Origin: Hetaerina americana
Lineage: Eukaryota; Arthropoda; Insecta; Odonata; Calopterygidae
Length of the DNA stretch: 64,000 nt
Reading direction: 5' to 3'
NCBI GenBank assembly: GCA_022747635.1
Contig: JAKTNV010000010.1
Span: forward strand, 43,334,027-43,398,026
Position 1 is the stretch's first letter. Every line of letters starts with the position of its first letter. Below, piece after piece: positions 1 through 64,000 of the stretch. A program made the translations under genes and the position numbers. The notes under the pieces are model-generated. The model was not told the origin of the DNA and ran no database searches. It saw only the letters and a list, made by a program, of their open reading frames with translations.

Positions 1-3000
1 CGATTTTGCTTTCTCATGGCTAAGTTTAGATATATTTGTAATAGTAATATTGTATTCATGTACAAAAAATAGACAGTTTTTGTATTCATTACAAAAATTG
101 ACTTCGTAATTTCAACGAAAAAATACGTGTTTAGATTCCCTTATGTTATTTAGATCATTTCACTCTGATGGCTGCCTGCTTGTGGTTGAATTTGAGTACC
201 AAGGCAACTAAGATTATCATTCTGAAATTTGATATTTTATACTTAGAATAAATTTCACTGAGGTTGGAATTAACTCGATGCGATTAAAAATAAAACATAT
301 AATGAAGAATTTGAGCCTAATGATACTTTTCAATATTATCCTTAACGAACGGTTTGGTAGAAATCCTGCCAGCCACTTAATTTAGCGAACTTATTTTCCT
401 AACAGAAATTTTGTACTAGAAGTTTTGCGGTGAAGGCAATGGTTCACCCGGTTTTAATTAAATCGAAGTTGAGAATGCTATGATCGGAAATTTCATACTT
501 CCTATCAGTGGAAAAGGTGTGAAAGTATTAAATGGAATTAAACTCTTCGGGGATCAGATTGAGTCATAATATAGCCTTAAAGTCGTTTTCTTGCTCAGTG
601 AAAACTTCGTCAGTTCTGGAGTAGTGTGTCCATCTTCAATATGTTGGCCATCCAGTCGTTAGTTCGTACAGCTCTTCGTATCCAATAATCATATCTTTCT
701 CAATAGCAGCCAATCTGGACAGTATTTTCTAAACCAAGATATAAGCCCCTGGGTAGATAGTTTCCGCAAAGATGAAAACCGGCAACCGAAAACCGATTTT
801 TAAATGTGTTTATACATGCATTGCATTATAATTCCCTTCAATGAAAGGGCGCATTTCCTTTTCTTACTGCTTAAGGAGTAAATTCAATGTTTATTAAATA
901 CATTTGAAACGCATTCAATCGAAAATATTTCGAAATATATCATTTGTCTATTATGATTTTTGTCATCGTTTGGATAAAAAATTCCAAAATCAAAGTGTGA
1001 GTAAAAGGTGTTACAGTTTATTTTGGAAAGATATCTGATTTCCCAGTGTGGAAGAAGGGAATCAAAGTCCTCATAGGCCTTGAATAGTTTGCAGAAACAA
1101 TCTAGGAATGCTTCCTAATTTTATTGCTAACGCCAAAAAACAGCCATTGGTTCGTGAAGTCTTTTGCTAAGATTCTCGCCGTCCAAGAATAATGAAAGGT
1201 AAATTCTTTGGACAACGGGCGCGCATTCACGGATCTTTGCACAACCCTGGTCTTATCAATTCTAACGTTATCTATAATAAAAAGGTAATCATTGTTCTTT
1301 AACGAAAAACAACATAACGTGATTTCTGGCACGGATGCGAATCATTGGAACTGAGTCGAAAATTACGCAATCGTAAGCTCGAGCTATGAGTGGTTATATC
1401 GTGGGTGCGTGCTAAAAGATCCGTGGTCGTGCCCCTGGTGCGTTTTTACTTGAATAACAAATAAGCCTTTCCGAGCATCCTTAGCTAGTGCTCCAGTTAT
1501 TGTACGTGCTATGAAATGACGACGGGAAATTTTCCGCGAGTGAAATATTCATATTCGCCCACCACTAGTAATTTTATCCGGATCCCTATCGTATTTATTA
1601 TTAGTAATTTTGAACTTAGCATTTTGTGAGATGAAAATTATTTTGTCATTGATTACCACATTTTTATTCATGAGAGGCAAAGTTTCCCCATCACGTCAAG
1701 TGTCTCTATCTAGATGTAATTGGCTTGACTGCATTTCAGTGTACGTATAGTCGATTTTGGGTATCTTTCGCCATCTCATTGATTCTTATAGACGCTATGT
1801 CATTGATTATTGGGGTAGTATAAATTTTCAATTTAATTTATTTCATCATCGCATTAATAACCTCTGGTGCTACTGATTTAATTAACTCCCTCCAATATCG
1901 TTTGACTTACCAAATCTCGCGACCGTTTCTACTTATTTCTTAGAATTTTGAACACCATCCCTACATTATTTCACCATCGAATCTGAGTAGGTTAGCCAAT
2001 TTTTAAATTTAATCAAAATGAAGTGTACTGGCTTCCTGGAAAGGGCAATGTGTTGTTTCAGAGCAAGAATCACACAAGTTTGGTTCCCATTCATTAATAA
2101 ACCAATTTCAGAATTCTAGCTGCAAAGAATCAAGCACCGTTTCTAAGAAGACGGATTTGATCAACACATGATCCGATTTCTAATGTTTTAAGCCTTATTC
2201 AGTCCACACGTTTACCGACACGTGAAGAATAAAAGTATAGATAGGTTACTCCAGTGTGCATTTTCAAGGGAAAGCGTGAGTTTTTGAAAAGTACGTACGT
2301 ACGCACATATCATCAGATAATGTCAAAGCCGTTTCGGGTCCGCTGGAATCCTTACATTTTTTAGACTTTTATCAGTAAATATTAATTCTTATGGCTGAAT
2401 AATTTTTTATATTTATTTTCCAAAATATTTCTACCACATAAATTTCAATCATCGGTCGATACGATGAATTTACAATTCCTCCCCAAAGAGCTGGGCCTTT
2501 TTGTCACGCGGGTTGCTTGCACGTAAGGATAAACAATAATTGCGCCAAATTTGAAGAGGCGTAAACGGATATTTCCCCTTTTGTTGACTTGAGAAAGATA
2601 GAGGAGTCCATAAAAATAATGAAACCGTGACTTATATTTTTCTGTGGTTCATTGCGAACGCTCGTTTACGTGTGTAATGGGGACATCAGAATTTCCTGAA
2701 AAGTTGACGGTCGAATTTTCATGAACGACTAATGGAAACTAAAAATTAAATTTTTTTGTAATCATGCAAGGAAATACATTGTTATGTTACCTAAAAGAAC
2801 ATGGATAGAGATAATTTGGAAATAAATGTATGTAGCATTCTTTATTACCAATCGATTAAGTCAAATTCAAAGCAGACGGAAACGACTTCTCAAATTACTC
2901 AGCAGCGAAGAAAATATAGAGATATCAGAAAATTAATGTGGAATAACTGCCATCGAAAAGTTCACTAAAAACTATTCGGAGCGAAATATGAGTGATGCTT

Positions 3001-4619
3001 CCTTGTGGACAACTGCAATAGAGAAACAGTTCGCGACCCACTCTCATCAAAGTAAATACGGAAGTAGTGGCGAACTTCTGACGAAAGTTTTAGGCGTGGA
3101 CGTTCATTTAACGATAAACTACTCACTTTTGGGATACGAATAGTTTCTGGAGTTGATATTTCATTTAACATTCAAGTATTTCTCGAGAACTAGCTCCACG
3201 AATTTCTTAATTTTTACGATGACGAATTTCATAACTTGATCTACGTACGTAATGATGATTGGATGTGGCCAATATGATTATCTTGTCGCATTCTTTGAAG
3301 CGAAAAATTACTGTTAATTCTCATTCACTGCAAACATTCATAGCTTCTGTGAGGTGAGATGACATGTATTTATTTTGAATGCAGTGATTCCTCGCGGATA
3401 CATTGATTTGATCACCTAATGTATGGATTTAATGAAATTGGCCGTCATCATGAAGAAGAATCCACGTCTTTGTCCTTCAACCTCTACTTTTGATAAGTCT
3501 CATTTCGTTACTTCAACCGCAGCTCATACCCCATTGCATGATAGTTAATTATATATTCATTTTCGCATATCTCGTAAGATTGAATACATCAGAATTCCTT
3601 AGAAATGTGTGCATCTTCTATTTTTTATCATTTCTGGTAAGATGCTCGCCAGGAATAAGGGGGTGAAACCGTTAGTTCCTCTTTTCAGTAGTGTCATTCA
3701 TAATGAAACACGTGTGTGCGTCAAGCTTGATAAGGATCGGGTTTGTGCCAAGAAGTCATGCCAAGAATGGTCAACCGACAGTGCCACCAGGCCAGCGTCC
3801 TGTCCGTATTCCAAGAAAATGAACCCTACCTTTAACTGACCACTCTTCGGTAAGGAATGTGGATTATTATAGAGTACTATTACCGTACCATTTAAGAAAC
3901 ATGGTTCCCGACGGAGCTAAACTAGTAGAAATCCGTACCATAACGTAAAGAGCGGGGGATGATACCATCTCCTGGCCTTGTGCGTTTCGCAGATGTCTTC
4001 ATTCTCTTAAATAATTAAAGTACCTCCTAACAGACGAGTTTAATGAAAGGATAGGAATTTTCTCCCGAAAAGGTTTACACACACCCATAAAAACTAAAAT
4101 TGAATGATTATCGGATGGCCATATAAATTTTGAACTGCCGGCATGGTGCATTAGATAAAGGCACCCAAGTCTACATTGAGCCTGGGAAAAAAGTACGAGA
4201 AGTGTGCTCGTAGTTTCCATGAGTCTATTTAATTGCTATAAAATGTGAGACGAATTTTTTGAAAAATTCCCTAACCGGCTGTAGATTTAAAGATTCACAT
4301 TCCAAATTTTTTCATATCCGTACGCGGGTGTTCCACATTCGCAGGCCTATCATTTTGTTTATTTATTATTTTAAAGATGGGCATTATGCCTCGGGTTATT
4401 CAAGTAAAGTTTATATCCGCGCGCATCGTAAAGTGAAGGAGGTCGTAAATTCTTCTAGATTTTCGTTTGGGATAACAATTATTTTTTTCTTTAGTGTGTT
4501 TTGTGAGGTCGAAAGTGGAACGAAGAGTATAGCATTGGCGAGGAAACGAAGTCTCTCGTGCCGAATGACCGTGGTTATTTCAGGAGAAGCGGAAATAAAT
4601 AAATGGACAAAATTCATCG
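1..4619. other. Non-coding upstream region, no gene seen
   Basis: AT-rich sequence with only short open frames and no recognisable protein domain, tRNA or transposon end. It may be intergenic or part of the first nidogen intron. I looked for an exon giving a signal peptide followed by the first NIDO strands and found none that I could defend. Confidence 0.5.
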
Positions 4620-5285
4620 AAAGCCGTCTGCTGACTGATGTCGCGCGATACCCTCCCGTCCTCCCTTCTCCTCCCCCCTCTCGTGCGATGAGACTCCATA
4701 CTCCCCCCCCCCATTCTTCATTCTTCCCTTCCTCGCGTTCCTCCCCCCTCCCTCCCTCTCGCCCCTCCCCCAGCTCGTGAAGAGGTTAAGAAACCTTGGG
4801 AGGGAGGCCGGAGGGTGCGATATCTCCTTAATTAATGTGACACCCTCCCCGTCCTCCCTCTTCCGGAGTACACAATCCGGGCGTCGCCGATCTGGGAGGA
4901 CCCCAGTTCGGGGGTTATCCGCCAGCAGCGAAGAGGAGGGCGAGAGGGGGAAGGGAGGAGGGGCGAAGGTCGAGGAGGCGGCGGCGAGGATTAACGAGAG
5001 GGGGTTGAATGGGGTCGTCCAAGCAAGCGTGTGCGTGCTTGTGGGAGCCAATGCGAAGTCTCGTCTCAGCGCTCGGCCATCCACGCAACCCCCACCCAAC
5101 TATCTCCCTCTCTTTCTCTCCCTGTCTTCCGCCCGCACTCCTCAAGAGCATTCCCAGCATCCGCGGCACATTCCCAACTGTATGTGCCTCTCTTTTCTCA
5201 AGTCGAAGTCTCTCGTTGTGATCTACTCCCTCCTTGCAGTCAGGCGTGCCAACGCCAAATGAGCCCATTCCGGTCATGATGTCCG
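4620..5285. promoter_or_regulatory. GC-rich, CG-containing island with a pyrimidine-rich tract; candidate promoter or 5' UTR
   Basis: This stretch contrasts sharply with the AT-rich surroundings. A run of C/T-rich sequence at about 4650-4775 is followed by purine-rich blocks near 4930-5000, and CG dinucleotides are frequent, though they are rare elsewhere in the window. Open frames of up to about 170 codons occur on both strands here. They are low-complexity Pro/Ser/Arg/Gly translations of the base bias and match nothing I know. A promoter with an untranslated first exon of the nidogen gene, about 6.3 kb before the first recognised exon, is possible but is inferred from composition and position only. 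Confidence 0.3.
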
Positions 5286-6132
5286 GTCCGCGCTAGGGGA
5301 TTTCTCAACGAAAAAATTGAACTGTGAAAATTTTACTCTATAAACATATATAAATATGTGAAAGGAATTTCTTCGAAGGGGTGTATACTCTAAGATTTAT
5401 TTCAAGCAAAAATCAAAAGTCAACCGATCTAAATGCATATTTAATGAAATGAGATAGGGCAAAGCTCTATATATGAGCTTAATTAATTAATAATATTAAT
5501 TCATTAATTGCCACCGCTCATTCCATACTCTCTCTCTTGTTAGCACGGATGCCGCATAGGCAACGAGGAAATACTGCTGGTGGCGTCCAACAGCATTAGC
5601 TAGTAGCGCGAGAAATTTATTTCCCATGTTTGTGCAATTCTTGAGTACCACACAGTAAGGAATGCAGTTGGTTCTACAAAATATCATGAATTAATTTCTT
5701 CAGAAATTTGAAAGAAAATTAGAAATTGTTAGCTGCAAACCAGAGGCATGGAGGAGTCGTGTAGTTTTTTATGGAGGTTTCTAGTTAGTTTCTAATGGTA
5801 CTAAAAGTGTATAAAAAATTAGCCAAAATCGTAGTGGTCGAAGATTTAAAAACCGACGTAACGTTAAGGTGACTATACGATAGGTACGAGTATATATAGG
5901 TACGAGTAGTTATGCCCAAGAAAATAACTTTTTTCCCGGCAATCCAAATATAAAATTACACTTATTGAAGAGAATTATGGTGGTGACGAGGGAGTAGAAA
6001 AATATGATAGAATTGAATTACTGATGTTTTCTAAATGCACTACTATGTAAGTCGCGTAAGAAAACGGTAAATAATTGTTAAAGAAGAGTATTGATCTTCA
6101 ATCAATTGGTGTTACGATTGGAAATTCATTTT
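5286..6132. other. No feature recognised
   Basis: AT-rich, with no coding, RNA or transposon signal that I can support. A short tandem-like motif (taggtacgagta) occurs around 5880-5910. Confidence 0.4.
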
Positions 6133-6147
6133 TTAATGGCAAGATAT

Positions 6148-6416
6148 GGACGTGGTAGTCTAGTGGGTACAGCATAGGACTACTGACCGTAGGTCCCGGG
6201 TTCGACTCCAGTGGACGCCTCTGGGAACCCTCAGTTTCTCTCAAGCTGTGTAATTTTTCGGGTATAAGATCTTCCAAGGAAGGAACTGACCCTCCTACCC
6301 TGATGTGTGAATTTCACACACCGTTGGGTGAGTATTGGCTTTGGCTTAAGTTGGGCTTAGTATTGGGTGAGCTCTATTCTCACCTATCAAACCAAACATC
6401 AGGTTGATTACTGTAG
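6148..6416 (+). mobile_element. tRNA-derived SINE (family B), + orientation
   Basis: The 5' part is tRNA-like, with an A-box-like stretch (tggtagtctagtgg) near 6153-6166 and a B box (gggttcgactcc) near 6198-6209. A body and a 3' end (ggttgattactg) are shared with the copies at 30525, 35675 and 41822. Flanking near-repeats (ttaatggcaagatat at 6133-6147, ttaattggcaggatat at 6417-6432) look like an aged target-site duplication. Transcription by RNA polymerase III and LINE-assisted mobility are inferred from the structure. Confidence 0.75.
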
Positions 6417-6439
6417 TTAATTGGCAGGATATCAATTAT

Positions 6440-6790
6440 AGTTTAAAAATTTGAAATGTGGGTGCGGAGAAGGATGTACATGGGTGAAATGGATAGAAAG
6501 GAAAACAAAAGAAGAAGTGCTGGGCATAGTGGGGGAGGAGAGATAATTGTTAGGAGAAATCCGAAGGAGGCAGGAAAGGTTAACCATGAGCATTATAATT
6601 GGCGATGGAAGATGAAGACTATGACTGGGGGGAGAACGATAGGCACGTGTGTCAGAATAGGAAAAGAAGAGCTTTTTCGAACGGAATTTTGAAGAAGGAT
6701 TTATTATCGGGAAGGGTGTCAGGTTTCGTCTTATTAGGTGATCCTTAGAAATACAGAGGTGTTCAGGCTTTTTTACGAGGATAATTGAAT
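6440..6790 (+). pseudogene. Decayed 3' end of a non-LTR retrotransposon ORF2
   Basis: Frame-shifted translation gives the C-terminal pattern usual for RTE/CR1-like ORF2 proteins: an EVLGMVGEERIIVRR-like stretch, then a basic Arg/Lys-rich segment. The same type of sequence appears downstream at about 14940-15060 in a better-preserved LINE remnant. Several frameshifts and stops; no function expected. Confidence 0.45.
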
Positions 6791-7089
6791 AAGTAAAGAG
6801 ACAAATGCTCTCATTCAAAACTGTTCCATAATAATTTACCATTTTTTCAGGGGTGTTAGTTAGAAACCTTGGGATGAGCTCTAAACTGCTACTCTATTAT
6901 TTTATGACAACATACCTCAAAATCTTCAGTTTCCCATGGCAAGTCCGCTAGAAAATAGCACCTTGGAAGAGCAGCGATATGTCATTAGGTCTTTATAAGG
7001 TTTTATAAGGTATAAAACCTATTGAAATACTTTCTAAAATGTTGATAAAATACGGGAAATGTTATATAAATCGTGTGAATGTTTACAAG

Positions 7090-8045
7090 TAGGCTCATCG
7101 TTTTAAAAGTGACCGAACAAGTGTGGGAGACGAACCCCGAAGTGGACGTCCAGTCGAAGTTTCTGGTACCTCGTTGAAATCGAGAATCGATGGATTTATT
7201 CGCGACAACAGATGGATTGCTGTTGAAATGATAGCTAAGGAAGTTTAAATAAGGGTTAGAACTGTTCAAAATATCATTCATAACCACTTTTAACTACAGA
7301 ATAACGTGTGCGAGATGGGTTCCTGGGCAGCTTACTGATGCCCATAAAGAATCGAGACTTTCCATTAGTTAAAGCTTAAAGCGACGAGGTTTGATTGAAA
7401 GAGACGCTTTTTTGAAATGATAGTGATTTGCAACGAGGTGCGCATCCTGAGACCTACTGAGACTACTATCCTGAGACCAAAATACGGAATATGAAGTGGA
7501 AACACACCAGCTCTCCCGTTCGCCAAAAATTCAAGGTTCCAACTTCCGCGGGTAAAGTGATCCTGACCATCTTTTGGGACTCACAGGGTCCATTCTACTT
7601 GAAAAACAGCGAAATAGCAATCCCCAGTACTACCCTGAGATGCTAGAGCTCAAACTTAAACCAGCTATCGGCAGCAAACGCCATGGACTCTTGGCAAAAG
7701 GAGACATTTTTAGCACGACAACGCTTGCCCTCATGCGGCCCAGCTGACCCGTGATAAGCTTGAAGAATTGGGTTGTGAGGTCATACCTCATCCCGCGTAC
7801 AGTCCAGACCTTGCCCTGTCCGATTTTTACCTGTTTGGACCGCTCAAAGATACCTGATGTGGAAAAAGATTTGCCAACAACGAGGAAGTCAAGGCAGCGA
7901 TTCAAAAGTGGCTTCGGGGCCAAGAGGAAGAATTCTTTGCCAAAGGAATTAGGAAGCTAAAAGAAAGATGGGACAAGTGGTCAAATCCTAACTCATACGG
8001 TGGAATACCAAAAATGGTTTACATTTAGAAACAAAGAAAAATGAA
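7090..8045 (+). pseudogene. Decayed mariner-type transposase
   Basis: Transposase segments appear in order but in different frames. At 7093 there is the HTH-linker region, ending in a PRSGRPVEVS-like motif. At about 7500-7600 comes SAGKVILTIFWDSQG, the segment preceding the second catalytic Asp. At about 7715-7850 come HDNACPH and then HPAYSPDLALSDFYLFGPLK, matching the second and third catalytic blocks of mariner transposases. The C-terminal KRFANNEEVKAAIQKWL region follows to about 8000. Multiple stops and frameshifts make it dead. It differs from the nearly intact mariner at 29123, so it is a separate, older lineage. Confidence 0.8.
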
Positions 8046-9879
8046 GTTGTGGATTATAAACTTATTTATAAATTTAAGATTCCCCCTGTATTACACGATG
8101 AACGCGTTCCTTTTGGCATTAAGGGGCTTGGCGGTCAAACACTGAAAGCACGTAAAGTACTAAAAGTACCCATTGCTGTTTGTATGATGATTTTCAAACC
8201 TCTTCCAATTTATTCAGGAACTTGTCAATCATTTTCATGATGGTAATCTATCCGATTTTTTTTTAATTTTACCACTACGTTTTAATCCTCCACTACTGTT
8301 GTGTTTCATTCCTTACCTATTACCAGGTATTTTTCTGATTGACCATAGAAAGCTCTCTACTGCTTCCTCCCGGTGACTACTTGTCGGCATGTAAACTTTT
8401 GATTGCTGCCAGATTGGTTGGGTCTGGCTTTATCTTTAATGATGCATTCATTCTAACGCTCACATTCTCCATTTCATTACCCTCATATCAAGTTTAATAT
8501 TCAATCCTGTGGCTTCTCCACGTTGAAGCTCCTCCTCCTTCTCTATAAAATTACTCAGTAATCATCGCTTCAGTAATAACTACTCTTTCTACTTTCAGAG
8601 AAATAAAAAGCGTGGAAACATTCACTTCAGTGGCTACAGTAACTCATCGTAAGGAAATTAGAAAAAAGAATTATCTTTCATTTCTTTTCTCCGGAGAATA
8701 TAATGGACTATTTCCCCGACTCCACCACATTCTCCTTGCTAAAAACTCAGAAAAGTCTCCCTCGTCTCTTCTCCCAAAAAGGAAATTAGAAAATTCACAT
8801 GTTTAGAGCTTTTTGAGAATTTTCCAGAAAGGGCGTACATGAGTTTTTGCCAACAATCCTTTGCTAGGTGGTATTCTTTTTCCTCTTAAATGAACTAATA
8901 TTCGCACAGCCGCAGAAAGAAGATAAATTGGTTGTGGAGACTCTTGTGACCTTGTCAACATAGCGCGCATCTTTATTGTGATTTCATATTATTTTTAATG
9001 ACTCGGTAAGAGCAGGTGTAACGAACAATGAACTATGGCATTTAAAAATTATAAATGCTCTTTCTGACGATGCATGATACGTATGCTATGCATTTCATGC
9101 CGTGTCACGTTAGGTAAAAACTCACTGGAATAATAGGGTGCGGCGCTTAAATCCGGACAAACGCGCGTTTCCTCGAATGAGATTTCCTCGCCGAGTTATA
9201 GAGTATCTCTGAGATTTTGCTAACCCCATTTCTATTTCACTTCCATGGTAGTTGAAGCTGCCCGTCCCTATTTTGCCGCTTTTTCAAAACACTTCCCAAT
9301 ATACTAGAGATCTGTATGGTAATGGTGTTAGAAAAACACCATTTATCCCTAAAATGTTTTTTTCAGTACTGTTTACAGATTATTATCGCAAATTAAGTGA
9401 TTTCAGCAAGAAATACTGTAACCAATCCTGGTTATCCGATTATAATAACAATGTTCGCACTTAGTCTGTAGAGAACATTCAAAGTCTCGGCTAGTAAGCT
9501 TTTTTTCCTATTTTTCAAACTAAGAGACGAGGCAATAAGTAGTTAAATATGAGGAAATTCCGTGGAAGAAATCGAATTGAAATATCGAGTGATGTAACAG
9601 TGGCCGGACATCAATTGTTCATATCGGACGAATGTGAAAAATATCGAAGCAAGGGTCGAACAACGATAAAAGGGATTAGCTATGCAGTGTGAAATAATAA
9701 TATGAGACGTCTCAAAACACAGTCCCGGTGAAATCCGAAACCGAATTTCTTCATTCGGAGCCAATTTCCACAATTTTCCGCTGGCTGCCTATACTCGGCA
9801 CTAGTAGTAGTAAAATTGTCCACTGCGGCCTTGAAGAGTGCACTTCTGCTTTCGCTGAATGATGCCTACATCTAAGGAC
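8046..9879. other. No gene recognised
   Basis: AT-rich sequence. The open frames are short and lack recognisable domains. Nothing here could be joined in phase to the first nidogen exon with a plausible NIDO sequence. Confidence 0.4.
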
Positions 9880-9945
9880 ATTACAAAGCAACAATATCAA
9901 AGCGTAAAAATCATCGCCTTGACCGGGATTCAAATCCAGATCCCA
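9880..9945 (-). mobile_element. Fragment of tRNA-bearing repeat family A
   Basis: Begins with a diverged version of the family A terminus (agcaacaatatcaaagcgtaa) and continues into the inverted T-arm and B-box region (gaccgggattcaaatcc). The rest of the unit is lost. Compare the better copies at 33843 and 52337. Confidence 0.6.
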
Positions 9946-10063
9946 TGATGTGATGCACTAGTGCAGCCTTTGCAAGCTAGAATAAAATAGTAAAGAAATG
10001 AGATAGTAGAACAGATTTTACTGTAAGAATACTCGGCAGGTAAGGTAAGTTACTCGAAGAGGC

Positions 10064-10225
10064 CTCGGTAGCTTAACTGGCTTAAGAGCTGGCTCGAGCA
10101 AACATCGAGGGATACAGTTCGAATCCCGGTCAATGTAAATAATATTTACATTTGAGATTGTTGCATTGTAATGCGCATTGGCGGATGGCTCAGTTAATAG
10201 CTACTGTTGCGGCAACTCCCGCAGT
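10064..10225 (+). mobile_element. Diverged copy of tRNA-bearing repeat family A
   Basis: Contains the tRNA-like head (gcctcggtagcttaactgg), a B box (agttcgaatcccgg), the middle (gattgttgcattgtaatgcg) and the terminal block (gttgcggcaactcccgcagt) in the order seen in the 34428-34604 copy. The anticodon region is rearranged. Confidence 0.7.
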
Positions 10226-11628
10226 TTCTTTGAATATATCTAAGGAGGTTTTAATTTTAGCTTGCGGCTTATCTCAATGGTTAGGGCATTCATGCTTATT
10301 ATTGAAGGATCTTTATATATAAATATTGTATTTTTTGCCACTCTTTTTCTCAGAAGTTTAATTTAGATTCTTGTCAGCGCCTTATACTCTATTTTTACAA
10401 GTTGCGATGTAATATTCTTTGCCACATTAATCTTACTTGAAATTTTACTCTACCATCTTATTTCTTTACTTTTTTATTTCAGTTTGCATGGGATGCATTT
10501 GTGTATCGCATTATGTAAGATTTTGAGGGAGAGCTTCTTAAGAATCCTCTTAGGATTATAGCTATCTTAAGTTTTCTCATAGGCTGAATTCAGCTTACTG
10601 TTCAGTTTTACCTGAGTGATTAATTTTACCAAAGAGTATTAAAACTTCCTTTATTAAATAGCCAACGATCATCTGATCCAATTCAGTGTTTATTTTGGCA
10701 AAATATATATATGTGGTTTCTGATACCCCCTCGAATGCATATTTGTACAAACTAAATTGTTATAAATGAATGACATCTAGAATGTTGTTTCCTCAATTCA
10801 ATGATTTAAACGATATTTCGAATGAATCCTTAGTAAGATATTAAGAAGTCATGGGTTCTAGCTGCTTTGCTTGTTTAGTCACTCCCAATCATTTAATGGA
10901 AGGTTAAAATCACCATCAATTATAATTATATTATTGTCCCATTTCAACGAGAATCCTGATGTTTCAGCAAAGGATTTGAGTGGGACATCCGTATCAAGTC
11001 ACCAGAGTCCTTGCAATGGCTATGTTATGGCAATAGCATTTTAAATTGCAGTTCATATCCTTATTTTATTTTAAGCCTTGAAGTTGCACCAGTGCTTTCT
11101 CTTTCTTTGCCATAGAACACATGAAAGTGATTGCTATATTGCGATTTGATTACAATGAACACACCACTACCGCTATTCATTCAGACTTCTTTTGTGGAAT
11201 GGATGTGCATTCACTATCACCAACAATTTGCAAAGGTTTTGCTGCCTGAGATTTCCTTTAAAAAGCAACTTTTTGTCCTAATGGCTATATCCATACGCAT
11301 GCATACTTTGTAGAAATTGCTCTGCACATGATATCTTAATATTTGGCCTACTTTACTAATATTTATATGATCAGTGGAGCTTTGTGCTACACTCTATCAA
11401 TGAACTAAAATTTCCACTGATCCACAGAAATATAACTATCAGTCATCAACCTCTGCCTTACACTTAATACTATTTTGTTAAATGTGATTGCTATTTTAAA
11501 GTATCCTATTTTATGAAACAGTCAGTAATATATAGATCTTTCTTCTTAATAATTGAATATTATTTGCTTGAAGATGAGTAGATACCCACTTTAAATAGCT
11601 TTAATATTAAGCATTTTATTTTTTCCAG
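10226..11628. other. Non-coding sequence before the first recognised nidogen exon
   Basis: Presumed end of the intron that precedes the exon at 11629. No exon is recognised. The polypyrimidine acceptor (attttttccag) ends at 11628. Confidence 0.5.
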
Positions 11629-11765
11629 GTGAACTCAAATGGCATACTTTCCTTTCGGACAGACATACCAAGCTTTTTCAATGTCCAATTTCCCCTAGAC
11701 TACCCTGTGATTGCTCCCTTCTACTCTGATGTTGACACAAGAGGCACTGGGACAGTATTTTATCG
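11629..11765 (+). CDS. Ndg: Nidogen exon 1 of those found (NIDO)
   Basis: Starts [17 protein letters not shown] and continues through [16 protein letters not shown], the conserved core of the NIDO domain. Acceptor ttttccag, donor gtgagt; starts in phase 0 and ends with two bases of a split Arg codon. The conserved residues just before VNSNG must come from an upstream exon. Confidence 0.93.
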
Positions 11766-14700
11766 GTGAGTGATATTCATGCACCTATTATTGCAGATGC
11801 CGGTTTGATTCAAATAATTGAGTTTTGGTTGAATGAGCATCTTAATTGCAGCTGTTGAAAAACGGAATAAATATATTCCTTGGTTATTACCTAAGCCACA
11901 GAGTTTTTTTTTTAAATATCTGATATAATTTTTCATTGAAGGGAAACTCAGGATCCAGCCCTATTGAGCAGAGGAACATCCTTAGTAAGAGAATTATTCA
12001 GTTCTGGATCATCGTTTACAGCCCAAAGTGTATTCATAGCTACATGGAAAGGAGTTGGTTACTACAATAAAGGAGCAGATAAGGTATACCATTCTAGTTT
12101 GATTGTTCTTTTATGATGAATCAGGGACACTTTTTTAATAATTTTGTTTCAGCATTGTTATTTGTGCCTGCTCACGTCCAAATGGTGAATTTTGTGGCCC
12201 ATTTACGAATGAATTTTATGGGAGAAAACAAATGACTTTGTGATCTTTTGAATGCATTTCTTAACTTTGTAAATTTGAATGATTTAATCAAATAAAAAGT
12301 AATGGAATGCCAGCAGCTAAAATTTGTGCCTTGGATTTTCAAGTTTGGAAAAATTATTTTTCCAAGCAAAATTTAGTAAAATTACATCTAATTATATAAA
12401 CAATTTTCAAATAACAAAATGAGCACAGAAATCAATATCTTATCAATTTATTCTTAGAGCATTCATTTTGGCCTCATTTTGAAGATATGGATTATGAAAA
12501 TTATTGATAAGACAATCGTAATGAATGTCACAAAAAGCTCAAGTTAGTAGAACTGTGCATACCCAGTTTGAGAGGCTGAAATGAGCATTGATGACCCTGT
12601 TGCATACTCCAGTGTCACATCACAGGAAGCATGACATGAGGGAAACACTACATGGGGTAGTATGCATGCCATCTTAGTTAGAATGTTTAGTGATGTAAAA
12701 CTGCAAGGAATGTAATATTTCTCTTAAGTAAAATCCTACTCTGAATTCTTTCAGCACTTTTGATCCAAGTCAGAAAATATTGAATCAAGATGAAACAGAA
12801 GAGAATAGTTTCAATCAAACAATTGTCATGAAAGGACTAAATTCCCCACAATTTCTGCAAAATCTGGGATTCTGTCTCCTGGGAACATGAAAACTTATTG
12901 CTAGATTAAACTAATTGTGAATATAGCATTGCTGTTTATAAATGGAAAGACTAACCAGATTCTCCCCATCATCATGCCTGCAATAGTGATGATGTAAGCA
13001 AGGGATGTTGCTAAAAAATAAATATGACTCTCTTCACTTGCATAACCCAAGAAAAATAATGTTAATATTATAAGGCATTTTTCTCTTTTAAAGACATCAT
13101 CCCTTCTGTTTTCTTAATGGTGTTCAAATGCTACCTTACCCTTAATGAAATGACTTGGATGAACCATAATTAAAATGCCTATTCATTCACATGTGCACTA
13201 TCTTTTGTAAACATGTGAATATAGCATTATTTATGCATTGCACTGTATAAGTAAATTCATTCCCCAATCTGACATTCTATATGAATATATGTAGATTTAT
13301 CTCAACAAATGATAATTCATTTTTTAGATTTTAAGTCTATCATTGCCTATCTGGTTAGATAGATGATGATAGGCTTAGAGTGAAGACTATTTTTAGTGAT
13401 TGTATTGTAGCATATGATCAGCGCTGATTTTAAGTTATACTTTGTGACATTATCCTCAAAATAATGGGGTACAAGTTTCAAGTACATAGTTGCTTGATTT
13501 GATTCATTCTAGAATTTTATCCTCTGTAGTAACATTGAATTGAATGTTGAGATAGTGGAGTGATTGTTAAAAAATGCATGCTTAAATAATTACGTGCCTA
13601 ATTCAAACAATAAATACTGTACAACTAACTGCATTTCTAAATACAAACTGAATCATGCCTTCTAAGGAATTGGAAAGTACAGTCAATAATGTACAAAAGT
13701 TATTATGGATAGATAACCACTAGCAAATTATTTGTTTAACATCCATCTATGAACCAGAAAAGATCCAAGAGAGAGGGAACATATATAGAAGAACTGTATG
13801 GTAAAGGCATTAGGCTGTCAAGATTAGACATAGAAGGAGAGTATGACGTAGATGAGAAAAGCTTAGGTCCAGGCTTCCTCGATGCCAGGATAGAAAGGGC
13901 ATGAAGGGAAGTGAAATCAAATAAGGCCATGGGGGTAGGGAACATTCCTGTGGAACTACTGTAGAGTTTAGGGAAATGGGAGAAAGAGTTTTGAAGGACT
14001 AATTTGTAGTATTTGAGGGAGGGATTTGGCCAGAAGACTTTGTCATATCAGTATTAGTCCCTAAACCAAAAAAGGGAAATGCAGCAATTATGCAAGGAAT
14101 ATAGAAGAATATACAAGGAATATAGAAGAATATGCAAGAATATGCAAGGAATATAGAAGAATATGCAAGGAATATAGAAGAATATGCAAGGAATATAGAA
14201 GAATATGCAAGGAATATAGAAGAATATGCAAGGAATATAGAAGAATATGCAAGGAATATAGAAGAATATGCAAGGAATATAGAAGAATATGCAAGAATAT
14301 GCAAGGAATATAGAAGGATAACCTTGATTTTGCCCACTGTTAAAGCAGTTCTTAGAATCATAAATAAGAGGATAAAGAGCAGGGCAAATAAATCCTTAAG
14401 GGATGATCAGTTTTTGTTCAGGAATGGGAGAGGTTATTGCAGTAATGAGGTCACTAATGGAAAGGAATATAGAATACATACAATTAGGATTTATTTTTCT
14501 ATTTTGTGGATTTTGAAAAGGTATTTGATAATTCAGTGTGATGGCTATGGGATGGGAATAAATGTATTATAAATGAAAAAAAGCTTATGAGGTTTTCCAG
14601 AAAGAGGGAGGCTAAGTTAATCCTTAAAATAGGAGGGCAAAAACTGGAGCAGGTGGAAGAGTTTACTTATCTCGGAAGTGTTTTGGACCAAAATGGTCAA

Positions 14701-17700
14701 AGTAGTAGTGATATTAGGAGAAGAATTGCAGTAGGCAAATAAACTTTCACAAGGAGGAGGGAGCTGATGACAGGGACGTTGAGTAAGGATGCTGGGGAAA
14801 GGCTCATTAAAATTTTGAAATAGAGCGTAGTTATGTACAGCACAGAAATATGGTCATTAAAGCAGGATGATGGGTGTAGATTGGAGACTTTTGAAATGAA
14901 AGAGTAGAGAAGGTTGGAAAATATGAAGTGGGCAGAAAAGAAAATAGTTCTAGAGAAAACAGAGAAGTGCTAGGCATGTTTGAGGAGGTAAGATGATTGT
15001 TGGTAGAAGTCAAAAGGAGGTAGGAAAGATGGATACAGGACATGTTGGTAGGCGATGGGTTGTTGAAGACTGTGAAAGAGATAGAGAGTATTGGGGAAAC
15101 AGGGAAGAGGAAGGGATAGGATGGGTGTATTGGATGGAATGAAGGGAGGAAAGAAGAATGTGGAATTGAAGAGGTATTTATTGTTGTGCCCAATCCAGGT
15201 TGTGTTTTTTTAGAATGGGTAAGCAAATGTATTTTTGTGAAATTTTTTGGGCTGTCTCGATCCAAAACTTACCCTAACTGTTAGAATTCAAATAATACTA
15301 TTAATTATCATTTTCATCTTGGGTATGGAATTGATGCTAATTAAGTGTATAGGCCTTTGAAAATTGGTGATTTAACACCCCAAAATAAGGTATGGGTATC
15401 CTAGATAATTTTAAGTCCACAAGGTGCTTTCAGCAGAAATAATAAAAAAATAAGGTCTTTTAATGAGTGAGATCCCAAAGTTATGATGTGCATTTGCTGT
15501 TCATATGCTGTATAGTATCTTCCAACGTATAGTGACACTAGCTATTGCAGTAAGGGGTGTATAAAAATACTTTTCTCTTTTATTAGGTGAATACTTTTCA
15601 AGTAATTGTCATTAGTGATGGGGAGTCTTCATATGTTGCCATACTTTATCCTGAGGATGGTATCCAGTGGGTTCAAGGGACAGGCAAGTCATCAAGCCTC
15701 CCAGATGCAAGGGGCCAAGCTGGCTTTGTGTCAGGCGATGGACGTTCGCACATACTACGTGGATCGGGTACCCATCAGATCCGGAATATAGACAAGTATG
15801 TAACTGAATTCCTTTGAAAGGATAACTCTTCCCAGAAAGTTACTCTAACCATAAAGAGAGCAAGCCTACTTTATAATACAATGTACAATACTGCTTATAA
15901 TACAATACATATAACCTTTACAATACTACGTCTACTGGTAATATATCAAAGGTAAATTAGGGATGGTCTATAATAACTATTATTGAGCACAGTAAGCAAT
16001 AGAAATTTACAGGTAGAAAGAAAAGCTGTCCCAGCAAATTTAGTGATTATCATGGAGTACAAACAAATAAATAGTCACTCAGAGGGAGAAGTAGATTGCA
16101 TCAAAAAATTAGAAGAAATAATTGACATTGCATCTGGAAGGAAACCGTTGGTAGTGATAGAATTGGGTTGGTTAATTGGAACACATTGGTGGGTGAAGGG
16201 AGAGTTTGATAATAACAAAGACTTCCTTAAAACACCATAAAAGACATTGGTATACGTACATGGTGGAGTGAGAAACAGGTAGGTAATAGTCATATTACAT
16301 CATGGATGGGTATGGATTTTGAAACCAAATCATGTACTCACAGTTTTCTGGAACTAGATGCAGATGCAGGCCCTAATATAGTTTTTTTGAAATACAACTC
16401 AATATTCATAGAAATAAAGTGGAATGGGAAAGTTGGATATTTGAACATTAATGAGAGTTTAAAGGAAGGATTATCAAGAAAAACTTGTGAAAAGCAGTAT
16501 TTTGGAATATTGAAATATGTAAACTGAAAGGATAGGTTAATAAATAAAAACATAAATATGAATGTTTGCACAAGTAAAAGTAACCGAGGGAGAATTTTTA
16601 TATACAGTTATAGGTTGTGGAGTACGACATGATTGGATTATCCATTATCAACAGTAATTCCTAACACAAATTCTCAGAGCATGATGAGAAGGATGGGATG
16701 GGCGTTTAGCTGAGAACTGGGTGATTGATTGGGTGATAAAATCAGTTAGGCTTACAGGTGACCAATGAATAGTTTTTCAACAGCCGCTGGTTTGCACTTA
16801 TAGAGTAGCACCTTGCAGGGCCAATGCAAGAGGAATAGAATGAAGATTAATGACAAGTTAACCAAAGTCATGAAATTTTCAAGAAGTGGGAGGGCTAAAT
16901 AAAACATTAAATTAAGAGGGACTGATGCAGCAGAACAGGGAAGACTTAATGTATTTGTGTGGTATTTTTGAGGAGAATGGATGAAATTTTGTGAAAACTA
17001 GGAGAAGAATTGTGCTGTCGAAAGTAGTAATTCCAAGGGGAATAAAATTATTGACAGTGATACTAAGTACAGATGTAAGGGAAATACAAGTAAAAATAAA
17101 CATAGTTGCTGGAAACTATCCAATAACCACTATTAAAAGGTAAATTACCTTCATTAATGATGATTAATTCTTATTTTCATCTAAACTTAAATGTTAATAG
17201 TGGAAATGATGACTTTATTGCAAATTTAACATGGCATAATTTTTTTAATATATGTAAATTTATATTGTTTTATGCTATAAAACTTTCAGTGTTGTTAAAT
17301 TGTTTTACTAACTAAATATTTAGTCAACTGATTTGTGTTGGGAGATAATTAAAATTGATAGGATAGTTCCAATAATGAATAGAGTCATACATACTATTCT
17401 TTCTATGCCAACCTGATTAAAAAAAAATAAGTGGAACTATTAGGTAACTGTATTGCCTTAAACCAATCAAACATCTAGTACTTCATGAAGGATCCATGCT
17501 GCTTCCAGGAATTACCGTTGCATAGGTGTGTTGAAGGACAACTGTTTTGGCCTCAAGTGCCTTCAACCTGAAGACACTACCAGAACTGGGGGCGAAACAG
17601 TTGTCCAACAACACACCTACGCAATGGTAATCCCCAGAAACAGCATGGAGCCTTCATCAGATCGACGTCACGGAAGCCGAAGGATTAATCTAGTACTTCA

Positions 17701-20700
17701 GTCTCATATTTAGTATTCGGTCTAAATTAATACTGCTTGTGAGTATAAATAGGCTTTCCTATCACCTTTAGCAACCATCTTAAGGCACATGATATTTATC
17801 ATAAATGTTAAGTTTGTCTATCATATACGATCTGCAATGAATTATTGTGACAATTTTCACCTGCAGGTGGTCAAATACAGGTATACCCGGAAAGTGGGTC
17901 TTTCATGTGGGGGACACTGGGCCATCTGGAAATATAGCAGAACCAGACATAGGAAATACAGGTATGATGAATGAATTTATATTGCAGCTATTGCTAGAGT
18001 TTCGGCTGTTATTAGATAAATAAAGCTGTTCAGCTTCTCTTTGATGCCTTTGTTTCCTGGGACTGAATACATTCTCCTAATGAGAGGTGGAAAACTATCC
18101 TGAGTTGCAGGTGATAGGTGCCAGTTGAGAATCTGGAAGTCTAAAGGTCAGAGGGGTGTGGTTTGGGGGAGGACTGAAGAAAGTAATCAAAAGGAAAAAA
18201 ACATGTAAATAGTGTTTCATATTTTATTCAGTACTAACATTGAGTAATAAAATCTCATGAAATGTTAACATATTTGCAGTATTTTTTAGACAAGATCAGG
18301 ATTCGACTAGAAAATTATGCCCGTAAAATTTTTAAAACATCCAAACTTAAAATTTTCAAAATGCTACTTGACCAGCAATTATAAAAAACTTATATTAAAT
18401 AGAATTCAATAGCAATTGACAATGATGGCCATTCACTATGAGCAGAAAATTATTTTTGAAAGTAAAAAAGTATTTTCATGAACTTAGAGTAAAAAAATTC
18501 ATCTAGGGCTATAAAATAATTTTTAGCTTTCATTCATTCTTATCAACACTAGAAAAATGATAATAAATTGCCAATATTCAATATAAACCCAAGGAATTAA
18601 GGCATAAGCTTAGGAACAAGTCAAGTGAATTGCAATGTTTTCATAACATGATATTTGTGCACAGAAAAATTTAAACACTGGCATTGGAGTGATATAGTGG
18701 GTTATATATGGCTCAAACTCCTAACTCACCTGCAATGTTCCACAAAACTTAAAATACAAAAAACTCAGCAACATAATCCAAACGGGCTCCCAAAAATGTA
18801 CATGTGGCACTTACTGCCATTGATGAACTTCCTTATAAGGGTGTTAGAGTCAAAACTACCAACCTCTTCTTTGTAAATATGTGTAAAGTATATACAGCCT
18901 AGTCGCTTGTACTTCATAGGAGACCCCATCCACTTCTTCAAATCTCTTCAGGACTGCAAAATATGTTTCAGCTGTAGCCATAGTGATGTTGATGACTGAC
19001 GGAATGCTTAGCATCTTATGAAGCAATAGAAAAATTTTCTTAGATACATCAGGAAGACTGCAACATCTTTAAGGCTGTAGGGTGGGGCTATGTTGAAGAG
19101 TTACTAGAAGATGTGAGACTTGCTGGAAAGATATTCAGGGTTAAATCCATATTTTTTAAGGGTGCTTCAAGTCTCAAAACTGTTCTTAGATTCTTAAGTG
19201 TGAACCAAAAACAGTCATATCCATGGCTGTCCCATCACCAACTCCTCCATGCATGAATTTCGATTGAATTCCCCATGCTAAAACTACCAGAACTTCATCA
19301 AAGATGATTTTCATTTTTTTCTTTTGTGAGACATCGTATTGGGGGCTGTGGTGTGATCAATACCATTAAGTTAATGTGCTTGGATATACTGTTTGCCTTA
19401 AGGTAGGCAAACAGTATATCCAAGACCATAGTTTTCTTGCTTCTCTTTTATTTCTGATCACAAGAAATTAAAATAAGTGCTCTATATTGTGTAATGAAGA
19501 GTTCTTCTAACGAGCTCTCTGCAGGTCTCCAAGAATCATAGAGAGTTTTTGCCTTGAAATTTCAAAGAATAAGGCTAATTTCTTGAAGGGCCCATCCACT
19601 GGCCTGGCCAAAAGACTTCCCAATATTAGCTTCATTTGTTTAGAGATTTGGGACTTAAGAGACTGTTAAATCTGCATTAGGGTATGCAATGTCATTAGTG
19701 CCTGAAGGAGTGCAGGATGTGATGCTAAGAATACTCAGCCAACATTCGAATTGCTCATACATTTGCATTTTCAATGGTGTGGGAAGAGTAAGGTAGCATG
19801 AAGAATACCACAAAAATCCTAAAGTGATATTTTATTATTTGAATGACATTTGACAGCTTCTCATGTGGTATTTTTCCAATCTCAACCTCCTAAACTCTCA
19901 CATATGGTCTTAATTCCTGCATCATTATGGGTTTTTATTCGGCCTCTACCTACTTCTGCCTCAACTTGCACTGTTGTCTGATTTTTCTGATAATGTTAAT
20001 GCAATGAGACTTCTGAGTATTACCACCAAAAGAAGGTAAGGGAAAATACTATGTCTTTAATTTAATCACTAGTCTTATTGGAATGGTTATTATAGCTTAT
20101 TTCATTTTCTCTTTGCGACAACTTTACTATCATTACTCGGTCATGAATAAATTTCATGAAGTTTGTGATTTTTGCTGTATTTACTTAGAAGTTTTAAAAA
20201 TATTTTATAGACATCATCCACTTCATTCACAGTTGGTTATCTAGGATATACATGTAACTATTTTTTCAAAGTGGTCATTTTGATTATGAAGATTAAATTG
20301 TTACTATAATACTTTGTCAATGGTCTCTGAAAGGAGGATAGTATCTGATACTGAATGTATAAAATACTGTTTTTATGCAAAAATGAGGAATATTTTATTA
20401 CAAGCACATTTAGGATCATCATACTGACAGAGAGATAGCCATAATTGATAAATTAAGCAGGGCCTCAGGGAAATTCTCTTGAGCATCTATTTAATAATTT
20501 TTTGAACTAGAAGATTTAATTGAGGGAGGGGTCCTTCCTATCAAATTTATCACTACGTTGCCTCTGACTCTACCAGTATTGATCAGTATGTACTTTAGAA
20601 ACACGACAACAATGGATGGCATATCATTTATTTGTCAATAAAAATTTCTATACAAATCACATACATATTTACATATAACTTCAAAAGATACATGACTTCT

Positions 20701-23700
20701 GGATTCATTATGATTTTTTCTGTTTGCAATTGGGTAATTTCCACTTTCTGTAATTACCTTGTACTAATCCTTTTGTGTCTACATTAACCTTTTACTTCCT
20801 ATGGAGAGATATCCCTATTAGATATATGTGTATGTGCCTACATATGAATACAAATTTACCTTTTTTTCATCAGTATCTCCGCCATCGGAGGCTGCTGTGA
20901 AGACTTGCGCCACTGGAGGGACGGTTTGTCACAATAAGGCATCATGTGTAGACTTTGAGTCCGGTTTCTGCTGTGAGTGCACCAATGGATACTACGGGAA
21001 TGGAATCAACTGCTTGAAAGAAGGTATGAGCATATGGCTCTCATAATTTATTCTAGTGAAAGGCTTTATGGTTTCAATGATATCTAGTTTGATCATAATT
21101 TTCATGGCAATAGGTATTTTTTCTCTGATGGTACCATACTTATGTGTCTAAAAAAGCATCCTCGACCTTATTGCAACAATAAGATAGAGATAAAAATCGC
21201 ATGCAAAGCTTTCTTTGGTGAAATTGTAACTTACTTGTAGAAACAAGTTTTAGTGAAGTGTGTGACTCAGTATATCATCATATAAGCATTTGTTCAATTA
21301 AACCCACAAAGAATGCATAAATTTATCCTTGAATGCCTCAGTAAAATAAAGAGAAACTTACTTATTCTTTGATGTCATCTTTCCTGCTGTAAAATAAAGA
21401 ATGTTTGGATTTATGTGATCATTAATGCCCTCTTTTACTGACAACATAACTTTTGTGGCATAGCTAATTGGGATAGCTGTTTGTTTCTAGTTTCTGGTTG
21501 TCTTCTACATTATTTTAATTCTAGCCCATTACTGCCTAGAATGTGTTGTAGTTTTCTGATTTTGCAACTGATGGAAATCAATAGTAATTTTAAATCATAA
21601 AAATCCATCTCCTTTTTTATGGTAGCTTTTCAATCCTATTTATGTTAAATGGAGCATTAATTGCTATAAAAAACTTGGTAGAAGAATTTTATTTGCTTAG
21701 GCAGTTTTGCCTTAGTGTAATATGTTGATTAGAAGGTTCATATTACTGAGGAAATGAAAGTTTCTTCCATTTTATCATTTTATATTATTCAATCTTTATT
21801 GGGAAAGTATATGCTGTAGCTGATTGGGTTTTTGCACTCAGTATACAATGTCTTCTTACTTTTCTAGATATTCCCCTCCGGGTAAATGGAAAAGTCAGCG
21901 GGACAATTAATAGTATTAGCGTGTCAGACATGGACCTGCAAGCATATGTTGTCACATCAGATGGTCGGACTTACACAGCCATCTCACGCATGCCTGAATC
22001 TGTTGGCTTTGAAATCCAGGTCTTGAATGTCATAGGTGGTGTTATTGGCTGGATGTTTGCAAAACCACTTAAAGGAGCAGTGAATGGTTTTCAGCTTACT
22101 GGAGGCACATTCAATTACACTGCCACAATCGAGTTCCCAAATACAGGCCAACACATTTCCGTTCACAATTATTATTATGGCTTTGATGTGTTTGATCAAC
22201 TTCGCATGGAGATACACATATTTGGTGACTTACCAGCAATCCCAAGAAGTACAAAAATAGAAATTACCGACTATGAAGAAACTTTTACGAAAACATCTCC
22301 AGGTATGTACAATGAAGTTAATGTAATTAATTGTTCAATAGATACAATGAATACTAAAAGAGAAATTTGAAATCATGAGATACATCTTACTCTTAGTGTA
22401 CATACATTTATGCTGCATAAATATGTACAATACAGATTGGTTATGAAAGAAAACAATTTTTATTTATGACATAGGAAATGAAAGTTTCTTCCCCTTTATC
22501 GTTATATAATTTTAATTGGAAATTTAAACTGGCTTGTACCCTGGCTTCCTTTCATTGTATGCTTTCTTGTATCTGCCCAAATGTATCCATTCTTAATAAT
22601 TTCAATATTTCATATAATACCTTTGAGTTATCCTGGATTAGTGGGATACATGGATAACAGAACATGGTACTTGGGTTCATTCTCGCGGTACTTGAGAGCA
22701 TTCTCCCTAATTAATTCCTGTATAGGTACTGCTCAGAAAAATTTCCCCTCAGTTTTAGAGGAAACAGAAATTTTGTGTCCCTTTTTGATACTCCTCCACA
22801 AAAACTGTGAAAGTTCCCAACAGAGAGTGGGGAATGGGCGGAGATGAAAATGGGCTGGTGCTGGGAAATTACGGTAGAAAAGAATAAAATGATGATTTTG
22901 ATGTGGGAGTAGGGGAAGATAAGTCTTATCCTATGGTGGTCTACAGCCCAGCATTGATTTTACTTGATTCCTGCCACCATGAAGGGCAGGAAATTGGGAT
23001 CTAATTGGTAATTTCTTTTTTACTTCCTCTTTTTAATCAATTCATTTTGTTCCAAATTAATTGCATTCTAGGGATAGTGCAAGCCTACAGTTTGAGGAAA
23101 TTTCAACTGGAGGGTGTGAAAATAGACAATCCATTCACAACTCATCATGTGATTACATACAATGAATGCCCTAACAGACCTCAGAATTTAACTACTCAGA
23201 TTATCAAGGTTGCTCGAAACTTTATCACATATGATGCCAAAGAGAAGATTATACGATATGCCATGACAAATAAAGTCAGCCCTCCAGGTGGTAAGTACTA
23301 ATTAGTAAGTGGAAGTACTCCCTGATTAATTAAACAGTTTTTCTATAAATGGAGGTGGATGTCCATTGCCTGTTTTGAAAAAAATCACTGTGGAAATATT
23401 AAGGTTTACAGTTGACTCCATTAGAGATATGTTTTTACTAAAATATGCATGACATATGATGTAATTGTTCATTGTTTAGGAGAACATTCAGTATTATAAC
23501 ATGTAAAATGGATCTTCGGCATTGTTTAACTTTCTTTTAGAATTATAAGTCTTATATTAATTATTTCAGCACTTATACCATATGTATTGAGAAAGCAGGT
23601 TGTAAGTAGTTGGACAAATACTCCTTAAAATATAAAAATACTTATGTTGTTGCATGTGCTACAATTCTTTGAAATATTCTGTTTAGATGTCAACCCTTGT

Positions 23701-26700
23701 CAAGATGGAAATGCAAAATGTGGTCCACATAGTTCTTGCATACATGAAGGAGATCATTTTCGGTGTATCTGTAATCCTGGGTAAGTGGGATATATATGTC
23801 GCAATGATACCCGCATCGATTTGTTTTCAAAGCATATAATAGAATTACTATCAACTTAAACTGTAAACTATAATATTTTGCTTACAATTATAACTATGCA
23901 AAAGGAGTGCTTTAATTTTATGTAAACTGTTTAAATTCTCTCTCACTATAAAATCCATTGAGAATAATTACCTGTTAAATGCAAGTTCACATTCAGAATT
24001 AAATAAAAGAATGTGCTCATTTGTGACTCTTGTGAAATTTTATATTCATTAATGTTATAATCGAGCTTGACATTATTTTAAGGAAAAGATGCATCACATA
24101 GTGTATTACTAGTAGATCATGCAAATTTTTATGGTTTTTATGAAAGCTTCATATTTAAGGTTGTGATTTTTCTTTTCCTTTCCATAAGCTTGCATTAGTG
24201 TTAAGTCTCATTCCTTAGTTCATACATTCTCTGCATAAACATCCATTTTTACATGATATTGATTGCTTGCTGAATATTTTTGTACATGATATGTGACATA
24301 CTAATACTTGATCTAACAGATAGATATCTCCTAATTCTATTGTTCATAGCTATAAGGGAAATATGGGTGTTTTCATTAGTTAAAATGGTTATTGCCTTTC
24401 AGTTATAAACCATTATACACAGGAAGTGAAAGCAATGAAAACTACATGTGTGTTGACGAAAATGAATGCACCACAGGAACTCATAAATGTGACATAAATG
24501 CTGTTTGTTATAATGAAGATGGTGGTTATCATTGTCAGTGCAGTTCAGGCTATGAAGGGGATGGAAAAACTTGTGAAAGTAATTGTTTTACTGGTTTAGT
24601 TGGAAGTATTTCGTCAACTTGATTTGCTTACTTGAAGATTATATTTAATTTAATTTTCAGAGCTGAAGACATGTTCTGACATTCAGTGTGATCCAAATGC
24701 AGACTGTGTGATGCTGAGACTTGGGCAACCAGCTTGCAGGTGTATTCCAGGCTTTAAAGGGAATGGATATCAATGTGTGCAAGTTACGCAGAATGGTAAT
24801 GTACATTTCAGTGGAACTTAATGAATGTTATTTGGTATGGTTAACATAGAAGATTCACTCAGGATCACTTGTGGAAACAAAACTTAATATTTCGGGTTAT
24901 CAATATTTTCTTTTTCTCATGACTAAGCCTTTAATTGAATAGTGTGACTATTACTTAAGCATGCAATGAGGGCTATATTTTTGGAATTTTTAAGGAAATC
25001 AAAAGTGGAAGTATGATGGTCATCCAAGATGAAACTTGTGATTTTGGTCTTGAGATTAATACAATTTCCATCTGGAATTTGGTTGATCAACATGTAATTA
25101 GAGGGTTTCTCCTTTTCCCAATTCCCTGAAGCAATGGAATACCCAAGTCTGTGCCTCCTGATATACTATAATATAATCCCTCAATCAATCCAAGATGGTG
25201 ACTTGGCATGTCAAACGGAGCCTGCATAGTCCAAGAATAATTTAAAAACTAGTGGGTTTGTACTACCAGGATACATGCCATGTCAAATTCTTCATTAAAC
25301 TTACATGATACATGGATAAGTATTTTCCAAGTCAAGAAGGCCAACTTTCAAGGCAATGAAAGGGATGAGGGTAGTAAATCTTGATACAGACTGATGACTG
25401 ATAGTAGATAGTGGCAAGTGGTTTCACATCGGTTATAAATTGGAAGGTAATGTCAAAATTGTCTGAAGACTTGAAATCATGATCTGGGTATACTGTGATC
25501 CACAATCAAAGAAAAAATTAAATAAAACAAAAAGTAAGTTACTTAAAAATAAGCAGTGTCCATTGTCCACTGGAACATATATCTAATGACAAGTTGTAAC
25601 ACACCCAGGAAACAAATCCTGTTCATTAAAAATTTAAACGACTTCAATGAATTGTGTAGTCAGCTGCAGACTCTACTTTTAGTGTTTATTTCTACACCAG
25701 GGCATGCATTCATTGCATGGCCCCCTTGACTATCTTACAATTGAGTCAGTCAACCCGATGTTTTCTTCCAGAGAGTGAGGCATCCATGCATGGGTTTCTT
25801 TGTACTTTTCCATATGGATTGAATATTTACCAAGAATGATTTCAGTTTTGTAACACCATTATCAAAGGTTCCATGATTTTTACTATTTGTAAATGTTTAC
25901 TCCAAATTGTAATCAGAGGAAATAGAAGGGGGGATGAGGAGGGGAAAATGGGGGAAATAAATCATAGGAGAACTGGAGGGGGACAAAGGTTTGGGGAAGG
26001 GGGGTTGAAGGAGGGATGTGAAATGAATATACTGTAACTGTGAGATTCATTGCAAAGCCAGAGGGTGTGAAATACACCTGTATGGCATGTAAGATTATCT
26101 ACCTTGGGGCCTCCATCCACTCCATGAGAGCTCCTATTTAGCATAGCTATCAATTAACCAGAGTCATTCCCATCTCCATGAGAGCCTCCATCTTAGAGAA
26201 ACCAGGTGTGAGTTACTCTATTTATGTTTCTAGCAACCAAGTTGTGTTTCAATAAAGGAGTTTAATCCAACAAAGTTTTAACAGACTCAAGAGTTTTCAA
26301 ATTATTTCCTCAATGCTTTATCCTGGTGCAGGACAGTTTCACTGGCATCAGTATCTTGATGTCTGACATTTACTTTGGACCTTCCTAAACCTTTTGGTCC
26401 AACCTTGGTACCTTTGGACCTACAATCAATTTTCTCTTATGCTCCCCTTTATTATGAGAACCTATGATTAATGACCAATGTTCTCATTCCAATCCCTAAG
26501 ACTAATTGAATGCGTATGAAAAACCCTCTTACTATCAATGTCCTATCAAACTTCTTTTCAGATCAATGATAAAAATATAATCAAACAAAATCCCTATCAT
26601 ACAAAATTCCATCTTGAATTAGAATGTGCTTTGGATTGCATGCATCAATGTCTTGAGAAGTTGAGCTTTCTTTTTTAGAATAACAAGGTCATGGAAAAAT

Positions 26701-29073
26701 TCAAAAGGAGGTATTAAGATTTCATTTTCATGATAAATTGCTGATTTTCTCGTTAATGTGTTCCTATTCTTCTTTTACAGTTCCTTGTGACATTGAAAAC
26801 AATTGCTCTCCTTTAGCTGTTTGCTCTTTCAATGAAGTTGCAGAAGAGCATTTGTGTGTCTGTTTGCCTGGTTATGTTGGAGATGGCTATGTTTGCCATG
26901 ATGCCTCATCATACAATGCAAGTAGAGGCCCACCCACCCCGTCTTGTGTCTCAGGGTCTTGTTGGTGTCCAGAGGATTATGATTATGATGGAAGAGGGAA
27001 CTGCATTGAGAAACCAACTGATGAGGAAAGTCATGGAGACTGTAAGTTATGCTAACACAAATTTTATTACAAGTTTTCAGCATTTCTTCTGATGAATATA
27101 TTTTTCTAGAATTTTATTGAAGTTTTATATTAAGTTAAAATGGCCACCAAGATGAGGAAATAAATGTGAAATTAGAATATGTATTGATATCCATTATTGA
27201 AATAGAAAGAAAGACTCGTACTTTTCCACAGATTTTATTATAAGGCACGACGCGTTTCACCGACTTGCGGCATCATCAGGTACCTGATGATGCCGCAAGT
27301 CGGTGAAACGCGTTGTGCCGTATAATAAAATCTGTGGAAAAGTACGAGTCTTTCTTTCTATTTCAATAATGGATATCAATTACTTCCACGAAGTGAAGCC
27401 TGAAACAATAGAATATATTAGAATATGTATACTTATGACCGATAAAATGCCATATCTAGGTCATTTTACAAAGTTTTATAAAGAACTCTGTCATCCCATA
27501 TTCAATTATTTATCCTTGCACAGCTTGACCAAGCAATCAGTTATTCTCGTTTAATTTTATAAATAGCAGGAATGATGTGGGTTGTTGAGTAGAGGACATG
27601 GATCTATGTAAGAACAAATAAATAAATTATTAAATGCTTGATGCTATTAAATCTCATGCATGAATGAACTCCACTATCCTCTACCACTTCAGACTTGAAA
27701 ATTCCGCATGTTTATATGGAGGTCTTTTAATCCCTCAAACTCCTATGTGCCTGCAGATATTGAAACTAAATATTTAAAAAGCATGTGTCTGTTGTACTTG
27801 TTTATTTTGTTTCATTTTTGAATATTAAAAAAAATGTTTTTGTGATTACTAATTGAAAATACTGGACATTCTCCCTGGTTTGATGCCCCATAAGCCCTAG
27901 CCTATGCCCACAGCCACATGGAAAAATTCACACACATTTCATTTATCATTCTACATTTTTTGAATTGCAAGATTTACACACCATTTAAGGCACTTTCCCT
28001 CCCCTTTGCATTTCACAAGGTGACAATTGAAGTCCCCCTAGGACACTTTCCCGTGACATTTTATATCCCTCTTCAATGAGGACATATTATTGACTTTTTC
28101 CTTCTTATTACGCGGTCTTTCATTGCACCTAATCTATTTTGTTATGTATTTATACTTTTATATACCCAAGGATTGAAAGAATTCTTACCTGATGAGCCTT
28201 TGTCAACATAACTTCATCGATTATCTCAATAGCATATATGATGATGAATACAAAACCACTTGGTGAATTTTTTAATGAAACATTATGAATTTTTATCTTA
28301 TAAGCCATTATTATTACACCAATACAAATGAGTAAATCTAATTCAATTATGGCCATTTAAATGCATGTAACAGACAAAGACGTTTAAAAATATTTCTAGT
28401 TCTTCTCCTCTACATCTTTTAGATAATTAAAATTCTTATTGTTGGTTTTTACAATATTTGCAAGACTATGTTGAAATTTTCATGTGTGAGCACTTCTCTG
28501 TGAAAAATTGCCTTATACTGTGGTATCACTTTACATCCTATGATAAATAGTTATAGTTTAACAAGCATCATAAGCTAGGAACTTCATTCAGTTTTAACTT
28601 TTGCTCTTATATTGCATAGTTTTTTTTACCCTTGTGGCGTGTCTACACAAATTGGTTACATAGACTGGATAGCCGTCTGTTTAGGTGCTTCCTCTTGAGT
28701 ATGTGCCATTTGATCCTGTTGAAAGCCCTTGTAGTGACACCTGTACATTCTTGTGCTTGATATAAATATTTTATAGCAGTCCAATTATTTGGCTGACTCT
28801 CAAAAAATGTACAACAGTGGTGTTTGTGAAGTGAAAACTTCTCTCCTGATTGTCAAAGAGTATGGAATGTAGATTAAAGAGAAAAATCATCACAGATTCT
28901 CTATTATTAGTCAGTGCTTTGGACCAGAATATGAGAAACTTTAATAAGTGGATGAAAACAAGTAATAATCCAGTTAAAATTATGAGAGTTTGTGTGAACA
29001 TCAATTCATTTTAAAACCTGAAATTAAAGCCATTATATTGTGTATTTACATATATACATACATACATACATAC

Positions 29074-29123
<50 letters not shown>

Positions 29124-30453
29124 TACCTTGATCAAAAATTTCCCGGAATTTATTCAGAAAATTAAAAATACAAGTTTATTCATCTAAATCTATATTGTCC
29201 CCTTCAAAGTAATCCCCATCGACTGCAACACACTTATGCCAGCGCTTGATCCAATCCTCGAAACATTTTTTATATTCGGTTTTCGGTATGTCCATCAGTG
29301 CTTCCTGCGATTTTTCCATTACTTCCTCTCGGCTGCTAAAACGCGTTCCCCGTAATGGTTTTTTAACTCGATTGAACAGAAAGAAGTCACAGGGAGCCAA
29401 ATCAGGTGAATTCGGTGGCTGTTGGATGGTATTTGTTGCATTTTTCGTCAAAAAATTACGAATAATGATAGCACTGTGCGACGGTGCGTTATCATGGTGC
29501 AAAATCCACGAGTTTTCTGCCCACATTTCTGGTCTCTTTCGGCGAATTGCTTCACGCAAACGTCTCATAACGCCCAAATAATACTCTTTGTTTACTGTCT
29601 GGCCTTCTGGCAAAAATTCATGATGCACTACACCGTTGTAATCCATGAAAACCGTCAGCATTGCCTTCTTTTTTGACTGAAAACGACGTGGTTTTTTTGG
29701 TCTCGGCTCATTTGGTGAACGCCATTCACTTGCCTGATGTCTGGATTGCGTGTCGTACTCATAAACCCACGTCTCGTCTCCAGTAATGATCCTTTTGATG
29801 AATGTGGGATCGGATTCAGCCTCGCAAATCATGTCTTTTGCGACGTCAACACGGTCTCTTTTTTGCATGAAATTGAGGTCTTTTGGAACCAACTTTGCTG
29901 CTACACGACGGAAACCCAAATCATTAACCACAATGTCTTGGGCGGATCCATAGGCAATGTTCAAGTCCTCCGCTATTTCTCTGATGGTTAATTTGCGGTT
30001 ATTGACCAACATTTCTTTTACTTTATCAATTTTTTCACCGACTTTCGATGTCGATGGTCTGCCACTGCGTTCATCATCTTCGATTGACTCACGACCACTT
30101 CTGAACCGCTCGTGCCACTGGTAAACGACCGTTTTTTTTAGAGAATCGTTGCCGAAACACTTTTCCAACATTTCCTACGTCCGTGCGCCACTAAATCCGT
30201 TTTTTACGCAAAATTTAATACCAGTTCGTTGTTGCAAATTTAAATCCATTTCTGCAATTGTAAAAAATCGCCAACACACACAGAGATAGATGTACTCTTG
30301 GCTACGTAACTTTTGCAAATGTCAAGTTATGACACTAAGATTTAAAGGGAATATCAACAACAGATGTACCGATTTAACAAAAAAAACAGAACTCAAATCG
30401 GAACGATGGGAGCGCCACACGGTGGTTATTCCGGGAACTTTTTGATCAAGGTA

Positions 30454-30523
<70 letters not shown>

Positions 30524-33500
30524 CACGCAGTAATCAACCCGAAGGTTGGTTTGGTAGGTGATGGTAGAGTTCACCCAGTACTAAGCCTGACGGCAGGTAA
30601 AATTCACACATCAGGGTAGGGGGGCCAGTTCCTTTCCCTGTGCCGGTTATGATTTCCCAGGAAGACCTGGTAGCCGAAAAATCAAATAGCTTGGGTGGAG
30701 CTGCAGGTGCCCAGGGACTTGCCCGGAATCAAGCGAGTCATTTCACAAATAAAAATGCCACGAATTATGAATTCCATAAAAAAAGCAATGCACACTATTT
30801 TACTGCTGAAGTTGTGAAGAGTAACTGAAGTTTTGCTCTAACTGGGATTGTTTGTTGAACAATCTGCACTTAACTCGGTAACTTCTTGGTTAAGGCATCA
30901 TGTTTAAATAATCCATGCAGTTCAACTTATTAAAGACATCGGGTGACCCCACATGATGGCATCCTTGTGTGTTGGAAGTTAAATTGTGAAATTAAAATTT
31001 TGTGTACTGTGAAAGTCTTGTTTTTTTGTATATTTGTTTTGTACATGTACTAAAACTGGGAAAGTTCACACATACAATTTCCATTTCCAGCTGAGAGTTA
31101 CCCAGAGCCAGCATGTATAGACAGTACTTGCATCTGCCCCAAAGGATATGTTCTCGCCCACAATAAGAGCATGAGGTGTAAACCTAAAGTTGGTGCTGAC
31201 CTTTCTTCACATGGGACTAAGGGTGCCACTGGGTTTAAAAGTACATTTGAATATTAAGATTCTCCTTTATCTGGTAACTCATCTCTTTACGTTAATATGA
31301 TTAATGCATTGTGAGACTGACCTGGTTAGTCAGCTAGGTAACGTGTAACGTGCTCACCTGCAAACCCAAAGGCCATGGGTTCAGGTCTTACCTTGAGCAT
31401 GGTCGTTGTGTCAGTCCTGGTGGTTCAGCCCCTGAGAGACCTGGCAAGTAACAAAGTTAATCAGGAACCCAAAGGGTGCATGGACCATTGGAGATGTTTA
31501 GAGAGCAAAAAAAAAAAAAAAAAAACAATTTCTGTGCTAGGTGAATCTTTTACTTTGCTTTTGATATTTCCTTTTAAGAATCTGAAATATTTTGGCAGTT
31601 ATTTTAGTGCTCTGCTCCTCATAAATATGGTATAAAACAAGTGGTATACACATGACAAAATTTTTGGAATTTCAAAAGCAGGGAAATTTTGACCTACACT
31701 ACTGGCCTTGAAACGCAGAAATTTTGCATTGTAAAAACACTTCCCTTGACCAGGGCTCAAACTCAGCTCTCCTTGATTTCCAGCCAAGCAAGTTAGCTAA
31801 TTAAGCTACCAAGGCATCCTCTTACACGTGCAAAGTGAATTTCCATGTGTTTAAGAGGTAGTGTGTGTATGTCTGTAAGTGGAAGAAGTTGCCTTGGTCA
31901 TTTCATTTATTTAAAGCACTCAACTGTAAATCAAGAGGATCTGGATTTGAGTTCCAGTCAAGAAGAATGATTTTAAATTGAAATTTCTGTATTTTGATAG
32001 TCATTAGTGGATGACTTCTTAAAGTAGCTGTCATGGCATCTCCCAAAGTTCTTTGAACTCCTAGCCTTAATTCGGATGAAATACAGCACTGATTTTTTTT
32101 TTGCTCAGGAGAGAGATTCATTTAACCTCCAATTAAACAGCATGTAGAGAAAGTTAGTGGTTAAGTTAAATTGCACTCAATCAAATGTTGCTCTTTGATA
32201 GATGAGTCATTTTGAAATGAATGTGCATCATTTTTACTAAATTTGCACTTATGTATATAATGCAAATGCAAATTTTGCGATTTACTTTTAAAGGTCAGGG
32301 AATATTTGTCTGGAAACACTTGAGTTGATGACTGTCATTTTGTAGCTTCTGTTTTATGTACTTCATGTGTGTAACTATGGTCATGACCAGGGATTCTCGA
32401 AAAAATAGTAAATGAAGTAGTCCAATTGGTAGTTAATTGTGAAAGTTCAAAGATTCTGAAGTTTTATCAAGCTTCTGGCATTTAATGATTACTGAATGGG
32501 CTGAATTGTGTGGCCCATAAGCAGGAAACTGATTATTCAATTGCTCTTTTGTTATGGGCTTTTTTGAGTTAGAACTTGGGACTGTTTTAACTTAAGCAGC
32601 TCTCAATTCCTATTTACTGCATATGATTGAGGGCAACCCTCCCATGATATGTAGTTGTGGATAATTTACGAAACAGAATGTACAAGTGGATGAAACTATG
32701 AAAATATGACTGCCTTTTCCACATCATTTTTTTGGGGTCACCATCTCTGCTAAAAAATTGCTTGTTTGCAATTTACAAGATGGATTTTACATAAAGCAGT
32801 TATGTATATTCATATATGTGCATCTCACTGGTACATAGGACAGATGAAACTGTGCGAGTATGATTGGCTTTTGCATATCGGTTTTCAGTGACTGATTTCC
32901 CAATTCCTTATAATTTATGTGAAGTCCATGGCATTTTTATGTGCATGAAACCAACATGATGTGTCTTAATCCCAAACAGGATTAATCAAATGATTGGCTT
33001 TTGCTAATAATCATTTTCCATGGGTCACCTTTGATTCCAAATGATTATCTAGTTTTGCAGAAAAAGATTTTTTGGGAGATCCGAGTTAATCCACATCCTA
33101 ATTAATAGAGATTATAATGTATGATGGACCACCCAGTATAATACCTAATACTATTTTCAAGATTTCATCTTGAAAAATTTCATGGGATCCTGGACACTCG
33201 AAGGTGGATTTTATGACCTTAAATGAAGTTTTAGCCCATAGAAACAAATAGCCATAGTAGGTATAAACGTCAGTTCTGAAGCTGACTGCTATTGTGCTCA
33301 TTTTACAGATTTTTCTAGAATTCCTGTCCACATGAATATAAAACACGATTCATTCAGTCAAGTAAAGCATATAGGATACTATGGCAGGTTGCAGAAATTC
33401 ATACAAAGTGGAAATAGATATTTTATTTTTCCATTAGTCTTTAAATTACTATTGTACAAAACATGTTGCTACAACATGTATTGTTATTAAAATTGAATCT

Positions 33501-36500
33501 GAATGTTGAAACTCATACTATATTAGCAATAAAAAGAAGAGTGGAAAAATCCAGTGTGTAAATCCATGTAGTCAATAAAAATTCAGATAAAATCAGAACT
33601 CCCTCTAATTCGGGTGGGCACAATGCTAGGTGATCTCTCACATATTCAGTGATTGCATGATGTCAGTATACTAGATGATTGCATGATATAAGTAAATTAC
33701 ATGTTTGCATGTTGTTAACACATTTCACAGCCCTTGACATATGATAATACTCTTTTGGATAAATAACCTCCATAACTAAGTTCTATTGAAAAAATCTGCA
33801 TGTTCAAAGACAAATTTCTAAATTGACAACAAAAGCACCCTTAAAATGCAACAATTTCAGAGTGTAAAAATCATTCGCCTTGACTGGGATTCGAACCCAG
33901 ATCCCTCAATATCCGGTCGAGTGCTTTAGCCACTTAAGCTACCGAGGCGTCCTCTTAAACTCTGAAATTTTGGGGCTTTTAAAGGAACAAGATGTTGTGA
34001 CGAAATACCATACATACAATGTCACAGGCATTCGTAGTCGTGCGCGAGGCGCCACAGTCCACGAGGTTAAAGCCAACTTTAAACACTAATGGTGTTTTCA
34101 CTTTGACAAATTCCAAAGAAACCGACTGGATATTGAGGGATCTGGGTTCGAATCCCAGTCAAGGCGAATGATTTTTACACTCTGAAATTGTTGCATTGAA
34201 ATGCACATTAGCGGATGACTCCGTTAAAAGTTACTGTTGCGGCATCTCCCGCAGTTTCTTTGGAATTTGTCAAAGTGAAAACACCATTAGTGTTTAAAGT
34301 TGGCTTTAACCTCGTGGACTGTGGCGCCTCGCGCACGACTACGAATGCCTGTGACATTGTATGTACGGTATTTCGTCACAACATCTTGTTCTTTTAAAAG
34401 CCCCAAAATTTCAGAGTTTAAGAGGATGCCTCGGTAGCTTAAGTGGCTAAAGCACTCGACCGGATATTGAGGGATCTGGGTTCGAATCCCAGTCAAGGCG
34501 AATGATTTTTACACTCTGAAATTGTTGCATTGAAATGCACATTAGCGGATGACTCCGTTAAAAGTTACTGTTGCGGCTTCTCCCGCAGTTTCTTTGGAAT
34601 TTGTAAAAGCACCCTTTTTGAATGTACTCGTAATAATTACATGGGATTATGGCAATCAGGGTATTGCTAGCACAAAGGTAAACCTAAATAGAATTTTGAG
34701 TTAGGTGTCTATACTCTATAATTGCAACATTTATATTTATTGAAAGTTGTTTTATATATAATTACTTTAGCCAAGTTTTGGGTACTATGAATATGACTCT
34801 GAAATTAAAGTTTTAAGACAGACTCTGAATATTCTACAATGCTCCTAAGCATTCATTTTTGAAAATGGAGCTTAACTGGGCCGCAGTTTGTTGTATTTTT
34901 CTAAGTGTCTCAAGGGATGTATTTATTGTACTTCACGCATCATGATTTTGTAACTCATCATACCAACTGGGGAAATAAATAAGTTAAAACCGTACAAGTC
35001 TTGGCACAATAATAATTGGTTGTGGAAGAAAAAACTGTTGGATTGAGAATGTGGTCATAGGCAGAGTCTATACACTGAAATGACATTGGTATTTAATAGA
35101 TCAGTGTTTTTTAAAACATATCGCTATTCCATTAGGAATCCTGTGTTAAAAGATAGCTGAGAGAAAACTTAATGCTGACCCTTTGGCTAGTATTACTTAG
35201 GTTATACATGGCAAAGTGCTTGCTTTATTTATTTAAGTTGATAAAAGATGAATGCGCCTACATTAGATGAGTGTTTTAATCTTTTAATTGTGAATTTTCT
35301 TCCTCTTAATTAGTATCGTGCAATGTTGTGAACAACTGCCATCCACATGCTCAGTGCATTTACGTAACCCCCATGGGCCATTATCAGTGTCAGTGCAATG
35401 CTGGTTATGAAGGAGATGGATATGAATGTGAAGAGACTGGTGAGTGAGCGATTAACCAACTTAATTTATGGGCCCTCACATAAATTATTCAACCCTATGA
35501 CTATAGCATTTCAAATTATTTTCTTCATTTTTGGGTAAGTATCACGCGAGAAGCATTTATTGGTCCAAATACGGGTACAAATAACAAATATGGATCAGAT
35601 CTTGAATGATTTTCATTCCCTGGCTCATTGTTGTCATAGTAACTGGAGTGGAAATAATATTAAAATGATGATTAAAAAAACCATAAACACAGTAATCAAC
35701 CCGAAGGTCGGTTTAGTAGGTGATGGTCGAGTTCATCCAGTACTAAGCCCTATATGGCATGTGAAATTCACACATCAGGGTAGGGGGGCCAGCTCCTTTC
35801 CCTGTGCCGGTTATGGTTTCCCAAGGAGACCTGGTACCCGAAAAATCACTTTAGCTTGGGTGGAGCTGCAGGTGCCCAGAGTGCCTTGTCTGGGAATCGA
35901 ACCTGGGACCCTCCGGTCAGCAGTCCAACGCTGTACCCACTGGAATACTGCGACCCACAAATGATGATTATTCTTAAGAAAAAAGTCATACTGATCCATA
36001 CTAGGAAATTATTATAAACAGTCACTGAATTTTGTCTGAGCTTTGTTATAGCTTTGTATAACTGAAGAAGTGCAAACTTTACGACTTTCCCACTCAAACA
36101 TCCATGGTGATTCTTATTACACTAAATGATGTTTATGGCTAGGTTGGCCCAAAAAACTCAAGTTATTAGAGTTCTGAAGTCTCATTGTTTGTTCATCACT
36201 TAAAAAGTATAATTGGTATAAAATTGAGAAAAATTGGGCAATATTTTACTTTTCTACTTTCTTATCACCAAACTGAATGTGTATTCCCTCATGCTGTCTT
36301 TTACCGTACCAAATGTGAAGAGTATAATCGAGTAGTATGAAATCATATGGTGTCATTCCGTTTGTATGATTTATTTGTAGAAGTAATGGAAATTTATTCT
36401 GGATTCTATGAATATTCATTTGTCTCTCTTCTTTTAAAAATATGGCTTGTTGATTGCAGTCTTTAATGAAGTGAATTGCTATATTTTAACCGAGGCTACT

Positions 36501-39500
36501 CACTCTGCTTGTCCATGTTGAGCCGGCAGTGATACTAATTTATATGCATTTGAATAATGTTTGACAAAAGTATTCCAGTCACAGAAATGGAGAAAATGTT
36601 GTAGAAATAGAAAAAATAACTGTATTCTGTCTCTTCAAATTGAATAGTGTATTTTACAGGCTGTTTTCTTTCAATTTATGATAATGCATGTGAATCTCAT
36701 TCCAGCTTATGCAATGAAATCTTGATATAATGAGAGTTTACAATCCCTAAAAAATTATGGGCTATATCGAATACATGTTATCAGATATATTTATGATAAA
36801 TTAATTACTGAACTGGCAATCTTAGCATTGCTTTTTAGTCAACTCCTATGACTTTCAGGATACTTTAACTGTTACTATGAGTATTTTTTTCATAGGTATA
36901 TCAACCAGGAAACTATTGATATGATCAATCTTACATTTTGATGACTCTTCATGATTTTTATAGAGATTTCACTGTCATATAGTTTTAATATTTATTGAAA
37001 ATTGTAGTGGTCAATCTTGGACAATGCACTCACTATATTGTTACCATGAGCATGGCACCTCATCACCATTTTGGTCATCTCTGCACTCCCTGATAATAAA
37101 AACGTGAATGAGATGTGTTGTCACAAAGTAAAAAGTATTGTTTGCAAGACATAGTTCCTCAGCTATTGCTACCAGCTCCAAAGGATTTGTTTTTTTTCTA
37201 GCTTTTTGCTAGTTGGTTGCCATTCTTATATATTTATTTGATCCTGAGATAATCTAATCAGACAACCCACATGGGGGCTGTAATTTGGTAAATTTGGGTT
37301 TGTAGGTTGAAATGGGACTATGATATTGTACATTCATATCATTCATATGTACTCCAAATTATACCAATCTGTCATTTTATCTACCTTAGCTTATTTCCAG
37401 AGGCTAGTAATTGTAACCCTGCTCTCTTTCAACTATAACCTAAATCCACAATTAAAAATTGGCATTCATTACCTAATTCTGCCATTATGAATGTTGTTTC
37501 GATTGTAAAAATCTAGAGACAGCATCTTTGAATTTGAAAATGGCTGTGAAAAGTGCCTACAGTGGAGTTATGCCTGAGGTTGGTTACATGCATACATAAG
37601 TACTGAAGCCCCAGAGCTTTTGATTTATACTTCCTCAGCACTCACATTAGCTGACAACCATGCTGATTAAAACCAGTCTTCAGATATAGTCAAGAGTGTA
37701 TGTAATGCTAATAAGTTTTTAAAAACTCAATATTTGGTTCATTTTAAGGTAAACTACATATATGTTTTTGGGTCATAGGACCTTGTCATGGAATACAATA
37801 TTGATATATTCCATCAAATCTGTGGCAAAATAGTAAACAATACCCTGTGACTCTGGCAGTATACATTATAAAAATATAAATTATATTATTTTTAACTAAG
37901 TGATGATAGAATAACAAGATTGTTTGCTATAAATTGTGATTTTTTTGTAATTCTATTGTTAGTGCATTCCAAAGTAGGTATTAACTGACTAAAACCGTGT
38001 TAAAAATCTGTTAGTTCAACCAATGCATGTTATTTCACCATGCATAATACTCACCCAAACTGTTTGAACTATTCAAGAAGATCTAAATATTCGAATGTGC
38101 TTTAATCAGTAACTCATTCTCTTCAATTCTTAAGAATGAAAATTTGCTTTTAATCTCATTCTTCATGGTTTCATCTTCAATGTGATCAATAATGACTGCC
38201 AAGCCATTGGTTTAGTGGATAACTAAAGCTCTCATCCACAGATCAAACTAACTTTATCAGCTCCTTATTCACCTTCACTACCACCTCAAGCTTGTCAATT
38301 CTTTGGTTTATGATGAAAAAATAATGATATCAGATAAAATATGTCACACTTTTATCTCTATGTTTGCCTATTTTAGGTCTCCATTCACTGTCCGTACTTT
38401 TCAGTCTGAATCATATGTATGTTTCTAATAAATTTTCTAAAAGATCAGTGTCACTCTATATTCTTTAATATTTTCATTAACTTTGTTCACTCTATCACAT
38501 ACCATCTCAAAATTCATTGAGCAAAAAAAGACATCCTGACTGTGCCCTATATTACTATCCATTGATGTTCTAGCTATTGCTTTGGCATCATATGTTTCCC
38601 TCTTCTCCCTCAACCCAAACTGTTCTTTTTGTAGGTATCCATCCCAATCCACATAAATTTCCTTTGTATTTTTATTAAGCCTAATATTTTTACCGAAAAA
38701 ATTCCATATGTCCTTTGTGTCATCTATGATTATCTGGTTCCATTGATAATGTAAATCTTGTTCACTTAGATCATATAGTCTATCCTTTTCTATCAATTAT
38801 TTTACCTCCCATTTCTTCCTTTCTGTATGATATATTTGCCTTATTTTCCCCAACTCTGTTTTTATCTTGTTACATTTCCCTCTATCTTTGTTTTTCCCAT
38901 GTAATTTCTCCTGTAAGTAATACTTGGGGCAGTCAAATGAAAACCGAACACCCCCCATAATACGCAGTCTGCACTAAAGGTGGCAATGCTGTTGTTTCCT
39001 ATTAATACTGTCATTGCTGTGATGGGAGAACTGCATAGTGACAACTCACAGGCATACACAGTTGTTGGGTTTTGTCCTTGTTTGTGTGCAGTTGTTGAAG
39101 CGGGTGTTCAGTTTTCATTTGGCTACACCTCACATTCTCAATTGTATTTAAACATATAATGTCTATAGTTTTCTCCGTTTTAACATCTCCCAACTTTACT
39201 CCTGAAGTTTTTATCCTAACAGAATCACAAGGATATTATCAAGTATTTTTATTATTTTTTCTTTTGAATTCCAAGTTACTTATAATTAAAGGTAGTAATA
39301 TATAAAGTAAATTATGAGCTGACTCTCATTTGTCCCCACAAAGCTATGCTCCTTTATGATCCTATTCAAAATTATATTTTCCTAGATAATTAATGTACCC
39401 ATCTTTTATCTTTTTGTGTCTTCTGAAATTTCCTGTATGGCATATTTCCTACCAAACTCTGGAATATTCCGAATCATTTTGTCTAGTTGATCACATCAGC

Positions 39501-42500
39501 TACTAATCACATTCCCCATTTACATACCTTTAAATGTATGCACCTCAATTACCATTAGATTTTTTGGATTTATCTTTCTGCTAGTGATTACTGCTAGAGC
39601 TAGTACTATTCCATTTTTCATCTCTTTTGTCATTGAAACAATTCTCCTGATATTTCTGTTCAGAAATATTACCAACCCATGCTGTAATTCCTCCCCATCA
39701 CTATAAACTAATTTATAGCTAGTAATTTCCTTCTCTCTTTTACTTTCACTGTTATGTTTACTTTCTGCCTTGAATAAGGAGCCTATGCTTATTAATCCTT
39801 GCGCTTATCTTTTTTAATCATTTTAGATATATCATGTCATGATGTTGATATCTGTGACTTGCATGCAAAGTGCATATTTGATGAAATACTTAAAAAATCA
39901 GTATGTGTCTGTAACCCTGGCTATCACGGAGATGGAGGAAGATGTTATCTTACCGGTAAGCTGTCTCCTTTTGAAAAGCTGATTTGCATGAAAACTTCCA
40001 GGAATTAGTGCCAAATATGCTGATTAACTGATCATAAAACGTCACTTTTTCATGAAGATGAGTGCAGATATCCATCTGACTGTGGTAATAATGCCCAGTG
40101 CCTCTTCAACAATGAAGCTCAAAGACATGAGTGCATTTGTAGCCTTGGCTACTCAGGTGATGGCAAATCGTGTCATCCAAATGAAGGTATACTATTTCTT
40201 ATAATACTCTCATACTCCTTTCTGAAATGTAGAATCATACATTCAATTCTATTTTCTCTTTCATTTTTATTGAAATTTCTTGTGGGCATAAGCTACATGT
40301 ACAACACAGTCTCACAGTTTCTGTGTTCTCTTCCCATTTAAGATTCAGCTGAATGCACAACTGAGGCAGATTGCCATCGAGATGCTTCTTGTACTTATGA
40401 TACGATGAAGCTGTCATTTGTGTGCAGATGCAAGCCAGGCTTCTCTGGTGATGGAAAACAATGCTCTCCTATGGTCATTGGGTGTAATGTTGTGAACAAT
40501 TGTGGAGTGAATGCTGATTGCTTATATGACATCATTGAAGTTGGATACAGGTGCAAGTGTAAAGAGGTAATGACCTTCGTTGACCTTAATGTATATCCTC
40601 AATGGTGTGTTAATGGAAAGTCTCGATTTGGGTTTTGGAGTAAGTTTTGTGAGAATTTGCCACAAGAAACTGTTGGTTTGGGAAATACTGTCAAAAATAT
40701 TTTTTTTATTTATCTAAGAAGTTTTCAGAGATTTATTTTCTGGTCAGTGAAAATTTTTTCTTTAAATATGTCTTGATGATCCAAAGGTTGAGAGTCCTTT
40801 TTCCCATCAGGCTGTTCCAAATCAATACAATTATTACTTTTTCCTTGCTGTTCTCTTCAACCTGTTCATAAATATTATCTACCTCTTCCCTATCTGTCTA
40901 ATGTTGTTGTATAGACTTGGATGATCATACTACCTGCTGGCTTATTCCATGATTTCATTTCTATCACTCTTTTGCCAACTGGTAATATTTTAATTATGTT
41001 CTTTTACTGGTGTTTCCTAGATATAATTCCTATACTGCCTCTACTATTCTATCATCCATTCCCTACCATTTCAAACTCTCCTCTCTCCAGTTCTCTTTCA
41101 TCTTCTGATCTTACTTTGATCGATCCCAAGCTCTTGATTATTATGACTTTTCATTTCATCCATGATATTTTTAACTTTTACAAGTCTATTAATGTTCTTA
41201 TATTCCAATTACCCGACATCAAGTTGGATGTAACCTTCTTCTTTTTTATCATTTGGAGTCATGGTTCTCATGGGATATTGTCCACTTTAAGATAAAATAT
41301 GGACATAATATTACAGACATGTTATTATTTCGCGGAGTATGTATTCATGTTTTGAAGATTTAATTTGTCCAGTAGGACCAGGAATATGCTATGATCTTCA
41401 ATTAAGTCATTTCCAGTTGCCTTCTGAATTCCATGTTTTTGGCCACCTAATGGCTCATCTGTCTATAGGGAACTCTCTCTACCCTGTACAAAGAAGTGAC
41501 CTTGCTTCATACAAAGTGTACTACTGAAATCTTATCCCATTATTCACTTGCCCCCTCTCCTTTCTCTTTATTTTGTTAGTCGCCAATGCCAATCCTCTGC
41601 CACGTGGACGAGAAGGCATGGATTTTCTTTTCATTGAATTTTGGATCATACCATTTTGCATTATCTGTAATATTTTGGAGAGGTTTCAGCACCACATAGA
41701 ACCCTAACTAAATCCATAGCTAATTATAGGGAACTTTTGTCAATCTTTGTAAGGGGACAGTACTTTTGCAAGAGATTCTAATGTCACTCTCTACAATTTA
41801 TTAGTGTTAAAAAGAACCATGAATACCTCGACCGACCTGAAGGTTGGTTTGGGAAGTGATTGTAGAGTTAACCCCATACTAAGCCTGACGGCATATGAAA
41901 TTCACGCATCAGGGTAGGGGGACCAGTTCCTTTCCCCATACCGGCTATGGTTTCTTAGAAAGATCTGGTATACAAAAAATCACAAAGCTTAAGTGAAGCT
42001 GAGGGTGCCCAAGAGGCTTGTCTGAGAGTCAAACTCCAGTCAATGTCCATCACTCGAAACCTGGACTACTGCATCCACTTACTAGTTCTATGAGTTTAAT
42101 ATTGGCTGCAGTTACTTTCCACTATGAAAGGGTTAAAGTGGTATTTAGAATTCATGTGTCCATAGATCATATGTAATTGAATATATTAATTATGCACATT
42201 TCGTCGAAGAAATGAACTGCAGTAGGAAAAGATAGATTCAATGAAGATTTGCTCAACAATGCATTGCTGGGGATCAGGGTGGTGTGGTGGCTAAGGTACT
42301 GGCTCCTACCCTGAAGCCCTGGGTTCAAATCCCTGTGGTGGGTGGAATATTCATGGGTATCCCAATCTCTACTTGGGCTGATTTGGGGAGTGTTTTAAGT
42401 GAGTATGCCATCCTTCAGATGAGATATTAAAATGTGGACCTCTTGGCACTTTTTGTTAAGAATAGGCCAATGCTAATCCTGGGTTTCTTTCCATCCTTCA

Positions 42501-44910
42501 TCTGTTTACTGATTATCCTACCCATACCAAATTACCCACCAATCCCTTCTGGTGCAAATGACCTTTACTATAGACCTTCTTCCCTAAAAATACTATTACT
42601 ATAATAAGCATTGCCAATACAGCAGTCATGGGTATGAATTTTGTTTTTGCATGCAATTTGCATATAAATATTTATGTCTAAGAGAACATTTTGCTATCTA
42701 AAACATAGGGATTTGAAGGCGATGGTTTCACATGCCAAAAAGATGCATCCTGCCAGCATGATGCCACGGTGTGTCATGAGAATGCTAAATGTGTCCCCAC
42801 AAGAGGCTCTTATTCCTGTCAATGCAACGATGGTTTTGTCGGGAATGGATTACACTGTAAAGGTAACAGAGTTTTATTTATAAAATATTTTTAGAAAATC
42901 ATTGTTCTTATTGAATTGAGCTCATTGCTTTCAATGTTACACTTGCTACAAATATTATAACCTGAGGATATAACATGAATATATCGTAATGGGAATGACA
43001 TTTTATCATTTTAAAGAGGAAAGGACATTCATCTACTGCTGGATACCAGTGCTGAGGGATATTGTATTTTAAGGCTAGGATTGTGTTCTAGTATTGGGAA
43101 AGCTATTCTGTTACAACCAGCTGGTTAGAAAATGACTCAATCTCTTTACTAAAAGGGTCCAATTGGAAAAAAAAATAATGGACTGAGAAACTCCCAAGGA
43201 AAATTGGAGCAGAAAAAAATACTATTAGAATGATCTAACATGCATCTTCAACAGTGCACTCATAAATGTTATTGATTTTTCATCAAATGAAGGGAAAATA
43301 CTCATTTGGAATAGGTTAAGTTGATCAGGGTGGAAAGTGTGAGATAGAATGTGAATTTTTGTGTATTGTATTTCCTGGCCTATAAGATACAAGCTGATTC
43401 ACCAAAAAATATATACTATTAAGTATTTTTTTCCTTCATTGTATAAATTGTTTTAAACATTTAAAATAAACATTGTATAAAAAATCAAAATGATGATAAC
43501 TTCATGCAACCTGAAGAGGGAAAACTCATCATACAGTACTTCATTTAAACTTTAAGTTGTGAATTACTCTGCAGAACATGGATACGCAGCTGAATGGCGT
43601 TTTGGCTCACTTCCAATTAATAAGATGGTATGAGAAGTGTAGAGTGAGAAGAATTTAGAGGAAACAAAATTTGGATTTAGTAAATGTAGATATAAGTAAA
43701 AAAACTGTTTATGCACTCCTAAATGGTCAAAGCTTGAGGACATGATAAAACAGGATAAATCAAAAGAATTATGGGACTACTGTTTCAACAAAAATGACTC
43801 TCTGAAGCAAGAAAAGAAGTGATAGGTATGTCCTTCGCCTGATTTTTCTGGGACATGGTATGAGAGATTCAAGGTCTGTGTATTTTTACCAGATCTACAA
43901 TATCACAAAAACCGCCACCTGAATATGAAAGAAAGGTTATGAGGCATGACTGATGATGATGTCGCTCTGATCTAGATCTTATCTGCTTTTTCAGATTTGC
44001 ATCTTTCATGGTCCTTGTTATATCAAGCTATATTTCAATATCATGAGCAGGGAACAGTCTGCCATTCTGTTTTTGTATCAATCTTAATATTTCAGAGATA
44101 AATAATTAGTTGCTCAATGTAGTTTAATCGTTTTCATATTGTAGGTGGTTCAGACTTAACAAAATACTATATATGAGTAACTTTTGTAAGAATATGTTGT
44201 CATTAAATGCATAAGTAAGAGTAGGTGCGAGTCAAATTACTCTCATGCTATTTAACTTGGTTGTACTTTTTCTGAATGTTGTTGACCCTGATTTAATAAC
44301 TTTGCAGAAATTGATTGGTTTTCAGTTGTATTGTCCCAGAAATCAGTCAGTGACATGCTTACCAATTGGATATATTTAACACTTATCCAAGTATAGTCCA
44401 AGATTTAAGAGCTTGTACCAATATTGGTAGTAATCATTATAAACAACTGTATGAGAATGTCTGTGATTGAAAAACTTTTCTGTTTTGGTTTTTTGAAAAG
44501 AGGACTAGATATCGGTGGGAAACATTCTTATTGGTTATTACCTACCATGGCAGCAAACAAAACCTGTCTTTAACTGCTTGTGCTGTTTGGATATATTCCA
44601 TGCTGTAATGGATCTAACTGTGGAATAAGGTAGCAAATAGTAGCCAACTTTCATTGGAGTTTCTTATAAGGACAAGTTTGACATCACATTAATTTAACCC
44701 TGAAATTAGCTTCAGACTGAATTAACCCTTAGAACTGTTTTGAGTTGTGTGATAAGTATTGGGGCTATCGTCAGCTGTGGTAAATCTGGAGTTACTAGTA
44801 AATTAACAGCCATCTGGAGTGCTGTTATCTTTTAAATATTATCCTCTAGTAAATATTTGTCTAATAAATATTTTCTCTGCAGATTATGGTAAATACTTTC
44901 CTGGTTTATT

Positions 44911-44992
<82 letters not shown>

Positions 44993-47900
44993 CATAGATA
45001 TATATTACATAGATATTTTAACACTATCTATTGACATAAATTTAACAAGGATAAACAGCTTTTTTTTACATGTTAGTTATTTGCTCTAAAAGACATGTAT
45101 TCATTAATTTTAAGATCTTTTTCATATTATGTATTGAACATTTTTTTTTGATCTGTTTGTCTGTTTGGGACAATAAAAGTTTTAGACATTAATATCATGG
45201 TACCATAGTAATGCTTTCCCTCATAATATTAATTTTTTTTAGCAATTAAGGGTATTAAATGAATTTAGAAAACAATAGTGTAGAATATTCATGGTTCAAT
45301 GTTAATGTCTTTTGGCCTCCTAATATGTAGAATTGAGTGTGAATTTCTCTTGATTTCTTGCAGTAATATCAAAACACGAAGGAAATTTCCTCCTGGTGAA
45401 CCAAGGGATGGCTACACTCCGGCTTCCATTTCACCCGACGTCTACTAACCCAGGGCGACCCATACAGATTCAAAACTACCAAGTGGCATTAGGTAAGATG
45501 CCTTTGGCCTCTGTCATGGATCACTCACATAATCCAATTATGATCCATTTCTTGTTCAACATGAAGTAAGGACTAGATTTTCTCTATCATGAGTGTTATA
45601 AAATATAGCAGAAGCTAAAATTAATTTTCATTTTGTATTGTCGTGGTTTTGGTTACTGAAGGATTGAGGTATCTTGTATTATGCTCTCCTTTTAATAGGA
45701 CCTTACGCTTTCTTGACTGTTTCATTATGAAATCCTAAAATCTTCTACATAGGCTGGAAGCAGGTTTATTTTTGCCTTATGATACACACAATCTCCATTC
45801 TTGATATATTTGAAATATCTTATTTAATGCATTTCAATTAATATCTGGTCATGCACTATTATATAATTATTATGGTATTCTTTTCCTTTTGCGACATTGT
45901 ACACAAAGTAGGAATAATTTCTGGTATGATGTACCCACATCATACCAGGGTTAGCATAGGAATATGATGTGAGGAGGTATTTTTTTCCATATTAGGAGTC
46001 AATTCCATTCTCAAAACTTTCTTTACATTTCAGGAATTGATATAGACTGCCAGGAAGGAAGAGTATACTGGAGTGATATTATTGGGAAAACCATTAAAAG
46101 TTCCAAGTATGATGGCTCAGATATACAGACTTTCCTTGATGCTGGTTAGTAATATTGGTTCTGGATAATTGAATGTAAAATAATGCCTGCTGATTGATTT
46201 GATATGTTAAAATAATGCCAGTGTTTTTTCAGATTTAGAATCTCCTGAAGGACTGAGCATAGATTGGGTCTCAAGAAACATTTATTGGACTGATTCATCT
46301 AAGGACACAGTTGAAGTAGCAAATTTGGATACCAAGCTGAGGACAGTTCTGGTGTCAGATGGGCTTGTTAATCCAAGAGGAATAGCAGTTCACCCTTCAA
46401 AAGGGTATGATTGTCTCTAAATCTCTTAATTCCCAACATGACACCAGCCATTGCATTGAGCACTGCATTTGTCCATTAGACAGTAATTAATTGAACCATG
46501 AAGTCTTGGTCTCGCTGCTAAGTATTTCATATTTAGAATTAACGATGGTTAAAAAATCAGGTTTAATTTTGCTTATTTTCATAACCCAACATTTTCTGTC
46601 TTGCAACATTTAAGTTGTAAATCCTTTTTAGAAATTAATTGGCTGTAATTCTTTATTCTTGACCATTGAAGCTAATTACTACCTTCAGTCCCAGTAACTC
46701 TTGCTGCATTTGTGCCTTGGCCTTCCTTGTTGGATCATATTAGTATTTTACAATGTCTGATCATGACAAACCTTATTTCTTTTTTGTAATTTTAATGATG
46801 AATGCTTAATTTGCTGAACTTTTAAAATTTGCTGAATTTAAAATCTGTCCAGATCAACTAAATATCATCTGGACATGAAATTTAATTTTGGGAGAAGGGG
46901 GTAAACACTTGAGAAGTATTATTGATTTTGGATTTTGGAGTGAGTCGAGAGTTTGGTTGGCTAACCAATAATATGCTCCATGCATACATTATTTTGCCAT
47001 AATTGAATGCTAATTATCATATCTCTTAACAGCCATACCTCTAAAGGGAATGTAAAGCTATAAGATGGATAAGTCACTTCAGTGACATCCAAGGTTATGC
47101 AGTAGTATATTAGTTGTTGAGGTGCTGAAGTAAGTCTGTTCTGTAGAGAAACAATAAAACTGCAGAATTCATCCACCAGAAAGTAGGTACTTGATGTATG
47201 AATATATCTAAGAGACTTGGCAGTATGCAATATTGTTTAAAAAGTTCATTTAAATTGATAATAAGTTAAGCCAGTTGCACATGAATATTAAACTCATACA
47301 TTGTTTGCTAAAGATTTTATTCATGAGAGAGTCAAATCAAGCTGGAGAGGCTTAAGAAATAACATCCAATTGGCTTCAGTCAAAGTACTCTTCAATTTCA
47401 TACTAAAAAGAAAGACTCGTACTTTTCCACAGATTTTATTATACAGTACAACGCGTTTCACCGACTTGCGGCATCATCAGGTACAAATTTACAAAACAGA
47501 CAGAGCGAGAATATATAACCTCAGGACAGAGTGGGGGCAGGGAGGGTTGGAAGGATTTGAGAGGGGTGGGGGCTTGCAGGTGCGTTGATGGATTGTTTTG
47601 ACCATGTCCATGCTAGTTTCTCGGAGAGGAGTGGGGAGGGGTATGGGAACAATTGCTCATTACAAAGTGTCGTGTTGGGGTTTACCAAGTGCCTTCTAAT
47701 CTCTAATTGCTCGAGAGCGTCAATTTTTAATCCTTTTGGGAGCTCGTGTAATATCTCTGGGACAAAGTCACTGCTGTGGTCGAATTCTAGTAAATGCTTG
47801 GCGAAGAGAGAGTTGTTATTCTGATTTTTGTGACACCTAGCGTGTTCCTTGACTCGTAACTTGATATTCCTGCCGGTCTGACCGACATAAACGCTGTTGC

Positions 47901-50900
47901 AATCCTCGCATTTCAGTTTATAAATGCCTGATTTGAGAAGGCTATCCTGGGTGTCTTTTCCATTGGCTAGAAGTTTGGAGAGGGTTATGGGTGGGCAGAA
48001 GGCTGCTTTGAGTGAGGTGGGTAGGCAGTTGGAAATCCTATACGAAAGATCTCCCAGAAATGGGATCGAGCACCACTTAAAATCTTTAGATACTGCGGGC
48101 TGTGATACGAAAATGCTTTTTATGGCCATTACTTTTTGTTTTTTCCGTAGTAATGTGTCAACTAGTTTGGGGTTGAAACCATTGTTGGTAGCTATATTAG
48201 TGATATTCATGAGTTCAATGTTGAAGTTTTTGGGGGAAAGGGGGATATGTAGAAGGCGGTGGATTATGGAGTGGAGGGCTGCGTGTTTGTGAGAAAAGTG
48301 GTGTGCGGAATCATTAGAAATTATGTGGTCTGTGTAAGTGGGTTTCCTATAAATCGGTGAGTGGATTTATTATTGTCGGTGAAACGCGTTGTACCGTATA
48401 ATAAAATCTGTGGAAAAGTATGAGTCTTTCTTTTTAGTATGGATATTAAATACTTCCACGAAGTGAAGCCTGAAACAATAGAATATACTCTTCAATTGTT
48501 TGTCTTTGAATTTCCTGCCTCTTTCAAATATCGGTTTAAAATTGCTCTTAGCCAAATATTATTACTGTGGAATATGGGCATTATTTTTATGTCCCTCTCA
48601 TTTTTCTTAATGGATTTAGAAAATGCTGTGGAGTTTCACCATTGTTAACAGAGTATAATAAGTAGAACTGAATCCAGTAGATTGTTTTTTACTAGAAACG
48701 GAAACATATGTAAATGCAACAATTGCAGAGTGTAAAAATCATTCACCCAGGCAGGGATGCACTCTGAAATTGTAACATTCAAATGTATATTAGTGGATGA
48801 CTCAGTTAAAAGTTACTGTTGCAGGATCTCCTGCAGTTTCTTGGAAGCAACACATTTCACAATTGTAACCGACCAGATAGTGGTAATGTTGCATTAATAT
48901 ATCAAATAAATATTTCTGAAGTTTTTCTGTGATCCAAAGGAGACATACATTTTATTGAAGTTAATAGCATTTATTGTGCTGCTTTTCATGTTGCATTTGT
49001 CATTAGGCTATAATGTTCTTATGCTGAATTTTCTTTCCTAGCCAAATGAAAAGTGATAATGATAAAAGAACACACACCCGAGGTTATAGCAAAATAGTGT
49101 AATGCTACTACCTTGCATGTATAAAATTAAGTTGAAAAAATGAAGACTGCAAATTCATAATCATGAATTTTCCAGCATTAAACTTTCAGATTATACATTT
49201 TTCTTTGTTATTTGTGCACAAATGAACATAATTTAAAACCATAGAATGAGTGCAATATGTTTTTTTCAGGAAATTATTTTGGACTGACTGGAATAGGGAG
49301 AGTCCAAAGATTGAATGGGCAAACCTAGATGGATCACAGCGAGCCATATTTCTTCATGGTAATGTTGAGCTTCCAAATTCTCTTGCTTTTGACTATGATC
49401 TGGATGAACTCTGCTGGACTGATGCTGGAAATAAGAAAATAGGTAAGATTAATGGCATTGTAATTCATGACACACTTTATGGATAGCCATTATTTTTTTT
49501 CCATTTTCTATGCCAGTTTTTAGATTATTACTCTGTTTAAATACTCAGCAGTACCTCCCACCGAACGAAGGGTGAACTTGTTAGCAAAATACAGTTTAGG
49601 TCTATAACAACTTTTGCAATGAAAAATTATTTGGAAGGAAAAATGTAGATCATTGCATGTGCGCACGACTACCTAAAAGTATTTAATAATAGTTGATGTT
49701 CACCAAATATACACAATACATATATTCTATGCAGAATCTATTTATCAGGATGATTTCATTTTTTATTATTATCATTTCCTATGCTGTAGTTTACTCTTTG
49801 CAAGGTATTCCCTTGACATTTTTGTGACAAAGGATTATTTAATATTAGAGCTTAAATGTACTTATTGATAGCCTCCATTGGTTGGCAGGAATTGTTATAG
49901 TAATTATGTCATTTGAAGATAGATGCTTCTATTTCATTTGATTCATTATTATTTCAGAGTGTATGGGATTACATTCATCATTAAGGAGGACAGTGGCATC
50001 CAATTGTAGCTATCCATTTGGCTTGACAATTTCTCAAAATAATTACTACTGGACTGATTGGGATACGTGAGTACCTAAATAACAATTTTTTCCGGGATTT
50101 AATTGCCTACAGAAATGCTTGGAGTACAAGGCCTACTGATTACTTGTGAAAGTCAATAGCAAGAGTAACACATACTCAGGCTGAAGGTTCTTATGATACG
50201 TGTGGGGATACAGTATCATTAATCCTAAGGCTTCCGGACGTCTATTTGATGAATTCATTCTTCTTTCGGGAATTTCCATTGCGTAGGTGAGTTGATTGAC
50301 AATTGCTTCGCCCCCAGTCCTGGAGGCGTCTTCAGGTCGATGAACAGTTATCCATCAACTCACCTACCCGACGGTAATTCCCGAAGGTAGAATGAATTTA
50401 TCAATACAGTATCATGTCCGTCATTTGTGCAGTCTTCAGGGGTGAGTGTTGACTATATCTACCTATTTACATGATGCAGTCCAAAAATACAGAAGGTCTG
50501 CTTCTCTAGTCACAATGCAATGCAATTTGAGAAAATGGAATAAGCTTCATACACCCATTAATATGATTATATTTTACCAACATCAACATTTATTTACATA
50601 TTAAAAAACTGGCAATGTGCTTAAAAAATCAGTTCAAATGTATGTAGGTACACAGTTTCAATTTGTTGCTGATAACCAATTACTGCTATTAATTTGTTAA
50701 TAAAGTAAAAATAGTAAAATTACACTTGGTCAAATCACTTGAGCACTATATATGATAAAATATACTATATCTTTGTATACATGAATAATGCGTACTTAAC
50801 ATAGTTATATTTCCTCCAGCCTTTTAAACAGGCTTTAATTTTATAATTTTTGATGAGAAGTTAAAAAAAAGGAAAAGATGACACTACAAATGTACATATA

Positions 50901-53900
50901 CCCTCACCATGTAAATGTTATTAATTAGCCAATTTCAGCCTGCAAGAAGGCCCTCTCCAGGTTCTCAAACCACTCCATCTAGGCCTCTAATTTAATTGTA
51001 GCCATTCCTAGCTGCAATAAGATTTCCATCTGAGAGAGGCTTGTAGCGGGTAGCTTCACAGTATCTTCTCACAACACAGCATACTGTGAGGTTAACCTGG
51101 TACATAAATATGCCTTCCATTAAATTGCCAATACTAAGTATGTGCTCTACATGGAGGCTATGTATCTACTTTATCCTCTTACCATTTAATAATAATACAT
51201 AATTATGTAAGAGCAAAACTAAGAGAACTATGGCTTATGTTCATCAATCATAATTTTCTGTAGTATCAATAATTCAAATAGCTATTTTAATTATCAACTT
51301 ACTCTTTTGATGGTTCACTTCAAAAACATGATGAGAAATACGAAAAGTGAAGAGTCAGGCGCGATGTTGTGGAATCGAGGCATAATAAAAACTTCGTTGC
51401 AATTTTCCACAGTTAAAACTTTATTTCCAACCATGGTTTCGATACACTGTACCACCTGAGGATGGTACAGTGTATCGAAACCATGGCCGGAAATAGTTTT
51501 AACTGTGGAAAATTGCAACGAAGTTTTTATTATGATGAGAAATGTTAACCACAACCAATTTATTCATATCTGGTTCATATGTGGTTCTTTGTGATATATT
51601 ATGTAGTAACCTATTGATTTCTCAGAATAATCTTTACCGCATATGGAATTGAAGTTATTGTCCAATGGGCCCTTTGCTCTTTTTCAGTAATTTGATCAGA
51701 AATGATTTTATGAAGTCTTATGGCAAAATTCCTTCCTCATAAATTCTACACATAATTTGAAAAAAATCTCTTCCTTCATTTTTCCTTAAACTCTTTAGTA
51801 AAACTCTAATGATAAGAAAACCACATAATGAATATGTTTAAGATGCTTTTTTTTAAATAATTGAATTGATGTAACTATCATTGTGTTCATTATCTTTCTA
51901 TGAATACATTGTATATTTAAATGTTTAACCAACTTTTTACTTAATTAAATTACAGGCAGAAAATAGAGAGTTGTAAGAGACCAAATGGAGAGCCAAACAA
52001 GTCCATTGATGTGCCTCTGGGTGGCAGTGGAAAGCTCTATGCCATTGTTACCGTTCCTGAGGAATGCAAACGATGTATGTATGCCTGTTGTGACAATTTG
52101 AGTTGAATTCTTTGCATATTTATTAATAGTGGATATTTGGCCCTCATGCAACTCTAAATTATTAAATTGCAGGCAAGTTCATGACTGGTGTCAGTTGACC
52201 ACTTAATATTGAAGTTATTTTGGTCACCTCACCTCCTCTGGTGACTTATTTGTCCCTTGCATATAGCAGCCAATGAGGCTTTATCTTAGGATGTGGAGCT
52301 TATCTAAGACATAATTGCACAAATAGACCACATTTCAATGCAACAATTTCAGAGCGTAAAAATCATTCGCCTTGACTGGGACTCGAACCCAGATCCCTCA
52401 ATATCCGGTCGAGTGCTTTAGCCACTTAAGCTACCGAGGCGTCCTCTTAAACTCTGAAATTTTGGGGCTTTTAAAGGAACTAGATGTTATGACGAAATAC
52501 CGTACATACAATGTCACATGCATTCGTAGTCGTGCGCGAGGCGCCACTGTCCACGAGGTTAAAGCCATCTCTAAACACTTATGGTGTTTTCCCTTTGACA
52601 AATTCGAAAGAAACTGCGGGAGATGCCGCAACAGTAACTTTTTCTCTACCAACATCCTTGCACTACATCGTTGTCATCAATTCTCATCAATTCTCTCCTC
52701 ATGAAACCTTCTTTGCATGATTCTCTTTCTTATGTCCTAATGGCATTGCCCATTTTGGCCCAAAATCTTATGGGATTGGTAAAGAGTTTCACCTGCTCTA
52801 GCTAATGAACTCCTACTTTACAATTTAATTTAGCCTCTCTCTTTCACAAAAATGATATAGAAAATGATACCTTTCCTGGTAAACCTGATGTTATGATAAT
52901 TACTGACTTTCATTCCTTCTACAGTTTTGAAGTAACACTTATATCATTTCCTCTTTGAAAAGTACAAGTGATAATGGGTATTCCTATCTTACACCTCCTC
53001 CTAACACTGCCCATCCTGGCTCTACATCCCCCACTCACACCAGAGCAGTCTGACACATGCACTGGTTGCAGATTAGCCACCGCTCCCTTCAATAAATTCA
53101 ATCTATGTAGGCAGGCAGGCTTAATTGTAGATGATTACAATGTCATATATCGTATGTACTTGTACATGAGCTCAGTTAATGATCTCATAACTACAATGGC
53201 ATCCCCCTTCCTAGACCCAAACTGATCATCCCCTAATCATTCATTTCCTCTGCTCTTCATCCTCTTATTGATGATTCTGAGAACTACTTAAGCTGCTTGT
53301 AAAATTGGGCTATTTTTCTGTAGACTGCTATATGTAGCTGCCTTTCCTTTTTTTGGGAAAGGAACCAAAAATGACCCCAGTCTTCCTCTCATAAATGACA
53401 ATTGCCATAAACCTTTAAGTAGTTCCACAGCATTGTTGTGTGGCGCCGGTAGAAATGTATGCCTGGAGCTTAGCTATTCTCATCTATATTAAAATCTTTT
53501 CGCATGACAAACCTTACTGTTCTAATATCATTAACTGTCCAATAAATTCACGAATTGAGGCTATAAAAACTTTATTTTGCAAAATTTAGTCTACACTGAT
53601 TTTGTCCCTTTCGAAGGACTCTCCATTAGTTCCATTTATTCTATCTTCTTTTCCACTATTTAAAGTGCCCTTGGAAGTCCACCGCAGTTAGGTTCTATGG
53701 ATACATCTATTCTTGAGTCAAATTTGGTCACACACAAGGCACATAATTTCTCAAATGCTTGAAAACTAGAAGGTAGCACTCGGTATTTACTATTTGTCCT
53801 TCAGGAAGAAATTCATAATGAACAACACCTTAGACATAAAAAAAATCAGGAGCATGACTTTGATTTTTAATTGGCCTTATTATTTCTTTTTGGTTTGATT

Positions 53901-56658
53901 TGATCCACTTGTAAAAACAGATGTTTTCTTCAGAGCATTATCACCATAAACAGCTGTTACTGCGTTTCACCAATTACTTTCACTGCGATTTCGTCAATTT
54001 CCATTTTTGACAAACAGTAAAAAACAAGGACAACAGAAACTGACATAACTGGCACCATCGGCACAGCTGAACGATCTGCTAAGCACAGATGGCTCATTAG
54101 ATCTCAGGCAACTAGAGCCACTAGCGGGCAGGGTTGTCATAGCTGCCAAATTGCACCAGTTTACATGTTAATTGGATAGACCTTGTATATGTTTCCCTTC
54201 CTTGGCTCGAGTAATTATTTTCCTAACTAATCTTTAATTGCTTCCTCATAGCGCATTCATCTTCCTGGGTGGAGATCCAATTTTTATAAACTTTTCCTTA
54301 TCCTTACAATGTTTTAATCATTCTTTGTACTTTCTTCCAACAAACCTCTGTGTATTTGTAAATTCTGAAATTTTCTTCTCTTGTCTATCTTTTTAATTAA
54401 CCTTTCTGTAATCCATGGGTTTGTTATCCTTTCTCTGTATACTTTTCCCAACAGTTTCATTTGTGGCTTATAAAAGCCCTTTTTATTTGTTCCTATATTT
54501 CTTCTATATTGTTGTACTCAGCTTCCTTTCCACACTCATGATGTTCTCTGCATTCTGTTGGTAATGTTGTCCTTTCCGATAATCTTTCTACATTTTATTA
54601 CCTTAACCATCTTCCCTGTTTTATCTTTTTGAACTTCACTCTCACTCACTCACTTACTCGACTTCACTAGCACTAAATTATGGTCTAAATTCACCCTGCT
54701 CCTGAAAGGCTATGACGTCCTCATGCTCCTCCTAAAATTTTGCTTAACCAGAATATAGGTTGACTGAGTTCCTTTTGGTTCCTGTGGACATTTTTCACGG
54801 TGTTTAAACCAAGTGTTTGTTATGATTAAACTGTATCCTGTAGAAAGGCAATGCTTTCTCCCTGCAGTCATTACTCTTTCCTAAACCAAAGTCCCGTACT
54901 GCACCACCATGTTCCAGTCCTCAAATCACTATCACATGCCTTTTTCCAAGAACTTGCAATTATATCTTCTTAATTATTATATATCCTATCAATTGTTTCT
55001 TCTATAGTTGCTTGGTGGGATCTAGACTGAGCAATGACCAATTTTGTTGGTTCAGCTTTTACTTCTACTAATACTATTCCATCATTTGCTTGGTTTTCCT
55101 ACCTTTTTGTTCAATATTATGCCACCCCTCATTAACCATCATCTCCTCCACTGTTCTCTATAACTCCCTGCGTGAGAGGATTCTGAAGGATGATTGGGTT
55201 TCCTGGAGAGTTACAGGAAGGGGAGAGATACAGAGGAGGAGATGATGGTTAACGAGGGCTGGCATTAATACTTAACAAAAAGGTAGGAAGACATAAATCA
55301 AGCGAATGATGGAAACCCAATAAACCCTCAGAATCCTCTCACACAGGCCTAAAATATCTGTACAAGGTTTGTTCCAAAAGTAGTAGGACTTAATTTTTAA
55401 CGAATCGATGGACTGGTGGGGGTTTTGTCTGGATGGGTTTAAGGGAGGTGAATCTAAGGAAAGGCTGGAGGTTGGTGACAGTAGGCTCCCAGCCTTTGCG
55501 CAGTGCAGATTTTTTGTTAGTGAAACCTCTATAACGAGACCCTGTTATGCTCTGTAATGAACCGGTTATTGGGACAGCTAGCCATCAAATTTTGTGTGAA
55601 ATTGGGAAAACCGGGAAAGAGACTCGTGGCATGCTCAAGGAAGCTAATATTATTAACACCATATTAGGTAGATTAGGTACTTTTGAGTAGAACAAGTTGT
55701 TTCGGGAGGGTTAAGAAGATGTTACTGATGTTGAACGTTCAGCATGTTTTTCAAATCCCTATAAGTGATGTGCATCGACTTGTGACCGAAAACATGGGCA
55801 TAAGAAAGGTATGTGCAAAGCTGATGCTGGGAGTGCTCTCAGGCAAACAAAAGGAAACTTGTACATAGCTCTGCCAAGAGCTTCTTCACCATGTGAGTGA
55901 AAATCCAAAAAGGATGCCTTAGATTCCCAATAGCCCTGATATTGTCTCATCTCCTACCCCAACTCACATCTGTGTTGAAAGGACATTATCATGGCACAGT
56001 GAAAGCATCCAAGTCACATGCTGTGATGCAATATTTTGGGTGCTGCCATCCAGATGGCATACGAGGCGTAGAAAACCCACAGGTAGTGCTGTATGGACAC
56101 ACAAGGATGCTACTTGGAAGACTTTTCAGTGCATGTGTCAATTCTTTCAATACAATCCTATCACTTTTGGGACACATTGTATTTCATCTTCCAACTCTTG
56201 CTTTGTATTTCATAATATTCCTTTCCTCAGCATTGTCCTACTATTCCAATGTCCTATTCTTACTGGTTTATTTTTCTGCCATCAAAGCCTTTTCTTTCCT
56301 GCTGCTGGCCTAATGCATTTCTGATTATCCATTACTTATTGTCTCTACAGTGTTTATCATATCACAACAAAAGATAGCAGAACAATATTAGCCCAAAATA
56401 AAATGGGCATTTTGCCTCATCAATTTTAGTTAAAGGTTTAAAATAATGAAAGGGTTGCTTAGTATTTGAATGTAAAAGCTGACAGACACCATGAAAATAA
56501 TGAATGTTCTTAATGTTTCAGTGTATAACTTGTGCCAGTACAATACATCTCCGTGTCCTGAAGGCCACATTTGCATGCCCAATGGTCGTGGTGGAAGGAG
56601 TTGTGTTTGTGGGTTGAAGTATGGTGAGGATAATTCATCATGCAATGATGTTGTGTAG
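11629..56658 (+). CDS. Ndg: Nidogen (entactin), 24 exons, 5' end missing
   Basis: Secreted basement-membrane linker. In characterised nidogens the G2F domain binds perlecan and collagen IV, and the C-terminal propeller binds the laminin gamma chain. The spliced model (exons listed separately) gives 1304 residues and stop TAG at 56656-56658. All exon phases agree and the total is an exact multiple of three. Domains by approximate residue: NIDO 1-190, EGF 200-242, G2F 245-463, EGF modules and two short Cys-rich inserts 463-989, YWTD/LY propeller 990-1260, C-terminal EGF 1260-1304. There is no thyroglobulin type-1 domain, unlike vertebrate NID1. The first recognised exon opens inside NIDO, so a signal peptide and some tens of residues lie upstream, unidentified. 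Nearly all module boundaries have phase-1 introns. No frameshift or stop interrupts the model, and the gene looks functional despite TE-filled introns. Confidence 0.95.
11766..11941 (+). other. Intron 1 (176 bp)
   Basis: GT-AG intron with a short T tract before the acceptor (ttcattgaag). No other content. Confidence 0.85.
11942..12083 (+). CDS. Ndg: Nidogen exon 2 (NIDO)
   Basis: Encodes [19 protein letters not shown] and then [21 protein letters not shown]. The ATW-x3-GYY motif is diagnostic of NIDO. Joins exon 1 across a split Arg codon; ends in phase 0 at donor gtatac. Confidence 0.93.
13736..15180 (+). pseudogene. Decayed RTE-like non-LTR retrotransposon ORF2 (reverse transcriptase to C-terminus)
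   Basis: Broken frames give, in order: a [20 protein letters not shown] linker at 13795; a [19 protein letters not shown] block (RT motif 1 region) at about 13897; a [14 protein letters not shown] motif at 14060; [20 protein letters not shown] at about 14310 (RT motif 2, normally YRPISLL-like); [11 protein letters not shown] at about 14403 (motif 2a); [20 protein letters not shown] at about 14658; and the C-terminal region to about 15180. The catalytic YxDD stretch is not preserved. Related pieces lie at 6440, 38400, 40790, 52780, 54200 and 63235. Confidence 0.75.
14084..14314 (+). repeat. 21-bp minisatellite inside the LINE remnant
   Basis: About ten head-to-tail copies of a 21-base unit (atgcaaggaatatagaagaat), interrupted by two 10-base partial units (atgcaagaat). 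Because 21 is a multiple of three, it reads open on both strands (YARNIEE repeats on +). The unit equals the LINE's own sequence just before the RITLILPTV motif, so the array grew from retrotransposon sequence and is not a gene. Confidence 0.92.
15587..15795 (+). CDS. Ndg: Nidogen exon 3 (NIDO)
   Basis: Encodes [20 protein letters not shown] and [13 protein letters not shown], the NIDO strand preceding the [14 protein letters not shown] segment. Acceptor tctcttttattag; donor gtatgt leaves a split Lys codon completed by exon 4. Confidence 0.93.
16020..17110 (+). pseudogene. Very decayed LINE-like remnant
   Basis: A stretch reading [21 protein letters not shown] then [11 protein letters not shown] at 16095-16210 resembles the segment of an APE-type endonuclease where LINEs normally have GGDFNA and a Trp-Trp/Gly motif. 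Near 16870 a [15 protein letters not shown] stretch and a later RRRIVLSK resemble the post-RT region of the LINE in intron 2. Identity is weak and frames are broken. Confidence 0.35.
17486..17687 (+). mobile_element. Palindromic Penelope-type element with hammerhead-like core (copy 1)
   Basis: A 202-bp unit flanked by perfect 13-bp repeats atctagtacttca (17473-17485, 17688-17700). Most of it is an imperfect inverted repeat: the left arm from about 17488 (ccatgctgcttcc) pairs with the right arm ending near 17650 (aacagcatgg). At the tip are CTGAAGA (17568-17574), a CCAG/CTGG stem-loop, and GAAAC (17594-17598). GAAAC is followed by a near-palindromic stem III (ACAGTTGT) and C, as in minimal hammerhead ribozymes. 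A tail on the right (17655-17687, containing gacgtcacggaagccgaagg) is shared with the 50220 copy. No coding capacity; mobilisation by a Penelope-like element is inferred. Confidence 0.75.
17867..17961 (+). CDS. Ndg: Nidogen exon 4 (end of NIDO)
   Basis: Encodes [16 protein letters not shown], then [14 protein letters not shown]. The SN-x-G-x-x-G-x-W-x-F motif closes the NIDO domain in known nidogens. Acceptor cacctgcag; ends phase 1 at donor gtatga. Confidence 0.92.
18890..19260 (-). pseudogene. Possible decayed hAT-like transposase C-terminus
   Basis: On the minus strand the stretch near 18930-19030 reads [20 protein letters not shown] followed by [11 protein letters not shown]. This resembles the hAT dimerisation block (LLxIPVSTASAERSFSxLKR). 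Upstream, [12 protein letters not shown] fits weakly. There are several stops, and no terminal repeats or 8-bp target duplication were found, so the call is tentative. Confidence 0.35.
19379..19424. repeat. Perfect 20-bp hairpin with 6-nt loop
   Basis: Arms cttggatatactgtttgcct and its exact complement flank the loop taaggt. Symmetry is perfect and no tail or target duplication is evident. It could be a young inversion or replication slippage product. Confidence 0.85.
20874..21023 (+). CDS. Ndg: Nidogen exon 5 (EGF1)
   Basis: Encodes [20 protein letters not shown], then [17 protein letters not shown]: a six-Cys EGF module between NIDO and G2F, as in all nidogens. Phase 1 in and phase 1 out (acceptor tttcatcag, donor gtatga). 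Confidence 0.93.
21024..21867 (+). other. Intron 5
   Basis: AT-rich, nothing recognised. Acceptor acttttctag. Confidence 0.8.
21868..22302 (+). CDS. Ndg: Nidogen exon 6 (G2F beta-barrel, first part)
   Basis: The largest exon (435 bases). Encodes [53 protein letters not shown] and [17 protein letters not shown]. These are strands of the G2F barrel, the perlecan/collagen IV-binding domain. Phase 1 in and out; donor gtatgt after SPG. Confidence 0.95.
22303..23071 (+). other. Intron 6
   Basis: AT-rich, no recognisable element. Confidence 0.75.
23072..23290 (+). CDS. Ndg: Nidogen exon 7 (end of G2F)
   Basis: Encodes [17 protein letters not shown], then [20 protein letters not shown] and [19 protein letters not shown], completing the G2F domain. 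Acceptor cattctag; phase 1 in and out; donor gtaagt. Confidence 0.92.
23291..23686 (+). other. Intron 7
   Basis: 396 bp, AT-rich, nothing recognised. Confidence 0.8.
23687..23780 (+). CDS. Ndg: Nidogen exon 8 (EGF2, first part)
   Basis: Encodes [20 protein letters not shown], then FRCICNPG. Ends with two bases of a Gly codon inside the CNPGY motif, so this EGF module is split by a phase-2 intron. Confidence 0.92.
23781..24402 (+). other. Intron 8
   Basis: 622 bp, AT-rich, nothing recognised. Confidence 0.8.
24403..24578 (+). CDS. Ndg: Nidogen exon 9 (end of EGF2, calcium-binding EGF3)
   Basis: Completes [17 protein letters not shown], then encodes [38 protein letters not shown]. The D-x-[NDE]-E-C start is the calcium-binding EGF signature. 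Donor gtaatt; ends phase 1. Confidence 0.93.
24579..24660 (+). other. Intron 9 (82 bp)
   Basis: Minimal GT-AG intron with acceptor taattttcag. Confidence 0.9.
24661..24795 (+). CDS. Ndg: Nidogen exon 10 (EGF4)
   Basis: Encodes [16 protein letters not shown], then [16 protein letters not shown]: one complete EGF module in a phase 1-1 exon. Donor gtaatg. Confidence 0.93.
24796..26780 (+). other. Intron 10
   Basis: About 2 kb, including a G/A-rich patch near 25920-26020. No transposon or gene recognised. Confidence 0.7.
26781..27041 (+). CDS. Ndg: Nidogen exon 11 (EGF5 plus Cys-rich insert)
   Basis: Encodes [20 protein letters not shown], then [15 protein letters not shown], followed by a shorter Cys-rich piece, [20 protein letters not shown], with only four Cys. 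Phase 1-1 exon; donor gtaagt. Confidence 0.92.
27185..27416 (+). mobile_element. Palindromic Penelope-type element with hammerhead-like core on both strands (copy 2)
   Basis: 232 bp flanked by perfect 14-bp repeats attagaatatgtat (27171-27184, 27417-27430). Arms up to about 27379 are nearly perfect, centred on GGTACC at 27281/27282. On + are stem I GGTAC (27279-27283), CTGATGA (27284-27290), stem II GCCG/CGGT, GAAAC (27305-27309), a two-pair stem III in ACGCGT, an unpaired T at 27314 as the expected cleavage position, and GTGCC (27315-27319) to close stem I. The left arm carries the same core on the minus strand. The right tail (acttccacgaagtgaagcc) is also found at the end of the Penelope-like element at 47398-48485, of which this looks a satellite. 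Confidence 0.85.
29049..29122. repeat. TACA/TA microsatellite, left of mariner
   Basis: A (tacatacata) stretch followed by pure TA repeats running directly to the mariner terminus at 29123. Confidence 0.95.
29123..30454 (-). mobile_element. Nearly intact mariner transposon (1332 bp)
   Basis: Terminal inverted repeats of about 27 bp begin CTACCTTGATCAAAAA and differ at one position (29123-29149 and 30428-30454). The element is flanked by TA on both sides, as expected for TA-target insertion, and lies inside a TA microsatellite. The transposase is on the minus strand (30249 to 29176). High preservation implies a recent arrival. Confidence 0.95.
29176..30249 (-). pseudogene. Mariner transposase (DD34D) with one early nonsense codon
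   Basis: DNA cut-and-paste transposase. The frame opens [20 protein letters not shown] at 30249 and hits TAG at 30177-30175 (codon 25). It then stays open for 331 codons from the ATG at 30171 to 29176. From that ATG the catalytic residues are D132 (GDETW), D227 (HHDN) and D262 (CDFFLF), giving the DD34D spacing of mariner. The HTH and linker (RSGRPST) are intact. The downstream ATG would lose only part of the N-terminal HTH, so the protein is probably inactive but only just. Belongs to the element bounded at 29123 and 30454. Confidence 0.93.
30455..30522. repeat. TA microsatellite, right of mariner
   Basis: About 34 uninterrupted TA units directly abutting the mariner right end, and ending where the 3' side of a reversed SINE B begins. 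The tract may therefore also be the SINE's tail. Confidence 0.95.
30525..30745 (-). mobile_element. SINE family B, reversed, tRNA head truncated
   Basis: Starts with the family 3' end (cagtaatcaacccgaaggtt) and runs through the body (ggtaggggggccagttcctt) to the region next to the tRNA-like head, which is cut off near 30745. Compare 35675-35958. Confidence 0.8.
31091..31240 (+). CDS. Ndg: Nidogen exon 12 (Cys-rich insert)
   Basis: Encodes [20 protein letters not shown], then [17 protein letters not shown]: another four-Cys segment like the end of exon 11, not a full EGF. Acceptor atttccag. The donor assigned is gtacat at 31241, a weak site, but it gives the phase-1 end that exon 13 needs. 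The last residues are therefore less certain. Confidence 0.82.
31335..31525 (+). mobile_element. tRNA-derived SINE with poly(A) tail (family C)
   Basis: A D-arm/A-box-like stretch (tcagctaggtaacgtg) and a B-box-like gggttcaggtct (31378-31389) are followed by a short body and 19 A residues (31507-31525). This is the only clear poly(A)-tailed SINE in the window. Confidence 0.6.
31735..31830 (-). mobile_element. Decayed family A fragment
   Basis: Inverted tRNA-like portion: cttgaccagggctcaaactc followed by agctaattaagctaccaagg, matching the reversed family A tRNA-like region with many changes. Confidence 0.5.
31905..32055 (+). mobile_element. Decayed family A fragment, + orientation
   Basis: Reads tttgagttccagtcaagaag, then tagtggatgacttcttaaag and tggcatctcccaaagttctt, in the order of the 34428-34604 unit. 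Lies 75 bp from a reversed fragment, suggesting the remains of another inverted copy. Confidence 0.5.
33877..33948 (-). repeat. tRNA-like cloverleaf in family A, left arm
   Basis: Reverse complement of the cloverleaf at 34428-34499, nearly identical in sequence. Part of the mobile element, not a tRNA gene. Confidence 0.8.
34428..34499 (+). repeat. tRNA-like cloverleaf in family A, right unit
   Basis: 72 nt fold as a full cloverleaf: acceptor GCCTCGG/TCAAGGC (one mismatch, one G-U), D stem GCTT/AAGC, anticodon stem CTCGA/TTGAG, 7-nt loop CCGGATA, T arm CTGGG-TTCGAAT-CCCAG. Position 33 of the anticodon loop is C, not U. Read as GGA it would be serine, yet it lacks the long variable arm of tRNA-Ser. 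It therefore looks like a promoter-bearing relic rather than a working tRNA. Confidence 0.8.
35314..35439 (+). CDS. Ndg: Nidogen exon 13 (EGF6)
   Basis: Encodes [20 protein letters not shown], then [18 protein letters not shown]. Full EGF module, phase 1-1, donor gtgagt. The Phe/Tyr and Gly pattern is shared with the following modules. Confidence 0.93.
35675..35958 (-). mobile_element. SINE family B, full length, with 12-bp target duplication
   Basis: Flanked by aaatgatgatta (35663-35674, 35959-35970). On the minus strand it begins with a tRNA-like head (A box tccagtgggtacagc, B box aggttcgattccca). It continues through the body to the 3' end ggttgattactg, followed by a short AT-rich tail. 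The best-preserved copy of this family here. Confidence 0.88.
38390..39790 (-). pseudogene. Decayed RTE-like LINE, endonuclease to reverse transcriptase
   Basis: On the minus strand the 39780-39400 part resembles an APE endonuclease ([14 protein letters not shown], then [15 protein letters not shown]). The 38796-38437 part contains [20 protein letters not shown] and [15 protein letters not shown], the RT motifs normally QFGFRxGRGTxDA and FVDFEKAFDRV. The region between is occupied by a MITE at 38923-39132. Confidence 0.7.
38923..39132. mobile_element. Mariner-type MITE
   Basis: About 210 bp with inverted ends. The left end contains caaatgaaaaccgaacacc (38933-38951) and the right end its complement ggtgttcagttttcatttgg with one mismatch. 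A TA precedes the left end. There is no transposase, and the length fits a non-autonomous mariner derivative. Confidence 0.7.
39827..39955 (+). CDS. Ndg: Nidogen exon 14 (EGF7)
   Basis: Encodes [20 protein letters not shown], then [16 protein letters not shown]: full EGF, phase 1-1. Acceptor cattttag, donor gtaagc. Confidence 0.92.
39956..40057 (+). other. Intron 14 (102 bp)
   Basis: Short GT-AG intron ending tcatgaag. Confidence 0.88.
40058..40186 (+). CDS. Ndg: Nidogen exon 15 (EGF8)
   Basis: Encodes [20 protein letters not shown], then [16 protein letters not shown]. Same length (129 bases) and phase as exon 14, suggesting that tandem exon duplication built the EGF array. Confidence 0.93.
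40187..40342 (+). other. Intron 15 (156 bp)
   Basis: Short GT-AG intron, acceptor cccatttaag. Confidence 0.88.
40343..40566 (+). CDS. Ndg: Nidogen exon 16 (EGF9 and most of EGF10)
   Basis: Encodes [38 protein letters not shown], then [20 protein letters not shown] and YRCKCKE. Ends in phase 0 at donor gtaatg. Exon 17 supplies GFEGDGFTC, which closes EGF10. Confidence 0.92.
40785..41330 (-). pseudogene. LINE endonuclease N-terminal fragment
   Basis: On the minus strand about 41240-41050 reads [13 protein letters not shown], then [19 protein letters not shown]. This is the start of RTE-type APE endonucleases (NWNVRTL ... KLxxVxxEMxR ... LGISE). The 40990-40920 part reads [20 protein letters not shown], from the same domain. 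Stops and frameshifts throughout. Confidence 0.65.
41822..42070 (-). mobile_element. SINE family B, reversed, aged
   Basis: Begins accgacctgaaggttggtttg and passes through the shared body (catcagggtagggggaccag) to a heavily mutated tRNA-like head near 42010-42070. Older than the 35675 copy. Confidence 0.75.
42277..42600 (+). mobile_element. tRNA-derived SINE (family D)
   Basis: tRNA-like head with an A-box-like stretch (gtggctaaggtactgg) and a B box gggttcaaatccc (42321-42333). The body contains a stretch (agatgagatattaaaatgtg ... gttaagaataggcc) of the type conserved in several animal SINE families. No poly(A) tail seen. Confidence 0.65.
42709..42862 (+). CDS. Ndg: Nidogen exon 17 (end of EGF10, EGF11)
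   Basis: Opens [20 protein letters not shown], then [20 protein letters not shown] and FVGNGLHC. Enters in phase 0 and leaves in phase 1; donor gtaaca. Confidence 0.92.
42863..45363 (+). other. Intron 17
   Basis: About 2.5 kb of AT-rich sequence with a TA microsatellite (44912-44990). No other element could be identified. Confidence 0.75.
44912..44990. repeat. TA microsatellite
   Basis: About 39 uninterrupted AT units followed by a degenerate tacatagatatatattacatag stretch. Open frames through it (IYIYIY) are artefacts. Confidence 0.95.
45364..45492 (+). CDS. Ndg: Nidogen exon 18 (linker and first propeller blade)
   Basis: Encodes [20 protein letters not shown], then [11 protein letters not shown], the start of the LY beta-propeller. 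Follows EGF11 directly, with no thyroglobulin type-1 module between. Acceptor ttcttgcag, donor gtaaga. Confidence 0.92.
45493..46033 (+). other. Intron 18
   Basis: 541 bp, nothing recognised. Confidence 0.8.
46034..46144 (+). CDS. Ndg: Nidogen exon 19 (LY repeat, RVYWSD)
   Basis: Encodes [20 protein letters not shown], then [15 protein letters not shown]. Contains the first YWTD-type motif. Phase 1-1, donor gttagt. Confidence 0.93.
46145..46232 (+). other. Intron 19 (88 bp)
   Basis: Minimal GT-AG intron with T tract (gtgttttttcag). Confidence 0.9.
46233..46404 (+). CDS. Ndg: Nidogen exon 20 (LY repeat, NIYWTD)
   Basis: Encodes [20 protein letters not shown], then [19 protein letters not shown]. 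Classic LY spacing. Ends with two bases of a Gly codon; donor gtatga. Confidence 0.93.
47398..48485 (-). mobile_element. 5'-truncated Penelope-like retroelement with 12-bp target duplication
   Basis: Bounded by tactcttcaatt at 47386-47397 and 48486-48497. The coding strand is minus. Both ends carry copies of the same terminal sequence in opposite orientation: the left end holds the full block (aaagactcgtacttttccac ... gcatcatcag), and the right end a shorter one (48376-48435) plus the tail acttccacgaagtgaagcc. The left block contains a hammerhead-like core on the minus strand (CTGATGA at 47480-47474, GAAAC at 47459-47455), with GTAC on both sides able to pair as stem I. Penelope-like elements are known to carry minimal hammerheads in such repeats. 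Confidence 0.9.
47521..48372 (-). pseudogene. Penelope-like RT C-terminus with GIY-YIG endonuclease
   Basis: The open frame runs on minus from the truncation point near 48372. It encodes [20 protein letters not shown] and [15 protein letters not shown] (end of the RT/thumb region). A Met at 48210 then starts [20 protein letters not shown]. Counting from that Met, the endonuclease core has GIY at 95-97, CxxC at 101-104, YVG at 108-110 and RVKEH from 119, the arrangement of Penelope GIY-YIG domains. It ends at 47521. The RT catalytic core is absent, so the protein cannot copy RNA. The endonuclease itself is uninterrupted. Confidence 0.9.
48713..48845. mobile_element. Short inverted copy of family A
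   Basis: Starts in minus orientation (gcaacaattgcagagtgtaa), switches at about 48753 to plus orientation (cactctgaaattgtaacatt), and ends with ctgcagtttcttgg. The tRNA-like middle is deleted, but both termini and the inversion are kept. This supports inverted structure as a property of the family. Confidence 0.7.
49270..49442 (+). CDS. Ndg: Nidogen exon 21 (LY repeats, KLFWTDW and ELCWTD)
   Basis: Encodes [20 protein letters not shown], then [20 protein letters not shown]. Two YWTD-type motifs. Acceptor ttttttcag; ends phase 1 at gtaaga. Confidence 0.94.
49443..49957 (+). other. Intron 21
   Basis: 515 bp, nothing recognised. Confidence 0.8.
49958..50066 (+). CDS. Ndg: Nidogen exon 22 (LY repeat, YYWTDW)
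   Basis: Encodes [20 protein letters not shown], then [15 protein letters not shown]. Last YWTD-type motif of the propeller. Ends with two bases of a Thr codon; donor gtgagt. Confidence 0.93.
50220..50403 (-). mobile_element. Palindromic Penelope-type element with hammerhead-like core (copy 3)
   Basis: 184 bp flanked by atacagtatcat (50208-50219, 50404-50415). The tail is at the left and is the reverse complement of the copy-1 tail (cggaagcct...aggatta), so this is the same subfamily in minus orientation. On minus: CTGAAGA (50335-50329), an 8-bp stem II GCCTCCAG/CTGGGGGC with loop GA, then GAAGC (50309-50305). The expected GAAAC is mutated to GAAGC, so this ribozyme is probably dead. Confidence 0.75.
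51340..51531 (+). mobile_element. Palindromic Penelope-type element with hammerhead-like core (copy 4)
   Basis: 192 bp flanked by atgatgagaaat (51328-51339, 51532-51543). Arms of about 70 bp are almost perfect (left from ataataaaaacttcgttgca, right ending tgcaacgaagtttttat). The tip on + has CTGAGGA (51456-51462), a five-pair stem II GGTAC/GTATC, and GAAAC (51477-51481). The tail (51340-51382) is at the left. A different subfamily from copies 1 and 3. The stem III closing base looks mutated in the right arm. Confidence 0.78.
51956..52074 (+). CDS. Ndg: Nidogen exon 23 (end of propeller)
   Basis: Encodes [20 protein letters not shown], then [17 protein letters not shown]. This closes the propeller and leads to the C-terminal EGF. 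Donor gtatgt, phase 1. Confidence 0.92.
52337..52640 (-). mobile_element. Family A element, single reversed unit
   Basis: Starts with the family terminus (aatgcaacaatttcagagcg), carries the tRNA-like cloverleaf in reverse at 52369-52440, and ends with the complement of the terminal block (ctgcgggagatgccgcaaca). Very similar to the left arm of the composite at 33843, so recently active. No clear target duplication. Confidence 0.82.
52780..53480 (-). pseudogene. LINE reverse transcriptase fragment
   Basis: On the minus strand: [11 protein letters not shown] near 53430 (RT motif 1), [11 protein letters not shown] then [20 protein letters not shown] near 53260-53170 (motif 2a, normally DDQFGFRKGxGTxDA). 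It closely parallels the RT region of the 13736-15180 remnant, so it is the same LINE family. Its endonuclease half is at 54200-55170, separated by a mariner. Confidence 0.7.
53520..54178 (-). pseudogene. Decayed mariner inserted in the LINE
   Basis: Minus-strand reading near 53850-53780 gives [15 protein letters not shown], the segment after the first catalytic Asp in mariner transposases. The upstream end at 54178 (tacaaggtctatccaattaa) resembles a mariner terminus next to TA. It sits exactly between the endonuclease and RT halves of a minus-strand LINE, implying a nested insertion. Heavily mutated. Confidence 0.6.
54200..55170 (-). pseudogene. LINE endonuclease half
   Basis: On minus near 54780-54660 broken frames read SVNLYSG ... 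RRSMRTS ... DHNLVLVK. This corresponds to the QSTYILV ... RRSMRDV ... GSDHNLVxAK end of RTE-type APE endonucleases. Upstream text to about 55170 is compatible with the N-terminal part but too decayed to read. Confidence 0.6.
55068..55320. repeat. Inverted duplication of a LINE segment
   Basis: The left part (about 55070-55162, containing taaccatcatctcctccact) recurs inverted at about 55215-55312 (gaggagatgatggttaacga), with scattered changes. A gap of about 50 bp lies between. It may be two LINE insertions in opposite orientation, or an inverting duplication during decay. Confidence 0.75.
55366..55900 (+). pseudogene. Decayed mariner (N-terminal half)
   Basis: After a terminus-like start (gtttgttccaaaagtagtag) the frames give [20 protein letters not shown] at about 55576, then [15 protein letters not shown] near 55690-55745. 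[20 protein letters not shown] follows near 55795-55850, then PKxLSEDQK-like text. These are the HTH, linker and post-linker segments of a mariner transposase in order. The catalytic half is missing. A third mariner lineage in this window. Confidence 0.75.
56522..56658 (+). CDS. Ndg: Nidogen exon 24 (C-terminal EGF, stop)
   Basis: Encodes [20 protein letters not shown], then [20 protein letters not shown] and a short tail before TAG (56656-56658). The terminal EGF after the propeller is standard for nidogens. Acceptor atgtttcag. Confidence 0.94.
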
Positions 56659-57130
56659 TGACACTAGACATTTGACTGTAGAACAACAGACTTGAAATAT
56701 GATAGTGCAAAATAACTGAAAAGTGACTTTGCTGATGTGGAAAACACATTGAATCATTAAAATGTATAGTGAGACATCATTTGGCTACATCCTCATCCAC
56801 GATATAAGCATACAGAAAATTGGTTATTAACACTTATTTAAATTTTGCTTTTGCATAATGGGTCTCAGCTGTATTTTGATAGAAAATAGCTTTTAGATTC
56901 ATTATAGGTATGTTTTTAATGAATCTCACTCATCAATTATTTAATTAGCAATTTAATCATAAAAATAAATTTTGATAATGCTTTTCCCAATCAAAAACTC
57001 CTTCATTTAACAGCACAGGAATATTTTCTCCTGTGGCTTTTGAGGAACTTGATCAAATACCTACTGTTTTTAAAAAGTTTTAAATAAATGTACGAGATTT
57101 TTCACAATAAATAACCAATTCATTCCTGAA
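56659..57130 (+). other. Putative nidogen 3' UTR with poly(A) signals
   Basis: AT-rich sequence after the stop with AATAAA at 56964-56969, 57083-57088 and 57106-57111. The last two, close together, are the likeliest cleavage signals. UTR extent is inferred. Confidence 0.55.
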
Positions 57131-59738
57131 AAATATTTATTTTGTTATTTTGCCTGTTTAATGTAAAACTGACTAAACACACTTGGAGAGCAATAATTTT
57201 GCAATGGGGTTTGAATGAATTGTACGGATGAACTTATGTTTGTGCCAAAGGGAGCATGTGGACTGCTATATCTTAAGTATGGAGAAATCACAGTGAGAAG
57301 ATGGATGAAAATGATGAGAAACCAAAGCAAACAAGATTAAAAATTACTCCCCTTTTTTTTAACAGGTCAACAAGTATTTGTTCATCTCTTTTCCTTTCTT
57401 CAGTTATCTCTAATTCTGTGGAGGATTTTTCTGTCCACTATTATCTACCGTATTCCCAGCCTAAGATGCACTGTGGTTTTTTTCAGGTTAGAATTTATGA
57501 TAAATACTTGGATTAGACAGAAAAGATCAAATTATTTTGATGTTAACACTTAATGAGAAGAAAATTGAATTGTTGCATTAAAAAATTAGAAACGTTTATT
57601 CATCGTATTATCCCAGAAATTCATCATGGCTAGGCCAAAACACCTTTCAGCTCTACCCCCATCCCAAGCCCTACTCTATCTCCATAGCGTAGGAGATGAC
57701 AAGTCGGGATATTGGATATATATCGGATAATAAGGATTTGCAATAGATATCGCTTGATGCGTTGCCATGTCTATCGCATTCCCACGGAGGGAATATGCAT
57801 CCCTAGAGATGTTTAGGGAGTAAGTTGATAATAATAAAAATTAATGATGAAATATATTTCATCCATCCCCCTTTCAATTATTCCTGTTGAAACTAGAATG
57901 AGGTGAGACAACTGGATGGTCACTACAAGAAACCCACAGAGCTACTGGTAATTGTAGGGCACCCTGATATAAAAAATATACATCTTTTCTTTGCATATAC
58001 CTTGTGCATAATCTTTTTTGGCATGGAACGCATTATAAAATTTTACATTGATTTTTATGTGATAAGTTGTTTCACAAGACGAGTGTTTCGTTTACGAGAA
58101 AGATCACGAAACGAATTATGCTCGTTGAATGAGGTTCTACTGTATTGATATTGCAAGATTTTTAGCAATCTAGGAGGTCATTTTGAAGCAGTTTTATACA
58201 CACAGATTTATCCTTTCCATTTCCTCGGTAGTAGCTACAAATAAGGAATATACGTTTGACCCTGAGGTTCAAATTGTCATCATTGTCAATATCTCACTTC
58301 TGAATGGTATTAGTATCACCTATATTCCTGTAAAGTGTTCCATCAAATTCTTATCTATTTAATAAAATATAAAATCCTACTATGTATCATATGGCATATG
58401 ATATGCATTAAAAGTTTTAATAATATTAACCAAATTGAACGAACACACTGTAACGTTGAAAAATAGGATGAAATCCAAAATTCAATGAATATTACTAAAA
58501 TACTAGACTTCAAAAACTTAAGTTTTTAAAACGTACATAAGTCCATTAAGCACATTTTAAAGTTTACTCACTCATCAAAGGACTTCATGATGTGAATAAG
58601 ACGCTGAATTAAGGGATTAATACATTTTTTTAAACAACATTGGTCGAATTCATTAATGTGGCATATTAAGCCATAAATATTATTCAGCAATTATGGGATT
58701 TATGGGATGTGAGCTTCACAAGCGTAAGAATGCAGCCCAAGCGGAGATTCGGGAACCAAGCTGGTAGTCAAACTATTTCCCCCTTTATTCAAGAGCTAAG
58801 CCATTCCATTCTAAGGAGACAAAACTTTTCCCCAACGTTGTTTTCAACGCAAATTTCTTTCAACTCTCTCTCATTTTCTTTCAGTATCAGATTTAAATTC
58901 TAACTTGACCTGCACTTTCATTTGAGGAAACGCACGAAATGGTCATTAAAACCAAAGGCGTCACCCATTATGAACAAATTTCTCACCCACAAGAACACGG
59001 GTCTGAAGTCAGGTATCACTTTTTAAATGTATTCATACAAATGCAGTTTATAATTCATTCCGGCACCGTTTGTGTAGATTACTTCCATAAACATAAACCT
59101 CAATGTTACGCAAATTTAACTTCGGCTCGAGTAATCTAAGGCTATTGAACGCCTGGATTATTTTGCAAAAATGGCAGTTTTGGAAAACCAGCCAAATTTG
59201 CATTATGTTCCCGAGGCGGTATCCTAACCCGCGAGCTTCTTGCAATTAGCACGCATTGTACTTAACCCGAGCTGGCTAAATCATATTTAGTTCCTTAACC
59301 GTAGCATCAATACATTAAAAGTAAACTCGCAAGTTACGCTATAGAAAAATTTCAAACTTAGGCTACTTCTGTCAAATATGGGAAACTTGACCTCTATGGT
59401 ATCGTAAAATATCAAATTTAAAGAAAAACTCCTATGGCCGTAATAAATTAGCACCACTCGTCCAAAAGGAAAAATACGATTGCTGTGATGATTTGTGGGA
59501 GAAGTAATTCCACGAGAATGACCAACCACAGCCTCTCAATCATAATTCTCTTTTGTAGAGGTTTGCGGGAATGTAACTTCCTCGCCAGTGACCAACTACA
59601 CACACCCACACACTCAACCCAAACCGGGATTCTCCACAGGGCTGAAGAGACTCCGCTAAGGATGCCTGGGTTTTAGCCACATATCCGTGACTGTTTACAG
59701 GAATTAAATCGACGTCAGGGACAAACTCAGAGCAGACA
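57131..59738. other. Intergenic, nothing recognised
   Basis: No coding, RNA or transposon signal that I can support. Two partly similar blocks near 59480-59530 and 59555-59605 (gaatgaccaacca / agtgaccaacta) hint at a local duplication. Confidence 0.45.
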
Positions 59739-59951
59739 CTCAAAAACACTCACACATTCAAAGAGGGCCTAAATACTGGGAGAATATTACTCAAATAGAG
59801 CAAAGTCAAGGGATGGCAACAAACAGGGGAAGACGAAGGTGTTGTTGCTGGAAAGGTGAAGGCGCTCTCTGCTGCCATCCCTTGACTTTGCTCTCTTTGA
59901 GTAATATTCTACCAGTATTTAGGCCCTCTTTGCATGTGAGTGAGTGCTAAT
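59739..59951. mobile_element. Foldback element
   Basis: Arms of about 70-80 bp (left contains gagggcctaaatactgg and agagcaaagtcaagggatgg; right contains their complements) flank a loop of about 45 bp with direct repeats (ggtgttgttgctgg, ggtgaaggcgctc). No hammerhead core, no coding capacity, and no clear target duplication. Possibly a TIR-type MITE. Confidence 0.75.
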
Positions 59952-60317
59952 TTATTACGGCCTTTCATGGAGAGGCACACCTTAGTTCTTTAGCAAATCA
60001 GTTTATTTTAGCAAGTGACGCCGTGAAAAAATCTCTGTTTTAAAAAAGGTGAAATCACTGACGAAATCAAGGAATTGGAGGACTTGTTCATGAAACTAAT
60101 AAATAGTCATAATAGGACTCTTGGAAAACTGGAGGCCAAGTCCGAAAACAATGACGTAAATGTAAAAATAATAAGATAGTGAGAGAAGAGTTTGAAGCTC
60201 TCCTGTTCGAAACCTGCAGTGGGCCCATCTTCCATTGAAATCGCTTACATTCAAATGATTAAGTACACGAGCAAGACGTCTCCAATATGGAGCAAAAAGG
60301 CAAGCAAAACTTACACC

Positions 60318-60508
60318 ATGAATAACTGATCGAAGCATTTTTCCACTTGATAAATTTCGATGTATTACATCATCATCAGGTCCTGCCTGATGATGACGTA
60401 ATACATCGAAACCTCGGTCGTAAAAAAAATATCTCGGGGCAAAATGCTTCGATCAGTTATCCATTATTTTTGACTTCCTCCACACTACCCCTGAAGCTAC
60501 TCAATTTG
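60318..60508 (+). mobile_element. Palindromic Penelope-type element with hammerhead-like core (copy 5)
   Basis: About 191 bp with near-identical 11-bp flanks (aaacttacacc 60307-60317, aaacttagacc 60509-60519). Palindrome arms at 60318-60463, tail at right. The tip on + has CTGATGA (60387-60393), a mostly paired stem II, GAAAC (60408-60412), a stem III ACC-TC-GGT, then C as the expected cleavage base. Separate subfamily from the other copies. Confidence 0.72.
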
Positions 60509-60529
60509 AAACTTAGACCGTAGTGATAA

Positions 60530-62600
60530 CCACGAGGGGAAGGAGCGGAGGAAGGAACAAGTGACGGCACAAAGATAAAGGTACTAAAATTATTAAACAC
60601 CAAAAAGTATCATAGTATAAAAATCAAAGGAATCACTGGGGCGAAGAACAAAGCTATGAAAATTGAGCCCAAAAACGTAGACATCGAAGAGAAACTGAAG
60701 AATTGCAAAGTATTTGCCGATAATAACCGACTGATAAGGAAACCGGTTAAGGTTCTCCCTAGAATGGCATTATACGCTGTTAAATCAAGCGTAACACCAG
60801 AGGATCTTGAGGAAGGTTTGAGGAACCAAAATGACCTATCTGCAGATAGCCACGTGAAAGCATTTTTTATATTTGGGAAAAGAGATGAACAAACTGGGTA
60901 ATGGAGGTAGAGCCCAATAGCAGAAAGAAGTTGCTAAATAGAGAAAGAGCTTTCCTTGAGTTTAGCTCATATAGAGTGAAGGACTTAATTGTAGAAACGA
61001 GGTGCTTCGAGTGCCAAAAGTTCGGATACACTGCCAAAAAGTGCCATGCATACCAGGATGTATGCGACCATTACTCTGGAGGTTAATATATAAAATGGCG
61101 AGGAAAAATTTAAAATACCACCAACATACTCGGCTAAGGCCAACGCCAAAGGAGAACTTCTATTCCTGGACGAAACCATTTCCAACATCAACACCGATCG
61201 GATGTCACATCAGAAAGTGAAACTGAAGAACATAACGTAATTAGGAGTGAGGCTAACTTCCCTTGCAAAGTACGATGAGTGATATCACCGATGAGGAAGT
61301 TAGAAGAAGAAAGATGAAAATTAGAAAGGCCCCAGGCATCGATGGCATAAATGTTGAATTGGTCAAAGCAGCCGAGCCGGTTATCCTCAACTACTTAAGT
61401 AGATTGCTACAGGGCTGTTTTAGAAACAAATACTTTCCTGCGGCATGGGAAAAGGGTGTCATATGCACTATCCTGACATATGAAGAAAAAGACCCTTCTG
61501 ATCCTAAGGCATACAGACCCATAATATTACTACCTGAAATGGGGAAAAACGTTCGAAAGAATCATCAAAATGAAAATTGAGGAAGCAGTTGGTGAGAAGG
61601 ATCTCCTTCACAAAAGCCAATTAGGATTCCGAAGAGGCAGATCCACCGCAGCCGCTGTAATGAAACTGCTGCTTGAAATCAAAAATCCTAAATACGAGTA
61701 TAAGTATAAGGTTGCCGTAAACATAGACTACGAAGCAGGATTCGATTCCTTATGGTGGCCCCATTGCATAAACCAACTCAAAAGTTATTAAATCCCGGGA
61801 CCAATAGTAGAACTTATTAAAAATTATTTCTTGAATAGAACAACCAAAATACAATGAAATAACTTGGAAGCCGAAAAGAACATTAAAAAATGGATACCAC
61901 AGGGGTCGCCATGAACGATCTGCTGAATCAACCCCTACCTGAAAACTGCAGAATCCGGAGGAAACTGGAGGAGGCCCAAATACCTTGCCTAATTGCAATA
62001 TCTGGGAGCTACAATGCGGTCTGTGATGAAGCTCCACAAATAATAACTGGGATACAGCCGATAACATTCTCAATAGAGGAAAGAAGAATCAAGTCACGGA
62101 TGAGGCAGATGGAAGAGGCTACTCTAGGAGATGTAACTTGGGTTCTGACTTAGAAATGGAACAGGAAGGTTATTAGAGACCATTTCCGGGAGAAATGGGA
62201 AACACTAGAAAAGGGGAAAACAACCAGACCATTCCTACCTAGCTTGAAGGAAAGAATGAAGATCAACTTTAAAACTTACAAAAAAATTGCGAAAATTTGG
62301 ACAGGACACGGTGAGTTTAGATCATACCTCAAGAAAATAGGGAAAAAAGGAGGGGGCGTGTGAATGCGAGATGGAGGAGGACACTGCAATGCACAAGAGT
62401 TCTTTATTGCCCAATTTTTGGCGAGAAAAGACGCGAACTGGAAGCTATCCTTGGATATTTGTGTAACGTCCAACCAATTGGGAAATGTCTACACGAGGAA
62501 CCAATTAGGAAAATATTGGATAGATTTGTCTACAAAAGGTAAAGTGGGAAAGAGGAGAACGACGGAAAGGAAGGGCATGTGAATCATATTTTGTTAAAAG
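60530..62600 (+). pseudogene. Decayed R1/I-like LINE, endonuclease deleted
   Basis: ORF1-like part at 60656-61086: gag-like text ending in a zinc knuckle, CFECQKFGYTAKKCHAYQDV. The reverse transcriptase follows within 200 bp: KIRKAPGIDGINVELVKAAE (61315), PAAWEKGVICTILT, SQLGFRRGRSTAAAVMKLLL (61612) and VAVNIDYEAGFDSLWW (61710, motif A). The C-terminal TGHGEFRSYLKKIGKKGGGV with a Cys-rich segment is near 62296. The APE endonuclease expected between ORF1 and RT is missing, and several stops and frameshifts occur. No function expected. Confidence 0.8.
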
Positions 62601-63234
62601 TTAACGTAATTTTGTGGTTTTAAAAATAAGGTACCCCAAAAAATTAAAACAATAAAGTGCCCGATTCTAATCGAACGGTCCAAATTATTGCTATTATGCA
62701 ACAAAAACAGCAAACAGTAGTAGCCTTCACAGTCTCCAAGCGCCGATCTCCCTCCAGTTCCCGCATGGGAATCAACTAGTCCTCGGAATTTTGACAGTGA
62801 AGAACTGGTTTGCTTTATCCCCGATCATGCGCATTGAGAATACGTACGAAGCTTCCGCAGGCATTAAAATCTTCTAGTGTATTTCAAGATTTATCCCGCG
62901 TCACACGTAAAAACATGGCGAACCTGCCAAATAATTTTCATGAGAATTCTATTTTAATCTATTTATTTCCTCTTTTCATTATACACAAAGGGATGGATGT
63001 TATTATTAAATATTCTTTTTCCGAAGAAATGTTTTTTGAAAACAATGCTTACGCGTGGTCCATTAAACACTAATTATCATGTTATATTCACTCGTTCTCC
63101 TTGAACATTAAGCAATTTAATTAAAATTAGCTAAAGAAAGTTATAAATAATTAACAGGAAACTAATAGGGCGTAATTAGCGCGGTGGATGACACAATATG
63201 ATGACATGGAAAGCTTACGACAGAAGGGGGCACT
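62601..63234. other. No feature recognised
   Basis: Intergenic AT-rich sequence without coding or repeat signals that I can support. Confidence 0.45.
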
Positions 63235-63480
63235 GAAATGGGTGCTCTGCGCAGAAAATCGAAAGATCTATCAGGAAGTAAAAAGGGTAAATCCGTGCAC
63301 ACTATGAAAGATTCTGAAGGACCCTTCATAACTGAAAAGGGAAAATATCGGGATGGATTAAAAAATTACATAAAGGATGTATATGGTAAAGACATTAGAC
63401 CTGCAAGAATAGTTCAATATGAAGTTGGTGGGTGAGGAAGTGCGGAAATAAGCAAGGGGGATTATCTTTTATCTTGTCAG
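63235..63480 (+). pseudogene. LINE linker fragment (same family as in intron 2)
   Basis: Open frame SKDLSGSKKGKSVHTMKDSE, then YIKDVYGKDIRPARIVQYEV. The VYGKDIRPARI stretch matches [11 protein letters not shown] in the 13736 LINE, where it lies between the endonuclease and RT. Ends in a frameshift near 63435. Confidence 0.6.
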
Positions 63481-63624
63481 GTATGGCTAAGAAATACAAG
63501 AGTGTACAGTTTCTCGATTATAAGCCTAACTAAAATGAGCAACAAAAAGTAATACAATGAAAATAGAAAAATATAGCCACAATGCCATTAACAAGTTTTT
63601 ATTTTCATCATATGAGATACGAGG

Positions 63625-64000
63625 CATATTCGAAAAGAAAGTTCCGTTTCCTTATATTTAAATATTGGCGGGTCAGAAGAAAGTTGTAAGCATGCAGCTC
63701 CATCTATTGATTGATTCCGAAATCACTGAAGTTATTTTGTTCCACTAGTCGCTTGCCTATCGGTGAATGCAAATAATAATGTCCGCGAAAATCGTTGCGA
63801 AGGGATCGATTTTTGTGTTCCGAAGTATCATCAGCTGCCCAAATTCATCGTGAGTTTTCCTTAGTTTAGAAAACTACAGCCATAATTAAATATCGTACAT
63901 GATAGACAATGCTATTAAGACTTCAAAAATGGTTGCAAAAATATGTATGCTGAAGAGCAGAGCGGTAGATCCAGCATCCAGGACGATCTTTTAACGAGTG
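63625..64000 (+). pseudogene. Start of a decayed mariner-like element, cut by the window end
   Basis: The start (gaggcatattcgaaaagaaa) has the look of a mariner-type terminus. Frames near 63930-63990 read NGCKNMYAEEQSGRSSIQDD, matching the N-terminal HTH-to-linker boundary (xxEERSGRPSxxxDD) of a mariner-type transposase. The rest lies beyond the window. Confidence 0.5.

Follow-up and report, generated by a model that had tools for sequence, protein, structure and literature searches.

The window analysed here, a stretch of 64,000 nucleotides from a Hetaerina americana contig (JAKTNV010000010.1), holds five short palindromic insertions and a truncated Penelope-like element (PLE; Table 1). Alignment of the window sequence with its own reverse complement recovers inverted repeats at all five places where the initial annotation had reported palindromes, and the common design that it ascribed to them is likewise borne out, each insertion carrying a single tail and a target duplication (TSD) of 11–13 bp. 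Its estimate of at least four subfamilies agrees with our comparison, in which the insertions at 17486 and 50220 form one family (A) and the other three are mutually different (families B, C, and D), giving four families. By coordinates, the tails measure 37 nt in B, 41 in C, and 44 in D. The duplication at 27185 was read by eye at 13 bp, as the automated search used too narrow a window and returned 8 bp; across the 27 places included in the TSD search, 19 reach a score of 8, compared with 2.4% of 702 null pairs.

Table 1. Palindromic insertions and the PLE of the window, with self-reverse-complement alignment spans, tails, and target duplications
Feature	Family	Position	Strand	Inverted repeat	Tail	TSD	Other
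Palindromic insertion	A	17486..17687	+	17485-17657	17658-17687, right end	17473-17485 / 17688-17700, 13 bp	
Palindromic insertion	B	27185..27417	+	27183-27380	27381-27417	27172-27184 / 27418-27430, 13 bp, by eye	Tip GGTACC
Truncated PLE	B	47398..48485	-	Tailless pLTR ~47399-47482; inverted pLTR arm from 48375	Ends at 48485	47386-47397 / 48486-48497	GIY-YIG ORF 47521-48366 (-)
Palindromic insertion	A	50220..50403	-	50246-50404	50220-50245, left end	50208-50219 / 50404-50415, 12 bp	
Palindromic insertion	C	51340..51531	-	51381-51534	51340-51380, left end	51328-51339 / 51532-51543, 12 bp	
Palindromic insertion	D	60318..60508	+	60318-60464	60465-60508	60307-60317 / 60509-60519, 11 bp, 1 mismatch	

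The palindromes had also been described as bearing a CTGANGA...GAAA motif at the tip. A strict pattern locates this motif in four of the five, and the insertion at 50220, with CTGAAGA...GAAGC, requires a looser one. A hammerhead core at the tip does not, even so, define these insertions: among nine further palindromes from flanking DNA, which we classed with the window five by our own reading and partly by the single tail itself, four have, again by our reading, a tip that lies within the arm and no core. Among strings that do contain CUGANGA and GAAA, the core-less palindromes being left out of this count, stem II pairs over 4–8 bp in six family strings of our own choosing (A, B, C, D, F, and G, of which C, D, and F are alike and G has AAAAC), with a pairing chance of 0.017 each at one offset and the best of six offsets taken. 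The core resembles that of PLE terminal-repeat hammerheads in the published descriptions considered here. Stem II in our sequences is displaced by one nucleotide, and Rfam hammerhead models gave no match in the pieces tried, namely the window (gathering threshold) and, at a lax threshold, 27183–27430 and the family A copy L015; solely microRNA hairpin models, below threshold, were returned for 27183–27430. The type-I cut in these arms, which we take to be GTH after GAAAC, does not delimit them, as they run through this expected site to the far side of CTGANGA. Together with the normal in vitro insertion of hammerhead mutants (Frangieh et al.; PMC11167929), this speaks against the ribozyme-cleaved RNA template that had been suggested initially. 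The putative hammerhead would lie at the mRNA 5′ end and is probably a passenger in the insertion reaction.

The PLE at 47398–48485, absent from the initial annotation, carries both the arm and the tail of the 27185 insertion. It is bounded by inverted copies of that arm, has the B tail at one end (equal to the 27185 tail over 35 nt, by eye), and encloses an ORF with a GIY-YIG domain (Pfam, E=3.4e-6). GIY-YIG fragments found by tblastn adjoin the arm at three family A loci (L023, L039, and L028), and a Pfam search of the L023 ORF piece gave no GIY-YIG match; no ORF was seen in families C and D. For two of the four families, A and B, the arms and tails of the palindromes recur in PLEs that bear GIY-YIG ORF pieces, which upholds the Penelope origin proposed at the outset. 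Several recognized hallmarks of PLEs are found here, comprising inverted pLTRs with an optional 30–40 bp tail at one end, a short and variable TSD, and a GIY-YIG ORF between the same terminal sequences, the last in B and as fragments in A. Animal retrozymes (PMC7229834) similarly contain short repeats with type I hammerheads; in the parts of that account used here they are tandem and thought to move via circular RNA, and this identity was rejected because the insertions are palindromic, without tandem units of ~170–400 bp bearing type I hammerheads. A MITE or fold-back DNA transposon was rejected on the grounds that the tail lies outside the inverted repeat and that the TSD, at 8–21 bp, is not of fixed length. 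We read the palindromes as short PLE insertions and not as a non-autonomous partner class, the arm being taken as the PLE 5′UTR and the tail as the first ~30–45 nt of the ORF.

The notion of a shared mechanism behind the palindromes is supported. We know of no tested in vivo mechanism for the inverted pLTRs, tails, and tandem arrays of PLEs. Each palindrome probably represents one PLE insertion built from two cDNAs, one per target strand, joined head to head. The PLE enzyme would cut both target strands with a stagger of ~12 bp, the duplications being observed and the cut deduced from them. The 3′ ends of both target strands would then prime cDNA synthesis, with PLE mRNA as the template, from two fixed points close to where the ORF begins: one roughly at the ATG (site 1), giving the tailless arm, and one ~30–45 nt further (site 2), giving the arm with the tail. 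The precise ends are observed in families A and C, and we infer the priming and the ORF start. Each cDNA would copy ~75–100 nt of 5′UTR and halt at the mRNA 5′ end set by an upstream TATA-like box, a stop suggested by recurrent tip positions and TATA spacing. Since the start sites would lie close to the RNA 5′ end, each cDNA would be only as long as the 5′UTR, and the head-to-head joining of two such cDNAs would produce a palindrome with one tail. Template switching between the two cDNAs at the junction is possible; in family A, microhomology at the junction occurs no more often than in simulation (16 of 30 vs. 46%). Once inserted, the palindromes are probably inert from the start, and in long copies with ORF sequence at least one cDNA would have been made from a read-through transcript.

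The ends of the arms are precise in families A and C. In 30 family A palindromes, no arm reaches beyond −17 and 26 have an arm ending in −17 to −5. In a set of 39 family A tail arms, with loci L033 and L001 dropped as duplicates, the tail ends at +30 to +32 in 37, and all 39 fall within +27 to +32. Genome copies were retrieved by likeness to a palindrome, which biases copy frequencies. Family C was assessed in 40 such copies, with no read-through copy seen. Their TSD scores are at least 8 in 39 of 40 copies, compared with 6 of 1,560 mismatched pairs, with lengths of 8–21 bp, 28 of the 39 being 12–13. In 32 of the 40, the tailless arm extends to −2 relative to CTGANGA, −2 being also where the yardstick itself ended. 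Filler follows −2 in 15 copies, its first base being C in 11 and its second varying, a pattern that places the family C end at −2 or −3. Relative to CTGANGA, tips lie at about −10 to −5 in A, −4 in B (one copy), and −1 in the D insertion at 60318, and a TATA-like sequence lies near −39 (A), −37 (B), and −31 (D), by patterns that were picked after viewing the sequences, without a control, and from one copy each in B and D; the pattern is absent at the family A locus L028. With the tip downstream of the TATA-like box, the A, B, and D palindromes probably lack a promoter. A competing account of the tip only, and one compatible with two cDNAs, is that it marks an RT stop at an RNA structure or modified base, or an RNA cut, instead of the mRNA start. 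A strong RT stop could produce similar tips, and tips do adjoin a ribozyme-like fold in several families. We nevertheless regard this account as unlikely, given that the cDNAs cross stem II and end on its 5′ side, several long copies extend beyond the tip position of the palindromes, the expected type-I cut falls inside the arms and not at the tip, and the TATA-like sequence of three families stands roughly as far away as would be expected.

Comparison of the two arms bears on self-priming, whereby a first cDNA, or antisense PLE RNA, would fold back and be copied onto itself. Arkhipova et al. (2013; PMC3846280), in the portions considered here, put forward self-priming with an antisense template for the PLEs of A. 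vaga, given palindromes at inverted junctions. Self-priming would account for arms of the same source, as well as for the single tail if copying stopped early. It nonetheless requires that everything in the copied arm also be present in the original. A longer tail arm, as expected from fold-back, occurs in 3 of the 40 family C copies; in 36, the tailless arm is the longer at the tip, with tip sequence absent from the tail arm, opposite to the prediction. As the tailless arm has extra sequence at the tip and the other arm alone bears the tail, neither can be a complete copy of its partner. In the PLE at 47398–48485, moreover, the tailless arm continues into the ORF and the tail arm ends in stem II, and the tip of the B insertion at 27185 lacks a hairpin loop. 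The arm data thus argue for two cDNAs, and the self-priming put forward in the initial annotation appears distinctly improbable.

A separate question is whether the palindromes are copied as units, in the manner of a self-propagating SINE- or MITE-like non-autonomous family. Similar copies are indeed numerous (82 match rows in the family A search; all 40 scored family C places full palindromes), and five rare family C variants are shared on one side only, the same side each time, namely 46A in three copies and 21A, 47G, 20A, and 35C in two each. A small side-specific difference among the C copies (0.00084, p=0.003; after trimming 0.0002, p=0.022) agrees with these variants, which could stem from recurrent mutation, mixed templates, or partial unit copying. 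The two commonest variants run the other way and always occupy both arms, 43G in 13 of 13 copies and 4G in 12 of 12; del44 does so in four of five, and all 18 single-copy variants are confined to one arm; 29A occupies both arms in one copy and a single arm in another, and one copy (L068) appears mixed. Junctions also vary between copies, with 34 distinct tip strings among the 40 of family C. In 22 family A copies, arms diverge by 11.0% when they belong to the same copy and by 16.2% when they come from different copies (0 of 5,000 permutations), with no side-specific divergence. This sequence variation suggests that the family C palindrome formed anew at each insertion, and those of family A look re-formed per insertion. 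Propagation as units is accordingly very unlikely as the main route, and the non-autonomous partner class envisaged in the initial annotation is not sustained, with A and C apparently re-formed each time and A, B, and D probably promoterless. Least credible is that the palindromes are long inverted-pLTR PLE copies whose middle was later deleted: such copies exist (47398–48485, and others from the family A search with gaps of 78, 302, 973, and 2122), but deletion would not leave the tailless arm ending at a single RNA position, as it does in 32 of the 40 C copies, and the C arms, identical in 11 of 40, are very young.

The palindromes, each apparently assembled at its insertion site out of two 5′-end cDNAs, may record how PLEs insert. 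They are small and numerous products in which both cDNA ends, the start sites, the junction, and the target duplication are readable, and the two arms of each act as mutual controls. They point to synthesis of two cDNAs in preference to self-priming, they predict where the mRNA starts, and they constitute an insertion record that dates itself. A broader proposal, which we advance tentatively and rate at slightly less than an even chance, is that the PLE enzyme copies RNA of one source twice per insertion, once per strand, with each of the two start sites used once; transcripts from the element's own promoter would yield only UTR-length scars, and full copies would depend on read-through RNA transcribed across tandem arrays, a dependence that would account for the tandem life of PLEs. 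Tens of thousands of scars, dated by arm divergence, would then mark the mRNA 5′ end.

Several of these elements have precedents. Pen2a of A. vaga, in the sections of PMC3846280 drawn on here, shares inverted pLTRs, one 31-bp tail, a pLTR that includes the ORF start, a short TSD, TATATATA 20 bp from TCACT, and palindromes noted at the inverted junction. In the same sections, most described pLTR pairs flank ORFs or captured DNA, and solo pLTRs are probable products of recombination or deletion, whereas here two arms stand alone as pairs, in many copies and several families. The Poseidon PLE of Anolis carolinensis (PAc) cleaves and extends both target strands in vitro, and resembles our elements, as interpreted here, in that RT starts at two internal sites within the 5′ region of the ORF, the tail is the sequence between them, and a hammerhead adjoins the ORF start (PMC11167929). 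Its start sites lie in a stem loop 111–118 bp into the ORF, compared with ~0–12 and 44–49 nt here by our reading, and that work was performed in vitro with supplied RNA, palindromic products being absent from its main text. Inverted pLTRs, the tail, the TATA sequence, and two internal start sites are hence already published; within the literature searched, UTR-only palindromes as a class and the evidence on their formation are new. Every palindrome classed here is one-tailed, even though the two strands showed no start-site difference in vitro (PMC11167929). A scan with a tail motif yields 17 matches at ≤2 substitutions, compared with 0 in the reversed sequence, weaker matches being background; some of the 17 stand without an adjoining arm.

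The five palindromes of the initial annotation are all real in the window sequence by inverted-repeat scan (table), and each has, as claimed, a single tail that lies outside the palindrome. Their target duplications are 11-13 bp long (read by eye for the family B copy B27185, by computed search for the others). Beside them lies a truncated Penelope-like element (PLE), with a 12-bp target duplication, whose arms match those of B27185, whose right end carries the B27185 tail (35 nt identical by eye) and whose ORF holds a Pfam GIY-YIG domain (E=3.4e-6), the endonuclease of such elements. With matching arms, the same tail, a GIY-YIG ORF between the arms and a duplication, B27185 is, on sequence grounds, an insertion of the same kind minus the ORF. 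The window PLE may lie inside an intron of an LDL-receptor-related gene.

Features of the window and its relatives (window positions unless another genome sequence, L, is named)
Feature	Position	Remarks
Family A palindromes	17486 and 50220	two window copies
Family B palindrome	27185	one in window
Family C palindrome	51340	one in window
Family D palindrome	60318	one in window
Arms of window PLE	47399-47465 and 48375-48441	inverted-repeat scan; 909 nt between; enclose a 281-codon minus-strand ORF
LDL-receptor-related-like open stretches	46211-46420 and 49250-49486	by eye; either side of window PLE
Inverted repeats	59747-59946 and 55077-55314	neither PLE tail nor hammerhead-like core seen
Inverted repeat	33845-34531	278 nt, 99% complementary, spacer 131 nt
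tRNA-like matches	33876-33948 minus, 34428-34500 plus	one on each arm of the 33845-34531 repeat
Third tRNA-like match	52368-52440 minus	
Tailed PLE-type palindromes in flanking DNA	L003, L018, L032, L034 (two), L035, L036, L037 (two)	L033 duplicates L032

The tails start at or near an ATG and, in our reading, can be translated as the start of an ORF peptide, family C included; those of several other families give FHxI.PE-like peptides, and the family A tail does not. This agrees with the layout in A. vaga (PMC3846280), where the first 12 codons lie in the PLE terminal repeat (pLTR) and the tail extends to codon 22. The tail is thus predicted to be the start of the PLE ORF, and the arms would be its 5′UTR. 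By eye, GTGGAAAA recurs at a similar spot in the arms of the otherwise unrelated families B, C, D and others, perhaps as a protein-binding signal.

A non-autonomous partner class of PLEs had been proposed; arm comparisons instead suggest that family A and C palindromes are made anew at each insertion. Arms differ less within than between copies, both in family A (11.0% vs 16.2%, 22 copies) and in family C (2.3% vs 4.0%; 40 scored places, the window copy among them, first-look candidates numbering 802), with 0/5000 permutations in each. In family A, left-left pairs of arms are no more alike than left-right pairs (excess -0.0006, p=0.72). In family C, where 39 of 40 copies have a target duplication (12-13 bp in 28 of these) and 11 have identical arms, variants 43G (13/13 carriers), 4G (12/12) and del44 (4/5) occupy both arms, and all 18 single-copy variants occupy one (9 left, 9 right). 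We read this as common source-RNA variants being copied into both arms and private mutations arising later in a single arm. That 43G and 4G are present in both arms of every carrier means that the two arms derive mostly from one RNA or from RNAs of one locus. Other variants sit in one arm of each carrier (46A, three carriers; 21A, 47G, 20A and 35C, two each), and 29A occupies both arms in one carrier and one arm in the other. One-arm variants common to two or three copies are always on the same side, in copies whose differing flanks mark separate insertions; they may reflect recurrent mutation (46A sits at a CpG, and 35C occurs in two subfamilies), arms from two RNAs, or propagation of a minority as whole units. 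The side-specific excess in family C (0.00084, p=0.003; 0.0002, p=0.022 after trimming) bears on the same point. The arms of L068 (family C) and L007 (family A) carry different subfamily variants and were possibly made from two different RNAs. A family A palindrome at L029:4871-5069, with arms 99.5% identical, is probably a recent insertion.

Self-priming by fold-back is disfavored, since an arm copied from the other would be its subset, and in most family C copies neither arm is. Counting positions from CTGANGA, 32 of 40 copies have a tailless arm extending to -2, and 38 have one ending within -2 to 0; the tail arm ends anywhere from -2 to +13. At the tip, 36 copies have the longer tailless arm, 3 have the longer tail arm, and in 1 the arms are equal. 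Two cDNAs begun at separate starts explain both the usually longer tip of the tailless arm and the restriction of the tail to its partner. Either cDNA can be long: L023 and L028 have a long tail arm, L039 and the window PLE a long tailless arm. Earlier work has described internal initiation at two sites on both strands (PMC11167929), and inverted pLTRs, a tail and junction palindromes (PMC3846280). Our reference arm for family C ended at -2, and ends beyond it were judged from filler bases: 15 of the 32 tailless arms at -2 continue into filler, which opens with C in 11 of them and has a variable second base, placing the end at -2 or -3. This C may derive from copying of the cap G or of one further template base.

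The tip is also the predicted start of the PLE mRNA, judging from arm ends and TATA-like spacing. Inverted partners of 39 family A tail arms lie within 18 nt in 30, lie at 78, 302, 973 and 2122 nt in four, and were not found for five. With a reference extended to -40, on which longer arms are detectable, no arm of the 30 close-partner palindromes passes -17, and 26 of these palindromes have an arm that ends within -17 to -5, near TCACT and ~30 nt downstream of a TATA-like box. A script flagged such a box in five of six family A copies (-41 to -28, typically -39/-37) and none in the sixth, L028; by eye, L036 and L038 show one and L039 has a poor one, and single copies of families B and D have TATATA at -37 and TATAAA at -31, all with patterns picked after viewing the sequences and counts without a control. 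In family A, TCACT starts at -10, 20 bp past TATATATA, the spacing given for A. vaga (PMC3846280).

Ribozyme-cleaved RNA is a poor fit as template. Type-I hammerheads are cut after GTH, downstream of GAAAC; this general rule places the expected cut within the arms, which indicates that most templates had not been cleaved. Six family strings, chosen for having the core (families C, D and F being alike), share a CTGANGA set one nucleotide away from a 4-8 bp stem, which is followed by GAAA (by AAAA in one string), and Rfam models gave no match in the pieces tried. A family C mRNA starting at -2 would not include the 5′ strand of stem I, with cleavage predicted to be possible only in read-through RNA.

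UTR-only palindromic copies as a class were not reported in the part of the PLE literature that our search reached, and the available portions of PMC6431247, PMC12910113 and PMC5718144 added nothing on palindromic copies. Scanning 41 sequences (288 kb including the window) classed nine palindromes of further families in flanking DNA as the tailed PLE type, each with one tail, itself part of the classing criterion; L027:2420-2636 is a possible tenth. At this density, nine or ten per ~210 kb of a non-random flank sample, the 1.63-Gb genome would hold very roughly 70,000. Other palindromes in the same scan, such as those at window 55077, 59747 and 33951, fall outside this type.
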